Below, piece after piece: positions 1 through 64,000 of a stretch of DNA of 64,000 bases. A program made the position numbers and the translations under genes. The notes below the pieces were generated by a model that had not been told where the DNA came from, did not search any database, and saw only the letters and a program-made list of their open reading frames with translations. Source of the DNA: Omphalotus guepiniiformis (Eukaryota > Basidiomycota > Agaricomycetes > Agaricales > Omphalotaceae); NCBI GenBank assembly GCA_028554645.1, contig JAQOOI010000051.1, positions 62,001 to 126,000 on the forward strand, given 5' to 3'. Positions within the stretch are counted from its first letter, which is position 1, and every line of letters starts with the position of its first letter.

Positions 1-1220
1 TCAAAAGTAAGTAAGTATCAATTGAGCAGAGATTGGATTCTTTTTAGGTAGTTTTCTAGGTAATTTTCCAGTTAGATAGTCAAAATGTAGGAACTTTGGG
101 TATAGATTGGTATAAAAACAGAAATATATCGCTTTGTCCGCGTTCTAGGTGTGTTAGGGCGTACCCAGGGTATCTAAATAAAGGTCCAGATCCTGTAAAT
201 AGCAACCAGTATCCTGACAGGTGACATTCTCCTTAGTGCATTGCAAATCTGGTCCCCTATAAGTTTCTCCAAAATTGGCACATTCTCCTCTACTAGGGCA
301 GCATTAGGAGTTGTGTAGAAGCTCTAGAGTTTATCTAGACCATGCCTCATCGTTTCTATCAGCCACCGTAAGGTACAGTAACTGTTTATTTCAAGTTTTA
401 CCCCTATACATCTCTTTTTGGTCAGATTTGTACTCAGGTTATATTTCTTGTTTAGGATAGCTCTCAGCTTCTCCTAGGACAGTATTCTATCCCATAGTTT
501 CGTCTAAGACCTCCAATTAGAGTGCCTTTGTCTTTCCATCAAGTTCAGAGGGTTACTGAATTTCAGAGAGATACTCAGATCCAGAGAGATACTCATTTTC
601 AGTATCTAACTCCTTCCAGCATGAGTATTGAGTATCTAACTCATTTGTGCAGATGTAACTTTTGAATCTACTTCCATTATTACACAGATTGGCATTTCAT
701 CTCAGTGACATTATATCCACATAGTACTCAATGTACAATATTTCTCTGGTAATACAATCTTCAAGATTGCCCATATTCTCAGCATTCAATCTTATAGTGC
801 CAACTTAGTTAGCAAGACCAGCTGGAACTTTTGATCAGTCCAAAGGACTTAGATAGTTGTTCAATTGAAGTGAAAATCCATCAACCCCTTGGATTACAGT
901 CAACAACACTTGGTAGAGTCTCTAGTTATTAGAGGGTGGGTCTGACCAACTCAATCTGGTATGGAACATTGGAATTCCAACACATCTGGAGAGGCATAAC
1001 TAGTATCTCTTTGTATAACCCATTGGTCACAGTTGCTTAGTACCAGATTCAGTACTGTAGCAAACACTACACTTAGGTATTGTGAGTACAAGTATGTTTC
1101 ATGTCTTAACTAGCAGTCTGGGGTGACTCTAGTCCTTTATGTTCAGTTTCCAATGCTTGAACATTCCATATTTACTTCAATCTGATAGATTTCAGTACTG
1201 AAAGGCTTTTTGACGCAACA
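1..1220 (-). repeat. C-family LTR, reversed, partial (runs off the left edge)
   Basis: This is the reverse complement of the first two thirds of the LTRs that bound element C further right (matching the stretch from 58018). Its biological 5' end, TGTTGCGTC, lies at 1220 and the copy runs off the window at base 1. No polypurine tract lies to its right, so it is the 5' LTR of a minus-strand element outside the window, or a solo LTR. The flank at 1221-1224 is ccgg. It abuts the 5' leader of element A, so it most likely inserted just upstream of A's gag. Confidence 0.9.
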
Positions 1221-1243
1221 CCGGTGATGAAGATTTTAGGCGG

Positions 1244-2293
1244 ATGATGCAGGAGTTTCTTACCACTAGCATGGCTGGTTTTACTAACATGGCTAGGGCA
1301 TTTAATACACAGGCATCCGCGGCTCCGGAGAGCAAATTGCGCTTGAAGGAGCCAGACGTTTTTGACGGCTCGGATCCGCGGAAGCTCCGAAACTTCATCA
1401 TTTCCTTGGCCCTTCACCACTCAGATCGGCCTCAATATTTCTCTTCCGACGATCGTAAGATCACTTTCGCGCTCTCTTATTTGTCTGGATCAGCTCTGGA
1501 ATATTTCCAGCCAGAGCTACTGAACCCGGATCCGGACGATCCTCCGGCATGGATGGTCAATTATCAGGCCTTCATGCAAGAGCTGATGGAAAATTTCGGA
1601 GAGTACGATATGGAAGCGGAGGCTGAGCAACGCCTCAGTGGACTCAAAATGAGGGATACGGATCGAATCCGTAATTACAATGTAAAGTTTGGAGCCTACG
1701 CAGCAATGGTTCTTTGGGATCAAGCTGCTCTACGCTGGGCCTATTATCAAGGTTTGCCATCTCGTATTAAGGACGAACTAATGAGGATCGAGTATCCAAA
1801 AACCTATCAGGGGACCAGGAAAGAGGCCACCAAGATTGATGCTCGTTACTGGGCTCGCTCTGCTGAAAAGCAGCGAGAACAACGGACGTCTGGTGGAGGC
1901 TCCGGGAACTCTGGAAGTGGCTCCTCCACTTCACAATCTGGCTCGCAGAAGAAGAAGAGTGGCAATCCCAACAAGCCCTCCTCTTCCTCTAACAACCGCT
2001 CGTACTCCGGAAACTCCGGATCTGGTTCTGGTTCTGGCTCCGGTTCTAACTCCGGCAAGACAAATTCCTCTTCGACCACGCCAAAACCATACGCGGATAG
2101 GCTAGGAAAGGATGGGAAGTTGACGCAGGCGGAGAAGGACAGGCGCCGGAAGTTGAAGTTATGTTTCTTTTGTGGAGGTAATCATACTATGGATAATTGT
2201 GATAAGCGGAAGAAGTTGAACGAGGCTCGTGGACGAGCTTCGGAGGTAACTTCGGAGGACCCCAAACCGACTCCAAAGGAGTCGGAAAAATAG
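1244..2293 (+). CDS. gag: Element A Gag
   Basis: Capsid-nucleocapsid polyprotein of 349 residues, predicted to form the particle that packages element RNA. Residues about 35-200 resemble the retrotransposon Gag domain, with a conserved F-G-D-x-D-like stretch. A Ser/Gly/Asn-rich low-complexity linker covers about 215-280. A zinc knuckle follows near residues 307-319, but its spacing is CX2CX3HX4C, one residue shorter than the usual CX2CX4HX4C. The ATG at 1244 is the first in frame. The stop at 2291-2293 overlaps an open pol frame shifted by -1, so pol is probably made by frameshifting, although no canonical slippery heptamer is visible (the last codons read tcg gaa aaa tag). Confidence 0.85.
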   Translation: MMQEFLTTSMAGFTNMARAFNTQASAAPESKLRLKEPDVFDGSDPRKLRNFIISLALHHSDRPQYFSSDDRKITFALSYLSGSALEYFQPELLNPDPDDPPAWMVNYQAFMQELMENFGEYDMEAEAEQRLSGLKMRDTDRIRNYNVKFGAYAAMVLWDQAALRWAYYQGLPSRIKDELMRIEYPKTYQGTRKEATKIDARYWARSAEKQREQRTSGGGSGNSGSGSSTSQSGSQKKKSGNPNKPSSSSNNRSYSGNSGSGSGSGSGSNSGKTNSSSTTPKPYADRLGKDGKLTQAEKDRRRKLKLCFFCGGNHTMDNCDKRKKLNEARGRASEVTSEDPKPTPKESEK

Positions 2294-5200
2294 TCCGCAG
2301 CCCAGATGCCTCGACACGAAATTTGGGTTGCGTTGGCCACGATCGTGTCATCTCCGAGGTTACTCTCAACGCGTCCGCTCTTTTACACCACTCTGATTCA
2401 CTTGTATTACCACTTTGTATCGATCGGAGCTCCTCGGGCCTCAAGGGCCTTGTTAGGGAGCCCGAAAATCAGTCTACTTCATTTTTGAAATTTTCTACGT
2501 TACTTGATTCTGGTTCTTCTCATAGTTTCCTCGATTCAAAATTTGTTCATGATTATTTTCTTCCGGTAACTCCGGTTCCTCCGGTTCGACTACGCCTTCT
2601 TGATGGTTCAACCGCTTCTTCATTAATTGAAGAGCTTGTTACTTTACCTGTTCAATTTCCTTCCGGGGAGACCTTGTCTCTTGACTTTTTTGTCACTTCT
2701 TTGGATTCGTCTTGTAAAGCTGTTTTAGGATACAACTTTCTCACCCGCTACAACCCGTTGGTTGACTGGGTCACAGGAGTTATTTCATTCCGAAACACTG
2801 ATCAAACAGTTCCATCTCCCATTCCGCAGGCTGCATCTTCAACTCCGGTTGAGGTCGCGTCCATCGACGCATCTCCGACACCTACCTCTCGTCCTCGGAA
2901 GGCGAACTTTCCCTTTGAACCCATCTACTCATATCCAACCGTCACGCAAATGGGAGCAAGAATTTCGGACCCGTCGGATCCGGATATTGCTTTTATTGGT
3001 GCTGCAGCATTCATACGGGCTTGCAAGGAAGCTGGACAAGATCCCATTGTGATCTACGGACGTCCGGTTGCCTCCGTTACTGGTAACGCAGCATCTATCC
3101 ATTCACCTGTTGATCTCTCCGGAATACCGAAAGAGTATCACGATTTTGCTGACGTTTTTGATGAAGGTCTTTCAGAAGTCTTACCACCGTACCGCCCTTA
3201 CGACCTTAAAATCGACTTAGAGGACGGTGCTGAACCTCCCCTCGGACGTGTTTACCCACTGTCCGCGAAGGAACTAGAGGCCCTTAGGACTTTCTTGGAC
3301 AAGCATCTCGCCAACGGATTCATTACGACCTCTTCATCTAAACACGGAGCTCCGGTATTGTTTGTTCCTAAAAAGAATGGCTCACTCCGTCTCTGTGTAG
3401 ATTTTCGTGGCTTGAACAAGATTACCCGCAAGGACTGGTATCCTTTACCATTAATTTCCGACCTCCTTGACGCTCCTAAAAAGGCGAAAATCTATACCAA
3501 GCTTGATCTTCGACATGCTTACCACTTGGTCCGGATCGCCGAGGGAGACGAATGGAAAACTGCTTTCCGCACCAGATACGGCTCTTACGAATGGAAGGTC
3601 ATTCCCGAGGGACTAACCAATGCTCCGGCAGCTTTTCAACGGTTTGTAAATGAAATATTTGCTGACTTACTAGATGTCTACGTTATTGTCTACCTGGACG
3701 ACGTTCTAATCTATTCGGACAACCGAGCAGACCATCGAAAACATGTCCGCAAGGTTCTCCGACGCCTCCGGAAGCACGGTTTATTCTGCAATCCCAACAA
3801 ATGTGTCTTCGACTCCGAAACTGTTGAATACCTCGGTTACATTCTGTCACCGGACGGTCTTCGGATGTCCGAGGAGAAGGTTAAGGCCATCGTCGATTGG
3901 CCCCTTCCTCGACCGGGACGCATCAAAGACATTCAGTCCTTCCTTGGTTTCTGCAATTTCTACCGCCGTTTCATTTTCAATTATTCTGGTATCGTGGTTC
4001 CACTAACTCGTCTTACTCGTAAAGGTATTCCTTGGAAATGGTCCGAGGAGTGTCAACATTCTTTTGATTCACTTAAATCTGCTTTTCTTTCCGCTCCTGT
4101 TTTAACTCACTAGGAACCTGACCGACAGATAGTCCTGGAAACGGACGCCTTGGACTACGCTATAGCGGCAATTCTTTCACTTCGTATGGACGATGGAGAA
4201 ATCCATCCAGTCGCATTCCTGTCTCGGACCCTTCATGCCGCCGAGCTCAACTACGACACACACGACAAGGAGCTCCTCGCCATCTTTGAATCTTTCCAAC
4301 ACTGGCGGCATTACTTGGAGGGCTCCGCAACGCCGGTCGACGTGGTCACAGATCATAAGAACTTGGAGTACTTCAGTACTACCAAGGTCTTGACGCGCCG
4401 ACAGGTTAGATGGAGTGAATACTTGTCTCACTTTAATATGGTAATCCGGTTCCGACCGGGGCGCCTCGGAGCAAAACCTGACGCTCTGACTCGACGTTGG
4501 GACGTCTACCCAAAAGAGGGAGATAGTACTTACGCTACGGTCAATCCACAGAATCTGAAACCGATTTTCACCCAAGAACAACTATCGACTTCACTTCGAG
4601 CAACTTTCCTAGAAGGTCCGGTCCTTCGCGCTAGTATCATTATGGATCTCGACAAACTACACCAGTCGATCCGGGAATCTCTAGCTTCAGACCCGGAGTC
4701 CAAGGCAGGTATGTCACTTGCCAATGATGATGCTAACAAACGTTGGACTTTAGACAACTCCGGACAACTCCGGCTCGACAGTCGCATTTATGTTCCAGAC
4801 TCGGGTGACCTGCGGCTTCAGGTACTTCGATATTTCCATGACCATCCACTCTCAGGACACTTTGGGCAGAACCGGACACTAGAGGTCATCCGAAGACAGT
4901 ATACCTGGCCTCGGATCCGAGAGTTTGTCCGGTCCTACGTGCAATCCTGCACTGTTTGCGGTCGCAACAAGAGCCGTAGACACCGTCCTTATGGTCTTCT
5001 TCAACCTCTCCCAGTACCGGAACGTCCTTGGGATTCCATATCCATGGACTTCATTGAACAACTTCCGGATTCTCATGGCTTTACAGCCATTCTAGTCGTG
5101 GTAGACAGGGCATCTAAGCAAGCCATTTTTATTCCTACTTTTGACACCATAACCTCCGAACAGCTAGCCCAACTTTTCGTCCTTCACGTATTCTCCAAAC

Positions 5201-6129
5201 ACGGTGTTCCTCGGCATGTCACCTCCGACCGGGGCTCCGAGTTTGTCTCGCAGTTTTTTAGGGCTTTAGGTAAAGCGTTGCAGATGGAGCTTCATTACAC
5301 CTCCGGTTATCATCCGGAGGCTGATGGACAAACTGAACGAGCTAACCAAACTCTGGAACAGTACATCCGAATTTATTGTTCTTACCAACAGGATGACTGG
5401 GATGAACTCTTGGCCATTGCAGAGTTTGCTTACAATAATGCTCCGAACGGCTCCACTGGCATTTCGCCCTTCTTTGCCAACAAAGGTTATCACCCAAACC
5501 TTTCAATACATCCGGAATACGACCTCGCATCCGACCGGGCTCGACAGTTTGTGGTCAACCTTGACGAGCTCCACACTTTTCTACGCAATGAGATTACTCT
5601 TGCTCAGACTCGTTACAAGGAACAAGCTGACCGGCGGAGGTCCTCGGCTCCGGAATTTCCCATTGGCTCAGAAGTATATCTTAACGCTAAGCACATTCGT
5701 TCTACCCGTCCTACAGCTAAATTTTCCGAGAAATATCTAGGACCATTTAAAATTCTAGCTCGACCTAGTAACCTTGCCTATACACTACAGCTTCCAGACT
5801 ACCTCCGGTCCGTACATCCAGTATTCCATGTCTCCCAACTCGAACCAGCACCTCCCAACACCATTCCTAACCGCACGCAACCTCCGCCTCCTCCGGTTGA
5901 GGTCAACGGTGAAGTTGAATACGAGATCACTCAAATACTGGACTCCAAGTTGGATCGGAGACACCGGAAATGTCCGCTATTGTACTATGTCCAATGGCTT
6001 GGTTATGAAGGAACAGATGAAGAATTCTCGTGGGTCTTAGCTGATGAACTCACGGCTGAAGACTACATCCAGGATTTCCATGTCCGATATCCGGACAAAC
6101 CTGGACCTCTGTCGAAGTTGATAGTCTGA
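2206..6129 (+). pseudogene. pol: Element A Pol (protease-RT-RNase H-integrase-chromodomain) with one in-frame stop
   Basis: The frame is open from 2206; the first ATG is at 2323. Numbering from that ATG, the aspartic protease motif D-S-G is at residues 62-64 and the RT catalytic YLDD at 457-460 (3691-3702). RNase H begins after a TAG stop at 4111-4113, and the same frame resumes at once, so this is a single nonsense change. The second part has the RNase H motif around ETDALDYA, an HHCC zinc finger (about 4840-4970), a DD35E integrase core (TSDRGSE near 5224, DGQTE near 5323) and a chromodomain (about 5910-6100) with the aromatic Y-V-Q-W-L-G-Y core. The domain order is standard for Ty3/Gypsy. 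Readthrough of the TAG could yield full Pol, but simple inactivation is likelier. Confidence 0.9.
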
Positions 6130-6318
6130 TCGGACGTCCTCGGATGTTGACGGTCTTGGTGTTTCTTTCTTTTCTTATTTCTATCTTTCTCTTATTATCA
6201 CGCTTATCTCATCGTGAAAACAGACATTCATTTATATACAAACAAAACAAAAAAGCTATCAAGGAAAAACAGAAGTTATTACAACACCATTTCTTTCTAT
6301 CTACATTTCATTCTCTAT

Positions 6319-7803
6319 TTACGTCCTACTCGGACCTCCGCGCTCTTCTCGTCGTCTCTCGATTTCTCTTCGCCTCTCTGCGAACATCTCTCGCTCCTCC
6401 GCGGTATAGCGAGAATTCGTCTCTTCCTCTTGTCTGATCCTCTCTGCCGGGACTTCTCGGACGCCCGTGCAGATTTCTTCCACTTGTTCAAAAAATTCTG
6501 TTAACTGGGCGGCCTCTCCGCCCAGTACTCCCTGAACCATCCTACTGTTCATTACACTTGGGAGGGTCGGTTCTCGGACCTCCGGATGGGCATCCGATCG
6601 CTCTGCTTGGTCCCGCTCCCAAGCAAAGTGTAGCTCTCGGCCCATCTCGGCGAGCCGGATCGAGGCGTTGATTATCGCCTGGTTCATGATGTACGACCCC
6701 TGGATAGGAGTCGTTGCACCCATTGCCATTCCCAAGGCAAGGGCCCAGTCGCGGGTCCGCTCCGCCAAGAAAACACCCCAACTAGAGACCTCTTCTCTAG
6801 TTGAGTATACGGCGGCGTCAACGTCGTCGATCCGCCGGTTCACCAAATCTAACTCAGAGAGCTCCGCGGAGTCCCGAGGCTCTCCTGCTCGTCCCTCGAC
6901 CTTCTTCTCTAACCTAGCTAACCTGGATAGTATTTCTTCATTTTGCTGCATGAGCAGCTCGAGGGAAGCCGGAGAAAAGGAAGTGGTGGTGGTACTCGGA
7001 GCACCGACTCGCTCCGAAAACGAGCATTTTGATTTTTGTTTCCTGCATTCGTCGCAGGAGGTGGATTTGGTGTTCCGAGGGCGCCCGGAACAGTGGTATC
7101 GTCGTGCCCGGCACTGCAGGCAGGCGGGTCGGGAGCTAGGAGCTCCGGTTTCTTCTTCTTCGTCTTCTTCATCTGAAATGACAATAGACTAATATTTTGT
7201 TATAACTCAATTCCAATACTGGTATTCATTTACTTACCGCTGAAATCACGTTTTTTCTCTTTTTCTTAGGAGACCCACCGGCCTCCGGTTCCTCTTGTGC
7301 CTTTCGTTTCCCATCCCTCTTCTCTTTCCTCCTCCTCGCTTCCTCGGCCTTCTCAATAGCCCTCCTGGCTTTCTTCTCCTCCTCCGCCTCACTTTCCTCC
7401 TCGGCCCTCCGGTTCTCCTCATCCAGAATCCTTTGCGCCTCCTCAATCTCTCTCCTCCTCCGCTCTCGCTCCTCCGCCCTCCACTTTTCTTGCGCCTCCT
7501 GACGCCACTCCTGAATCCTCCGGACTTCCTCTGTCCACTCATTCTTTGCCTTATCGTACTCAGCCCACTCCCTATCTTCTTCCTGTTCAACTAAAAGAAC
7601 ATTGAGTATCAGACATCCGCAGACAGGATAAACTCACCCATGGCAATAGCCACTTTTATTCTATCAAACTCCTCCGCATTCTCCGGTGTCTTCCTTCGAG
7701 GCAAGGCTGGTTTGACCCTTGGCTCGGGTTCCGGACGTCCGAATGGCGCCGGAAGGGGGTATTCATTTTCAAAGGTTGGGGTGGTGGCTCGAGTCGCTGG
7801 CAT
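6319..7803 (-). CDS. Antisense gene Z of element A: Zn2Cys6-like coiled-coil protein, three exons
   Basis: The model is ATG at 7803, exon 1 to 7638, GTGAGT...TTTTAG intron, exon 2 7590-7238, GTAAGT...TATTAG intron, exon 3 7188-6319. All joins keep frame and give 462 residues. Residues about 56-155 are Glu/Arg-rich and probably a long coiled coil, ending in a KKKRK nuclear-localisation-like patch. An acidic stretch with a SIVISDEE start follows. Six cysteines at about 196-228 have spacing CX2CX6CX11CX2CX6C with basic residues between, matching the fungal Zn2Cys6 DNA-binding cluster. A second coiled coil starts near 250. It lies opposite the 3' untranslated part of the retroelement, converging on pol. 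A nuclear DNA-binding role is inferred from the cluster; no target is shown. Confidence 0.75.
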
Positions 7804-7948
7804 CTTTGTGTTGAGTTTACGGGGTTGAAGAGCGCGGGGTTGGGGGAACTTAGAGGTTTGCAGGCTAGGCTTTTATATCAATCCAGTGTTTGGCAGGATT
7901 TGGTCGATGTTGAAAATTCGGACACATCTCACTCCGAGGGGCAGGGTC

Positions 7949-7995
7949 GGACTTGGGACTTGGGACTTGGGACTTGGGACTTGGGACTTGGTACT
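7949..7995. repeat. Short tandem repeat, unit gacttgg (7 bp, about five copies)
   Basis: Perfect to near-perfect copies of a 7-bp unit lie between the start of antisense gene Z and the purine tract of element A. This is the upstream region of gene Z, so it may carry regulatory repeats or may simply be replication slippage. Confidence 0.85.
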
Positions 7996-8023
7996 TAGGG
8001 TTCTTGAGGGCAAGAACCCTAAG
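7994..8023. repeat. Perfect 13-bp inverted repeat with a 4-nt loop
   Basis: CTTAGGGTTCTTG (7994-8006) and its exact reverse complement (8011-8023) are separated by AGGG. It ends where the polypurine tract of element A begins. In RNA it would be a stable hairpin directly upstream of the plus-strand primer. Confidence 0.9.
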
Positions 8024-8033
8024 AGGGAGATAC
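8021..8033 (+). other. Element A polypurine tract
   Basis: A purine-rich run, aagagggagatac, stands immediately before the TGTTA start of the 3' LTR. This is the expected place for the plus-strand primer of reverse transcription. Confidence 0.75.
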
Positions 8034-8573
8034 TGTTACGGCTATGCGCCGGAACTCCGGGTCAGACCTCCGGTTTCTAGAACTTCTTTGATTTCTTCTT
8101 CCTGACATCTATTCAATCTTGCCATATGGTTCACTTTACAAATTCACGCTTTCCTATTCGCTTTTATTATTCTTTTCTACTCCGGACATCCGAACGTCGC
8201 CGACGTTCCATGTTCTTATTGTTCTTTAGTTTCATTCTTCTCACACTATTGTTTTATTACTCCGAGTATCTCCGGTAGAATACTCATATAAATACTTCAC
8301 GCTTATACTGTATATACTTTAGTTTTAAATCAATTTAGTCTCCGGACTACTATCTTGAATTTCTCGTCTGAACTCTCATCTCTCCTCGGACTTCCAATCC
8401 GGGTGCAGCACGGGGGGCAGTATCGAAATAATACTGCCTACCGGGTGAAGTCTTGTTGCCGGAGCAATTCGGGGCTCCTGGTTTATCTTGTCTTGTTCCT
8501 TTCGAACTCCTTCTCTCGGACCTCCTCGGAGGTCCTCACTTTCTTACCGTCTCTAGTCCGCACGGACTTAACA
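8034..8573 (+). repeat. Element A 3' LTR (540 bp)
   Basis: It begins TGTTA and ends TAACA, giving a perfect 5-bp terminal inverted repeat with TG...CA ends, and follows a polypurine tract. TCCGG strings are common within it. The flank after it (gatac) is inside a reversed C-family LTR. The matching left flank is outside the window, so the target duplication cannot be checked. Confidence 0.8.
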
Positions 8574-9215
8574 GATACTCAGATCCAGAGAGATACTCAT
8601 TTTCAGTATCTAACTCCTTTCATCATGAGTATTGAGTATCTAACTCATTTGAGTAGATGTAACTTTGAATCTACTTCCATTATTACACAGATTGGCATTT
8701 CATCTTAGTGACATTATGTTCACATAGTACTCAATGTACAAATATTTCTCTGGTAATACAATCTTCAAGATTGCCCATATTCTCAGCTTTCAATCTTGTA
8801 GTGCCAACTTAGTTAGCAAGACCAGCTGGAACTTTTGAGGACTTAGATAATTGTTCAATTGAAGTGAACATCCATCAACCCCTTGGATTACAGTCAACAA
8901 CACTTGGTAGAGTCTCTAGTTATTAGAGGGTGGGTCTGACCAACTCAATCTGGTATGGAACATTGGAATTCCAACACATCTGGAGAGGCATAACTAGTAT
9001 CTCTTTGTATAACCCATTGGTCACAGTTGGTTAGCACCAGATTTAGCACTGTAGCAAACACTACACTTTAGGCATTGTGAGTACAAGTATGTTTCATGTC
9101 TTAACTAGCAGTCTGGGGTGACTCTAGTCCTTTATGTTCAGTTTCCAATGCTTGAACATTCCATATTTACTTCAATCTGATAGATTTCAGTACTGAAAGG
9201 CTTTTTGACGCAACA
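8574..9215 (-). repeat. C-family LTR fragment, reversed
   Basis: It matches 574-1220 of this window closely and so is the first third of a C-family LTR on the minus strand. Its 5' terminus (GACGCAACA on the plus strand) ends at 9215, followed by ccgt. Its other end is cut by element A at 8573/8574. It directly abuts the LINE fragment. Confidence 0.9.
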
Positions 9216-9282
9216 CCGTAACAAAAAAAAAAAATCCCGCGAAAGCAAACCCAAAAGAGGAGAAATTCTCGCCAACGAGTAA

Positions 9283-10128
9283 GCCAATCGGCTGCCCTCA
9301 ACGGAAATTCCAGAAAACAAAAAAGGAGACGCGTACTCTTCAGCAAAAACATCACCCACTACAGTACAAGAACAGAAACGCACTCACAAACTACTCTATC
9401 AAGAACGTGCTAAAGAAATCAATGCAAGAACACTCCTAAAGGAGAAAAAACGAATAACTGCCTCCCTCCTACGCAACTCGACCAAACACCTCTTCGGCAA
9501 AAACAAGTACATACCCCTTCCTCGCGTAATCAAGGATCCCAACTCTGACCAGCTGCTAGGAAACCCAGATGAGGTTAAAACCACCACTCAGAGATACTGG
9601 TCCAAATTATATGCACGTCAGCCACCCCCAAACATTCCCAAACCATGGCTCTCCACCCCCTCAGTCACAGCCATTCGGGACAGAGTGTCAAAAACACCAT
9701 TCCAATGGCCTAGAAAGGCAACCGTTGAGGAATTTCGAGCGCTGCTGCGAAAAGGTAACGCCCGTCCAGCACCGGGCCCCGATGAATGGGAAAAATGGAT
9801 AGTCAAAAATCTCTCTGATGACGGACTGCACTTAGTGATTCAACTTCACGACTACATCACCTCAACAGCTCGTTTCCTGGGACAAATCAAGGACATGTGG
9901 CTCACTATGTTCCACAAACGCGGACTCAGAACCGACCTCTCAAACTGGAGAGGAATTCTCCTCTCAAATTTTCTCGCCAACTCTCTGACTTCATGGCTAA
10001 ACTTCCAATTAGTACCTTACATGGCAGAACAGAAGATTCTCCCCGACACACAGGTGGCTACACAAAAAGACGTTCAAACTAGAGACCTTATGAGCTTCCT
10101 CGCAGGCATCAAATGCTGGGCTCACTGA
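9283..10128 (+). pseudogene. LINE reverse transcriptase, 5' fragment
   Basis: One frame is open from 9283 to the stop at 10126-10128. The protein shows the linker and the first RT blocks of non-LTR retrotransposons: a KHLFGKNKYIPLP-type region, then A-P-G-P-D-E-W and D-L-S-N-W-R-G-I (compare N-x-R-P-I in LINEs). It stops where element B begins at 10129; the continuation is at 41845. The stop comes from the 4-base target site, in which an original CGA appears as TGA. Bases 9216-9282 are probably upstream LINE sequence with a poly-A run. The endonuclease domain is not in the window. Confidence 0.75.
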
Positions 10129-11392
10129 TGTCGCGACTAAAAGCGGTCTAGGCTTAAAATCATGCAGATTAAGAAGGATTTTGGTTGTTCAAACATTGGA
10201 AACTGAACAATGAGAATTAGAGTTCACCCAGACTGCTAGTTGAAACATGAGAACACACTCAGTTACTCAAGCCTGAGTGTAGAATTAGCTACAGTACATG
10301 ATATGGTACTTAGCAACTGTGACCAATGGGATCATGGAGAGAGATACTAGTTTTGCCTCTCACTTTGTATTGGAGTACCAATGTTCCATGCTAAGTTGAG
10401 TTGGTCAGACCCACCCTCTAAAAACTAGAGACTCTCATGAGTGTTGTTTGATTGTAATCCAAGGGAATAATGGAAGTTACAATTCAATCTGAGAAACATC
10501 TAAGTCCACTGGACTATCTAACTCCAGCTGGTCTTGCTAACTCAGGTTGGCTGTAAAGACTGAATGCTGAGAGTGCAGACAATCTTGTATTGTTCTAACC
10601 AGAGAAATATGTTGTACATTTGGTACTATGCTTAGGATGGTGTTACAACTTGTGAACCACCTTTGTCTGTTGGCTGAAGAGCAAAAATCCTCTAAGTCAT
10701 TTCTGAAGAATGGAGTTAGATACTCAAGTTATCCTACCATGGAACTAGATGTTGATTCTGGAGTATCCCTCTGAAATGTAACATCTAACTGAGTGATACC
10801 CTGAACCCAGACACCCAAATAGGGAAGAATAAACGATTATTGGGACATAATACTGTCCATAGCTTGTTGCTAGAACCAGCTAAAAGGAGAAGTACCTCCT
10901 GGAGACAAATCAGATGCAAGATCTGGCCAGATAGACACATGTGCTACTGTACAGCTTGTGGATGATAGTAACAACGGAGTAGGGTCTAGATGACCTCTGA
11001 AACAAAGAAATAACCACTGGATATGCTAGGAACCTCACCAGCAGCCCCCAGTTAGGAAAATCAAAAGAGTTGCAAATTTCAAAATCATAAAAGATGTTGT
11101 CATATGGCACCATTCTGGACTGATATTGCGTGCTGTGCACCCTGGTTAGATACCCTGGACTTGATTGCCAAGCCACTATATGTACAAAGCGATTTTTATA
11201 ACAATTTTTATACCCAAGATACCTATACATGACAGTATCTAACTAAAAAAATACCTACAAAAATACCTAAAAAGACACCAATCCCTGCTCAATTAGTCTT
11301 TCTGTTATCTATTCTATTTACTCTGCTCAGATTCCCTTACATTTTCGAGATTTACTATATTTATTTTCTGACCTGTATATAAGAACTACCTA
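10129..11392 (+). repeat. Element B 5' LTR, 3' end deleted
   Basis: It starts TGTCGCGAC and matches the 3' LTR (from 40040) almost base for base as far as aagaactaccta at 11392, then switches directly into gag sequence. About 540 bp of LTR, the primer-binding site and the N-terminal two thirds of gag are missing relative to element C. A TATATAAG box at 11376-11383 is the likely promoter core. Confidence 0.9.
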
Positions 11393-11920
11393 GCTCCAAT
11401 GCAAAATTCTGGGTCTGGGATGAATTCTAATGGACACAATGGTGCTCCTAGGTCGTCTCAGGTCTCCTCTGTTCATAACAATTCTCACTCTGACTCTAAT
11501 TGCTACATGTGTGATGAACCTGGACATAGATCTGTGGACTGTTCCCATCAACTTAGATTTATCAGGTTGGGGTGGATGACCAAAAACAGTGCTGGTAAAT
11601 GGGCATTAAAAGATGGAGTGTATTGGCCAAGAGCTGATCCTTCAGATACTCGGTCTAAGAAAGATAAGATTGAGGAAATTGCCAGAAGACATGGTTGGGA
11701 CCAATCTCCCACTCATGTTGACCAGAATCTGTATGCTTTTGAGGAAGAGGATACTGCTGTAATGGCAGGCCCTTCTCAAAACAGTTCACTAGATGCTATA
11801 AACAGTCTTGTTGCGCAGTTCAGTCATGTTTGTACTACACTACAGAATTTAGCTCCAGTTGCTAACTCGGAGAAAAAGCAGATTCTGAAGAGAGATAGTA
11901 CCTCTGAGTCAAAAAACTAG
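11393..11920 (+). pseudogene. gag: Element B Gag C-terminal remnant
   Basis: Nucleocapsid end of Gag, closely similar to residues about 350-540 of the C-element Gag. The zinc knuckle CYMCDEPGHRSVDC has the canonical CX2CX4HX4C spacing. A Ser/Asn-rich region precedes it. The N-terminal capsid part is lost in the LTR-gag deletion. The frame ends at TAG 11918-11920, immediately after the heptamer AAAAAAC, and protease continues in the -1 frame. Confidence 0.85.
11911..11917 (+). promoter_or_regulatory. Gag-protease -1 frameshift site, A AAA AAC
   Basis: In the Gag frame the codons are tca aaa aac tag, so the heptamer has the X XXY YYZ phase and ends one base before the stop codon. A -1 slip leads straight into the frame that continues with protease and matches the fused C-element protein. 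A AAA AAC is an established slippery sequence in retroviral gag-pro overlaps. Confidence 0.8.
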
Positions 11921-13322
11921 AGGTTCCAATGAAGGAGTTTGGTGTAGAAGATGTGTTTTCACAACATCCTTCTCACAGAGCAAGTCAAACTCCTGAGGAA
12001 TTTAATCTTGCAAAGAGAAAGAAAATGGAAGTCTTGTTACCCACCTTGAAACCATCTGAAAAGGAGAAATACAGACCCCCTGCCATGAGAAAAGAACAAG
12101 TTTGTTTTGAGCTACCTGTTGAATCTGACACTGAGGAGCCTGAGTCTCCCTCTGACATGGAGTTTGATACTGCATGGAGAGTTTTCAACTGACCATTTGA
12201 CAATGTACAAGCAATTAATAGGCCACCTATACCAAAAGGAGCGCCTGTAGGGAGCCAACACAAGTCAAAGGAAGGTGATATTACTCAGTCCAGAACTAGA
12301 GAAGGAATGAATAGTGACATAAAGAATGCTATTGTTTATACAAAGCCTTTGCGCAAATCTGAGCCTGATTTCAAGCTTAGAAACTCATTGTTCAAACCTG
12401 GTCTTGCTGAAGAGATAGCAGTCAAAATCTTTAGGTCTGAGATAGATATTAGTAGTGGTGACCTCATTGCTATATCTCCTGCACTACAGAAAATCATGCA
12501 GAGAAAGTTGAAGAACAGTATAAACAGCCTATAAAGGCTTTTGTTCAAGAGGTTAGGGATGAAGATGATCCTGAGTATGGTACTCAACTTGAGGAAGATG
12601 TTACTCTGTCTAAGGCAACCTATATGGTTAATGTTGATGATATGGCCTATGAGAGGGAAGATGTGTTTATTATCTTAGATGAAGACACAGATGACCTTAA
12701 GAAAGGTTCAGTGGTTCACAAGGATGTTGTGGATCAATATCAACGAGATATTCCTTCAGAAGAAAGAGATAAGATCATTATAGTAGCCAGTCAGACTGAC
12801 AGTCTAAAGGCAATCTATCCAAAGATAAACTACTCTGACCAACAAATTGAGACAGTCATTGACAGTGGCTCTCAAATTGTATCAATGGACACTAGAGTTG
12901 CAATTGGTTTAGGCCTAAGATGGGACCCTGCTACAGTAATCCATATGCAAAGTGCAAATGGGCAACTACAAGCAACAAGGGGACTAGCTAGGAATGTACC
13001 ATTTACCTTTGGAGAAATTACAATCTATATGCAGATACATGTAATAGATAAAGTGCCTTATGATGTTCTCTTGGGGAGACCATTTGATGTGTTGACAAGC
13101 AGTGTGATAAGGAACTTTGAGACTGGAGAGCAAGAAATCACTATCACAGATCCAAACAGCGGAATGAAGTGTACAATGGGCACATATGATAGAGGTCATG
13201 GAGTAAAGGTCAAACCTGTACCCGGTGAACCGAAACTTGTCCCAGAAACACAAAAATATTCGAGTATCCCACTCAAGCCCGAGGGGGAGACTGAAAATTT
13301 TCATCGGACCTTAATGAACTGA
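11921..13322 (+). pseudogene. Element B protease-region ORF, broken
   Basis: This corresponds to the C-terminal half of the C-element Gag-protease protein. The aspartic protease motif V-I-D-S-G-S-Q is intact near 12862. Breaks relative to C are a TGA at 12190-12192, where the relative has an Arg codon (consistent with CGA to TGA), and a small deletion near 12517 that shifts the frame before it reopens at 12624. The reading frame ends at 13320-13322, overlapping pol. Confidence 0.85.
13295..13301 (+). promoter_or_regulatory. Protease-pol -1 frameshift site, A AAT TTT
   Basis: The codons in the protease frame are gaa aat ttt cat, giving the X XXY YYZ heptamer AAATTTT. The -1 frame is open from here into RT. 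The same heptamer sits at the same codons in elements C and E. Confidence 0.8.
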
Positions 13323-15043
13323 TAGGAGATCGGGGAGAGGTTGCTGTTTGTATTGAAATAGATGATGGAAATGCTACCATTGCTGGATTTAAGCTGCCAG
13401 ATGCGAAATTGTTCTCAGAACCTGAAAAGGCTGAAGCATTTGTGTTTGCAGCTGAATCCACCATAAGAGAAAAAGATAAAGGTGCTGCAGATACAGTTAG
13501 ATCATATCTAAATCGTTCTGTAGACTCTGAAAAGAAGCAGGTGTATTGTACCTGGCGTGAAAATCAAACTTTGGATGAAAATCTGGAGTTAGATACTCCA
13601 CCAGCGCCTGTATACAATGAGGAACCAGTATCTAAGTGTCAACAAAGGAGGATTGACAAGTGTAAATCTGTTAAAGAAAAGCACAAACAATTGCCTTTTA
13701 GACCTAGATGGAGCAGAAATGCTAATGGAAACAAGTTTGCTGAGTTAGTGACTGTATTGGCTTTAAGAAAGTACAAACCAGTTGCTGTAAAAGTTAAACC
13801 TGTTAAAGCTACATTGCCTGCAGAGTTCCGCATTGAGAGAAAGATCATAGGAAATCTGTTAAAGGATATGCCTGAGCTACCTACTCATCCACCAGAATTC
13901 ACTCCTGGGGAGAGGTATACTCAAGAAAGAAAAGAAATTATAGACAAGAATCATAATGAAGGTTTCTTATGGCCTGAAGAAATGAAGCTTGTACATCATC
14001 TCATGAAAGTCCAAGAGAAATCATTTGCATGGGAAGCATCTGAAGGTGGAACTTTTAATACAGAGCTCTTTCCTCCAGTGAAGTTTCCAGTATTGCCTCA
14101 CACACCATGGGTGGAAAGGGATATTCCTATACCTCCAGGGATCTATGATCAAGTGTGTAAGATGATCAAGGACAAGATAGATGCTGGTGTATATGAGCCT
14201 TCTAGTTCATCCTATAGATCTAAATGGTTCTGTGTCTCAAAGAAAGATGGAAAAAGCTTAAGATTGGTACACAGTTTGGAACCACTCAATAAAGTGACTA
14301 TCCAACATTCAGGAATTCCTCCTGCAACTGCAGATATAGCTAGAAGCTTTTCTGGAAGAGCATGTTTGGGATTACTGGATATCTTTGTTGGCTATGATGA
14401 GAGACTGGTTGATGAAAGTTCAAGAGATCTTACAACCTTCCAGACACCTTTTGGCCCATATAGATTAGTGAAGTTTACTATGGGTTGGACAAACTCTGTT
14501 CCTATCTATCATGATGATGTTACATATATCTTCAGAGATGAAATTCCACATGTAACTAAACCTTACATTGATGATGTACCAGTAAAAGGTCCTGCATCTC
14601 GTTATGAAACTCCAGATGGAGGATATGGGACTATACCTGAGAATTCTGGCATCAGAAGGTTTGTGTGGGAGCATCTACAGAATATGAACAGAATTGTACA
14701 GAGAATGAAACATGCTGGTGGTACTTTTGCTGGTACCAAAGCTTTTATCTGTGTAGCTGAAGGTGATGTTGTTGGACATCATGTCAGTTATGAAGGAGAA
14801 AAACCAGTTGAACGGCTAGCTGAGGTTGTTCTGACTTGTGATGCATCAAAATGGTCTGAAAAGAAAGATATCCGGTCATTTTTGGACACTGCTGGTCAGA
14901 TGAGAATGTTCATAAAGGATTATACTAAGAAAGCTAGACCTTTAACAATCTTAACTGGAGATGTACCGTTTCAAATGGGTCCTGCAGAGTTAGAAGCTGT
15001 AGAAATGATTAAAGATGGGATTAGGAATGCTCCGGCACTCCGT
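13302..15043 (+). pseudogene. pol: Element B Pol, first part (RT), cut by solo LTR D
   Basis: The RT domain is very similar to the C-element Pol. The catalytic Y-I-D-D is preserved near 14563. Substitutions at otherwise conserved sites include L-P-M-G-W to F-T-M-G-W and F-L-G-T-A to F-L-D-T-A, as expected for a decaying copy. The frame runs to the N-A-P-A-L-R motif at the RT/RNase H boundary and is interrupted at 15044 by D. The rest of Pol resumes at 31020 with a 4-bp duplication, ccgt. Confidence 0.9.
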
Positions 15044-15347
15044 TGATACGACCGCAGGAATACCACTACCATTTTTGGCCTCGTGGGATTGATCACTCCA
15101 GTACCAACCTACTAAGTACACTGTATAGTCCTAAGTTCCGCGGTGTATTATGCACATTCAACCACTAGTATATGTGTACAAAGGTGTACAAGACTGTAGA
15201 ACGGCACTAAATGGGTCTTCTCAGTGTAGGTATTACCTAAGTATGCACTCAAGTAAAGCGTTGCGGCACTTGTTCTAAGGTCCGACGTGTATAACTTGTT
15301 GGCCCCAATACTGTATAAACCAACGCGTAGGTAACAAAGTACCGCGG

Positions 15348-16724
15348 TGATGCGCTGATTTTCGGCACCTGCATTAAAAGCCAGGTGATTAATCATTTTA
15401 GGCATTTGCAGTGAGGTATTAGAGGGTTGAAAGGTGCCCGCCTTGTCAATCAAAATGTGTTGTGAATTGAGTAATAAAGCATGTTCTATTACCTACAGTA
15501 CAACATGTGTATCAAGGTTCTAGGCTAGTCAGTACAGTTGTGATGTAGAGAATTGTTCAATAGCCATCCACTGTTGAATCAGACTCACCCAATCTCGTAA
15601 CGAGAACTCTGACATCACAACGTCAATTGCATCATATAACTATTAGGGGAACATCTTCCTCCGGTCAATAAAGAATAAAAACCCGGCAGAAACTAAAAAT
15701 GGATGGAACGCGAAATAGAGTCGAAATAATGGATCTAGAATAGTTGTGGGGTATTTACTCCTTAATTAATCGCCAGGAACAAAAGTTGAGCGAGGAAATT
15801 TGCTTCGATTAATTGTCCGGTGAAAATTGCTTGACAAAAAACCGGTTAGGAGGTGTAAAAACTCGATCAGTAAAATTTCTCGGAATACTACTGAATTGAA
15901 GGAGTTCCTTTAACGAAACAATGTGATACTTTGAGGGGTATAATTTCTATCAGGTGATTAATCCTATGGAACCCGGATGCCCGAGAAATGTCAAGGAAAT
16001 CCGTAAAAATGAAATAAAGGGGCTGAATATTGCCTATAATAAAAATAATGGAATTAAAACGCATTTTTGAGGTTTTGCCTCATAAAATAGATCTATAACA
16101 AGTAATAATGGACATACTTGACACAGATACTTACAACCTACATACACGGATATAGGTATATATGTAAAACAGGACAGTTTAGCTATAATTTCCGTTTTTA
16201 TTAATTTTGGACTGGCAGTATGTATAAAAGGGCAGTAACTTGGAGAGAGAAAATCCAGGAGAGTACCATAGAGTCACAGGGTCACTGGGGATTGTCTTTA
16301 TAATGTGAATCGTGCCTGTGAAGGGAAATCCTACCAAAAACATAAAGTTGCCCTGGTCTGTTTATAGTCCGGTGTTTATTGCGATATTGTATAAAGATCA
16401 TTGTTGGTTGAATTGAACTGGTTGTGTTATTGGAATTGGTTGTTTGATCTTGTGGTCAATTGGTTGTGATTGTGCAGTGAACACCTGTCTTGTTCAAAAC
16501 CGTCTTGTGCTACTTTTTGCCTTAGTGCATTTTAAAAGCACAGCTATAAAGTTCTTGTGATAAAGATATAAAGTTCTAATAAAGAGCCATAAGTTTGGTC
16601 GTGCGGAACCTTCGACAACGCCCCCCTCAGACTCGCACCTTTCGAGTGACTTGGTTGTTTTGGTTGTTTTTGGGTTTTTGTCATTAGCCCTTTAGCAGTT
16701 CATTTCCCCGATTCATTCTCATCA
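15348..16724 (+). repeat. Element E 5' LTR (1377 bp)
   Basis: It starts TGATG and ends CATCA, a perfect 5-bp terminal inverted repeat. A TATAAAAG promoter core is at 16223-16230, and AATAAA-type signals occur at about 15472 and 16566. It is followed by two bases and the primer-binding site. The same LTR recurs as the 3' LTR, in solo LTR F and at the right edge of the window. Confidence 0.95.
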
Positions 16725-16726
16725 TC

Positions 16727-16743
16727 TGGAGCCCACCGCGAGG
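16727..16743 (+). other. Element E primer-binding site
   Basis: TGGAGCCCACCGCGAGG starts two bases after the LTR. It begins TGG, as expected for pairing with a tRNA 3' CCA end. The same 17 bases sit at the same spacing in element C, although the LTRs are unrelated in sequence. The tRNA was not identified. Confidence 0.8.
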
Positions 16744-16898
16744 GTCAAAAGTACAAATTGACTTCGTGAGGGACAAATTCGTGGCTTTCTAACGGAATTT
16801 TACCGTTTGAATTACAAGGAAATTTGTGTTGTGCAATAAAGTACTGTGTTGTTCTATACAGTGCTACATAGAGCTTTTGCTTTATTTTTGGATTGTGA

Positions 16899-18722
16899 AG
16901 TTCACTGGTCAAAATTAGTGGACCTAGCAAACCTAAACCAAAACGTCAGACAAAGAATTCCCAAAGAGCTGGTGAAGAAGTTTTAAACTTTCAATCCAGA
17001 TCTTCTACAAGAGAAAGAAGTGTTACTAGTTCCGCATCTAAGGGCAAAGGGAAATCAGTACCAGAGCCTGAAAGTGTTGATCCAGTATTACCTGGTTCTT
17101 TTGTTCTGTCATCTGACAATAATCGGGAGTTCATACCCGGTGAATTTGATCGTTTACGTCCGCCTAAATCTACTGTTGGATTTGGAAAGTCTTATAGACT
17201 ACCTGCTTCAGCACAAAAATCTAAAAAGAGTTTCAGAGAAGTTACTACTATGCCTGCTACTAGTACTACTGGTGCTGGTCCAAGTGGACAAAGTAGAGGA
17301 GATGATGATATACCCAGAAACAATGATAATACAAGGACAACTTTTGTGGGAGTTCATGAACTTTCCCCAGAAGCATTGAAGGAAATCCAGAATGATAAGC
17401 TTCCTAAGAAATCAAAAATGGCACCTATTTTTGACCATGTAGATCCTGGCAGTTTGATAAGCTGGTTGGAACAAGTGGAAGAAATATTCCTGAAAATGGG
17501 AATTAAAGATGATGCAGCAAAGATTTACTTAGCTACAGACTGGATGACTCATGATACAAAGAAAAGGGTTGAAGCTTACCCTGAAACAAAAAGTAGAAAG
17601 TGGGGAACATTCAAAGATGCTTTGAAACAAAACTTTCCAGAGTCTTCTTTAGAAGAAGGAGGTTCTCTGACCAAGTTGAGAAAGTTAAATTCAGAGTATG
17701 CATATATTCCATTGAAGAACTTTGATAAGTTCTTTAATTTTAAAAGGCTGTTTGAATATGAGTATAAGAAAGCTGCAAAGCCACCTGCTGTTATCTCTAA
17801 CTTAGAGGCAGTAACTCTGTTTGGCAGATCCTTAGAACCTGCTTTCTGGGATAAAGTAAAGGATAGACTGGAAAAGACTTATATAGCTAATCCAGATAAT
17901 CCTAGAAGAAGAGAAGACAAGTATCCTATTGAGGATGTGATAGCTGCTGCTGCCCACATCTGTGAGAATAACATGGATGATGGTTTTGCAATAGTTGGCA
18001 TGTCTCTAGCTTCTGAAACAGAAAGAGAAAGAAGTTACACACCTTTTAATATTAAAAGGGAGAATGTTGAGAAGAATGAATTTGAAAGAAAGATTGCTGA
18101 TACAATGGATAGGCATGAAGTTGCCTTGAAACAGGTGCAATCTAGATTTGAAGAGAATCAAGCTACCTTGATCTCTCAAGTTCAAAAGGTTCTTGCAGAA
18201 ACATTAGGTGGTAACAATGGTATGAATATACCACACATGCAATCTATTGCTATGGGTCAGAACCGTGGTAATAGATATGCAAACCCACAAGGACCTACAG
18301 AATATTCTTGTTATTTCTGTGGTGAGAAAGGGCATATTGCTACAAATTGTCCTCACCAGAAATCACAGTTTGAGAAGGGATATTTAGTTAGGAATGCAAG
18401 AGGAATGATAGTCATGAAAGATGGACAAGTTGCTCCATCTGGTGATATGAATTCTTCTAGAAAGGACAAAATTGAAGCTATTGCTAAACAAAAAGGTTGG
18501 GATAAGGAAGTTGGCAAAAATGCCTTCATCTTTGCAGAAGAAAGTGACATGGGATATAATATGCCTAGTGGACCTTCTGAACCTCAACATAATAGTTTTG
18601 ATATGTCAGTCTTTACCAACACATTGTTGAAGATTTCAGAAAGATTGGACAGAATTGAAAATCAGGATAAAAGCCAGACTTCAAATGGTCAGGCTTCTTA
18701 CTTGAACCAGTCGGGAAACTAA
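16899..18722 (+). CDS. gag: Element E Gag
   Basis: Structural Gag polyprotein. The first ATG is at 17250 (490 residues), but the frame is open from 16899 and the stretch before the ATG matches the equivalent stretch of the C-element frame (S-L-V-K-I-S, then a basic Lys/Arg-rich region). Translation may therefore start upstream at a near-cognate codon (CTG at 16905) or after splicing. A capsid-like helical region is followed by a zinc knuckle, CYFCGEKGHIATNC, at residues 354-367 from the ATG. The stop TAA at 18720-18722 directly follows GGGAAAC. Confidence 0.88.
   Translation, partial: SSLVKISGPSKPKPKRQTKNSQRAGEEVLNFQSRSSTRERSVTSSASKGKGKSVPEPESVDPVLPGSFVLSSDNNREFIPGEFDRLRPPKSTVGFGKSYRLPASAQKSKKSFREVTTMPATSTTGAGPSGQSRGDDDIPRNNDNTRTTFVGVHELSPEALKEIQNDKLPKKSKMAPIFDHVDPGSLISWLEQVEEIFLKMGIKDDAAKIYLATDWMTHDTKKRVEAYPETKSRKWGTFKDALKQNFPESSLEEGGSLTKLRKLNSEYAYIPLKNFDKFFNFKRLFEYEYKKAAKPPAVISNLEAVTLFGRSLEPAFWDKVKDRLEKTYIANPDNPRRREDKYPIEDVIAAAAHICENNMDDGFAIVGMSLASETERERSYTPFNIKRENVEKNEFERKIADTMDRHEVALKQVQSRFEENQATLISQVQKVLAETLGGNNGMNIPHMQSIAMGQNRGNRYANPQGPTEYSCYFCGEKGHIATNCPHQKSQFEKGYLVRNARGMIVMKDGQVAPSGDMNSSRKDKIEAIAKQKGWDKEVGKNAFIFAEESDMGYNMPSGPSEPQHNSFDMSVFTNTLLKISERLDRIENQDKSQTSNGQASYLNQSGN
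18713..18719 (+). promoter_or_regulatory. Gag-protease -1 frameshift site, G GGA AAC
   Basis: The Gag-frame codons are tcg gga aac taa. GGGAAAC is a canonical -1 slippery heptamer, here directly before the stop. The -1 frame continues open to 18961 and aligns with the C-element fused protein. Confidence 0.85.
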
Positions 18723-18961
18723 GTGTTCCGATGATGGGATCTAGTACTAGAAATATGTACAGTACCGCAAAGAAGGTCCCTGAGGATAAACAAAGAGTTG
18801 GTATTAAAAAGAGAATGGAAGTAGAAATTATTAGGCCTAAAGGGTTTGATAAAAGGTTGTATGTACCTCCGCCCTTGAGAATGGAGGAGTTAGAGAAAGA
18901 AACAAAGGATAATGAAGAGGCTTTACTAAGAGATCAAGAGGAGACCAAGGCGAACCGATAG
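18723..18961 (+). pseudogene. Start of the element E protease-region ORF, cut by the inversion
   Basis: This -1 frame continues Gag and includes the Y-V-P-P-P-L-R-M-E-E block that corresponds to Y-R-P-P-A-M-R-K-E in B and C. Similarity to the family stops near 18945, where the inverted segment begins. The remainder, including the protease active site, is on the minus strand at 26317-25148. The residues from 18946 to the stop at 18959-18961 are read from the out-of-frame tail of gene Y. Confidence 0.75.
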
Positions 18962-19053
18962 CCGTAGACCCCGCGTTTTTAGACAAGGCTAGAGAAACTG
19001 CAAATCAAAGTGCAGGAGTTGGGGAATTGCAGGAGGTAAGTCCAGAAGCTTAG
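18946..19053 (+). pseudogene. Detached 3' end of gene Y of element E
   Basis: Read on the plus strand in the frame ending at TAG 19051-19053, this encodes QGEPIAVDPAFLDKARE and a short tail. It fits the place held by N-F-I-V-V-D-P and R-F-V-V-V-D-P in the Y proteins of B and C. The main Y body on the minus strand ends at S-T-N-D (26323). Joining the two restores the family spacing exactly, so this is the part of Y carried off by the inversion. Confidence 0.8.
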
Positions 19054-19746
19054 GCACTGGACTTACACTTTCTATTCATTCTATTCACCCCAGCTCCTTC
19101 TTTTGAACGCGTTTATCTCTGCTTTTCTTGACGGTCTTATTTCGTTGTAGGTCGCCACTCGTCGAAACGAACACTTTATACGAACATTATCTTTACCATA
19201 CCGCTGTTTGTACCTAAGTTTAAGTTCTACCTCTTGCTTGTAGACACTTAGGGTACTAAAATATCATTATCATTGTGACTTCTTTTGCTTATTATGAGTG
19301 AATTCAAACCTTAAGATTCTAAGAAATCGAAGTTGCAGCTGACTTTTTGAAGTCCGGCTGAAATTCAAAATCAAAGATTGTCGCTCAGCGCTTAAATTCC
19401 ATATTAAGAAATGACCACAACATTCAATATTACATTCTTTTTACTTTGTTTTTCCTTTTATTCTTTTATGTTTCTTTTAATTTGGGGGACGATTATACAC
19501 CAGATAATAATTATATTTATAATTTTTCCACAACTTGTCACCCTCTCCCCCAAACCAAAAATTTCAGCGCCCCCGCTGAACATTATACCCCTAAGAGAAT
19601 TTGAAGACGATTTTTCGACCTCAAAAATTTTCCGCCAGGTACAATACATTTTTCAGCTATAAAAGAACAAATGTGAGGATCGTAAATTGCATCGAACCAA
19701 CATTCATTCGTTCTATAACTCGTTATCACAAGCTCTTACTTTCTCA
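19054..19746. other. Gene X upstream region of element E, with a reversed purine-tract block
   Basis: No gene is seen in these 690 bases. At 19541-19560 the minus strand reads TTTTGGTTTGGGGGAGAGGG, close to the polypurine tract before the 3' LTR (28691-28702). Because the segment is inverted, this corresponds to the internal purine block of C (54568-54590) and B (35186-35208). The rest is A+T-rich and presumably holds the promoter of gene X. Confidence 0.6.
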
Positions 19747-21064
19747 ATGGCCCCCACTCCCTCTTTCATCAAAGAAGACTGGCTTGCTTTGCTGGAACTT
19801 CGTCGCGGCACCTTTGATCGTGCTCGTGCTCGTAACGTTCCCGATGGAGAGATGTTCCAATTCGCTAAGACGCTTTGTGACTTCTTGGTACGTTATTTCA
19901 TTTTTAATAATCGTCCGGCGTTTAATAATAATTCGAGTTTAAGGTTAAACCCCTCGATATGGCTACTACAGCTGCCGACGACGAACTCTTCAAGAAGTTT
20001 GAAGACAACGTCACTGCCCTGCAGGCGGTTATGGCGGCTCGTCCTCAAATGTCGCCTCTTCGTTCTGTAGCCGGACTTCAGAAACACCTTGACCGTATGG
20101 TTCAAGAACGTCTCAAGAATGCCGCTGCTGCTGCTGAAGCAGTCGCTAAGGCTAAGGAAGAAGGTAACAATCGGAAACGCAAGGTACAATTATCTACCGG
20201 ACTTATATTCATTATCTAACTTTATTCCAGGGCAAGGAAACTCCCAAGTCAAAGGCTGTTTGTGACGACGACGACAATGTTGAAGTCATTATTACCCCTT
20301 CTCTTGACAAAACTGTCGGTGAAGCACTTGTAAGTAATTTCCGCCTGGTAATTAATACTTTGTACTAACATTTTGTACACATTGTTCTTACAGATGGCTG
20401 ACGGTACCAAGGACTCTAGCAGTGCTAAAGAAGCTAGTGCCATCAAGAATCTTACTGTAAGTCACTCATTATTTTCAACCGGACATATATTAATTCGTTA
20501 CTAGTTCCGTAAAGCAGAACTTATTGCGAACCAACACGCCGTTGTAAGCATGCCATACTCAGCAGTTCCTGGATTGGATCAATCCTCTGGCGCGTACAGG
20601 AAGGCTAACCACTACATTTCGAAGGGCTTTGCGACATCCGGCCAAAAACGACTTAAGTTGGAAACAGCTGTTTCAAACCTTAGTGAAGAAACTGACTGTA
20701 AGTACACACTTAATAGTATTCAATATACATTCTGACATTATTCTTTATAGTTGAGAAGGCCCTACGTGATATGGCTCACACCAGTGTTCTTAAGACACTC
20801 GCGTTCGTTCCATACTACGATTACGACCAGCTCACACTTGAATCTCTTAAGGCTATACACAATTGCCTTCGTACGGAGTGTTCTACCCTCGCACACATTG
20901 TTCAAACCAACGGTGCTCGTTATCGTGACATGCAGAAGCTAGCAGACAATCTTTCCTTAGTTATTAAGAAGAAGTCCATTAAAGGTAGTTCCGATGTGGA
21001 TGGAGATGACTCCATGGACTCAGTAGATTCTACCTCTGCCACCGACATGACCACTGACGAGTAG
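19747..21064 (+). CDS. Gene X of element E (plus strand because of the inversion), six exons
   Basis: Exons are 19747-19887, 19944-20183, 20231-20329, 20394-20456, 20505-20697 and 20751-21064. All introns are GT-AG with consistent phases, giving 349 residues. The family is not recognised. The order of parts is M-A-P start, an Ala/Lys-rich helical region ending N-R-K-R-K, an acidic D-D-D-D stretch, an exon starting M-A-D-G, and a C-terminal helical domain beginning near V-P-Y-Y-D-Y-D-Q-L. The X gene of element C has the same order and the same exon edges (K-K-R-K, M-A-D-G, E-E-T-D) despite strong divergence, so this is a conserved gene. Nuclear function is inferred only from the basic and acidic patches. 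Confidence 0.75.
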
Positions 21065-21221
21065 TTCCCCTGGTACCACTTTATTTACAACGTTCTTTTT
21101 AAATGTCCGGCATATATTATATATACCTAAACACTGTCCTTACTATACATTATGTTCATACTCAGAGTCGTGTAGTGACTAGATGAATTTGTAATGAAGG
21201 ATACTAGTTGCAACTTTGAGT

Positions 21222-24200
21222 TCACGTCTGTCTTTTTGACCTGGTTTTGACTCTTTCATCCCAATCTGGTTCCTCATTGTCTTCTAAGTTGTCCCCAAGA
21301 TACGAATCACTGTCTTCTTCATCAGAATCGTCCCCTTCAAGCCTAAGATTGGGTATGGCATCAAAAATATAATCTGTATTTTTGACCAAGTCTTTATCTT
21401 TATCCTCAATCATAGCTTCCAATTGCTTACTATCCAAGTCTATTAGTTCATGAATATTGTCTGGCAAATGTATAGGTTCGTATCTGGCTGCATGTGGTAG
21501 GACTCTAAATGCTGCAACTTTTTCTTTGAGCACTGACCCATCCATTTCCGCAATAACATATGATCCACCCTTTGTCCTTCTGATTACAATCATGGGACCC
21601 TTATATCTCGGATACATCTTTCTGTCTAAACTCTTTTCAATCTGAGTGTTCCTGACTTGCACCAGAGTTCCTGGTTTAAAGTCATAGTCCTTTATAGTAT
21701 TTCCATATTCTTGTTCAAACTTTATTAAAGCTTTTCTTTTGTTTTCATCTACTCTTTCCCTCATTTCATTCACATGAGTTCTATGCTTAGCTAGAGCTTG
21801 TGCTCTGAATCCAAGTAATTCTTCATGAGTCAGAATTCTGTCTGGAGGTTTAACCAACCAAGTTGATTCCACAATATCCAAAGGTAGTATTGGCTCTGCC
21901 CCAGTAACTATGAAGTATGGAGAACATCCAAGACCTCTTCTAACAGTCACTCTATCTGCCCAAAAGACATGTTTCAGAAACCAGTACCATCTCTTCAAAT
22001 CTCCACCAGTTGCTTTTGCTAAAGCAGTTCTGATATCAAAATGAGCTCTTTCTATCTTTCCATTTGCTTGAGAATTGTATGGAGATATAGTAATACCTTT
22101 TATACCATACTTCTCCTCCAACCATCTCAACATTGCTCTCATAGCTGGGGCATTATCAGTGATAACCTCATCAGGGCAACCCCATCTACAGATAATGTCT
22201 TCAAAGAACCATTCACCCATTAACCTTGCTGTCTCTGATTTCAATGCTCTACCTTCTGACCAAGAAGACAATGCACATCTACCATGAACAACATTCGAAC
22301 AGCCATTACTAGGTGGTGATACTTTAAACACATCTACATGAACCTTTTGAAACAAAGAAGGTGTATAAGTAAGAGTGGGTGGTATTTTCAGAAGTTTCAA
22401 CTTTCTATTTTGACAAGCCTGATATGATTGGACAAACCAATTAATATCTTTCTCCATATCTGGCCACCAAAATCGCTTGTCTATGACAGCTTTAGTTGCA
22501 AACATCCCTTTATGACCCAAATTGTCATGTGCAGCATACATCATGTACATTCTCTTTGCTTTGGATACAACCAACTTGTGTTGACCATCCAGTTCTTCAT
22601 TCCTTCTATACATTTTACCATCTTTATCAACAAAGAACTTAACAGCTTGTCTTAGAAAAGATCTCTTTTCAGTTTTATTCAAACTTTTAATAACAGCTGA
22701 GTTCTTGTCTTGATGCCAATCCTTTATTAAAGGTAGAAGATCATCCATCTTCTTTCCTTCATCCCTTCTATGTAACTCACTATAAGGATGAGAATTACTC
22801 CACTCTGGATCTCCTGGTGGAATTACTAAAGTTTGAGCAAAAGCACTCTTCACCATTCCATGAGCTTCTAAAACTCTAATCCTATAACATTCTGCAATCC
22901 TTTCTTCTTCTATGCATTCTTGCAAATCATCTTCAAAATCATTTTCAGAGTTTGCCATTTCAAAAAGATATCCACCTCTATTGTCTATTTTATCTCTAAA
23001 AGACTCAAAGTCTAGTGGTATATCATCTTCTTCGTTTTGCATTCTAAACTGTAATGGTTCTCCATTATCTTCATCTACATAGTCTTCCTCATTTACAGGT
23101 GGTCTTTCAGTTGTTATACCTCCAGGACCCCTTCTAGATAGACCATCTGGTCCATGTAAAGTTCCCTTAACATGTACCAATGTAAACTGATATTTCCTTA
23201 TATCCTCTATCCACCTGTTTATAGTTGCATTAGGACCTGAACTGGGATGATCCAACATGCCCTTTATATAGCTAGCATCTGTTTCCACAGTCAAATTCCT
23301 ACACCCATAAATCAAGTAATAAGAAGCTTCTAAAGCTAATTTCAGACCATACAGCTCTCTCTTTGGTTGAGAAAACCTTGCTTCCCTTTCATTCAATGTA
23401 ATTGAACCAAAGTAGTTAAAGTACTTCTTCTTAGGATCTTCTGGGTCAGTTTGGTATATATAATATCCAACTGCCATCCAAGAGGTATCTACAGCAAGTG
23501 TAATCCCATTTTCTGACATATAGTCTATAGGTCTCAAACAAGGTGCAACTCTGATAGCTTCCTTAAGAGCTACTACAGAATCCCATTGTTCAGCCTTCAT
23601 CTCAAATGGAACATTTCTGGTCAAATATTGCAAAGGTGCAGCAATTTTAGCATAGTCCTTTATAAATTGCCTAAGTTGGCCAGCAGTACCCAAGAAAGCC
23701 TTGACATCTGTCTTAGAGTCAAATCTTTGCCATGTAGTAACCACTTCTGCTATCTTATTAGAAGGTGCTTGACCCTCATATAAACAACGGTGACCAACAA
23801 CCATGCCTTCTTTTACACAAATGAATGCCTTTGTACCAGAAAATGTACCACCAACATATTTCATTCTTTGTATCACTCTATTCATATTTTGCATATGTTC
23901 CCATACAAATCTCCTTATACCATTGTTTTGAGGAATAGTTTCATATCTGCCATCTGGTAACTCATATCTTGTTGCTGGACCCCTTACAGGTACATCATCA
24001 ACATAAGGTATAGTCACATGTGGATTTTCATCTCTTAGAATGAAAGTAACATCATCATGAAAGATAGGTACTGAGTTAGTCCAACCCATAGGCAGTTTTA
24101 CTAGTCTATGTGGGCCAAATGGTGTTTGGAAGGTGGTTAAGTCCCTAGAATCATCATCTATCAACCTTTCATCATATCCAACAAAGATGTCCAGTGTTCC

Positions 24201-25094
24201 TAGACATGCTCTTCCTGCAAAGTTTCTAGCAACATCTGCAGTAGCTGGTGGAATTCCTGAATGTTGTATAGTAACTTTATTCAATGGTTCCAGACTATGC
24301 ACCAATCTCAAACTTTTTCCATCTTTCTTTAAAACACAAAACCATTTTGATCTATAAGAAGAACTTGAAGGTTCATAAACTCCAGAATCAATTTTTGCCT
24401 TTATAATTTTACACACATCATCAAATATACCAGGTGGTATTGGAATGTTTCTTTCAACCCAAGGTACATGTGGTAAGACTGGAAATTTCACAGGTGGGAA
24501 GAAATCTGTTCTAAAGTTTCCTCCTTCTGCAGGTTCCCAAGCAAAAGCTTTTTCCTGTTGTTTCATCAAATGATGAACTAACTTCATTTCTTCTGGCCAT
24601 AAAAAGCCTTCATCATGATTTTTGTCTATGATATTCTTTCTTTCTTCATTGTATCTCTCACCCGGTGTGAACTCAGGTGGATTTGGAGATAATTCCGGCA
24701 TTTCTGCTAACGGATCACCAAAAATATTCCTTTCTACACGAAACTCAGCCGGTAAAGTAGCTTTAACCGGTCTAACTTTATCCTTTACAGATTTGTACTT
24801 TCCATACACATCTACAAATTCTTTATCATTTTTCTCTTTCTCTATATTACAAGAATTCTCCTCCTGAAACATAGTATCCTTCTTTTCTTTCAACTCTTCT
24901 CTCCAACTACAGAACACTTGCTTATCCTTTCCCCTACTCTTTATAGTAGTAGAGTTCATATAAGCATCTAGCACTTCTGCAGCTTCTTTATCTTTTTCCA
25001 CATACTCTTTAGCAGCAAATACAAAAGTTTCTGCCAATTCTTCTTTCTTAAAAGTTCCATCTTCATCAGGTAGTTTATACCCATCCACAAACAA
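21222..25094 (-). CDS. pol: Element E Pol (RT-RNase H-integrase), inverted segment
   Basis: An intact frame of 1290 residues from its first ATG; it is open upstream to the slippery site at 25172. RT has catalytic Y-V-D-D at residues 364-367. RNase H follows with V-D-T-S-W and E-T-D-A-S-Y. Integrase has an H-x3-H...C-x2-C zinc finger and a D-D-E core with 34 residues between the second Asp (T-D-N-A) and the Glu (N-G-K-I-E). The C-terminus is acidic with no chromodomain. It is closely related to C-element Pol but on the opposite strand to its own Gag, so it cannot be made from the usual full-length transcript. Confidence 0.93.
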   Translation of the reverse strand: MFVDGYKLPDEDGTFKKEELAETFVFAAKEYVEKDKEAAEVLDAYMNSTTIKSRGKDKQVFCSWREELKEKKDTMFQEENSCNIEKEKNDKEFVDVYGKYKSVKDKVRPVKATLPAEFRVERNIFGDPLAEMPELSPNPPEFTPGERYNEERKNIIDKNHDEGFLWPEEMKLVHHLMKQQEKAFAWEPAEGGNFRTDFFPPVKFPVLPHVPWVERNIPIPPGIFDDVCKIIKAKIDSGVYEPSSSSYRSKWFCVLKKDGKSLRLVHSLEPLNKVTIQHSGIPPATADVARNFAGRACLGTLDIFVGYDERLIDDDSRDLTTFQTPFGPHRLVKLPMGWTNSVPIFHDDVTFILRDENPHVTIPYVDDVPVRGPATRYELPDGRYETIPQNNGIRRFVWEHMQNMNRVIQRMKYVGGTFSGTKAFICVKEGMVVGHRCLYEGQAPSNKIAEVVTTWQRFDSKTDVKAFLGTAGQLRQFIKDYAKIAAPLQYLTRNVPFEMKAEQWDSVVALKEAIRVAPCLRPIDYMSENGITLAVDTSWMAVGYYIYQTDPEDPKKKYFNYFGSITLNEREARFSQPKRELYGLKLALEASYYLIYGCRNLTVETDASYIKGMLDHPSSGPNATINRWIEDIRKYQFTLVHVKGTLHGPDGLSRRGPGGITTERPPVNEEDYVDEDNGEPLQFRMQNEEDDIPLDFESFRDKIDNRGGYLFEMANSENDFEDDLQECIEEERIAECYRIRVLEAHGMVKSAFAQTLVIPPGDPEWSNSHPYSELHRRDEGKKMDDLLPLIKDWHQDKNSAVIKSLNKTEKRSFLRQAVKFFVDKDGKMYRRNEELDGQHKLVVSKAKRMYMMYAAHDNLGHKGMFATKAVIDKRFWWPDMEKDINWFVQSYQACQNRKLKLLKIPPTLTYTPSLFQKVHVDVFKVSPPSNGCSNVVHGRCALSSWSEGRALKSETARLMGEWFFEDIICRWGCPDEVITDNAPAMRAMLRWLEEKYGIKGITISPYNSQANGKIERAHFDIRTALAKATGGDLKRWYWFLKHVFWADRVTVRRGLGCSPYFIVTGAEPILPLDIVESTWLVKPPDRILTHEELLGFRAQALAKHRTHVNEMRERVDENKRKALIKFEQEYGNTIKDYDFKPGTLVQVRNTQIEKSLDRKMYPRYKGPMIVIRRTKGGSYVIAEMDGSVLKEKVAAFRVLPHAARYEPIHLPDNIHELIDLDSKQLEAMIEDKDKDLVKNTDYIFDAIPNLRLEGDDSDEEDSDSYLGDNLEDNEEPDWDERVKTRSKRQT

Positions 25095-25147
25095 TTCACC
25101 ATTTTCTTTCAGGCCAACTCTTAGAGCTACCTCTCCCTGAGGGCCAA

Positions 25148-26317
25148 TCAGATCATAGAGGTCTGAAAATTTACAACCCCTTCTTGTACATCTTTAGGTA
25201 CCACAGGTGGAGGTCTACAAATCTCTTTAAGAGTAGATCCTTCTTTCTTTTGTTCAATTCTAACACCTCTTCCTCTCAGATAGGTCCCAATAGTACACTT
25301 GTAGCCAGAATTTAGATCAGTTATGGTTATCTCTTGACCTCCATCCTCAAAGTTCTTTATTATACTTTGGGTGTTTACATCAAAAGGTCTACCAAGTAAA
25401 ACTTGATATGGAGCCTCTTCCACAATATGAACTTGCAAGTAGACTGTTAAGTCCCCAAATACAAAAGGTACATTTCTAGCCATACCCTTAGTAGGCTTTA
25501 AACTCCCATTTGTGTGAATCACTACATCGGGATCCCATGACATTCCAAGTCCCATTGCTACCATTTGATCCATTGATATGATCTGAGAACCACTATCTAG
25601 AACAGCTTCCACAGTTTCATCAGAGTTATTGATTTTTGGGAATACCACTCTAAGTCCTTCTGACTCTCTAGCCACCAGTATAACTTTATCTTTCTTGTTA
25701 GGACCTAGATCTCTAAGGAATTGCTCAACTACATCTTGGTGAACAATAGTACCAGCTTTCAAATCACCAGTATCTTTTGTCAATGTAATGAAAGTCTCCT
25801 TTAAAGACCAAATATCCTCAACATTTACTTTCTTTATTGGTTCCACCTCAGAGTCCATTTGAATAGGATTCAAATCATTCTGATTAGGTTCTATCTGCAA
25901 GAAAGCCTTTTCTGCCCTCTCAACAACCCTTCTATTTCTAGCCTTTCTCAATATAACAGCTCTAATGCCTGGAGATACAGCCATAAGGTCTCCAACTGGA
26001 ACAGTAATATCCATATTGAAAATCTTCTCTGCCATTTCCTCTTCTAAACCTGGTTTAGATAAAGTAGAAGCATGTCTAAAATCTCCAATCTTTCTAGCTG
26101 TTTCTTTATAGACTATAGCATTCTCTTTATTACTTTCTTTCTGAACATTTCTAAGTTTTTCTACCACTTCATTTCTAACTTTGTTCAAAGCTTGGTTACT
26201 AGGAATAGGATCTCTTTGTAATGGTTCCACTCTATCAAATGGCCTTTCTTTAGCAGGTTCAACATTAATCTCTTTTTGACCTGGTTGAATAACCATATCC
26301 TTTATAGAAGGATCCAA
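25148..26317 (-). pseudogene. Element E protease ORF, 5' end cut by the inversion
   Basis: 389 codons follow an in-frame TAA; the first codon in the open stretch is TTG. The protease motif L-D-S-G-S-Q lies near 25590. It aligns with the second half of the C-element Gag-protease protein, from R-P-F-D-R-V onward. It is separated from its Gag start (18723-18945) by the inversion and so is not expected to be translated normally. The frame overlaps pol, with the -1 site at 25172-25166. Confidence 0.85.
25166..25172 (-). promoter_or_regulatory. Protease-pol -1 frameshift site, A AAT TTT
   Basis: On the minus strand the protease codons are gta aat ttt cag, giving the heptamer AAATTTT in slippery phase. 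The -1 frame is open into Pol. The heptamer and its place match B and C. Confidence 0.8.
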
Positions 26318-26322
26318 TTAAT

Positions 26323-28136
26323 GTCGTTGGTGCTGATTGCGCTACGAAGCCGAAAGTCGTCAACTTGCCACCCGAGAGCCGCGGCTAACAATTCCATCTG
26401 GCCTTTATTCGCTAAGAATTCCGCATCCGGCTCGAGAGAACGAAGAACGCTGCGAGCATCTACACACGATTTGCGAAGACGCTGTTGTTCGGTTTGAATC
26501 AAGGAACTCAAACGTTTGGCGGACTCGCGAGTTTGATTTGACTGTCGAACGAGGTTGTCGAACTCAGCGTGAAGTTGTAGTAAATTCGAAATGTGTGTGT
26601 TGATCGCTAATAAAACGAAATTAGAAGGAAAGAAAAAGATTAGAAATGGACTACGTACCAGCAGGGTGTTGACGTCCTTCCTGGAAAGCCAGGTCGCGCA
26701 CCTTCGTGATACCGTCGAGCGAATATTGAAAGGAACAGGGACGTTTCCATTTCTCGCAGACGCTACATTTGTTGTCCTCTCTGCGCCACACACACGGCTG
26801 ACTGAGATTGCCGGCTAGGCACCCAGCGCAGATGGGGTTCAAGCTGTAACCTTGGAGAGACCGATTGACGGTGACAAGATCCTTGAACTTGTGTCGTAGG
26901 CCGGTAGGATCAACGAAATTGAAGGGGATCGTAGCTGCGGAGGTGGCGAGGCGTGAATCTCGGATAAAGGATTTCTTGCTGCCAGTTGGCTAAAGAAAAC
27001 AATTAAGAAACAAAAAGAATAAAGATATAATGTAGAACTTACTGCGTTGGTAGCGTATGTAATTCCGTAGGGGTTGGCAGTAACAGTTTCGACTACTTCG
27101 TCGTCTTCGCCAGCGCTAACCTCAACCGTTTCCTAGAAATGGGATTAGTTAGTAAACATAATGTTAATGAAAGGATGGAATAAAGAGACCTACCTCGGGT
27201 TTGACCTTTTTGGGACGACCTCGACCGCGTGAAGCACCAGAACGAGTCGATGTAGGAATCGAAGTCGTCGACCGAGTTTGAATCTGTGACCGAAGTGCTG
27301 GGGAAGGAACACGCTTCACCTTTTTCTTTGGCGGAGAATCCAACTCGTCCTCTTCCTCTTCTTCGTCGTCAAAATCGTCATCGTCGTCAGAAGATTCTTC
27401 AACGGGAGGCGACTCTTTGAGTTTTTTTGGAGAAGCTTTGGATGGAGGTTCAGGAAGCGCCGAGACATCGAATTCCGGAAGAGAGGAGAAGTCAAACGAG
27501 TTCTCGTTTTGAAAACGATAGGATTCAACGGGAGGGAGTTGACGAGATAAAGGAAAAGGCTGAAAGAGAGTTGTAAGTAACGATACAAAAAGAATGATAT
27601 GAGAAAAACGAACCTTGAACTTGAGCGCTTTCAGCTCACGAAGCATTGCCTTGGGAATTACCATAGGTTCGAGAGTTTCGAAGTCAGAAAGGCCGGTATC
27701 TTGTAGACGCCAAGCTAGACGAGAGATTGATCACCAAAAACATCTTGCGTAGTAGGGGAAATCGTCGTCAGAAGTCCAGTCTTCATAAAATGTGTGCTAG
27801 AAAGTAAAAAAGACCTTAGTAAGGAAATAAATTGAATAAAAACATAAGGAATCTTACCCAGGCGGTATAAGCGCTATCCAAGGGCGTGATAAGGTGCGCA
27901 ACTCGGAAGCTAGGATCATCGTCGTTTTCGAAGAGGCGAATGTAAACCTCTGAGACATGGCGCTGGATCACAACCATAGCTTCTTGGAGCGCGATGTGTC
28001 GCACGCAAGGAAGAGAAATTGGTGAAAAGACGGGGGGAGCTTTCTTACGAGGAGCTGTATTGGACATTCCTACAGAGGTCGTTCGCCCGGGGTCGCGTTT
28101 CTTCCTGTTACCTGAGTCGTCTTTCTTGGGCGCCAT
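26323..28136 (-). pseudogene. Gene Y of element E: AT-hook and six-cysteine protein, truncated
   Basis: Multi-exon antisense gene starting M-A-P-K-K-D at 28136. Recognisable exons carry a basic N-terminus, a run of acidic residues (about 27340-27420), an AT-hook-like R-G-R-G-R-P-K-K (about 27205-27230), then six cysteines with spacing CX2CX8CX8CX2CX6C (about 26740-26830) and a coiled-coil segment. The coding part stops at S-T-N-D, where inverted sequence begins, and the last part is at 18946-19053. A TGA at 27733-27731 interrupts the second exon and fits CGA to TGA. The cysteine cluster resembles Zn2Cys6 with longer loops. A DNA-binding nuclear protein is the likely role. Confidence 0.7.
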
Positions 28137-28690
28137 TGGAGCAAACGAAGAAGGGAGAGAATGAAGCCAACAAAGAAGAAGAATAGAACAATTAAAAGTA
28201 GTAGAATACAGGTCAGAAGAGAGAGAACAAAGTTCCGGCTCGCTCTGTAAAGTTTGAGAGTCGGAGGGAGCGGAATCATAAGAAGAAAGAAAAAGTGAAG
28301 TTGAGCCCATATATAATGAAGTGACGGGCGTGAAAAGCAAAAAGATGTGAATAAAAGACATGACAACGTATAAGGTAATAATGACTCACCTATGATGGGA
28401 AACAGCTCGTGTTGAGGGCCGATATTCCAGAAAAACTTTAAAATGAGCGAGTTAGGAAAACACACTTCTGAGTTCGTGAGGCCAAAGCTGTTTGTATTCA
28501 GTTCCGGCAGTTCGGCAAAAAGTCACGTGATCGTGCCATAGCGGCTTTCGATCCGGTGTTTGAATAATGGAATATTGACCGGATGAATAATGTTGAAGGA
28601 AAATTTTATTGAACTCTTAACAACTGCTGTACTATAAAATAAAAGTCAGTAGATTGGCTGAAGAATTGACCGGGGACGGTCAAGATTTTA
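28137..28690. other. Gene Y upstream region of element E
   Basis: No gene is seen. This lies upstream of gene Y and directly before the purine tract of the 3' LTR. A block resembling gaccggggacggtcaag precedes the tract and matches the sequence before the 3' tract in C (gatcggggacgatc). Confidence 0.5.
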
Positions 28691-28702
28691 GTTTGGGGGA
28701 GA
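28691..28702 (+). other. Element E polypurine tract
   Basis: gtttgggggaga lies immediately before the 3' LTR. It is shared in form with B (tttgggggaga) and C (tttgggggaga). Confidence 0.85.
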
Positions 28703-30079
28703 TGATGCGCCGATTTTTGGCACCTGCATTAAAAGCCAGGTGATTAATCATTTTAGGCATTTGCAGTGAGGTATTAGAGGGTTGAAAGGTGCCCGCCTTG
28801 TCAATCAAAATGTGTTGTGAATTGAGTAATAAAGCATGTTCTATTACCTACGGTACAACATGTGTATCAAGGTTCTAGGCTAGTCAGTACAGTTGTGATG
28901 TAGAGAATTGTTCAATAGCCATCCACTGTTGAATCAGACTCACCCAATCTCGTAACGAGAACTCTGACATCACAACGTCAATTGCATCATATAACTATTA
29001 GGGGAACATCTTCCTCCGGTCAATAAAGAATAAAAACCCGGCAGAAACTAAAAATGGATGGAACGCGAAATAGAGTCGAAATAATGGATCTAGAATAGTT
29101 GTGGGGTATTTACTCCTTAATTAATCGCCAGGAACAAAAGTTGAGCGAGGAAATTTGCTTCGATTAATTGTCCGGTGAAAATTGCTTGACAAAAAACCGG
29201 TTAGGAGGTGTAAAAACTCGATCAGTAAAATTTCTCGGAATACTACTGAATTGAAGGAGTTCCTTTAACGAAACAATGTGATACTTTGAGGGGTATAATT
29301 TCTATCAGGTGATTAATCCTATGGAACCCGGATGCCCGAGAAATGTCAAGGAAATCCGTAAAAATGAAATAAAGGGGCTGAATATTGCCTATAATAAAAA
29401 TAATGGAATTAAAACGCATTTTTGAGGTTTTGCCTCATAAAATAGATCTATAACAAGTAATAATGGACATACTTGACACAGATACTTACAACCTACATAC
29501 ACGGATATAGGTATATATGTAAAACAGGACAGTTTAGCTATAATTTCCGTTTTTATTAATTTTGGACTGGCAGTATGTATAAAAGGGCAGTAACTTGGAG
29601 AGAGAAAATCCAGGAGAGTACCATAGAGTCACAGGGTCACTGGGGATTGTCTTTATAATGTGAATCGTGCCTGTGAAGGGAAATCCTACCAAAAACATAA
29701 AGTTGCCCTGGTCTGTTTATAGTCCGGTGTTTATTGCGATATTGTATAAAGATCATTGTTGGTTGAATTGAACTGGTTGTGTTATTGGAATTGGTTGTTT
29801 GATCTTGTGGTCAATTGGTTGTGATTGTGCAGTGAACACCTGTCTTGTTCAAAACCGTCTTGTGCTACTTTTTGCCTTAGTGCATTTTAAAAGCACAGCT
29901 ATAAAGTTCTTGTGATAAAGATATAAAGTTCTAATAAAGAGCCATAAGTTTGGTCGTGCGGAACCTTCGACAACGCCCCCCTCAGACTCGCACCTTTCGA
30001 GTGACTTGGTTGTTTTGGTTGTTTTTGGGTTTTTGTCATTAGCCCTTTAGCAGTTCATTTCCCCGATTCATTCTCATCA
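28703..30079 (+). repeat. Element E 3' LTR (1377 bp)
   Basis: Same length as the 5' LTR. Differences seen by eye are near the start (gcgccg versus gcgctg, tttttgg versus ttttcgg) and one cggta versus cagta, each a CpG transition in one copy. It ends CATCA and is followed by the gcgg duplication. Confidence 0.95.
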
Positions 30080-31019
30080 GCGGCACTACTCAGAAGGCCA
30101 GACTTAGAAACCAGGTAGCAGTAACTCCGTGCACTAGTCATATCTAATGACCACTGTTGAGCCACAGAAGGGTCTAGACGTACGATGTAACACGAAGTAT
30201 TTCCGACGACGCGGAAGTAGAACACGTAAGGAGACACAGTGTTAGTGCACTACCGCAATACTTTCTAAAAGCGGCAAGATTATAACCCGGTATAGGATAC
30301 CCTGTTACCGCGTACTATACTTCATCCCTACCTTACGCAGCGCACCATATGCACCATATATCTCATAACTGTCAAGTATCGCGACATTTGTTTGTACTAT
30401 GTAAATAGAAATACTGTATATAAGAAATAGAACCTGGGCAAGGAAGGACAGGTTCCCGAGCCCCCCATAGAGCTAATAGCATTTGTGTGTGGAAAAGCTT
30501 AAGTCCCTCTGAGTGATTAGAAGTTTTAAAAGTGTTAACAGTCGTGTTAGTTCATAAGTCAGTGTGCCTAAGTGTTTACAAGCGGGATCGTCTGGTACCG
30601 CGGAGCCTGTGTGTGTAGTGTGAATAAGAGTGGATCGTCTGGTCACTCGTTGAACTCGTCGGCTGGCAGTTCTGAAATCTTCCTATACCCAACTCCACTA
30701 AGTGAGAAGTTGTCTGGCATCTCCCAACAATCGTCTGGTTGTTGTATCGTTTGTAGTCACTGGTCGCGGTGATTTGTTAAAGTTACGCATTAGTTCGTTT
30801 GAGTGGTGTGTAGCATAGAGTTATCTGTGCCGCGTCAGTTTTGACTGTGTCTCCGAGCTCCTCTTACAACAACCTTACTCGCTTCACAGAGTTTGTTAGT
30901 CCCCCAAACCCCACGAACTTAAAAGTCTTTGTGTGTTGTGTGTGTGTTTTGAGTGCTTGATAGATTCATTCGAGTTAGTTAGCACTTCTTCTCATTCATA
31001 CCCCATACCAAGCACCTCA

Positions 31020-33325
31020 CCGTCCTATTGACTATGATTTAAGTTCTGGAATCACCCTTTCAGTAGATACTTCATGGATGGCAGTTGGTTTTCAATTGTA
31101 CCAAACAGATCCTCTGGATCCTAAGAAGAAATACTACAATTGGATGGGTTCTATTACTTTATATGAGAGAGAAGCAAGGTTTTCCCAACCTAAGAGAGAA
31201 CTTTATGGCTTGATGTTGGCCTTACAACAAACATACTACCAGACATATGGATGTAGGGAACTTACTGTGGAAACAGATGCAAGCTACATTAAAGGCATGC
31301 TTGACAAGCCCAGTAGTGGTCCCAATGCAACTATAAACAGGTGGATTGAAGAAATAAGGAAGTTTCACTTCATCTTAGTACACATCAAAGGTACTGAACA
31401 CAAAGGACCTGATGGTTTATCAAGACCCCCTAGGGGCACCATACCAACTGAAAGGGCTGCGTCTAGAGATCCTGATTCATTTATTGATGAAGATGACGGT
31501 CTGCCAGTGAAATTCGAAGGATGGGAGATGGTGAAACTGAGTCACCCTTTGAGTTTGAGTCCTTTAAAGATGAAATAGATACTAGAGGAGGTTACTTGCA
31601 GGATGTTGCCAAGTCAATTGATGACTTTGAAGACAATTTGCAAGAAGCCATTGAAGAAGAACGCCATCTGAATTCCATTAGAGCGTTGTTGCTAACTCAA
31701 TACCCAGTATCTAACTCGGTGTTGCAGTTGGCTCAAACTCTTGTTGTGCCTGAAGGAGGTACTGAATGGACACATGAACACCCTTACCGGGAAGATCATA
31801 GATCTGCATCTACAAAAGAGCTGGATGATCAACTTGATTTAATTAGAGACTGGTATCTGCACGGAAACCAGTATCTAACTCAATTGAGTGGGACACTCCA
31901 GAAAAAGTTCTTATCCAGAGCTGTAAAGTTCTTTGTAGACAGAGATGGTCGTCTCTATAGGAGAAATGATGATACAGCCAGCATAGACTGGTTGTGCCTA
32001 AAGAGAAAAGGATGTACATGATGCATGCTGCTCATGATCATCTGGGACATAAAGAAATGTTTGCAACAAAAGCTCTTATAGAAAAGCGTTTTTGGTGGCC
32101 AGACTTGAATGGTGATGTCAATTGGTTTGTCAAATCCTGCCAAGTCTGCCAGAACCGCAAAATGGACTTGTTGAAAATTCCTCCCACTCTTACCCACACT
32201 CCCTCTCTGTTTCAGAAGATTCATGTTGATGTTTTCAAAGTATCACCTGCAAGCAATGGTTGCAAAGATGTTGTACATGGCAGATGTGCACTATCATCTT
32301 GGTCTGAAGGAAGAGCTTTAAGATCTGACAATGCTAGGTCATTGGGAGAATGGTTCTTTGATGATATTATATGCAGATGGGGTTGTCCTGATGAAGTTGT
32401 AACTGACAATGCACCCCAAATGCGAGCTATGCTTAAATGGCTAGAAGAGAAATATGGAATTAAAGGGATTAACATATCTCCTTACAATTCACAAGCCAAT
32501 GGCAAGATTGAGAGAGCCCACTTTGACATTAGAACTGCCCTTGCAAAAGCTACAGGGGGAGATTTAAAAAGATGGTGGTGGTTTCTCAAGCATGTCTTCT
32601 GGGCAGATAGAATTACAGCTAGAAAGGGACTTGGATGTTCACCATACTTCCTTGTTACCAGTGCTAAACCTATTTTACCCTTAGATATTGTTGAGTTCAC
32701 TTGGTTGGTAAAACTACCAGATAGAATTCTGACATATGAGGAACTTATTGGCTACAGAGCTCAAGCTCTAGCTAAAAACAGAACCCATGTTCAAGAAATG
32801 ATATCCAGGATAGATACTACCAAGAGGGATACTCTAAGACAATATGAAGAAGAATACAGAAATGTTATCAGAGACTTTGATTTCAAACCTGGTACATTAG
32901 TACAAGTCAGAAATACACAAGTTGAGAAGAACTTGGATAGGGAAATGTATCCTAGATACTTGGGACCCATGATTGTAATAAGGAGAACCAAAGAGGGATC
33001 CTACATTGTGGCCCAAATGGATGGTACTGTACTCAGAGAAAAGGTTGCTGCCTTCAGAGTACTGCCCCATGTTGCTAGATATGAACCAATTGAACTGCCT
33101 GAGAACATTCATGAACTTATAGACTTGACTAGTGAACAGCTAGAAGCCATGGTTAATGAAAACACGGAGTTAGATAGTGAACTTGAAAGGGATTATATTT
33201 TTGACAGTATTCCTCAGTTGAGGATTCCTGTTGATGATGAAGACTTAGAAGAGTTCACTGATGAAGAAGCTGCATCTGACAATGATGTAGGTGAAGAAGA
33301 ACCTGATTGGGATGCTCCAATGTAG
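31020..33325 (+). pseudogene. pol: Element B Pol, second part (RNase H-integrase), frameshifted
   Basis: It continues the frame cut at 15043. RNase H shows V-D-T-S-W-M-A-V and E-T-D-A-S-Y-I. An insertion near 31518 and a 4-base deletion near 31977 (where C reads gatacaggaggccag) shift the frame, giving three overlapping open stretches (31020-31578, 31521-32021, 31994-33325). The integrase zinc finger, D-V-F-K, T-D-N-A and N-G-K-I-E motifs remain in the last. The product ends in an acidic tail, as in C. Confidence 0.9.
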
Positions 33326-33566
33326 ACCAGGGCTCGTTCTTCAAAGAGATAGAAAGATAAAACACACTGTATTTGAAAAGGTAGCTAGCTAGATACTCGA
33401 GAGAGACTATCTAGCTCAATGAAAAATAAATAAAAGTGTAAAAAGTAGTTCTAAACTACTAAGATGAACAAAAAGGATGTTCTAAATACTCGAGGATGTC
33501 CTATGTGATGTACCAGTGACGTGTATACTACCTATACATTGAAACTAAGGTGCTAAAAAGTAACAT

Positions 33567-34969
33567 CTAGTTCAGTGTTAAGTCTGCAGGAGGAAATTCA
33601 TGAAATGGAGCTGGGTCTGAAGCTACTGCTGGACCTGCCTGCAAGGGATCCTGAGAGGCACGATTGGCCTTCTCTTTTGCCTTCCTGAGCTGCTCCAACT
33701 TGGAATATTCCTGGTAGGCAAACCTGTACTGAGAATGGTGATACTGGATAGCATGTTGGTGAACACTGAGTTCCGTCCTCAGAAAGTTGGAAATAGAATG
33801 AAGGACTTCTGGAGAGAAGTGGTCAAGGTCCATGAACGGAAATAAAGCCGTAATGCGATTGACTATCTCTTCTCCACTTTCCCTGAGCTTGCGCTCATCT
33901 GGAAAATATAGAGTTAGATACTCGATGTTACACCAGATTGAGTTAGATACTCACGCTCTGTCTCTTCACTAAGGTTGACAAAGGGCTTCTCAATGCGAGG
34001 CTTCTTCTGACTACCAGCCTTGGGAGTTTCTGGGACAGTCTCAGGCTATAGGAGCAAGAAACAGTCAGTCATGCTGTACTTAGCAACTCAGAGTAAAAGG
34101 ACACTTACCACTTTGGACTGAACTGGGTTGGCCTATATGGTCCAAAGGAGGTTCAAAGTAAAGTAAAAGAGATGAAATAATAAGGCTGAGAAAGGATACC
34201 TACCACTGGAGTAGTAGGTACTACTTTGTCCTTAGCAGTCTTAGCAGCTGCACTAGGGGTGTTGGTAACCTTGCCTGAGTCCTTGCTGTCCTTCTTGGGA
34301 GCATGGATGGACACAGAGAGTCCCAGGGCTAGTCCATCAGCCATCTGAAAAATGAAGGGAAAGAAAAATTAGAAATTAGTCAGGCCACTATGGAGTTAGA
34401 TACTCAACAGTAACGTCTCCGTCGCCTGTAATAACTTCGATTTCCTCATCCTCATCATCGTCGTCATCAACAAGCTCGGGAGTTTTCGCTGGCTGCACGG
34501 AAGCATGCAGTTAGTTACTCCAGGTGACGGGGATACTCGAGAAAAATGCTTACTTTGCGCTTTCTGGGTGGAAGATCCCTCTCCCTGCGCTTAACCAAGT
34601 CCTCCCTGAAGATCTTGATATGAGCAAAAGTGTCAGGCTCAGGAATGCTTGAATATTTCTTGAGGGTGTCCGACACCAAGGAAACACCTTTGTCATATAG
34701 ACCAAAGGCTTCTTCGGACTTGGCAACTGCAAAAGCAGGAAGGGACTTCTTCTATAACAGAGAAACGCGGAGTTAGATACTGGAACATGGCGGACATCAA
34801 GTTAGATGTTACTCACCAGATGACTAGCTAGGGCAGTGATCAACATGCCCAATAGCTCAGTATCGACGTCCTTGGCCTCCATAGCTCCAGTAGCACGAGA
34901 AATATAACGTTGAGTAGTTGCTACCTACTCAGTGCGCTCAGGCCAACCTTTGGGACCTTTTGGGGGCAT
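33567..34969 (-). pseudogene. Gene X of element B (antisense, multi-exon, one stop)
   Basis: Clear homologue of the C-element X gene: M-P-P-K-G-P-K-G-W-P start at 34969, then A-T-G-A-M-E-A-K, an acidic D-D-D-D-E-D-E-E-I-E exon, an M-A-D-G-L exon and a final exon with M-D-L-D-H-F-S-P-E-V. A TAG at 34927-34925 replaces the Trp codon found in C, so this copy is probably null. Several introns contain the 13-bp motif GAGTATCTAACTC, two copies in the intron at 33911-33952. The family is unknown; only the conserved gene structure is clear. Confidence 0.7.
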
Positions 34970-35171
34970 AGTAATGAAGTATGAGAAGTATAAGAATTGG
35001 GAAGGATGTAAAAGGGTAGAACCAAGTATCTTATGGTGCTGAATCGTTGTCAACGATTTGGGGAACCTTTTATACTAGTTCTATACCTAACTTCTCGATT
35101 TGGGCATTGAAAACCCTGGACCGGGTTACTAAGTCAAAATTTCTTGACTAGGCCTGTCCATGCGGTTCAAC

Positions 35172-35208
35172 GGGGACATTGAAATTTATTTTGCTTTGGG
35201 GAAGAGAG
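35172..35208 (+). other. Internal purine-tract-like block of element B
   Basis: cggggacattgaaattt followed by attttgctttggggaagag resembles the sequence in front of the 3' LTR (about 40010-40039) and lies roughly 200-240 bases upstream of the gene X start. It is either an internal plus-strand primer site or a shared promoter element of the antisense genes. Confidence 0.55.
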
Positions 35209-35655
35209 TAAAGACAAGTTAACAATGACTCTAGAGCGAAATTTTTGATTTTTCAAAGATTAAAATCTAGAGATCTGGAACAGCTTTGACCGTCTGAGGG
35301 CTTAGCCGGCTTAAGATTGCTGAGTTCAACTCTGTCTTCACGCGGAAACCTTGGGCAAAATAAATCTTGACTTATCCATATTAAATAAAGATACTTACAG
35401 AGTTTTATTTGAATATAACCTGTAATCATGGAGTCTCCCTCTGAAGCTCAACTTAGATACTATATCTGGAGAGGGATACTCGGATTTTTACAACATTTCA
35501 ACTTAAAGTTCACACTTAAAGAAGAAAACAAGACAAATGAAATATATTTGAGCTCTAGAAGCTCATGGTTATGACTATCGAAGACACTCTACATGTACTA
35601 CTATCTGAATAGAATACAGTGAGTGTCTGAAATACAAGATATATATATAAGGGCA

Positions 35656-35679
35656 ACTCAGTGTGTTGAACACTTGAGT
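35656..35679. other. Hairpin conserved with element C
   Basis: Arms ACTCAGTGT and ACACTTGAGT pair around the loop GTTGA with one bulge. The same loop with different but still pairing arms occurs at 55031-55054. It lies just beyond the gene Y stop codon on the minus strand. Confidence 0.6.
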
Positions 35680-35876
35680 CACCCCGCATGAGATGCAAAC
35701 AGTTCACTGATAAAGAAACGACCAGTCCAACGCTGCGTAGGGATCACCGTAATGTTGAGGAAGATATGCTAGAAGGGCCGGAGGAACCTTGTGTGCGAGT
35801 CACTCTGAAGGGATATGATCCTCTTCAGGTAGTGGACTGCTCGTGGGAGCAAGAACCTTCTCGGTGTCCAATTCGT

Positions 35877-37712
35877 TGATGCGCCGATTTTTGGCACCTG
35901 CATTAAAAGCCAGGTGATTAATCATTTTAGGCATTTGCAGTAAGGGATATAGAGGGTTGAAAGGTGCCCGCCTTGTCAATCAAAATGTGTTGTGATTTGA
36001 GTAATAAAGCATGTTCTATTACCTACGGTACAACATGTGTATCAAGGTTCTAGGCTAGTCAGTACAGTTGTGATGTTGTCAGCGACTCGAGTTATAAACT
36101 CAAATAACCAAACACAATGATCTTAGTTTCACACGAGTAAGAGAAAAGCAGAAAGTGGAATTGAGAACAGAGACGATACAAGGAAGTATGCTAAGTACAA
36201 GTCTAAACTCGAGGAGTTATTGACAAGATCGAAGCTAAAGAAATATCTACCTAAGCGGACTTGTTATATACGTAAATAAAACCCTAAACCCTGGGCTATA
36301 ACCCTTGACTAATCCACCGTGTGTCTACCATGAGTTCGATCACCTCAAGTGTTTCATTAATGATCGTGATCGCCTTGAGGTCTACATGCTTGATCTCGAT
36401 CATCATGCTACCTACATGTGTATTTAATATAACCCTAGATCTATAGCTTAAGATGCTATCTACTGATAATAAAAGTGTCTATATGTACAAACAATGAGAT
36501 AAGATGAAAAAAGAAAACATTCGTAACAGATGTAGAGAATTGTTCAATAGCCATCCACTGTTGAATCAGACTCACCCAATCTCGTAACGAGAACTCTGAC
36601 ATCACAACGTCAATTGCATCATATAATTATTAGGGGAACATCTTCCTCCGGTCAATAAAGATTAAAAACCCAGCGGAAACTAAAAATGGATGGAACGTGA
36701 AATAGAGTCGAAATAATGGATCTAGAATAGTTTTGGGGTATTTACTCCTTAATTAATCGCCAGGAACAAAAGTTGATTGAGGAAATTTGCTTCGATTAAT
36801 TGTCTGGTGAAAATTGCTTGACAAGAAACCGGTTAGGAGGTGTAAAAACTCGATCAGTAAAATTTCTCAGAATACTACTGAATTGAAGGAGTTCCTTTGA
36901 CGAAACAATGTGATACTTTGAGGGGTATAATTTCTATCAGGTGATTAAACCTATGGAATACGGATGCCCTAGAAATGTCAAGGAAATCTGTAAAAAATGA
37001 AATAAAGGGGCTGAATATTGCCCACAATAAAAATAATGGAATTAAAACGCATTTTTGAGGTTTGCCTCATAAAATAGATCTATAACAAGTAATAATGGAC
37101 ATACTTGACACAGATACTTACAACCTACATACACGGATATAGGTATATATATAAAACAGGACAGTTTAGCTATAATTTCTGTTTTTATTAATTTTGGACT
37201 GGCAGTATGTATAAAAGGGCAGTAACCTGGAGAAAGAAAATCCAGGAGAGTACCATAGAGTCACAGGGTCACTGGGGATTGTCTTTATAACGTGAATCGT
37301 GCCTGTGAAGGGAACTCCTACCAAAAACATAAAGTTGCCCTGGTCTGTTTATAGTCCGGTGTTTATTGTGATATTGTATAAAGATCATTGTTGGTTGAAT
37401 TGAACTGGTTGTGTTATTGGAATTGGTTGTTTGATCTTGTGGTCAATTGGTTGTGATTGTGCAGTGAACACCTGTCTTGTTTCAAACCGTCTTGTGCTAC
37501 TTTTTGCCTTAGTGCATTTTAAAAGCTCAACTATAAAGTCCTTGTGATAAAGATATAAAGTTCTAATAAAGAAGCCATAAGTTTGGTCGTGCGGAACCTT
37601 CGACAACGCCCCCTCAGACTTGCACCTTTCGAGTGACTTGGTTGTTTTGGTTGTTTTTGGGTTTTTGTTCATTAGCCCTTTAGCAGTCCATTTCCCTGTT
37701 TCATTCTCATCA
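35877..37712 (+). repeat. Solo LTR F (E family), in gene Y of element B
   Basis: It matches the E LTR from TGATGCGCC to CTCATCA. It is flanked by tcgt on both sides (35873-35876 and 37713-37716). After removing insert G and its duplication, the length is 1379, close to the 1377 of E. Confidence 0.93.
36077..36528 (+). repeat. Solo LTR G (452 bp) in solo LTR F
   Basis: It interrupts F at a point where the E LTR is continuous. It begins TGTCAGCG and ends CGTAACA and is flanked by a 5-bp duplication, gatgt (36072-36076 and 36529-36533). No coding capacity. The 5-bp duplication separates it from the 4-bp families B-F; a Ty3/Gypsy or Copia origin cannot be decided. Confidence 0.85.
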
Positions 37713-40028
37713 TCGTCCTCATCATCCTCGACTTCCGGACCGTTGTGAGAAGCACCAGTCGCTGGACGCAGCTCTTCGGTGTTCTTAGCAATAGATTCAG
37801 CTCGAGATGTGGAGGGATGAGATGGGCCAGCCTCTGCTTTATCCTCCTCAGGATCGACCACGATGAAGTTGCCAGCGCTGTTCTTCGAGATATAACTGGC
37901 GCGAGACACGATGTTGACGTCCCAACTAAGCGTGGTACAGAGAAGTCGCATCTGCTTGTTGGTGTATTCGAAGGATGGGTCACCAGTCTTAAGCTGATGA
38001 AGTACGAGTCGAGGGTCCCTGCACGATGCCTTGATATGCGCCTGACGTTCGATGATCCCAGCATGAAGCTGCTCCATTGCCTGCATCTGCGCGACAACCC
38101 CTTCCTGCATCTTCTCGTAGGAGTTGATAAGAAGTTGGAGTTGACCCGCCTCTTGTGCAATGACTAGATAAACGAGAAATTCAGTTAGAAATTGAATTAA
38201 AGCCAAGAGAAATGAGAATAACACACCAGCGCTACTGCTGCGAGCTAAGGTGTATGAAAGGCAGCGCATCTGATCGGTACCTTTGAGGCTGTATGTCCAA
38301 CTGCACGCATGATTGTTCTTGGCAAAGGTACTACATCTCCAGTCGAACGAGTTCTCCTTGATTTGAGGGCGACACTTGCGACCGTCGGAATGGGTACTGC
38401 CAACGCAAGCTGCGCAGATGGAATCACCGAAGAACTGTAAAAAGTATCAGATAAAAGTGCTACAATAAGAAAAATGAGTTACTTACGCGGTCGAACAAGC
38501 GATTAATAGAGACGAGCTGTTGAAGAGTAACAGGGCGACTGTAAGGCCACCCGAAGACAGTACGATCTAGACAGATTGTTAGTTCTAACAAGCTATAGTT
38601 AAGAAAAACGAAATGACATACCGGGAACGTCGGTATACTCCTCCTTGTTCCGGTGTTGAAAGGTGCGACCATCGACACGCTGGATAAAGCAAGGAAAGGT
38701 TAGTAGACCATACTGAGAAATGAAAAAGAAGACCTACTTGAAGATTAGGGGGTTCGTCATGAACGCCGGGAGCCTTCAGCACGGATGTGGTTGAGAAACC
38801 CGTGCAATTCGGCCAAAGGGGAGCAGAGAGATCGACTTTGGACTCCTTAGCACCCCTCGGTCCCTCATTCTTCTTCTTGGGCTTGTCTTCCTCATCCTCT
38901 ACTTCCTCCTCGTCACTGGATTCAGGGAGAGTCGTTTTGGTCAAAGTGGAAGCGGCCTTGGATCGAGTTTGACGCGCCGGCGGTTCCTCAACAGGTTCCT
39001 CCACGCAAATAGATCGAGTCTTCGGGCAAGGCTTCACCATTTGCTTACCCTTGCCCTGTAAAACACATGAGAAATGAATACACCTAAAAAGAGAAAATGA
39101 AACTTGCCTTAGAAGATTTGGGAGCCTCAGGCTTCTTGGTCAATGAGGTCCGGGTTTTCTTTCTCGGAGGCTCGGAATCAGGAACCTCCGTGTCGTCATC
39201 ATCAGAGTTGTCGGTGAAAGCGGCAGAGTCCTCGGAATCCAGAGACTTGCGTTTCGACTAGAAAAATGAACAAGTCAGGAGGGATCCACTGCGAGAAACT
39301 CAAAACTTACCACAGATCGACCCGGCATCGGCGTCAGGGCAGGTTTAGGTTTCGTCTTTGTAGCCGGAGCAGTCTTCTTGGCGGAACGAGTAGATTTGGC
39401 AGCTGAAGCAACGGATTCAATGGGAGGAAGGCGAATCTCGTCATCTTCTTCGTCGTCTTTGTCGTCTTATTGGTCACGGAGTCGACGATCGAAGTCCCCA
39501 AGCTTAGAGCAGACAGTGGAAAGGGCCTGGTAGTTGTTGGCCTGCATAGTGTGTACACGCTAAGTGGGAAGTGAGAAAAGAGAAGGAAAGGGAGACTCCA
39601 TGGAACGGGGATCTCAACTATATATGACACGACCGAAACGGTCCGTGAGAGAAAGAAGAATGAGTTGACTCACGAACTCAATAGAGGCATCACTTCCTAG
39701 AGTAATGGAGTTAGCAAGTTCCCTTGAAAAGTCGTCCATAGGGAGACTCAGTGAGATGTGAAGAACGAAAGGGGTCTTCCATATTTGGCTGAACTTCGAC
39801 GGATGCAGACATCGGGTTTCTCCGAATTGAGCATTGCCGAGGCATGCCGAGTGAAAAACGTACTGATCGGTGTTTCAATCGAGAAGTCTGCCTAGTGGCA
39901 GTTCACTGTGACAAGGTGTCAACGTGATAGTAAAGCAATTGACTTGACTTCTGTGACTATCTACCTGAAAAAGTAGTATCTAACTCGATATTGGCCATCA
40001 TGGACGATCGAGGTCAATCTTATTTTAC

Positions 40029-40039
40029 TTTGGGGGAGA
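40029..40039 (+). other. Element B polypurine tract
   Basis: ctttgggggaga precedes the TGTTGCGAC start of the 3' LTR, preceded by T-rich tattttac. Confidence 0.8.
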
Positions 40040-41844
40040 TGTTGCGACTAAAAGCGGTCTAGGCTTGAAATCATGCAGATTGAGAAGGATTTTGGTTGTT
40101 CAAACATTGGAAACTGAACAATGAGAATTAGAGTTCACCCAGACTGCTAGTTGAAACATGAGAACACACTCAGTTACTCAAGCCTGAGTGTAGAGTTAGC
40201 TACAGTACATGATATGGTACTTAGCAACTGTGACCAATGGGATCATGGAGAGAGATACTAGTTTTGCCTCTCACTTTGTATTGGAGTACCAATGTTCCAT
40301 GCTAAGTTGAGTTGGTCAGACCCACCCTCTAAAAACTAGAGACTCTCATGAGTGTTGTTTGATTGTAATCCAAGGGAATGATGGAAGTTACAATTCAATC
40401 TGAGAAACATCTAAGTCCACTGGACTATCTAACTCCAGCTGGTCTTGCTAACTCAGGTTGGCTGTAAAGACTGAATGCTGAGAGTGCAGACAATCTTGTA
40501 TTATTCTAACCAGAGAAATATGTTGTACATTTGGTACTATGCTTAGGATGGTGTTACAACTTGTGAACCACCTTTGTCTGTTGGCTGAAGAGCAAAAATC
40601 CTCTAAGTCATTTCTGAAGAATGGAGTTAGATACTCAAGTTATCCTACCATGGAACTAGATGTTGATTCTGGAGTATCCCTCTGAAATGTAACATCTAAC
40701 TGAGTGATACCCTGAACCCAGACACCCAAATAGGGAAGAATAAACGATTATTGGGACATAATACTGTCCATAGCTTGTTGCTAGAACCAGCTAAAAGGAG
40801 AAGTACCTCCTGGAGACAAATCAGATGCAAGATCTGGCCAGATAGACACATGTGCTACTGTACAGCTTGTGGATGATAGTAACAACGGAGTAGGGTCTAG
40901 ATGACCTCTGAAACAAAGAAATAACCACTGGATATGCTAGGAACCTCACCAGCAGCCCCCAGTTAGGAAAATCAAAAGAGTTGCAAATTTCAAAATCATA
41001 AAAGATGTTGTCATATGGCACCATTCTGGACTGATATTGCGTGCTGTGCACCCTGGTTAGATACCCTGGACTTGATTGCCAAGCCACTATATGTACAAAG
41101 CGATTTTTATAACAATTTTTATACCCAAGATACCTATACATGACAGTATCTAACTAAAAAAATACCTACAAAAATACCTAAAAAGACACCAATCCCTGCT
41201 CAATTAGTCTTTCTGTTATCTATTCTATTTACTCTGCTCAGATTCCCTTACATTTTCGAGATTTACTATATTTATTTTCTGACCTGTATATAAGAACTAC
41301 CTACTTGTAGATATTTTTCCTTAAGTTAGGACTGCCTAGGCTCACTACCAAAGCAGAACTTCTTCTAGACGAAATTTGCCTGGCTCTTAGGAGTTCAGTT
41401 ATAGAGAAATATACCAGTTGTGCAAACTTCTGTAAAGTCCCTTGTGGCAAACCTTGAGAGAGATACTGAAACTGTTGCTGTCCCTGCTGTTCTGTCTGTG
41501 CTGTTCTGCCTGCTGAAACTGTTGCTGCTACTGTTCTGATTGATACTGTCACTGTTTGGACCATTGGATCGAGTTGCCCACTCTGATTGTTGCCCTGAAC
41601 CATCCCCCTGAACCCCTGAGAAACTAGTTGACCTCTGTCTTGAACCTGTGTTTTTGAGTTACCCTGTCACTTATACCCTGTTCAGAGCAGACTGCAGACA
41701 CTTGCTAGCTCAGTATTGAGTTCGATTGTTGAGTTTAACTGTGCGGAACCTTTGACAACGCCAGCCACACCTCCACAAACCCCCCTAGAATTGAGTTAGA
41801 GGTTGTTTCTTGAGACTCCCTCGCTGTCTAATTCTTGCACATTA
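40040..41844 (+). repeat. Element B 3' LTR (about 1.8 kb)
   Basis: It starts TGTTGCGAC and is nearly identical to the 5' LTR for the first 1.26 kb. The right end is placed by the return of LINE sequence and the ccga flank at 41845-41848. The last bases read cacatta rather than the expected aca, so the end may be off by a few bases or mutated. Confidence 0.8.
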
Positions 41845-43344
41845 CCGAAACAAACAAACCATCTATGCCATCAAGCGCGACCAAATGAAGGAATTCGACT
41901 ACTTGGCTCCTGAAGGCTTTTACGACGCAATCACTGCATATGGTCTTCCCCAACAAATCATTGAACTAGACAAGGCAGCGCAATCGAACACAAAATGCGC
42001 GATTTGAACAGCTTACGGTAACACGGACCAAATCACCATCAATGGTGTCACTAAACAAGGCGGCCCACTCTCTCTGTTGAAACCGACCCTCACGACCAGC
42101 CTCGGACATCACTATCTAAACGACCTCCTTCGACAAGACATAGATGCCGTGATAATCACCACCGAGTCATTCATGAAAGGAGACCCGCACACGCCAACGG
42201 ACAACACCACCATAATAGTTGGAATGACTGAAGCAACTGACGACTCATACCTCTTCTCTAGATACCTTGCATCACTCATATGCAATACCCTTCATATGGA
42301 ACGGTTCCAGTTCGTCTATGGCTGGCTCACACAATGGTCCAAAACCAGAGCATACATTTTGAACCCAGACACCCAAGTTCAACCCCAAACTGTACAGTTT
42401 CACTCAGTCACCAACAAGAAGGAAGTGGATCCATTAATCATAACAGTTCAGGATATGCCACTGATCGTTGATGAACTAGAGTTCCTACATGCCAAAGTCG
42501 ATGACCCGAGCGCTAGGCATCAAGAACTCCGGACCTTCATAAACAACTTTGCCTTTCCCCGACTAAGTCGACGAGCCCCAATTACACTCATCAGGAAAAT
42601 AATAACCCAAAACATAATCTCTCGATGCCGAGCACTACTGTCACTTCAACCCATCAAACAAGCAGACGCCGAGAATCTAGATTGGCTGATAATGCAAAAA
42701 GCCCATGATCAGCTAGGCTCCCTGTTTAATCCCAACTCGAACATACTCACCCTCCCCATTCATATGAATGGTCTAGGTTTCCCCTCCATAGCTCGAATAA
42801 ACGCTGGCCTCGCAGTAGATGGCATTAGAAGAGACCTCAATCATCACATACGGACATATTGAGACATGGCACACATCACCATGGCCGACTGGACCTGCTC
42901 ACTGAACAGTTGCATACAACCGACAAATGGTCTAGGTCTCAACACACCAACTCACGCGACCAGACTACGAAAAATCCCTGCCTCGTGGATAGTGGCCCAC
43001 AACACTATGTGTGCACATAAGAACGATCTCTCACTCAACCAAACAGACAAGTCAGAAATCCTCAGCGGAAATATCTCCATCTACCACTATATCGCAATCT
43101 ACAATCGCTGCACCACCGACACACACGAACGGCCTGACGGCAACACTATCAGGTCCCTGCGAGCAAAAGGCATACTCAAATTCTCAGACATCGGACATTG
43201 GAGCTGGGATCTAGCGGATGGTTGATATACATTCAACAAGAGGGTGATATCAGACTTCACGGGATGGTCCCAAGCTGCCAGAAAGAATCTTGAAAAACTA
43301 TACACCATGCTGAGTCGTTTTGATCTACAATGGATCCACAACGG
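41845..43344 (+). pseudogene. LINE reverse transcriptase, 3' fragment
   Basis: It continues the LINE cut at 10128. One frame shows RT motif A (K-R-D-Q-M-K-E-F-D-Y-L with A-P-E-G-F-Y-D-A-I), the Q-G-G-P-L-S block and a catalytic A-T-D-D-S, followed by thumb-like sequence. Three TGA stops, at 42005, 42860 and 43223, are in otherwise continuous frame, and each fits CGA to TGA. It ends at element C (43345); no poly-A tail or 3' end is present. Confidence 0.8.
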
Positions 43345-45188
43345 TGTTGCGTCAAAAAGCCTTTCAGTGCTGAAATCCATCAGATTGAAGTAAATATGGA
43401 ATGTTCAAGCATTGGAAACTGAACATAAAGGACTAGAGTCACCCCAGACTGCTAGTTAAGACATGAAACATACTTGTACTCACAATGCCTAAGTGTAGTG
43501 ATTGCTACAGTACTGAATCTGGTACTAAGCAACTGTGACCAATGGGTTATACAAAGAGATACTAGTTATGCCTCTCCAGATGTGTTGGAATTCCAATGTT
43601 CCATACCAGATTGAGTTGGTCAGACCCACCCTCTAATAACTAGAGACTCTACCAAGTGTTGTTGACTGTAATCCAAGGGGTTGATGGATTTTCACTTCAA
43701 TTGAACAACTATCTAAGTCCTTTGGACTGATCAAAAGTTCCAGCTGGTCTTGCTAACTAAGTTGGCACCATAAGATTGAATGCTGAGAATATGGGCAATC
43801 TTGCAGATTGTATTACCAGAGAAATATCTGTACATTGAGTACTATGTGAACATAATGTCACTAAGATGAAATGCCAATCTGTGTAATAATGGAAGTAGAT
43901 TCAAAAGTTACATCTGCACAAATGAGTTAGCTACTCAATACTCATGATGGAAGGAGTTAGATACTGAAAATGAGTATCTCTCTGGATCTGAGTATCTCTC
44001 TGAAATTCAGTAACCCTCTGAACTTGATGAAAGACAAAGGCACTCTAATTGGAGGTCTTAGACGAAACTATGGGATAGAATACTGTCCTAGGAGAAGCTG
44101 AGAGCTATCCTAAACAAGAAATATAACCTGAGTACAAATCTGACCAAAAAGAGATGTATAGGGGTAAAACTTGAAATAAACAGTTACTGTACCTTACTGT
44201 GGCTGATAGAAACGATGAAGCATGGTCTAGATAAGCTCTAGAGCTTCTACACAACTCCTAATGCTGCCCTAGTAGAGGAGAATGTGCCAATTTTGGAGAA
44301 ACTTATAGGGGACCAGATTTGCAATGCACTAAGGAGAATGTCACCTGTCAGGATACTGGTTGCTATTTACAGGATCTGGACCTTTATTTAGATACCCTGG
44401 GTACGCCCTAACACACCTAGAACGCGGACAAAGCGATATATTTCTGTTTTTATACCAATCTATACCCACAGTGCCTACTTTTGACTATCTAACTGGAAAA
44501 TTACCTAGAAAACTACCTAAAAAGAATCCAATCTCTGCTCAATTGATACTTACTTACTTTTGACTCATTTACTGTTCAGATTACTCTTTTAATTTCGAGA
44601 TATATGTTTGATTTTATGATTTAGTATATATAGCTTACAGAGTATCTATTTAGATTTTCTTAAGCAAGTACTGCCCAAAGCTACAAGCCAAAGCAGGAAA
44701 ACCTTCTTAGACGAAATATAGCCTGGCTCTTTAGAGTTCAGTTCGAGAAATATCCAGTTGTGAAAACTTCTGTAAAGTCCCTTGTGGCAGATAAATTGAA
44801 AGAGATACTGAATCTTTGCTGAAACTGCTGTTCTGTCTGTGCTGAATCTGCCTGCTGAAACTGTCTGTGCTGCATCTGAAACTGTTCCCTGCATTGTCTG
44901 ACCATTGGATCGAGTTTAAACATCGAGATTGATTGTCCTGAATCCCTCCTGAACCCTGAAAACCACCCTTACCTTCTGTCTGAATCTTGTGTTTTGAGAT
45001 ACCCTCTGCCATTTTTCACCCAGATTGAGATAAAGACATCTGTAACCCTGCAGATTCAAAGTTCAATTGTTGTGTCTAACTGTGCGGAATCTCTGACAAC
45101 GCCAGTCACACCTCACCCTACATCATTTTGATTTGAGTTGGATTGTGCTCATTTGAGTATCTCTCTCGTTCATTTCATAGTCACTACA
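43345..45188 (+). repeat. Element C 5' LTR (1.84 kb)
   Basis: It starts TGTTGCGTC and ends CACTACA. A TATATATAG promoter core is at 44625-44633. It contains several TTAGATACT-type motifs. It is followed by two bases and the primer-binding site. Confidence 0.93.
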
Positions 45189-45190
45189 TC

Positions 45191-45207
45191 TGGAGCCCAC
45201 CGCGAGG
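45191..45207 (+). other. Element C primer-binding site
   Basis: TGGAGCCCACCGCGAGG starts two bases after the LTR, the same 17 bases and spacing as in element E. Confidence 0.8.
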
Positions 45208-45358
45208 GGTGGCTTTAGACTTGATAATTGAACTATCTGTGTATTTACACGTGTCTGGAAATAAATCTGGACTTTTCCTGTGTTGAACTTTGCCCTGTTC
45301 CTCACTTAGCAACAATTTCCTTGAAGTTGTTGAACCATCTATAAGTTTTATAACTTAG

Positions 45359-48300
45359 AGTTTGCTTGTCAAAATTAGCAGCTCACAGAGAAACACACGT
45401 CCTAGAAAGACTAAGAATTCTGAGAGAGCTGGAACAGAAGAATTGTCACTGAACCAGTCATCCAGAAGGAAAAGTTCCAAAGGAAAAGAGAAAGAAGCCA
45501 TATCTGAACCAGATTCAAGTCCACTTTCGTCTCTTTCATCCCTAAGTACTATTCCTGAACGGAATACACCTCCAGATTTATCTGAACTCTCAGCTAGATA
45601 CAAGAAAAATAAGAGGAACTTTGTTAACAGTCCTCAATATTTTGCCTTGACACATAAAAGAATCCCTGTTAAAATAATAAGGAACCCGAGAAACAATATG
45701 TCTACTCATGACAATGCTACTGGGAATGAAGCTCCCCAACAACAAGGACCTACCCAAGGACCTGTTGAGATGGAAGAGATCTTCATTTTTGGAAATGCAA
45801 CAGGAATGCAGATTCCTGTTCCTGCAGCTAAAGAGTTGCAGAATGAGAAGCTACCTAAAGTCTCTAAGCAGGCTCCCATCTTCGATAAGAAACATCCATC
45901 TGAATTGGTTGCATGGTTGGCAGAGCTGGAAGGCATCTTTGTGTCAACCGGAACTAAAACAGATGCGGCTAAAGTAATGTTGGCTCTCAGATACATGGAG
46001 TTCCATACCCGTGAAGAGTTTCAACGGCTTCAAGCTGTTAAAGATTTGGATTGGGATGCTTTCAAAGAGGCATTAATGAAAAATTTCCCTGAATCTGCAG
46101 ATAGAGGACTGGGATCTAGACAAAGATTGTATGCTATCATTGATGCATATAAGCTCATAGTGCTTGGTGCTATTCAGAAACTGATGGCATTTAAAAGAGA
46201 GTATGAGATTGAGTATGAGAAACTATCTTCTGGTACTACACCTGTAGTATCAAACTCAGAAGCTGTAGCTGGTTTCTTGAGTGCACTAGATGAACCCTTC
46301 AGAAGGAAACTTCTGGACCGCTTAGAAAACAAAGTGATCAATGGCCACTTACAAGTTCAGAGAGAGGATGACCCTTTTACTCTGAAAGATGTAATGTCTG
46401 AGGCTGAAAAACTCTGTTCTGTAAAAAGAGCAGGGGGATACAACTTTGGTTTATTCTTGAATGGTCCAAATCTGGCAGAAGGATACTCTAGGATACTCCC
46501 AACAACTGAGCAGAGTGCTACAAGGAAGTTATATGATCCTTACCAAGTAGCATCTACTGTGAAGTCAGAACCAGATCAGTGGGCAATGAAATTGTCTGCA
46601 ACAGTGGATAGTCACCAGAACCAGTTTAACCAGATTAGACAAGCCCAGGAAACGAATCTGGCAGCTCTTGCAAAGCTATCTGAGACAGTTGCTAACTTGG
46701 CAAAAATGACCCAAGCAACTTCTAGCTCAGTTAGGATGAACATGAATGCTCCAAATTCCCAATCTGGACCTGGAATGAACTCTAATGGACACAATAGTGT
46801 ACAAAGATCGTCCCAGATGTCATCTGTGAATAACAATACTCATGCTGACTCCAATTGCTATATGTGTGATGAGCCTGGACATAGATCTATGGACTGTCCA
46901 CATCAACTTAGATTTATCAGGTTGGGGTGGATGATCAAAAATAGTGCTGGTAAATGGGCATTGAAAGATGGAGTATATTGGCCAAGAGCTGATCCGTCTG
47001 ATACTCGGTCTAAGAAAGAGAAGATTGAGGAAATTGCCAAAAGACATGGATGGGAACAACCTTCCTCTCATGTTGACCAGAACTTGTATGCTTTTGAAGA
47101 TGAGGATTCTGCTATAGCAGGTCCCTCTCAAAGTAGTTCATTAGATGCTATCAACAGCCTTGTTGCTCAATTCAGTCAGGTTTGCAATACTTTGCAGAAT
47201 CTGGCACCAGCAGCTAAATCTGAAACTAAGCAGATTTTGAAACGAGAAAACAACTCTGAGTCGAAAAAACTAGAGTTTCCAATGAAGGAGATTGGTGAAG
47301 AAGCTGTATATACTCAGAATCCTTCTCACAAAACAGGTCAATCTCCTGAGGAAAGTAAACTTGTAAAGAAAAAGAGAGTTGAAGTGTTACTACCTACACT
47401 AAGACCATCTGAAAGGGAGAAATACAGACCCCCTGCTATGAGAAAAGAGCCCGTTCGTTTTGAACTACCCGTTGATTCTGACACTGAGGAGATTGAATCT
47501 CCCTCTGAAAATAACAACGATGTTGCACGGAGAGTATCTAACCGTCCGTTTGATCATGTAAAGGCAATAGATAGGCCACCTATACCAAAGGGAATGCCTG
47601 TAGGAAGCCAGAACAAGGCAAATGAGACTGAAGGAGCTCAATCTGGAACTAAAGATGGAATGAATATTGACACAAGGAATGCTATTGTATACACGAAGCC
47701 TCCACGTAAATCTGAGCCCGATTTCAAGCTTAGAAACTCACTATTCAAACCGGGTCTAGCAGAAGAAATTGCAGACAAAATCTTTAGATCTGAGATAGAT
47801 ATAAGTAGTGGGGACCTCATTGCTATATCTCCGGCACTTCAGAAGATTATGCAGAGAAAATTGAAGAACAACAGGGTGTATAAGCGTCCTGTAAAGGCTT
47901 TTGTTCATGAAGTAAGGGATGAAGATGATCCTGATGGTATTCTACCAGAAGAAGATGTCAATCTGGTACAGGCAAATTATATGATCTTTATTGAAGATAT
48001 GGCCTATGAAAGGGAAGATGTGTTTATTGTCCTAGATGAAGACACAGATGACCTTAAGAAAGGCTCAGTGGTACACAAGGATGTTGTGGACCAGTATCAG
48101 AAAGATGTACCTCCAGATGAGAGGAACAAGATCATTATAGTAGCCAGCCAGACTGACAGTCTAAAGGCAATCTACCCAAAGATTAATCACTCTGATCAAC
48201 AAGTTGAGACAGTAGTTGATAGTGGTTCTCAAATCGTGTCCATGGATACAAGAGTAGCTATTGGACTTGGTTTAAGATGGGACCCAGAGACTGTGATCCA

Positions 48301-48679
48301 TATGCAAAGTGCAAATGGTCAATTACAGGCTACTAGGGGACTAGCAAGAAATGTACCATTTACCTTTGGAGAAATAACTATCTATATGCAGATTCACATA
48401 ATAGATAAAGTGCCTTATGATGTTCTTTTGGGAAGACCATTTGATGTGTTAACAAGCAGTGTAGTCAGAAACTTTGAAACTGGAGAACAAGAGATCACCA
48501 TTACAGATCCAAACAGTGGAATGAAGTGTACAATGGGAACATATGACAGAGGTAGAGGAATTAAGGTTAAACCTATTCCTGGTGAACCAAAGCTTGTCCC
48601 TGAAACACAGAAATCTGAGAGTGTCCCTGTGAAAAATGAGGGAGACTCTCAAAATTTTCATCGGACCTCAATGAACTGA
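45359..48679 (+). CDS. gag-pro: Element C fused Gag-protease
   Basis: Open from 45359; the first ATG is at 45698 (993 residues). The part before the ATG aligns with the same region of element E and begins L-V-K-I-S, so initiation may be upstream at a non-AUG codon (TTG at 45362). The capsid-like domain is about residues 30-280. The zinc knuckle CYMCDEPGHRSMDC starts at residue 387. The protease motif V-V-D-S-G-S-Q has its Asp at residue 841. Unlike in B and E, Gag and protease share one frame here, because tcg aaa aaa cta replaces the slippery-plus-stop arrangement. The stop is at 48677-48679, overlapping pol. Confidence 0.9.
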   Translation, partial: SLLVKISSSQRNTRPRKTKNSERAGTEELSLNQSSRRKSSKGKEKEAISEPDSSPLSSLSSLSTIPERNTPPDLSELSARYKKNKRNFVNSPQYFALTHKRIPVKIIRNPRNNMSTHDNATGNEAPQQQGPTQGPVEMEEIFIFGNATGMQIPVPAAKELQNEKLPKVSKQAPIFDKKHPSELVAWLAELEGIFVSTGTKTDAAKVMLALRYMEFHTREEFQRLQAVKDLDWDAFKEALMKNFPESADRGLGSRQRLYAIIDAYKLIVLGAIQKLMAFKREYEIEYEKLSSGTTPVVSNSEAVAGFLSALDEPFRRKLLDRLENKVINGHLQVQREDDPFTLKDVMSEAEKLCSVKRAGGYNFGLFLNGPNLAEGYSRILPTTEQSATRKLYDPYQVASTVKSEPDQWAMKLSATVDSHQNQFNQIRQAQETNLAALAKLSETVANLAKMTQATSSSVRMNMNAPNSQSGPGMNSNGHNSVQRSSQMSSVNNNTHADSNCYMCDEPGHRSMDCPHQLRFIRLGWMIKNSAGKWALKDGVYWPRADPSDTRSKKEKIEEIAKRHGWEQPSSHVDQNLYAFEDEDSAIAGPSQSSSLDAINSLVAQFSQVCNTLQNLAPAAKSETKQILKRENNSESKKLEFPMKEIGEEAVYTQNPSHKTGQSPEESKLVKKKRVEVLLPTLRPSEREKYRPPAMRKEPVRFELPVDSDTEEIESPSENNNDVARRVSNRPFDHVKAIDRPPIPKGMPVGSQNKANETEGAQSGTKDGMNIDTRNAIVYTKPPRKSEPDFKLRNSLFKPGLAEEIADKIFRSEIDISSGDLIAISPALQKIMQRKLKNNRVYKRPVKAFVHEVRDEDDPDGILPEEDVNLVQANYMIFIEDMAYEREDVFIVLDEDTDDLKKGSVVHKDVVDQYQKDVPPDERNKIIIVASQTDSLKAIYPKINHSDQQVETVVDSGSQIVSMDTRVAIGLGLRWDPETVIHMQSANGQLQATRGLARNVPFTFGEITIYMQIHIIDKVPYDVLLGRPFDVLTSSVVRNFETGEQEITITDPNSGMKCTMGTYDRGRGIKVKPIPGEPKLVPETQKSESVPVKNEGDSQNFHRTSMN
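48652..48658 (+). promoter_or_regulatory. Protease-pol -1 frameshift site, A AAT TTT
   Basis: Protease-frame codons are caa aat ttt cat. The heptamer AAATTTT lies in the short overlap with the -1 pol frame, which is open from 48640. It is the same as in B and E. Confidence 0.82.
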
Positions 48680-51600
48680 TAAGAGATCAGGGAGAGGTAG
48701 CTGTTTGTATTGAAATGGATGAAGATGGCAATGCCACAATTGCTGGATATAAGCTGCCAGACAATGAATTGTTTTCAGAACCTGAAAAGGCTGAGGCATT
48801 TGTGTTTGCAGCTGAATCCATCATAAGAGAAAACGATATAGCGGCTGCAGATTCGGTTAGATCGTATTTAAATCGGTCTGTAGACTCAGAAAAGAAACAA
48901 GTGTTCTGTACCTGGCGAGAAAATTTAAATTTGAATTCAAAAGAGCACTTAGATACTCAGAATTCAGACTTAGATACTTGCACGGTACTTAATCACACTT
49001 CGGAACCCGCATCTGGAACTGAAAAGAGGATGAATAAGGGTAAAACGGTCAAAAGAGAACCGAAACCAGTCCAATCTTCAAGACCCAGATGGAGTAGAGA
49101 TAAGAATGGCAACAAAATGGCCAGATTGGTGACTGTTTTGGCTTCTAGAAAGTACAAACCAGTTGCTATTAAGGTCAAACCTGTTAAAGCTACCTTACCT
49201 GCGGAGTTCCGGATTGAAAGAAAAATAATTGGAGATCCGTTAAAAGATATGCCTGAGTTACCTACTCATCCTCCAGATTTCACTCCTGGTGAGAGGTACT
49301 CTCAAGAAAGAAAAGAAATTGTAGACAAGAATCATAATGAAGGTTTCTTATGGCCTGAAGAAATGAAACTTGTACACCATCTTATGAAAGTCCAAGAAAA
49401 AGCATTTGCATGGGAAGCATCTGAAGGAGGAACCTTTAATACAGAGTTCTTTCCTCCAGTAAAGTTTCCAGTGTTACCACACACTCCTTGGGTAGAAAGG
49501 AATATTCCTATACCTCCAGGGATCTATGATCAAGTGTGTAAAATGATTAAGGACAAAATAGATGCTGGTGTATATGAGCCGTCCAGTTCATCCTATAGAT
49601 CCAGATGGTTCTGTGTCTTAAAGAAAGATGGGAAAAGCTTAAGATTGATCCATAGTTTAGAACCACTCAATAAAGTGACTATTCAACATTCAGGAATTCC
49701 TCCTGCAACTGCAGATATAGCTAGAAGCTTCTCTGGAAGAGCATGTTTGGGTTTACTGGATATCTTTGTTGGGTATGATGAGAGGCTGGTTGATGAAAGT
49801 TCAAGAGATCTTACAACCTTCCAAACACCTTTTGGCCCACATAGATTAGTGAAGTTACCTATGGGTTGGACAAACTCTGTACCTATCTATCATGATGATG
49901 TTACATATATCTTCAGAGATGAAATTCCACATGTAACTAAACCTTACATTGATGATGTACCAGTAAAAGGGCCTGTCAGCAGATATGAAACTGCAGATGG
50001 AGGGTATGAAACTATCCCTGAAAATTCTGGCATCAGAAGATTTGTGTGGGAGCATCTGCAGAATATGAACAGAATTGTGCAAAGAATGAAACATGCTGGT
50101 GGTACCTTTGCAGGTACTAAAGCTTTTATCTGTGTAGCTGAAGGAGATGTTGTTGGACATCATGTCAGTTATGAAGGAGAAAAGCCAGTTGAAAGGTTAG
50201 CTGAAGTTGTTCTGACTTGTGATGCATCAAAATGGTCTGAGAAGAAAGATATCCGGTCATTTTTGGGCACTGCTGGTCAGATGAGGATGTTCATAAAGGA
50301 TTATGCCAAGAAAGCAAAACCTTTGACAATCTTAACTGGAGATGTGCCTTTTCAAATGGGTCCTGCAGAACTGGAAGCTGTAGAAATGATTAAAGATGGG
50401 ATTAGGAATGCTCCAGCACTCCGTCCTATTGACTATGATTTAAGTACTGGAATCACCCTTTCAGTAGATACTTCCTGGATGGCAGTAGGTTTCCAACTAT
50501 ATCAGAGAGACCCTGCAGATTCAAAGAAAAAGTTCTACAATTGGATGGGTTCTATTACCTTAAATGAGAGAGAAGCAAGGTTTTCTCAACCCAAGAGAGA
50601 ACTATATGGCTTGATGTTGGCCTTACAACAAACATACTACCAGACATATGGATGTAGGGATCTTACTGTGGAAACAGATGCAAGCTATATTAAAGGAATG
50701 CTTGACAAACCCAGTAGTGGTCCCAATGCAACTATAAACAGATGGATTGAAGAAATAAGGAAGTTCCACTTCACCTTGGTACACATCAAGGGCACTGAAC
50801 ATAAGGGACCAGATGGACTATCTAGACCACCTAGAGGAACCATACCAACTGAAAGAGCGGCATCTAGAGATCCGGATTCATTTGTTGATGAAGATGATGG
50901 TCTGCCGGTGAAATTCAGAATGGGAGATGGTGAATCTGAGGTACCCTTTGATTTTGAAGCCTTTAAAGATGAAATAGATACTCGAGGTGGTTACTTGCAG
51001 GAAGTTGCAAAGTCAATAGACGACTTTGAGGACGATTTGCAAGAAGCTCTTGAAGAAGAACGTCACTTGAATTCCATTAGAGAGCTGTTAGCAATTCAAC
51101 ATCCAGTATCTAACTCGATGTTGCAGTTTGCACAGACCTTGGTTATACCTGAAGGAGGTACTGAATGGAAACATGAACACCCGTATAGAGAGGATCACAG
51201 ATCTGCATCTACAAAGGAACTGGATGAACAACTAGACCTAATCAAAGATTGGTACCTGCAGGGCAATCAGCCTCTAGCTCACCTAGGTGAGACTGCTATG
51301 AAAAAGTTCATTTCCAGGGCTGTAAAGTTCTTTGTGGACAGAGATGGTAGACTCTATAGAAGGAATGATGATACAGGAGGCCAGCATAGACTGGTTGTGC
51401 CTAAAGAGAAAAGGATGTACATGATGCATGCTGCTCATGACCATCTGGGACATAAAGGAATGTTTGCAACAAAAGCTCTCATAGAGAAGCGTTTTTGGTG
51501 GCCAGATTTGAATGGAGATGTCAATTGGTTTGTCAAATCCTGCCAAATCTGCCAGAACCGAAAATTAGAATTGTTGAAGATTCCCCCTACTCTTACACAC

Positions 51601-52758
51601 ACTCCCTCCCTGTTTCAGAAGATTCATGTAGATGTGTTCAAAGTATCACCTCCAAGTAATGGTTGCAAGGATGTTGTACATGGCAGATGTGCACTCTCAT
51701 CCTGGTCTGAAGGAAGAGCCTTAAGATCTGACAATGCTAGATCATTGGGGGAATGGTTCTTTGATGATATTATATGCAGATGGGGATGTCCGGATGAAGT
51801 AGTAACTGATAATGCACCCCAGATGCGAGCTATGCTTAAATGGCTAGAAGATAAATATGGGATTAAAGGAATTACTATATCTCCTTACAATTCCCAAGCA
51901 AATGGCAAGATTGAGAGAGCCCACTTTGACATTAGAACTGCCTTGGCAAAAGCTACAGGTGGAGATCTAAAGAGATGGTGGTGGTTCCTCAAACATGTCT
52001 TCTGGGCAGATAGAATTACAGCTAGAAAAGGACTTGGTTGTTCACCATACTTCCTTGTTACTGGAGCTGAACCTATCCTACCCTTGGATATTGTTGAATC
52101 TACATGGTTAGTAAAACTTCCAGATAGAATCTTGACATATGAGGAACTTATTGGCTACAGAGCTCAAGCTCTAGCTAAGCATAGAACCCATGTGCAGGAG
52201 ATGATATCTAGAATTGATACAACCAAGAAAGAGACACTTAGACAATATGAAGAAGAATACAGAAATGTTATCAGAGACTTTGATTTCAAACCTGGTACAC
52301 TTATACAAGTCAGAAATACACAAGTTGAGAAGAACTTGGACAGAAAAATGTATCCTAGATACCTGGGACCCATGATTGTAATAAGGAGAACCAAAGGGGG
52401 ATCCTACATTGTGGCCCAGATGGATGGTACAGTACTCAGAGAAAAGGTTGCTGCCTTCAGAGTACTACCCCATGTAGCTAGATATGAACCAATTGAACTG
52501 CCTGAGAACATTCATGAACTTATAGACCTAACTAGTGAACAACTAGAAGAGATGGTCAATGATAACTTTGAGTTAGACCCTGAACTTGAGAGAGATTACA
52601 TCTTTGACAGTATTCCTCAACTGAGAATTCCTGCTGAAGATGAAGATCTTGATGAGTCCAGTGATGAAGAACTACAATCTGCAAACAATGCAGATGAAGA
52701 AGAACCAGATTGGGATGCTCCAGTCCAGACCAGGTCTCAATCTTCGCAAAATAAATGA
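48659..52758 (+). CDS. pol: Element C Pol (RT-RNase H-integrase)
   Basis: An intact frame; 1347 residues from the ATG at 48715, probably expressed by -1 frameshift from protease. RT has catalytic Y-I-D-D at residues 411-414. RNase H begins V-D-T-S-W with Asp 585. The integrase zinc finger ends C-Q-I-C at 943-946. The catalytic triad is Asp 973 (H-V-D-V-F), Asp 1032 (T-D-N-A) and Glu 1067 (G-K-I-E), leaving 34 residues between the last two rather than 35. The C-terminus is acidic, with no chromodomain. All catalytic residues are present, so the enzyme could be functional. Confidence 0.94.
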
Positions 52759-52960
52759 TAAACACACTATATTTGAACAAAGTACGAGATAGACACTGAA
52801 AAAGTGACTACCTAACTGCAGATGAAAGTAAAAAGTGGGTAACAGTAGTATGCACTACTAAGATAAACATAAAGGGTGTCTGAGGATGTCCTATACGATG
52901 TACCAATACCGTGTAAACTGCCCATAAATGATACTGAGATGTCCAGATGTAACATTAAAG

Positions 52961-54354
52961 TCAGAGAATGTCTGCAGATGGAAATGCATGGAAAGGAGCT
53001 GGATCATCAGCAGTACCTGGACCAGACTCCAAGGGACTCTGGTTGGCCCTGTAAGCCTTCTCCTTCTGTCTTCGGAGCAATTCCAGACGGGAAAACTCCT
53101 TGTAGGCAAATCTGTACTGAGAATGATGATACTGAATGGCATGTTGATGAACACTGAGTTCTGTCTTCAAGAAGTTGGAAATTGATTGAAGAACCTCAGG
53201 AGAGAAGTGGTCCAAGTCCATGAAAGGGAACAGAGCAGTGATACGAGTCACAATCTCTTCTCCACTCTCCCGGAGTTTGCGCTCATCTGCAGGATAATTG
53301 AGTTAGATACTCGAAAAAGCCGCAGATTGGGTGACTACTCACGGTCTGTCTCCTCTCTAAGGTTGACGATTGGGTTCTCAATCCGAGGCTTCTTCATGAC
53401 AATCACCTTGTGGGGCTCAGGAATAGGTTCATTCTACATGAACATTTATAGTCAGTACATAAAACTGCATGAATATCTCCAGATGGAACTAAAAACTTAC
53501 ATCTTTGGGTCCAACTGAGGTAGCCTGCAAAGTTACCATGGTGCATCAGTCTAGAGAAACGAACAAACAGTTCTGGACATAAATTGGCTCACCCTTGGAG
53601 AAGTGATTACTACTCTTTCCTTGGAAGACTTATGAACTGTGGTAGTAGTGGAAGAACCTTTGGTCTTGTCCTTGCTAGAGTCCTTGTTATCCTTATTGGG
53701 AGCATGAATCGACGCAGAGAGCCCAAGAGAAGGTCCATCTGCCATCTAAGAAAAGAAAGACCATGTTGAGATTTGAGTTAGATACTCAGGAGTTTGATAC
53801 TTACAGTAACGTCTCCGTCACCAGTAATGACCTCAATCTCTTCATCGTCATCATCGTCATCCTCAATGAGTTCAGGAGTTTTAGCTGGCTACACACCGAT
53901 AGGCAGTTAGATACTCGAAATGAGAGGGATGGTCAATAAAAACGTACTTTGCGCTTCTTAGATCCGCTGAGAGTCTCTCTGCGCTTTGCCAAGTCGTCCC
54001 GGAAAGCTTTAATGGCGGAGAAAGTGTCAGGTTCACCTACAGATGGGAACTTTTTGACTGCATCTGCGACCAGATTGACACCTTTGTCGAACAAAGTGAA
54101 CGCTTCCTCGGACTTAGCAACTGCATATGCAGGCAGAGACTTCTTCTGTAATAAGAAATCAAGTTAGATACTGGACCTGGAATCAAAGATTGAACATTTA
54201 CAAGATGACTAGCAAGGGCTGTAATAAGCATCCCAAGCAGTTCAGTATCCGCATCTTTGGCCTCCATGGCTCCAGTAGCTCGAGAAAGATATTGCTGCGT
54301 TGTGGCAACCCACTCAGGACGCTCAGGCCAAGTCTTGGGACCTTTAGGGGCCAT
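52961..54354 (-). CDS. Gene X of element C (antisense, about seven exons)
   Basis: Exon 1 is 54354-54202 (51 codons, M-A-P-K-G-P-K). Later exons carry a Lys-rich end K-K-R-K, an acidic stretch of six Asp, an M-A-D-G-P exon and a C-terminal exon from E-R-K-L-R to the stop at 52961. Joined, this gives about 340 residues. All introns seen are GT-AG. Exon edges coincide with those of the diverged X gene of element E. The family is not recognised; Lys-rich and acidic patches suggest a nuclear protein. It lies tail-to-tail with pol. The 13-bp motif GAGTATCTAACTC occurs in or next to several introns (53302, 53775, and variants at 53902 and 54163). Confidence 0.72.
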
Positions 54355-55194
54355 AACTGTAAAATATAGAGATAAAGAAATGATAAAAGTGGAAGGGATG
54401 TAGAACCAAGTAATAGATGGTGCTGAGTCGTTCTGAATCTGCGCTGCACCTTTTATATCTGGTCTACCCCGTCTAAATCTGCACGTTGGTCATTACTCCT
54501 ATGCTGTTCAAACAGGCACCATGAGGCCTAGCCAGCGTAGCAGATTGATCAACGGGGACGTTGAAGTTACTTTTACTTGGGGGGAGAGAGCACACAAAGT
54601 TGACAAGGCCAAAATTTTGAATTTTTGAAATTTCAAATATCTCAAATCTGGAGATCTAGACAGCTTTGACCGCAGAGGACTTAGCCGAATAGCATTGCCG
54701 AGTAACCGAGATCTCTCAACCTTGACAGAAAGGACTTATTAAATTCAATGTATCCTCAAAAAGAAACGATACTTATTGAAAATTGTGGGCTTAAGTCATT
54801 TAAAGAATTGTTTCCCTCTAGAATCGAGTTAGATACTCAATTTGAAGGAGACTCTCAATATGATTTCTTATGTTTCACACCAGATTCATGCCAAGAAAAA
54901 TGAAATATGTATTTTTGAGCATAGAAGCTCAGGACTATAATAAGAGATACTTCGACCTATACTACTATAAAGTAAGTACAGGGAGTATCTACAGAAAAAG
55001 CGATGTATAAAATTTTTATATATTTGGGCAACCTGGTGTGTTGAACACCAAGGTCACCCGCGACGAAATGCAAACGGATACGGCAGGTCCCAGCCAAGCG
55101 AAGAGAACGGCAGATCTGTGAGATTGGGACTGAGAGATGAAGAAAGTAAAGGGAAAAGGGGGTACGAACTATGTGCGCACCCGAGCCTTGAAAG
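54355..55194. other. Spacer between genes Y and X of element C, with internal purine block
   Basis: No gene is seen. At 54550-54590 aacggggacgttgaag is followed by ttacttttacttgggg and a purine run, closely resembling the sequence in front of the 3' LTR (57983-58017). A 13-bp motif is at 54826-54838 and a hairpin is at 55031-55054. Confidence 0.6.
55031..55054. other. Hairpin conserved with element B
   Basis: Arms ACCTGGTGT and ACACCAAGGT pair around the loop GTTGA with one bulge. Three base pairs differ from the copy at 35656-35679 while pairing is kept. It lies about 140 bases beyond the gene Y stop on the minus strand. Confidence 0.6.
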
Positions 55195-57712
55195 TCACTC
55201 TGAGAGGGGATCGTCCCTCCCAGCTAGTGGACTGCTTTCTGGCACTAAGACCCTGCCCGTCGTCTCCTCCTCCAGCTCGTCCTCCTTGTCCTCATCCTCT
55301 TCGACCGTGACTTGCGAGGCACCGACCGCCTGAGGCGATTCGTCGATGACTGTAGCAACGGGAGTGGAAGGAACATGGAATGGACCAGCTTGCTGCTCGA
55401 CTTCTGGATCCACCACGACGAAACGACCAGATTCGTTCCTAGCAATATAGCTTGCCCGAGACACCAGGTTGATGTCCCATCCAAGCGCGGTAGCCAGTAG
55501 TTTGAGCTGTTCGTCCGAATAGTCGAATGTCGGGTCGCCAGTCTGAACCTGATGTAAAACGAGACGAGGATCGCGACACGAAGCCTTGATATGATCTTGA
55601 CGCTGCAAGATCGTCCGGTGTACCCGTTCCATCGCTCGCATCTGCGCGGAGACGCTGTTCTGCATGTCCTCGTAGGTGTCGATGAGAATCTGCAACTGCT
55701 CAGCTTCCTGAGAGACAACTAAGAAACGAAGAACCTTTAATAAAAGATGTCTAAAGAAATGAAAGGAATACTTACCTGCACTGCCGCTGCGAGCCAACGT
55801 GTATGAAAGGCATTGCAACTGATTGCTGCCTTCCAAACCGTACGACCAGCTACAGGTGTGGTTGTCCTTTGCGCAGGTAGCGCAGCGCCACTCGAATGTC
55901 TTGCTGTTAAGTTGGGGACGGCATTCCCGCCCTTCTGTGTGTGTACCACCTACGCACGAAGCACAGATGGAGTCGCCAAAGAACTGAATAATGATAAAAG
56001 GGAATATTAGTGAACATCTATCTCGAGTCAGAAAGATACTCACCCTGTCGAATGTGCGGTTGACTGAAACGAGCTGTTGCAAAGTAGCAGGACGGCCATA
56101 AGGCCATCCAAAGACAACACGGCCTGCTGTTAAACAAACGCTAGAAAAATGAAAGTGAAGGATACTTACCAGGTACCTGCTCAAAGTCCTCCTTGGCACG
56201 ATTCTGCGGCGTACGGCCATCTGAGCGCTAAGGAAGACATTGTCAGTAATAAGAGCTGAAATAAAAGAAATGATGAGACTTACGTGGAGATTTGGGGCCT
56301 CATGACGGGTGCCCGGGGCTAGAGAAACAGAAGATGTTGCGAAATCGGCGCGAGAAGCCCACAAAGGAGCCTCAAAGTCGACGTTGAGATTGACGGGGGC
56401 CTTGGAACCCTCAGTCTTGACCAATTTCTCCTCTTCCTTCTTATCCTCTTCCTCGTCGCTGGAGGCTGGTACAGTGACTGGAGTCGCTTTCGAGCGAGTC
56501 TTTCAAGACGCTGGTTCATCGGCAGGCTCTTCTACCCGCATCTTCCGAATCTTTGGTCGTGGCTTGACCACCTGTTTACCCTTGCCCTGTGTAAGAAAAC
56601 ATGAGAAAAGAATAAATAAATCTATAAAGAAAAACATACCTTTGAAGCTGCAGCTGCAGGCTTCTTACCTTCAGAAACGCGAGACTTCTTGACCGGAGGC
56701 TCAGAGCTCTTGGACTCGAAGCCAGTGTCATCGTCGTCGTCGTCGGTCAGCTCAGTAGATTCGGCAGTGGCTTTGACGTCGGAAATCTTGCGTTTCATCT
56801 GAGAATGATAAGACTAAGAAATGACAATTTTGAACAAAAGAAAAGACTTACTGAACGACCCGGTAAGGGCGTTACACCAGTCTTGGCCTTTGCCTTTGGC
56901 TGAGGTTTTGGTTTTGAAACCGGAGCCGGCGTCTTCGAGGATCCAGCGCGAGCGGCCTTAGCAGAAGAAGCAAGAGTGGCAAGAGGCGGGAGTAAGATCT
57001 CATCGTCGTTGTTGTCCTCCTCGAGCTGCGGAGTTTGCTTAAGCTTAGGAAATGGAGGTAGTGGTTCCCATAAATTGCGAAGCTGTAAAAAGTTAGCAAA
57101 AAGAAATGACACGGATCTGAAAGATACTTACTGTATATTTGAGACAGAAAGAATCGAGCTTAGCGCGATTTAGGCCCCAAGGCGGCACAATAAATGAAGT
57201 TGGTTTTGCTTGGTGAAGCCATAGCGCGAGGTTGCATACGGAAAGAAAAGAACCTGTGAAATAGTCAGGGAGATGTGTATGTGCTCGCTGGCAGCGATTG
57301 AAAGTCAAAGCAACGCGAGTCTGTAAAGATGAGGTTAGCTATAACAAAGATGAAAAGAAATTGGTGCCTACCAAGGCAAGATTCAAGTCGTCAAAGGCGG
57401 AGGTAATGGTTTTCAACCTGAGACCCTTGCCGAACTCCTTAAACGATTGGTCGCGTAGACGTCGGTCCAAGTCACCTAGTCTTGAAACGATGGCGGAAAG
57501 AGATTTATAGTCTTCTTCATTCATGTCTGCGAGCTGTGAGGGAGAAAAGGAAAGAAAGAGGCCGTCAATTGAGAACGGTTCTCGAATATATATGTGACAC
57601 ACTGTGAAAAACAGCGCGTGAGAGAAGGGAATTAAAAAGGACTTACCGGTACCTCGGAAGGCTCCCTACTGAGAGTGATAGAGGAAGCCAATTGCCTTGA
57701 AAAGTCATCCAT
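55195..57712 (-). pseudogene. Gene Y of element C: six-cysteine nuclear-type protein, one in-frame stop
   Basis: Antisense gene of about ten exons. Exon 1 (57712-57647) reads M-D-D-F-S-R-Q-L. Later exons give a helical region, an exon with L-P-D-Y-F and W-L-H-Q, Pro/Lys-rich and acidic basic-flanked stretches, a block F-G-W-P-Y-G-R-P, the cysteine cluster CX2CX10CX12CX2CX6C (about 55845-55965), a coiled coil (about 55600-55715) and an acidic C-terminus ending P-L-S-E at 55195. Introns are GT-AG. A TGA at 56505-56503 lies where element B reads A-R-Q-T-R-S-K; unless it is spliced out, this copy is truncated. The cluster has Zn2Cys6-like order with wider loops. Confidence 0.72.
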
Positions 57713-58006
57713 CGGGGGACGGAGTGAGATGTGAAAAGAAAAACGAGAATCACTGTCTGTTTAAGTTGAAACTTCGACAGAAGCAGATTGCGGGTTTCGC
57801 CGAAGTCTGACATTGCCGTCACATGCCGATGTAAATGTATTGACTGGCGATCAATCGAGAAAAGTTTTGCCTAAAGGCAGTCCGTGAGACGTGATATTGT
57901 GATATTGAACAGTACGAAATGCGCTTCTATGACAAATCTGCTAGTAATAATTGTATCTAACTCGATTTTGGCCAATCTGGTACGATCGGGGACGATCTTA
58001 TTTTAC
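57713..58006. other. Gene Y upstream region of element C
   Basis: No gene is seen. It contains gatcggggacgatcttatt just before the purine tract, the second copy of the block found upstream of gene X. It is probably the promoter region of antisense gene Y. Confidence 0.5.
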
Positions 58007-58017
58007 TTTGGGGGAGA
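58007..58017 (+). other. Element C polypurine tract
   Basis: tttgggggaga lies directly before the TGTTGCGTC start of the 3' LTR. Confidence 0.85.
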
Positions 58018-59862
58018 TGTTGCGTCAAAAAGCCTTTCAGTGCTGAAATCCATCAGATTGAAGTAAATATGGAATGTTCAAGCATTGGAAACTGAACATA
58101 AAGGACTAGAGTCACCCCAGACTGCTAGTTAAGACATGAAACATACTTGTACTCACAATGCCTAAGTGTAGTGATTGCTACAGTACTGAATCTGGTACTA
58201 AGCAACTGTGACCAATGGGTTATACAAAGAGATACTAGTTATGCCTCTCCAGCTGTGTTGGAATTCCAATGTTCCATACCAGATTGAGTTGGTCAGACCC
58301 ACCCTCTAATAACTAGAGACTCTACCAAGTATTGTTGACTGTAATCCAAGGGGTTGATGGATTTTCACTTCAATTGAACAACTATCTAAGTCCTTTGGAC
58401 TGATCAAAAGTTCCAGCTGGTCTTGCTAACTAAGTTGGCACTATAAGATTGAATGCTGAGAATATGGGCAATCTTGAAGATTGTATTACCAGAGAAATAT
58501 TGTACATTGAGTACTATGTGAACATAATGTTACTAAGATGAAATGCCAATCTGTGTAATAATGGAAGTAGATTCAAAAAGTTACATCTGCACAAATGAGT
58601 TAGATACTCAATACTCATGCTGGAAGGAGTTAGATACTGAAAATGAGTATCTCTCTGGATCTGAGTATCTCTCTGAAATTCAGTAACCCTCTGAACTTGA
58701 TGAAAGACAAAGGCACTCTAATTGGAGGTCTTAGACGAAACTATGGGATAGAATACTGTCCTAGGAGAAGCTGAGAGCTATCCTAAACAAGAAATATAAC
58801 CTGAGTACAAATCTGACCAAAAAGAGATGTATAGGGGTAAAACTTGAAATAAACAGTTACTGTACCTTACTGTGGCTGATAGAAACGATGAAGCATGGTC
58901 TAGATAAGCTCTAGAGCTTCTACACAACTCCTAATGCTGCCCTAGTAGAGGAGAATGTGCCAATTTTGGAGAAACTTATAGGGGACCAGATTTGCAATGC
59001 ACTAAGGAGAATGTCACCTGTCAGGATACTGGTTGCTATTTACAGGATCTGGACCTTTATTTAGATACCCTGGGTACGCCCTAACACACCTAGAACGCGG
59101 ACAAAGCGATATATTTCTGTTTTTATACCAATCTATACCCAAAGTTCCTACATTTTGACTATCTAACTGGAAAATTACCTAGAAAACTACCTAAAAAGAA
59201 TCCAATCTCTGCTCAATTGATACTTACTTACTTTTGACTCATTTACTGTTCAGATTACTCTTTTAATTTCGAGATATATGTTTGATTTTATGATTTAGTA
59301 TATATAGCTTACAGAGTATCTATTTAGATTTTCTTAAGCAAGTACTGCCCAAAGCTCCAAGCCAAAGCAGGAAACCCTTCTTAGACGAAATATAGCCTGG
59401 CTCTTTAGAGTTCAGTTCGAGAAATATCCAGTTGTGAAAACTTCTGTAAAGTCCCTTGTGGCAGATAAATTGAAAGAGATACTGAATCTTTGCTGAAACT
59501 GCTGTTCTGTCTGTGCTGAATCTGCCTGCTGAAACTGTCTGTGCTGCATCTGAAACTGTTCCCTGCATTGTCTGACCATTGGATCGAGTTTAAACATCGA
59601 GATTGATTGTCCTGAATCCCTCCTGAACCCTGAAAACCACCCTTACCTTCTGTCTGAATCTTGTGTTTTGAGATACCCTCTGCCATTTTTCACCCAGATT
59701 GAGATAAAGACATCTGTAACCCTGCAGATTCGAAGTTCAATTGTTGCGTCTAACTGTGCGGAATCTCTGACAACGCCAGTCACACCTCACCCTACATCAT
59801 TTTGATTTGAGTTGGATTGTGCTCATTTGAGTATCTCTCTCGTTCATTTCATAGTCACTACA
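58018..59862 (+). repeat. Element C 3' LTR (1.85 kb)
   Basis: Closely similar to the 5' LTR from TGTTGCGTC to CACTACA, with scattered substitutions and single-base indels. Followed by ccgc inside a D-family LTR. Confidence 0.93.
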
Positions 59863-60423
59863 CCGCGTAAGGTAGGGATGAAGTATAGTACACGGTAACA
59901 GGGTATCCTATATCTGGTTATAATCTTGCCACTTTTAGAAAGTATTGCAGTAGTTCGCTAACACTGTGTCTCCTTACGTGTTCTACTTCCGCGTTGTCGG
60001 AAGTACTTTGTGTTACATCGTACGTCTAGACCCTTCTGTAGCTCAACAGAGGTCATTAGATATGACTAGTGCACGGAGCTACTGCTACCTGGTTTCTAAG
60101 TCTGGCCTTCTGAGTAGTGCCGCGGTACTTCGTTACCTACGCGTTGATTTATACAGTATTGGGGCCATCAAGTTATACATGTTGGACCTTAGAACAAGTG
60201 CCGCAACGCTTTACTTGAGTGCATACTTAGGTAATACCTACACTGAGAAGACCCATTTAGTGCTGTTCTACAGTCTTGTACACCTTTGTACACATATACT
60301 GGTGGTTGAATGTGCGTAATACGCCGCGGAACTTAGGACTATACCATGTACTTAGTAGGTTTGTACTGGAGCGATCAATCCCGCGAGGCCAAAAATGGTA
60401 GTGGTATTTCTGTGGCCGTATCA
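59863..60423 (-). repeat. D-family LTR, reversed, partial
   Basis: This is the reverse complement of D (15044-15347 joined to about 30084-30345). It reads through the site where E interrupts D and so proves the E-empty sequence. Its biological 5' end (TGATACGGCC) is at 60423, followed by acgt. The other end is cut by the 3' LTR of element C. Confidence 0.88.
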
Positions 60424-61054
60424 ACGTCGGCTTCAGCTAATATCTAATTGATTGCTTACTTACATTGCTTACCACGTTCTCAGCATACACCCCGCTCATC
60501 GCCTCTCCTGTCCCTCGCGTCTCCCTCTCTCTCTTGCTTAAGGTACGTCAGCTCATATTTATCATTGTACCTGATGTCTGCAGCTACCTCATCAGCACCC
60601 TACATCACTCGGCCTGCTCATCGTTGCCCGTCTCCTCTCCCTCGCGTCTCCGTCTCTCTTGCTTAAAATACATCAGTGTCGGCCAATATCTATTGTAACT
60701 TATTGCTTACATTCTGCTTAAATCACTTACCACAGTGTCAGTGTGTGCTCCGCTCATTGTCTCCTGCCTCCTCTACCTCGCGTCACCTGCTCTCTTATTT
60801 GGTTCAGGTACGTTGCAGCGGTTAATATATTCTCACGTCACTTGCTAACTACCTCCATTGTGCTCCTGGATAGTCAGCCTATATTCCACACTCCAACACA
60901 CACTGTTCTCGTCGACTTCATTCCCTTGGATTTCACCACAGGTCATTGCCAGCACTCTACACTAGGATTTAGTACATTGTATTTCCTGTCACTCCCAGGT
61001 TCATCAACACTGACAAAGCCCTCAAGTAATACCTCTCATCATCGTGTTCATTAG
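60424..61054 (+). repeat. Repeat-rich 5' region of the KDZ transposase gene
   Basis: Three imperfect units of roughly 130 bp start near 60470, 60600 and 60745. Each has a gctcat...ctcctgcc/ctccctcgcgtc pyrimidine-rich core followed by a ttgctta or ttggttc stretch and a gtac/atac step. It may be the promoter or 5' intron region of the downstream transposase. Confidence 0.55.
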
Positions 61055-63245
61055 ATGAAACGGCGGGGGGTCTCAAGGAAGGTCAAGCTAACAACCGGCA
61101 GTGGGTGTTTGAGTGCAAAAGGAGTGAGCAGTATTCTCAACTTCACAGGCCTTGCCTGCAAGCATCAGAGAGCAGCAGAGGTGTATGCTCATAATATTGA
61201 AGGCAAGCATTCATACCATACTATTCATTTCATATGCTAAATCTTCTACTTCACTCAAGGACTAGGCACAGAGTATGTCCAGGCACTTGATGATCTGGCA
61301 GGTCACGCACAGCCCTCACAAGTTGATGAAGACACAACAATGTTTGACAAGCCATTTAACACACCATTTGAGTCAAACAACAATAACAACGACACTGGCA
61401 AGTCCACTGTCTCTCAAACAATTATTGTAGCTGTGAAGGACCTACTTGAGAGTAACCAGTGCATTCTAAGTCTTACTTATCTCACTATGTACCAATAATA
61501 AGCTGAACATTACAGATGGTGTGGGCGCCGTTACTACAAAGATCAGCAAACCTGGAAATGGCGCCTGCAAGCATTTGATGCAAACTGGGAACCAGTCATG
61601 GATGCGATCACTGACGCCTACATCGAGTGGAAGTATGGTTCGACAAAGAATGACATCAAGACATTTCAAGAGTCTGACACAGTTGTCGACACTGAAGAAT
61701 TTGATTTCCCCATTGCAGTCGTTGATCATCACACACTTGCTTGCCTCGCTGTCATCCCACGAGACGGTAATACAGAAGCTTCAGTTGCATTTGCATGAGC
61801 AGGATTTCTTGGCAACATGCCTCTGCAGCCCTCCCTTGCCATTTCCCTTCATACGCTAGAGCTCTTCTACATCATTAGGCTTTTCAAAGCATCATATAGC
61901 TTGGAGGCATTTGCAAAAGTTCTTTGCTATCTGTACAAAGTGAGCCAAATGTTCTCCTATTTACCTCCTATACACACTGACACATCATTGGAGATCCCAT
62001 ATCAACACGGCTATTGCACTTCCCTCTCCACCGCATACGTGTATGACATCTACCTTGCAATTTGGCGTCAAATTGATCAATGTGTTGCCAAGAAACTTGG
62101 ACAAGACTCACCAAATTATTGAGTCATGAACAGCTGCCCACCATGCCTGCTATGAGGTGAGATACATACCTACACAATAATATTTTATTCAGGATCCATT
62201 CTGTGACATGTAGCTTGAGGACAAGCCTCCACTCACCTGGTCTCGCATGTGGGTTGTCAATGGTAACAATTCACTCAAACACATGAAGACTCTGGGTGGA
62301 TACAACTGCCAACGTTTGGGTTTTTTCAGCAAGCGATTATTTTTTGTCTACAGAATTTGTCAATCAATATGCCCATGAGGTGAAGACTGCCCCACCCCTA
62401 TCTGTTGACAGCATTGTGGTGTCTGATAGCAAAGGAGAGGCTGATGAAACTGACAAGGGAGATCCAACCAATGGTGCATGGGCATCTGATGGGCTGAAAG
62501 GATGCATGGACAACTGGAAAGCTGCATGCAAGGACTTGGAAAAGCATACAACAGGATTCTTTGAGGAGGAAGGATTGTTTGCGAGCCCCTGTCCACATGG
62601 ATTCATTCTATGGGTGTGTGACATGGTTCGAAGTGGTGAGTTGTAAGCCATATGCATTGTCTTTGTGTTGTTGCAATACTCACACATGGGCAGGGCAAAG
62701 TACCCACTTGCAATGGTCGCCAAAGCAATAGAGGTCTTTGGAGATCAGTGGTTGATGGGTTATGACATTCGCTGTCGTTTCGGCACCACAATCTTGAACA
62801 GTTCACTAGGACCGGAGTTCAAGAAGAAACAATGTTGAACATGTGTCAACGTGTTCCACGGGTATGCTCATAATGCATATTGTCAACTTCTCCATCATCC
62901 CCTGAACATCCCTGGCATGGGCTTAGAGGACCTCGAGACTCTTGAATGTGTCTTTTCCGCATCAAATTATTTGGCCTCCATCACTCGATATATGAGTGCT
63001 TACCACTGACACATCTTCATACACACCTACTTTCAACAATGGGATGCCGAGAAGTATCAGAATCTTGCAACAATGCTGCATAACAACTATGTCCAGGCCT
63101 TGAAGGTGATCAAAGAGGACAGTCACAATCTTGAGGACATGCTCAAGTCACTCAACATAACTGAAGGCAATCTCGAGCAGTACTTTGCTGACAAGGCACA
63201 ACATTTTGAGAGTCTTGGGACTGAAGCACAGGCAGACCTTCACGC
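61055..63245 (+). pseudogene. KDZ-family transposase, decayed and cut by an LTR
   Basis: Fragments in changing frames resemble Kyakuja-Dileera-Zisupton transposases typical of basidiomycetes: a Y-V-Q-A-L-D-D-L region, C-G-R-R-Y-Y-K with W-R-L-Q-A-F-D-A-N-W, D-I-Y-L-A-I-W-R-Q-I-D with C-P-P-C, D-G-N-N-S-L-K, D-Y-F-L-S-T-E-F-V, H-G-F-I-L-W-V-C-D-M-V-R-S-G-E-L, a K-Y-P-L-A-M-V-A-K-A block, G-L-E-D-L-E-T-L-E, and N-N-Y-V-Q-A-L-K. Several stops and frame changes are present; some may be introns. The 3' end is removed by the LTR at 63246. Identification rests on remembered family motifs. Confidence 0.75.
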
Positions 63246-64000
63246 TGATGCGCCAATTTTTGGCACCTGCATTAAAAGCCAGGTGATTAATCATTTTAGG
63301 CATTTGCAGTAAGGTATTAGAGGGTTGAAAGGTGCCCGCCTTGTCAATCAAAATGTGTTGTGATTTGAGTAATAAAGCATGTTCTATTACCTACGGTACA
63401 ACATGTGTATCAAGGTTCTAGGCTAGTCAGTACAGTTGTGATGTAGAGAATTGTTCAATAGCCATCCACTGTTGAATCAGACTCACCCAATCTCGTAACG
63501 AGAACTCTGACATCACAACGTCAATTGCATCATATAATTATTAGGGGAACATCTTCCTCCGGTCAATAAAGATTAAAAACCCGGCGGAAACTAAAAATAA
63601 ATGGAACACGAAATAGAGTCGAAATAATGGATCTAGAATAGTTTTGGGGTATTTACTCCTTAATTAATCGCCAGGAACAAAAAGTTGATCGAGGAAATTT
63701 GCTTTGATTAATTGTCTGGTGAAAATTGCTTGACAAGAAACCGGTTAGGAGGTGTAAAAACTCGATCAGTAAAATTTCTCGGAATACTACTGAATTGAAG
63801 GAGTTTCTTTGACAAAACAATGTGATACTTTGAGGGGTATAATTTCTATCAGGTGATTAATCCTATGGAACCTGGATGCCCGAGAAATGTCAAGGAAATC
63901 CGTAAAAATGAAATAAAGGGGCTGAATATTGCCTACAATAAAAATAATGGAATTAAAACACATTTTTTGAGGTTTGCCTCATAAAATAGATCTATAACAA
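63246..64000 (+). repeat. E-family LTR, partial (runs off the right edge)
   Basis: It starts TGATGCGCC and follows the E LTR closely for 755 bases. The left flank is acgc (63242-63245). It interrupts the KDZ transposase. Whether it is a solo LTR or a complete element lies outside the window. Confidence 0.93.

Follow-up and report, generated by a model that had tools for sequence, protein, structure and literature searches.

To our knowledge, the best-documented case of a mobile element that counters silencing in a sequence-specific way is that of the VANDAL DNA transposons of plants. According to extracts of the source papers, VANC21 of Arabidopsis binds a 9-bp sequence, YAGTATTAY, that is enriched in its own VANDAL family (PMC5735166; PMC10398659), and removes silent marks along entire VANDAL21 copies; other motifs are used by related VANC proteins, and the sites lie in introns and terminal noncoding DNA (PMC5735166). 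Partial parallels appear in extracts of three further accounts. Antisense extra genes of plant LTR retrotransposons have no known function, a nuclear role being suspected, and the extract describes neither a family-specific word nor a zinc cluster (PMC7264820). The DNA uptake sequence dialects of the Neisseriaceae consist, in the extract, of a species-specific, genome-wide word read by the bacterium's own receptor; they serve bacterial DNA uptake and are not mobile elements (PMC3630211). Fungal DNA transposons carry TET/JBP dioxygenase genes thought to counter methylation-based silencing; here the product is a catalytic enzyme, the carriers are DNA transposons and the extract describes no family word (PMC12730594). 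Among the literature matches listed, no title describes retrotransposon family words of the kind reported below.

The Ty3/gypsy retrotransposons of Omphalotus guepiniiformis analysed here resemble the VANC/VANDAL system, as far as the extracts describe it, in that a short word is enriched within the family concerned but not among its relatives; this applies to families B/C, F and G, and more weakly to A and D/E. VANDAL elements are, by the same extracts, DNA transposons whose motifs are mainly noncoding tandem repeats in the same orientation, whereas the present elements are LTR retrotransposons with zinc-cluster-like proteins and with dispersed sites that extend into gag-pol, mostly without tandem arrays.

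Four of these families are represented in the window, the 64,000-nucleotide stretch of DNA that was analysed. Element B (43345..59862, forward strand) was delimited by self-comparison, with LTRs at 43345-45188 and 58018-59862. Its gag-pol reading frames (45359..52758, forward strand) match Pfam protease, RNase H and integrase H2C2 models, with no Pfam RVT_1 match at 0.001; the LTR pair, protease, RNase H and integrase zinc domain place B in the Ty3/gypsy group. Downstream of pol, B carries two antisense genes on the reverse strand: X (52961..54355), with four introns in our reading, and Y (approximately 55198..57710). Element C (10127..41303, forward strand; LTRs 10127-11392 and 40038-41303, by self-comparison) has the same arrangement, but both D/E and a D-type LTR piece interrupt it. 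D/E (15348..30079, forward strand), in which X and Y likewise follow pol, seems to be a single element whose centre is inverted, with X at 19747-21064 on the forward strand and pol at 26317-21222 on the reverse strand. The internal part of element A, a chromodomain gypsy element (1224..8572, forward strand), lies beside B-type LTR pieces; its gag-pol matches Pfam RVT_1 and rve, and it encodes a single antisense Zn_clus protein (6319..7188, reverse strand).

The first-pass annotation had reported an inverted repeat, GAGTTAGATACTC, scattered through B and C. All 12 of its exact copies are present, one of them at 53300 rather than 53302. Among nine copies said to carry one mismatch, five do so (31705, 31869, 39974, 51104 and 53904) and four carry two (47532, 48946, 54161 and 57951). 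The term inverted repeat is apt in part: the TAGAT core is not palindromic, the outer bases vary, and many copies end in ACTG; the dimeric binding factor that the annotation suggested is putative. A scan of both strands of the window allowing up to two mismatches located 49 sites, against a mean of 1.93 in 100 dinucleotide shuffles; the largest shuffle count was 8, and no shuffle reached 49. The proposed concentration in B and C was borne out, with 22 sites in B including its LTRs and 20 in C; B-type LTR pieces beside A hold five, D/E one, and one site (36089) falls in no assigned region. The internal part of A, from which the motif had been said to be absent, contains no site even with two mismatches allowed, the copies at 600-642 and 8604-8646 that border it being in B-type LTR pieces.

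Within C, two exact copies occupy a single X intron (33911..33952, forward strand). In the B LTR, a cluster at 58597..58669 (forward strand) comprises an exact copy, GAGTTAGATACTG 30 bp further on and then two half-like GATACTC copies. Genome-wide (42.5 Mb), exact GAGTTAGATACTC occurs 174 + 153 = 327 times, and its reversed control 0 + 0 times. Spans anchored on 61 B- or C-type X genes, which make up about 2.5% of the genome, contain 71 of the 100 exact copies listed. Of the remaining 29, a group of 20 shows GAGTTAGATACTG at a distance of exactly 30 bp, like the B LTR, three lie in C-type LTRs and six were assigned to neither class. The original scope of the observation is too narrow: a second word occurs in B, words of their own mark the other families, and gag-pol is also filled with them.

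A search of the genome with the last X exon returned 120 matches, comprising B-like, C-like and D/E elements and a new group, F, whose X is 33-36% identical. A pol search, in which 150 of 347 candidates were scored, added G at 70-71%. One copy of F (L039-L040) and one of G (L043-L044) were analysed, both with an antisense cysteine cluster; X itself is established for B, C, D/E and F. Enriched words were found in six Ty3/gypsy families, A, B, C, D/E, F and G: GAGTTAGATACTC is common to B and C, B also has AATCTG, and the others have CTAGAC/GCTCGA (F), CCGCG (G), CGGAG, with CCGGAG (A), and, weakly, ATAAAG with 44 copies (D/E). In a scan of words of 5-8 letters, with log10 P corrected within each length and not across lengths, the best words scored -36.3 for G (CCGCG), -13.1 for C (AGTATCTA), -11.6 for F (CTAGACCC), -8.3 for B (AGTATCTA), -7.5 for D/E (ATAAAG) and -3.1 for A (CGGAG). 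The earlier prediction that a diverged family would have a different motif is strongly borne out by F and G, but weakly by D/E.

For comparison we used 12 LTR families without a detected cysteine cluster (L048-L059; nine gypsy and three copia), a further one (37% tier, C59:449495) being left out; the right end of L050, which holds a nested B LTR, was trimmed before the word scan. None had a comparable word of 5-8 letters (best log10 P -1.8), nor did three arbitrary 8-kb stretches (best -0.1). Equal density of the motif in unrelated sequence, which the first-pass annotation had named as a refutation, was not seen in the other sequence examined. The comparison favours the word-bearing families because they are longer (12-15 kb, A 7.3 kb) than the comparison families (5.5-8.5 kb). 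Four-letter words do not separate the two kinds of loci (CTTC scored -8.2 in L051 and CGCG -4.3 in L052) and were set aside as unspecific, CTTC being enriched in both. A dyad scan found CGG-N3-TCC 35 times in A against 8.8 expected. The D/E dyads (ACG/CGA) were dropped because they resemble Asp-codon repeats, and EM motif refinement drifted and was not used.

The strand distribution of the words bears on what might read them. It is balanced for AATCTG in B (25:25 among 50 sites outside the 3' LTR), for CCGCG in G (67:70) and for CTAGAC, GCTAGA and GCTCGA in F (13:17, 22:15 and 20:17), and these words therefore fit recognition of double-stranded DNA. It is biased for AGTATC in B (11:25) and C (11:21), AGTTAGATACT in B (6:1), ATAAAG in D/E (40:4) and CCGGAG in A (5:31). 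The biased words might represent sites with a set orientation, like those of VANC arrays, or signals acting in RNA, such as intron branch sites or splicing or packaging signals. That GAGTATCTAACTC includes a branch-site-like CTAAC and is present in four B X introns, as we read them, and that copies of the motif lie in X introns of B and C (five in those of B), would suit such signals. We nevertheless consider an RNA role improbable, given the balanced words of B, F and G, the many copies in LTRs and gag-pol, and the lack of any relation between the family words and splice signals.

Compared with synonymous-codon shuffles, which keep codon usage, and for words picked on whole elements, each family's word was in excess in its own gag-pol: B AATCTG 25 versus 8.2, in frames that also hold 12 AGTATC sites; C AGTATC 10 versus 4.4; F CTAGAC 19 versus 5.0; G CCGCG 61 versus 13.0; A CGGA 120 versus 72.8; and D/E ATAAAG 23 versus 10.3. 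Apart from the sharing between B and C and some mild excesses, words of other families were near expectation in each family, the largest cross-family excesses being ATCTG in C (z 3.6) and noncoding CCGGA in D/E (z 3.5). In a hold-out analysis, six words were chosen from each family's noncoding part and tested in its own coding part, success being a count that no more than 10 of 300 shuffles attained. Replication was 6/6 for C, 5/6 for F, 4/6 for B and 3/6 for G; D/E gave 1/6, a rare word with two copies only, and A 0/6, its top noncoding words deriving from a local tandem array. A blind scan of coding sequence alone gave log10 P values of -19.2 for G, -5.7 for B, -4.9 for A and -3.3 for F, with -1.8 for D/E (best AGAAAG, not ATAAAG) and a non-significant -0.2 for C; the best in the 12 comparison families was -1.6. 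The blind scan thus singles out G, B, A and F, whereas C is distinguished only through words defined outside the coding region, and D/E hardly at all.

This excess bears directly on transcriptional autoregulation, under which the words would serve LTRs and antisense promoters as operators or enhancers, with copies elsewhere as spillover, and the encoded protein would set expression or copy number through them. The AATCTG density of 6.0/kb in the B LTRs, the same 6.0/kb in the X-Y spacer and the motif cluster in the B LTR are consistent with it. The large gag-pol excess over synonymous shuffles lies far from promoters, and we regard autoregulation as an unlikely account of the whole pattern.

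Comparison of B with C indicates how coding sites arise. The two gag-pol regions are 86.7% identical, and 46% of six-letter words are kept, yet C retains only 2 of the 18 AATCTG sites present in B gag-pol; in pol, none of eight is kept in either C or F. The retention pattern, with direction checked against F and D/E, leads us to conclude that sites were gained or lost by point substitution. B/C differences inside the pol AATCTG sites fall at codon positions 1-2 in 7 of 13 cases, a small sample, against 159 of 453 overall. AGTATC behaves otherwise, 6 of 9 B sites in gag-pol being common to C. Words of F and G are rarely kept in other families, where background retention is equally low.

An artefact of segmental or tandem duplication, codon usage or host mutation bias is very improbable as the source of the words. 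B and C do share some sites by descent, as do paired LTRs, and the enrichment of four-letter words, CTTC among them, extends to both kinds of loci. However, flanks of GAGTTAGATACTC sites differ except at homologous positions, so the copies are not segmental duplicates, the possibility that the first-pass annotation had named as fatal to its reading. Coding sites are in part lineage-specific, and with the unrelated flanks the B-specific ones rule out segmental and tandem duplication alike. Codon usage is ruled out by the persistence of the word excess over synonymous shuffles. Host-wide mutation bias, which is unlikely because it would affect all families, is ruled out by the lack of a comparable word in the 12 comparison LTR families and the three arbitrary 8-kb stretches.

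In each of the six word-bearing families, the antisense strand encodes a protein whose cysteines are grouped in a Zn2Cys6-like cluster. The spacing is near-canonical in A (CX2CX6CX11CX2CX6C) and G (CX2CX6CX8CX2CX7C). The first loop is longer in F (CX2CX8CX11CX2CX6C), in the Y of D/E (CX2CX8CX8CX2CX6C; 26735..26830, reverse strand) and in the Y of B (CX2CX10CX12CX2CX6C; 55852-55965). The C copy in the window (Y cluster exon 38231..38446, reverse strand) has B-type spacing and five of the six cysteines, the fifth being replaced by Phe. The likeness to the fungal Gal4-type regulators (PF00172) lies in this spacing, and only A passes the Pfam Zn_clus cut-off (22.9 bits, cut-off 21). Those regulators are host proteins. 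In B, C, D/E and F the first loop is altered and Pfam gives no significant match, for B Y included; a PF00172 search of the five other families matched one member, at E 1.1. The best hit of a PDB sequence search with the A protein was LEU3 (E 0.08), and structure predictions were of low quality, with mean pLDDT values of 56 and 48. CGG-containing words are the typical target of the Zn2Cys6 fold, and the words of A and G contain CGG.

In open reading frames of at least 60 aa from the 12 comparison families, no such cluster was found by pattern, a search that a split or distant exon would escape; a repeat pair brackets the ORF in 8 of the 12. The contrast of six families with none of 12 overstates independence because five of the six form one lineage, and the six represent about two independent lineages. 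Two paralogues of the A protein (L060), with no gag-pol in the 7 kb examined, have no word around them (best -0.7), so the words go with elements and not with the gene alone.

A host DNA-binding protein, rather than one of the element's own, might instead read the words, and L048, in which an antisense ORF is present but a word is not, would accord with this. We think it quite unlikely, as families in one nucleus differ in their word and several host proteins would be needed, each matched to one family. Recognition of each family's word by a DNA-binding protein encoded on its own antisense strand is, from the sequence patterns above, the explanation that we consider somewhat probable. From the words, their specificity and the antisense cysteine-cluster genes, we infer that Y or X binds the family word. 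Since X (78% identity) and the Y cluster (66%) both diverge between B and C, either could be the reader; the Zn2Cys6-like Y is the most likely candidate, perhaps acting with X.

The predicted reader would recognise and coat the elements of its own family, and selection would accumulate copies of the word along the whole element, gag-pol included. The likeliest benefit would be sequence-specific counter-silencing of element chromatin, with control of the element's own promoters as part of the same activity. Counter-silencing, suggested by analogy with VANDAL elements, is the weakest step of this explanation, inferred with less strength than binding, and we put it forward tentatively. The genome contains seven Tet_JBP matches, one of them over the cut-off, together with two partial matches to DNA_methylase, which leaves room for methylation-based silencing in this host.

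Taken as a whole, the families may possess a self-address code, in which private family words, extending into coding sequence, are read by the elements' own antisense zinc-cluster proteins, each splitting of a family altering word and reader in step; we hold this broader proposal to be plausible, with slightly less assurance than own-protein recognition alone. If it is true, retrotransposons would have evolved VANDAL-like logic independently, in another class of element and probably another kingdom, and would have accepted substitutions in gag-pol to place their sites. The recognition system would act at the level of entire retroelement copies and would give a role to antisense retrotransposon genes that otherwise lack one, and the matched set of proteins and words would constitute a natural series for the evolution of DNA-binding specificity.

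D/E (Ty3/gypsy, window 15348-30079) looks like a single element whose pol-X centre has been turned round with respect to gag, Y and the LTRs, X and Y being the antisense genes that follow pol. At the right end of element A, a B-type LTR piece adjoins, the junction lying exactly at a GATACTC copy (window 8573 and 569).

The antisense zinc-cluster protein of A has tandem, diverged paralogues (35-52%) elsewhere in the genome, on contigs C15 (178458-193824), C1 (2138-5612), C4 (30037-38881), C13 (4424-7897) and C78 (96-695). Gag-pol is absent from the 7 kb read around two of the C15 copies (L060, C15:177000-184000), and some paralogues lie no more than 8 kb from a contig end; they possibly constitute a subtelomeric gene family. 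The L048 family is sister to A (RT identity 58%); its 249-aa antisense ORF (L048:5455-6201) yielded no zinc-cluster pattern, and no enriched word was found in L048.

The diverged B-like element of L042 (contig C71) retains the motif in its X region and, downstream of Y, carries a ~2-kb array of ~199 copies of the 10-bp unit GCATCAGCTG (L042:4899-6907). The words of B, C and the related family F, respectively CAGATT (the complement strand of AATCTG), TAGATA and CTAGAC, have an AGA core in common, from which we suggest that a single putative recognition site may have drifted stepwise.
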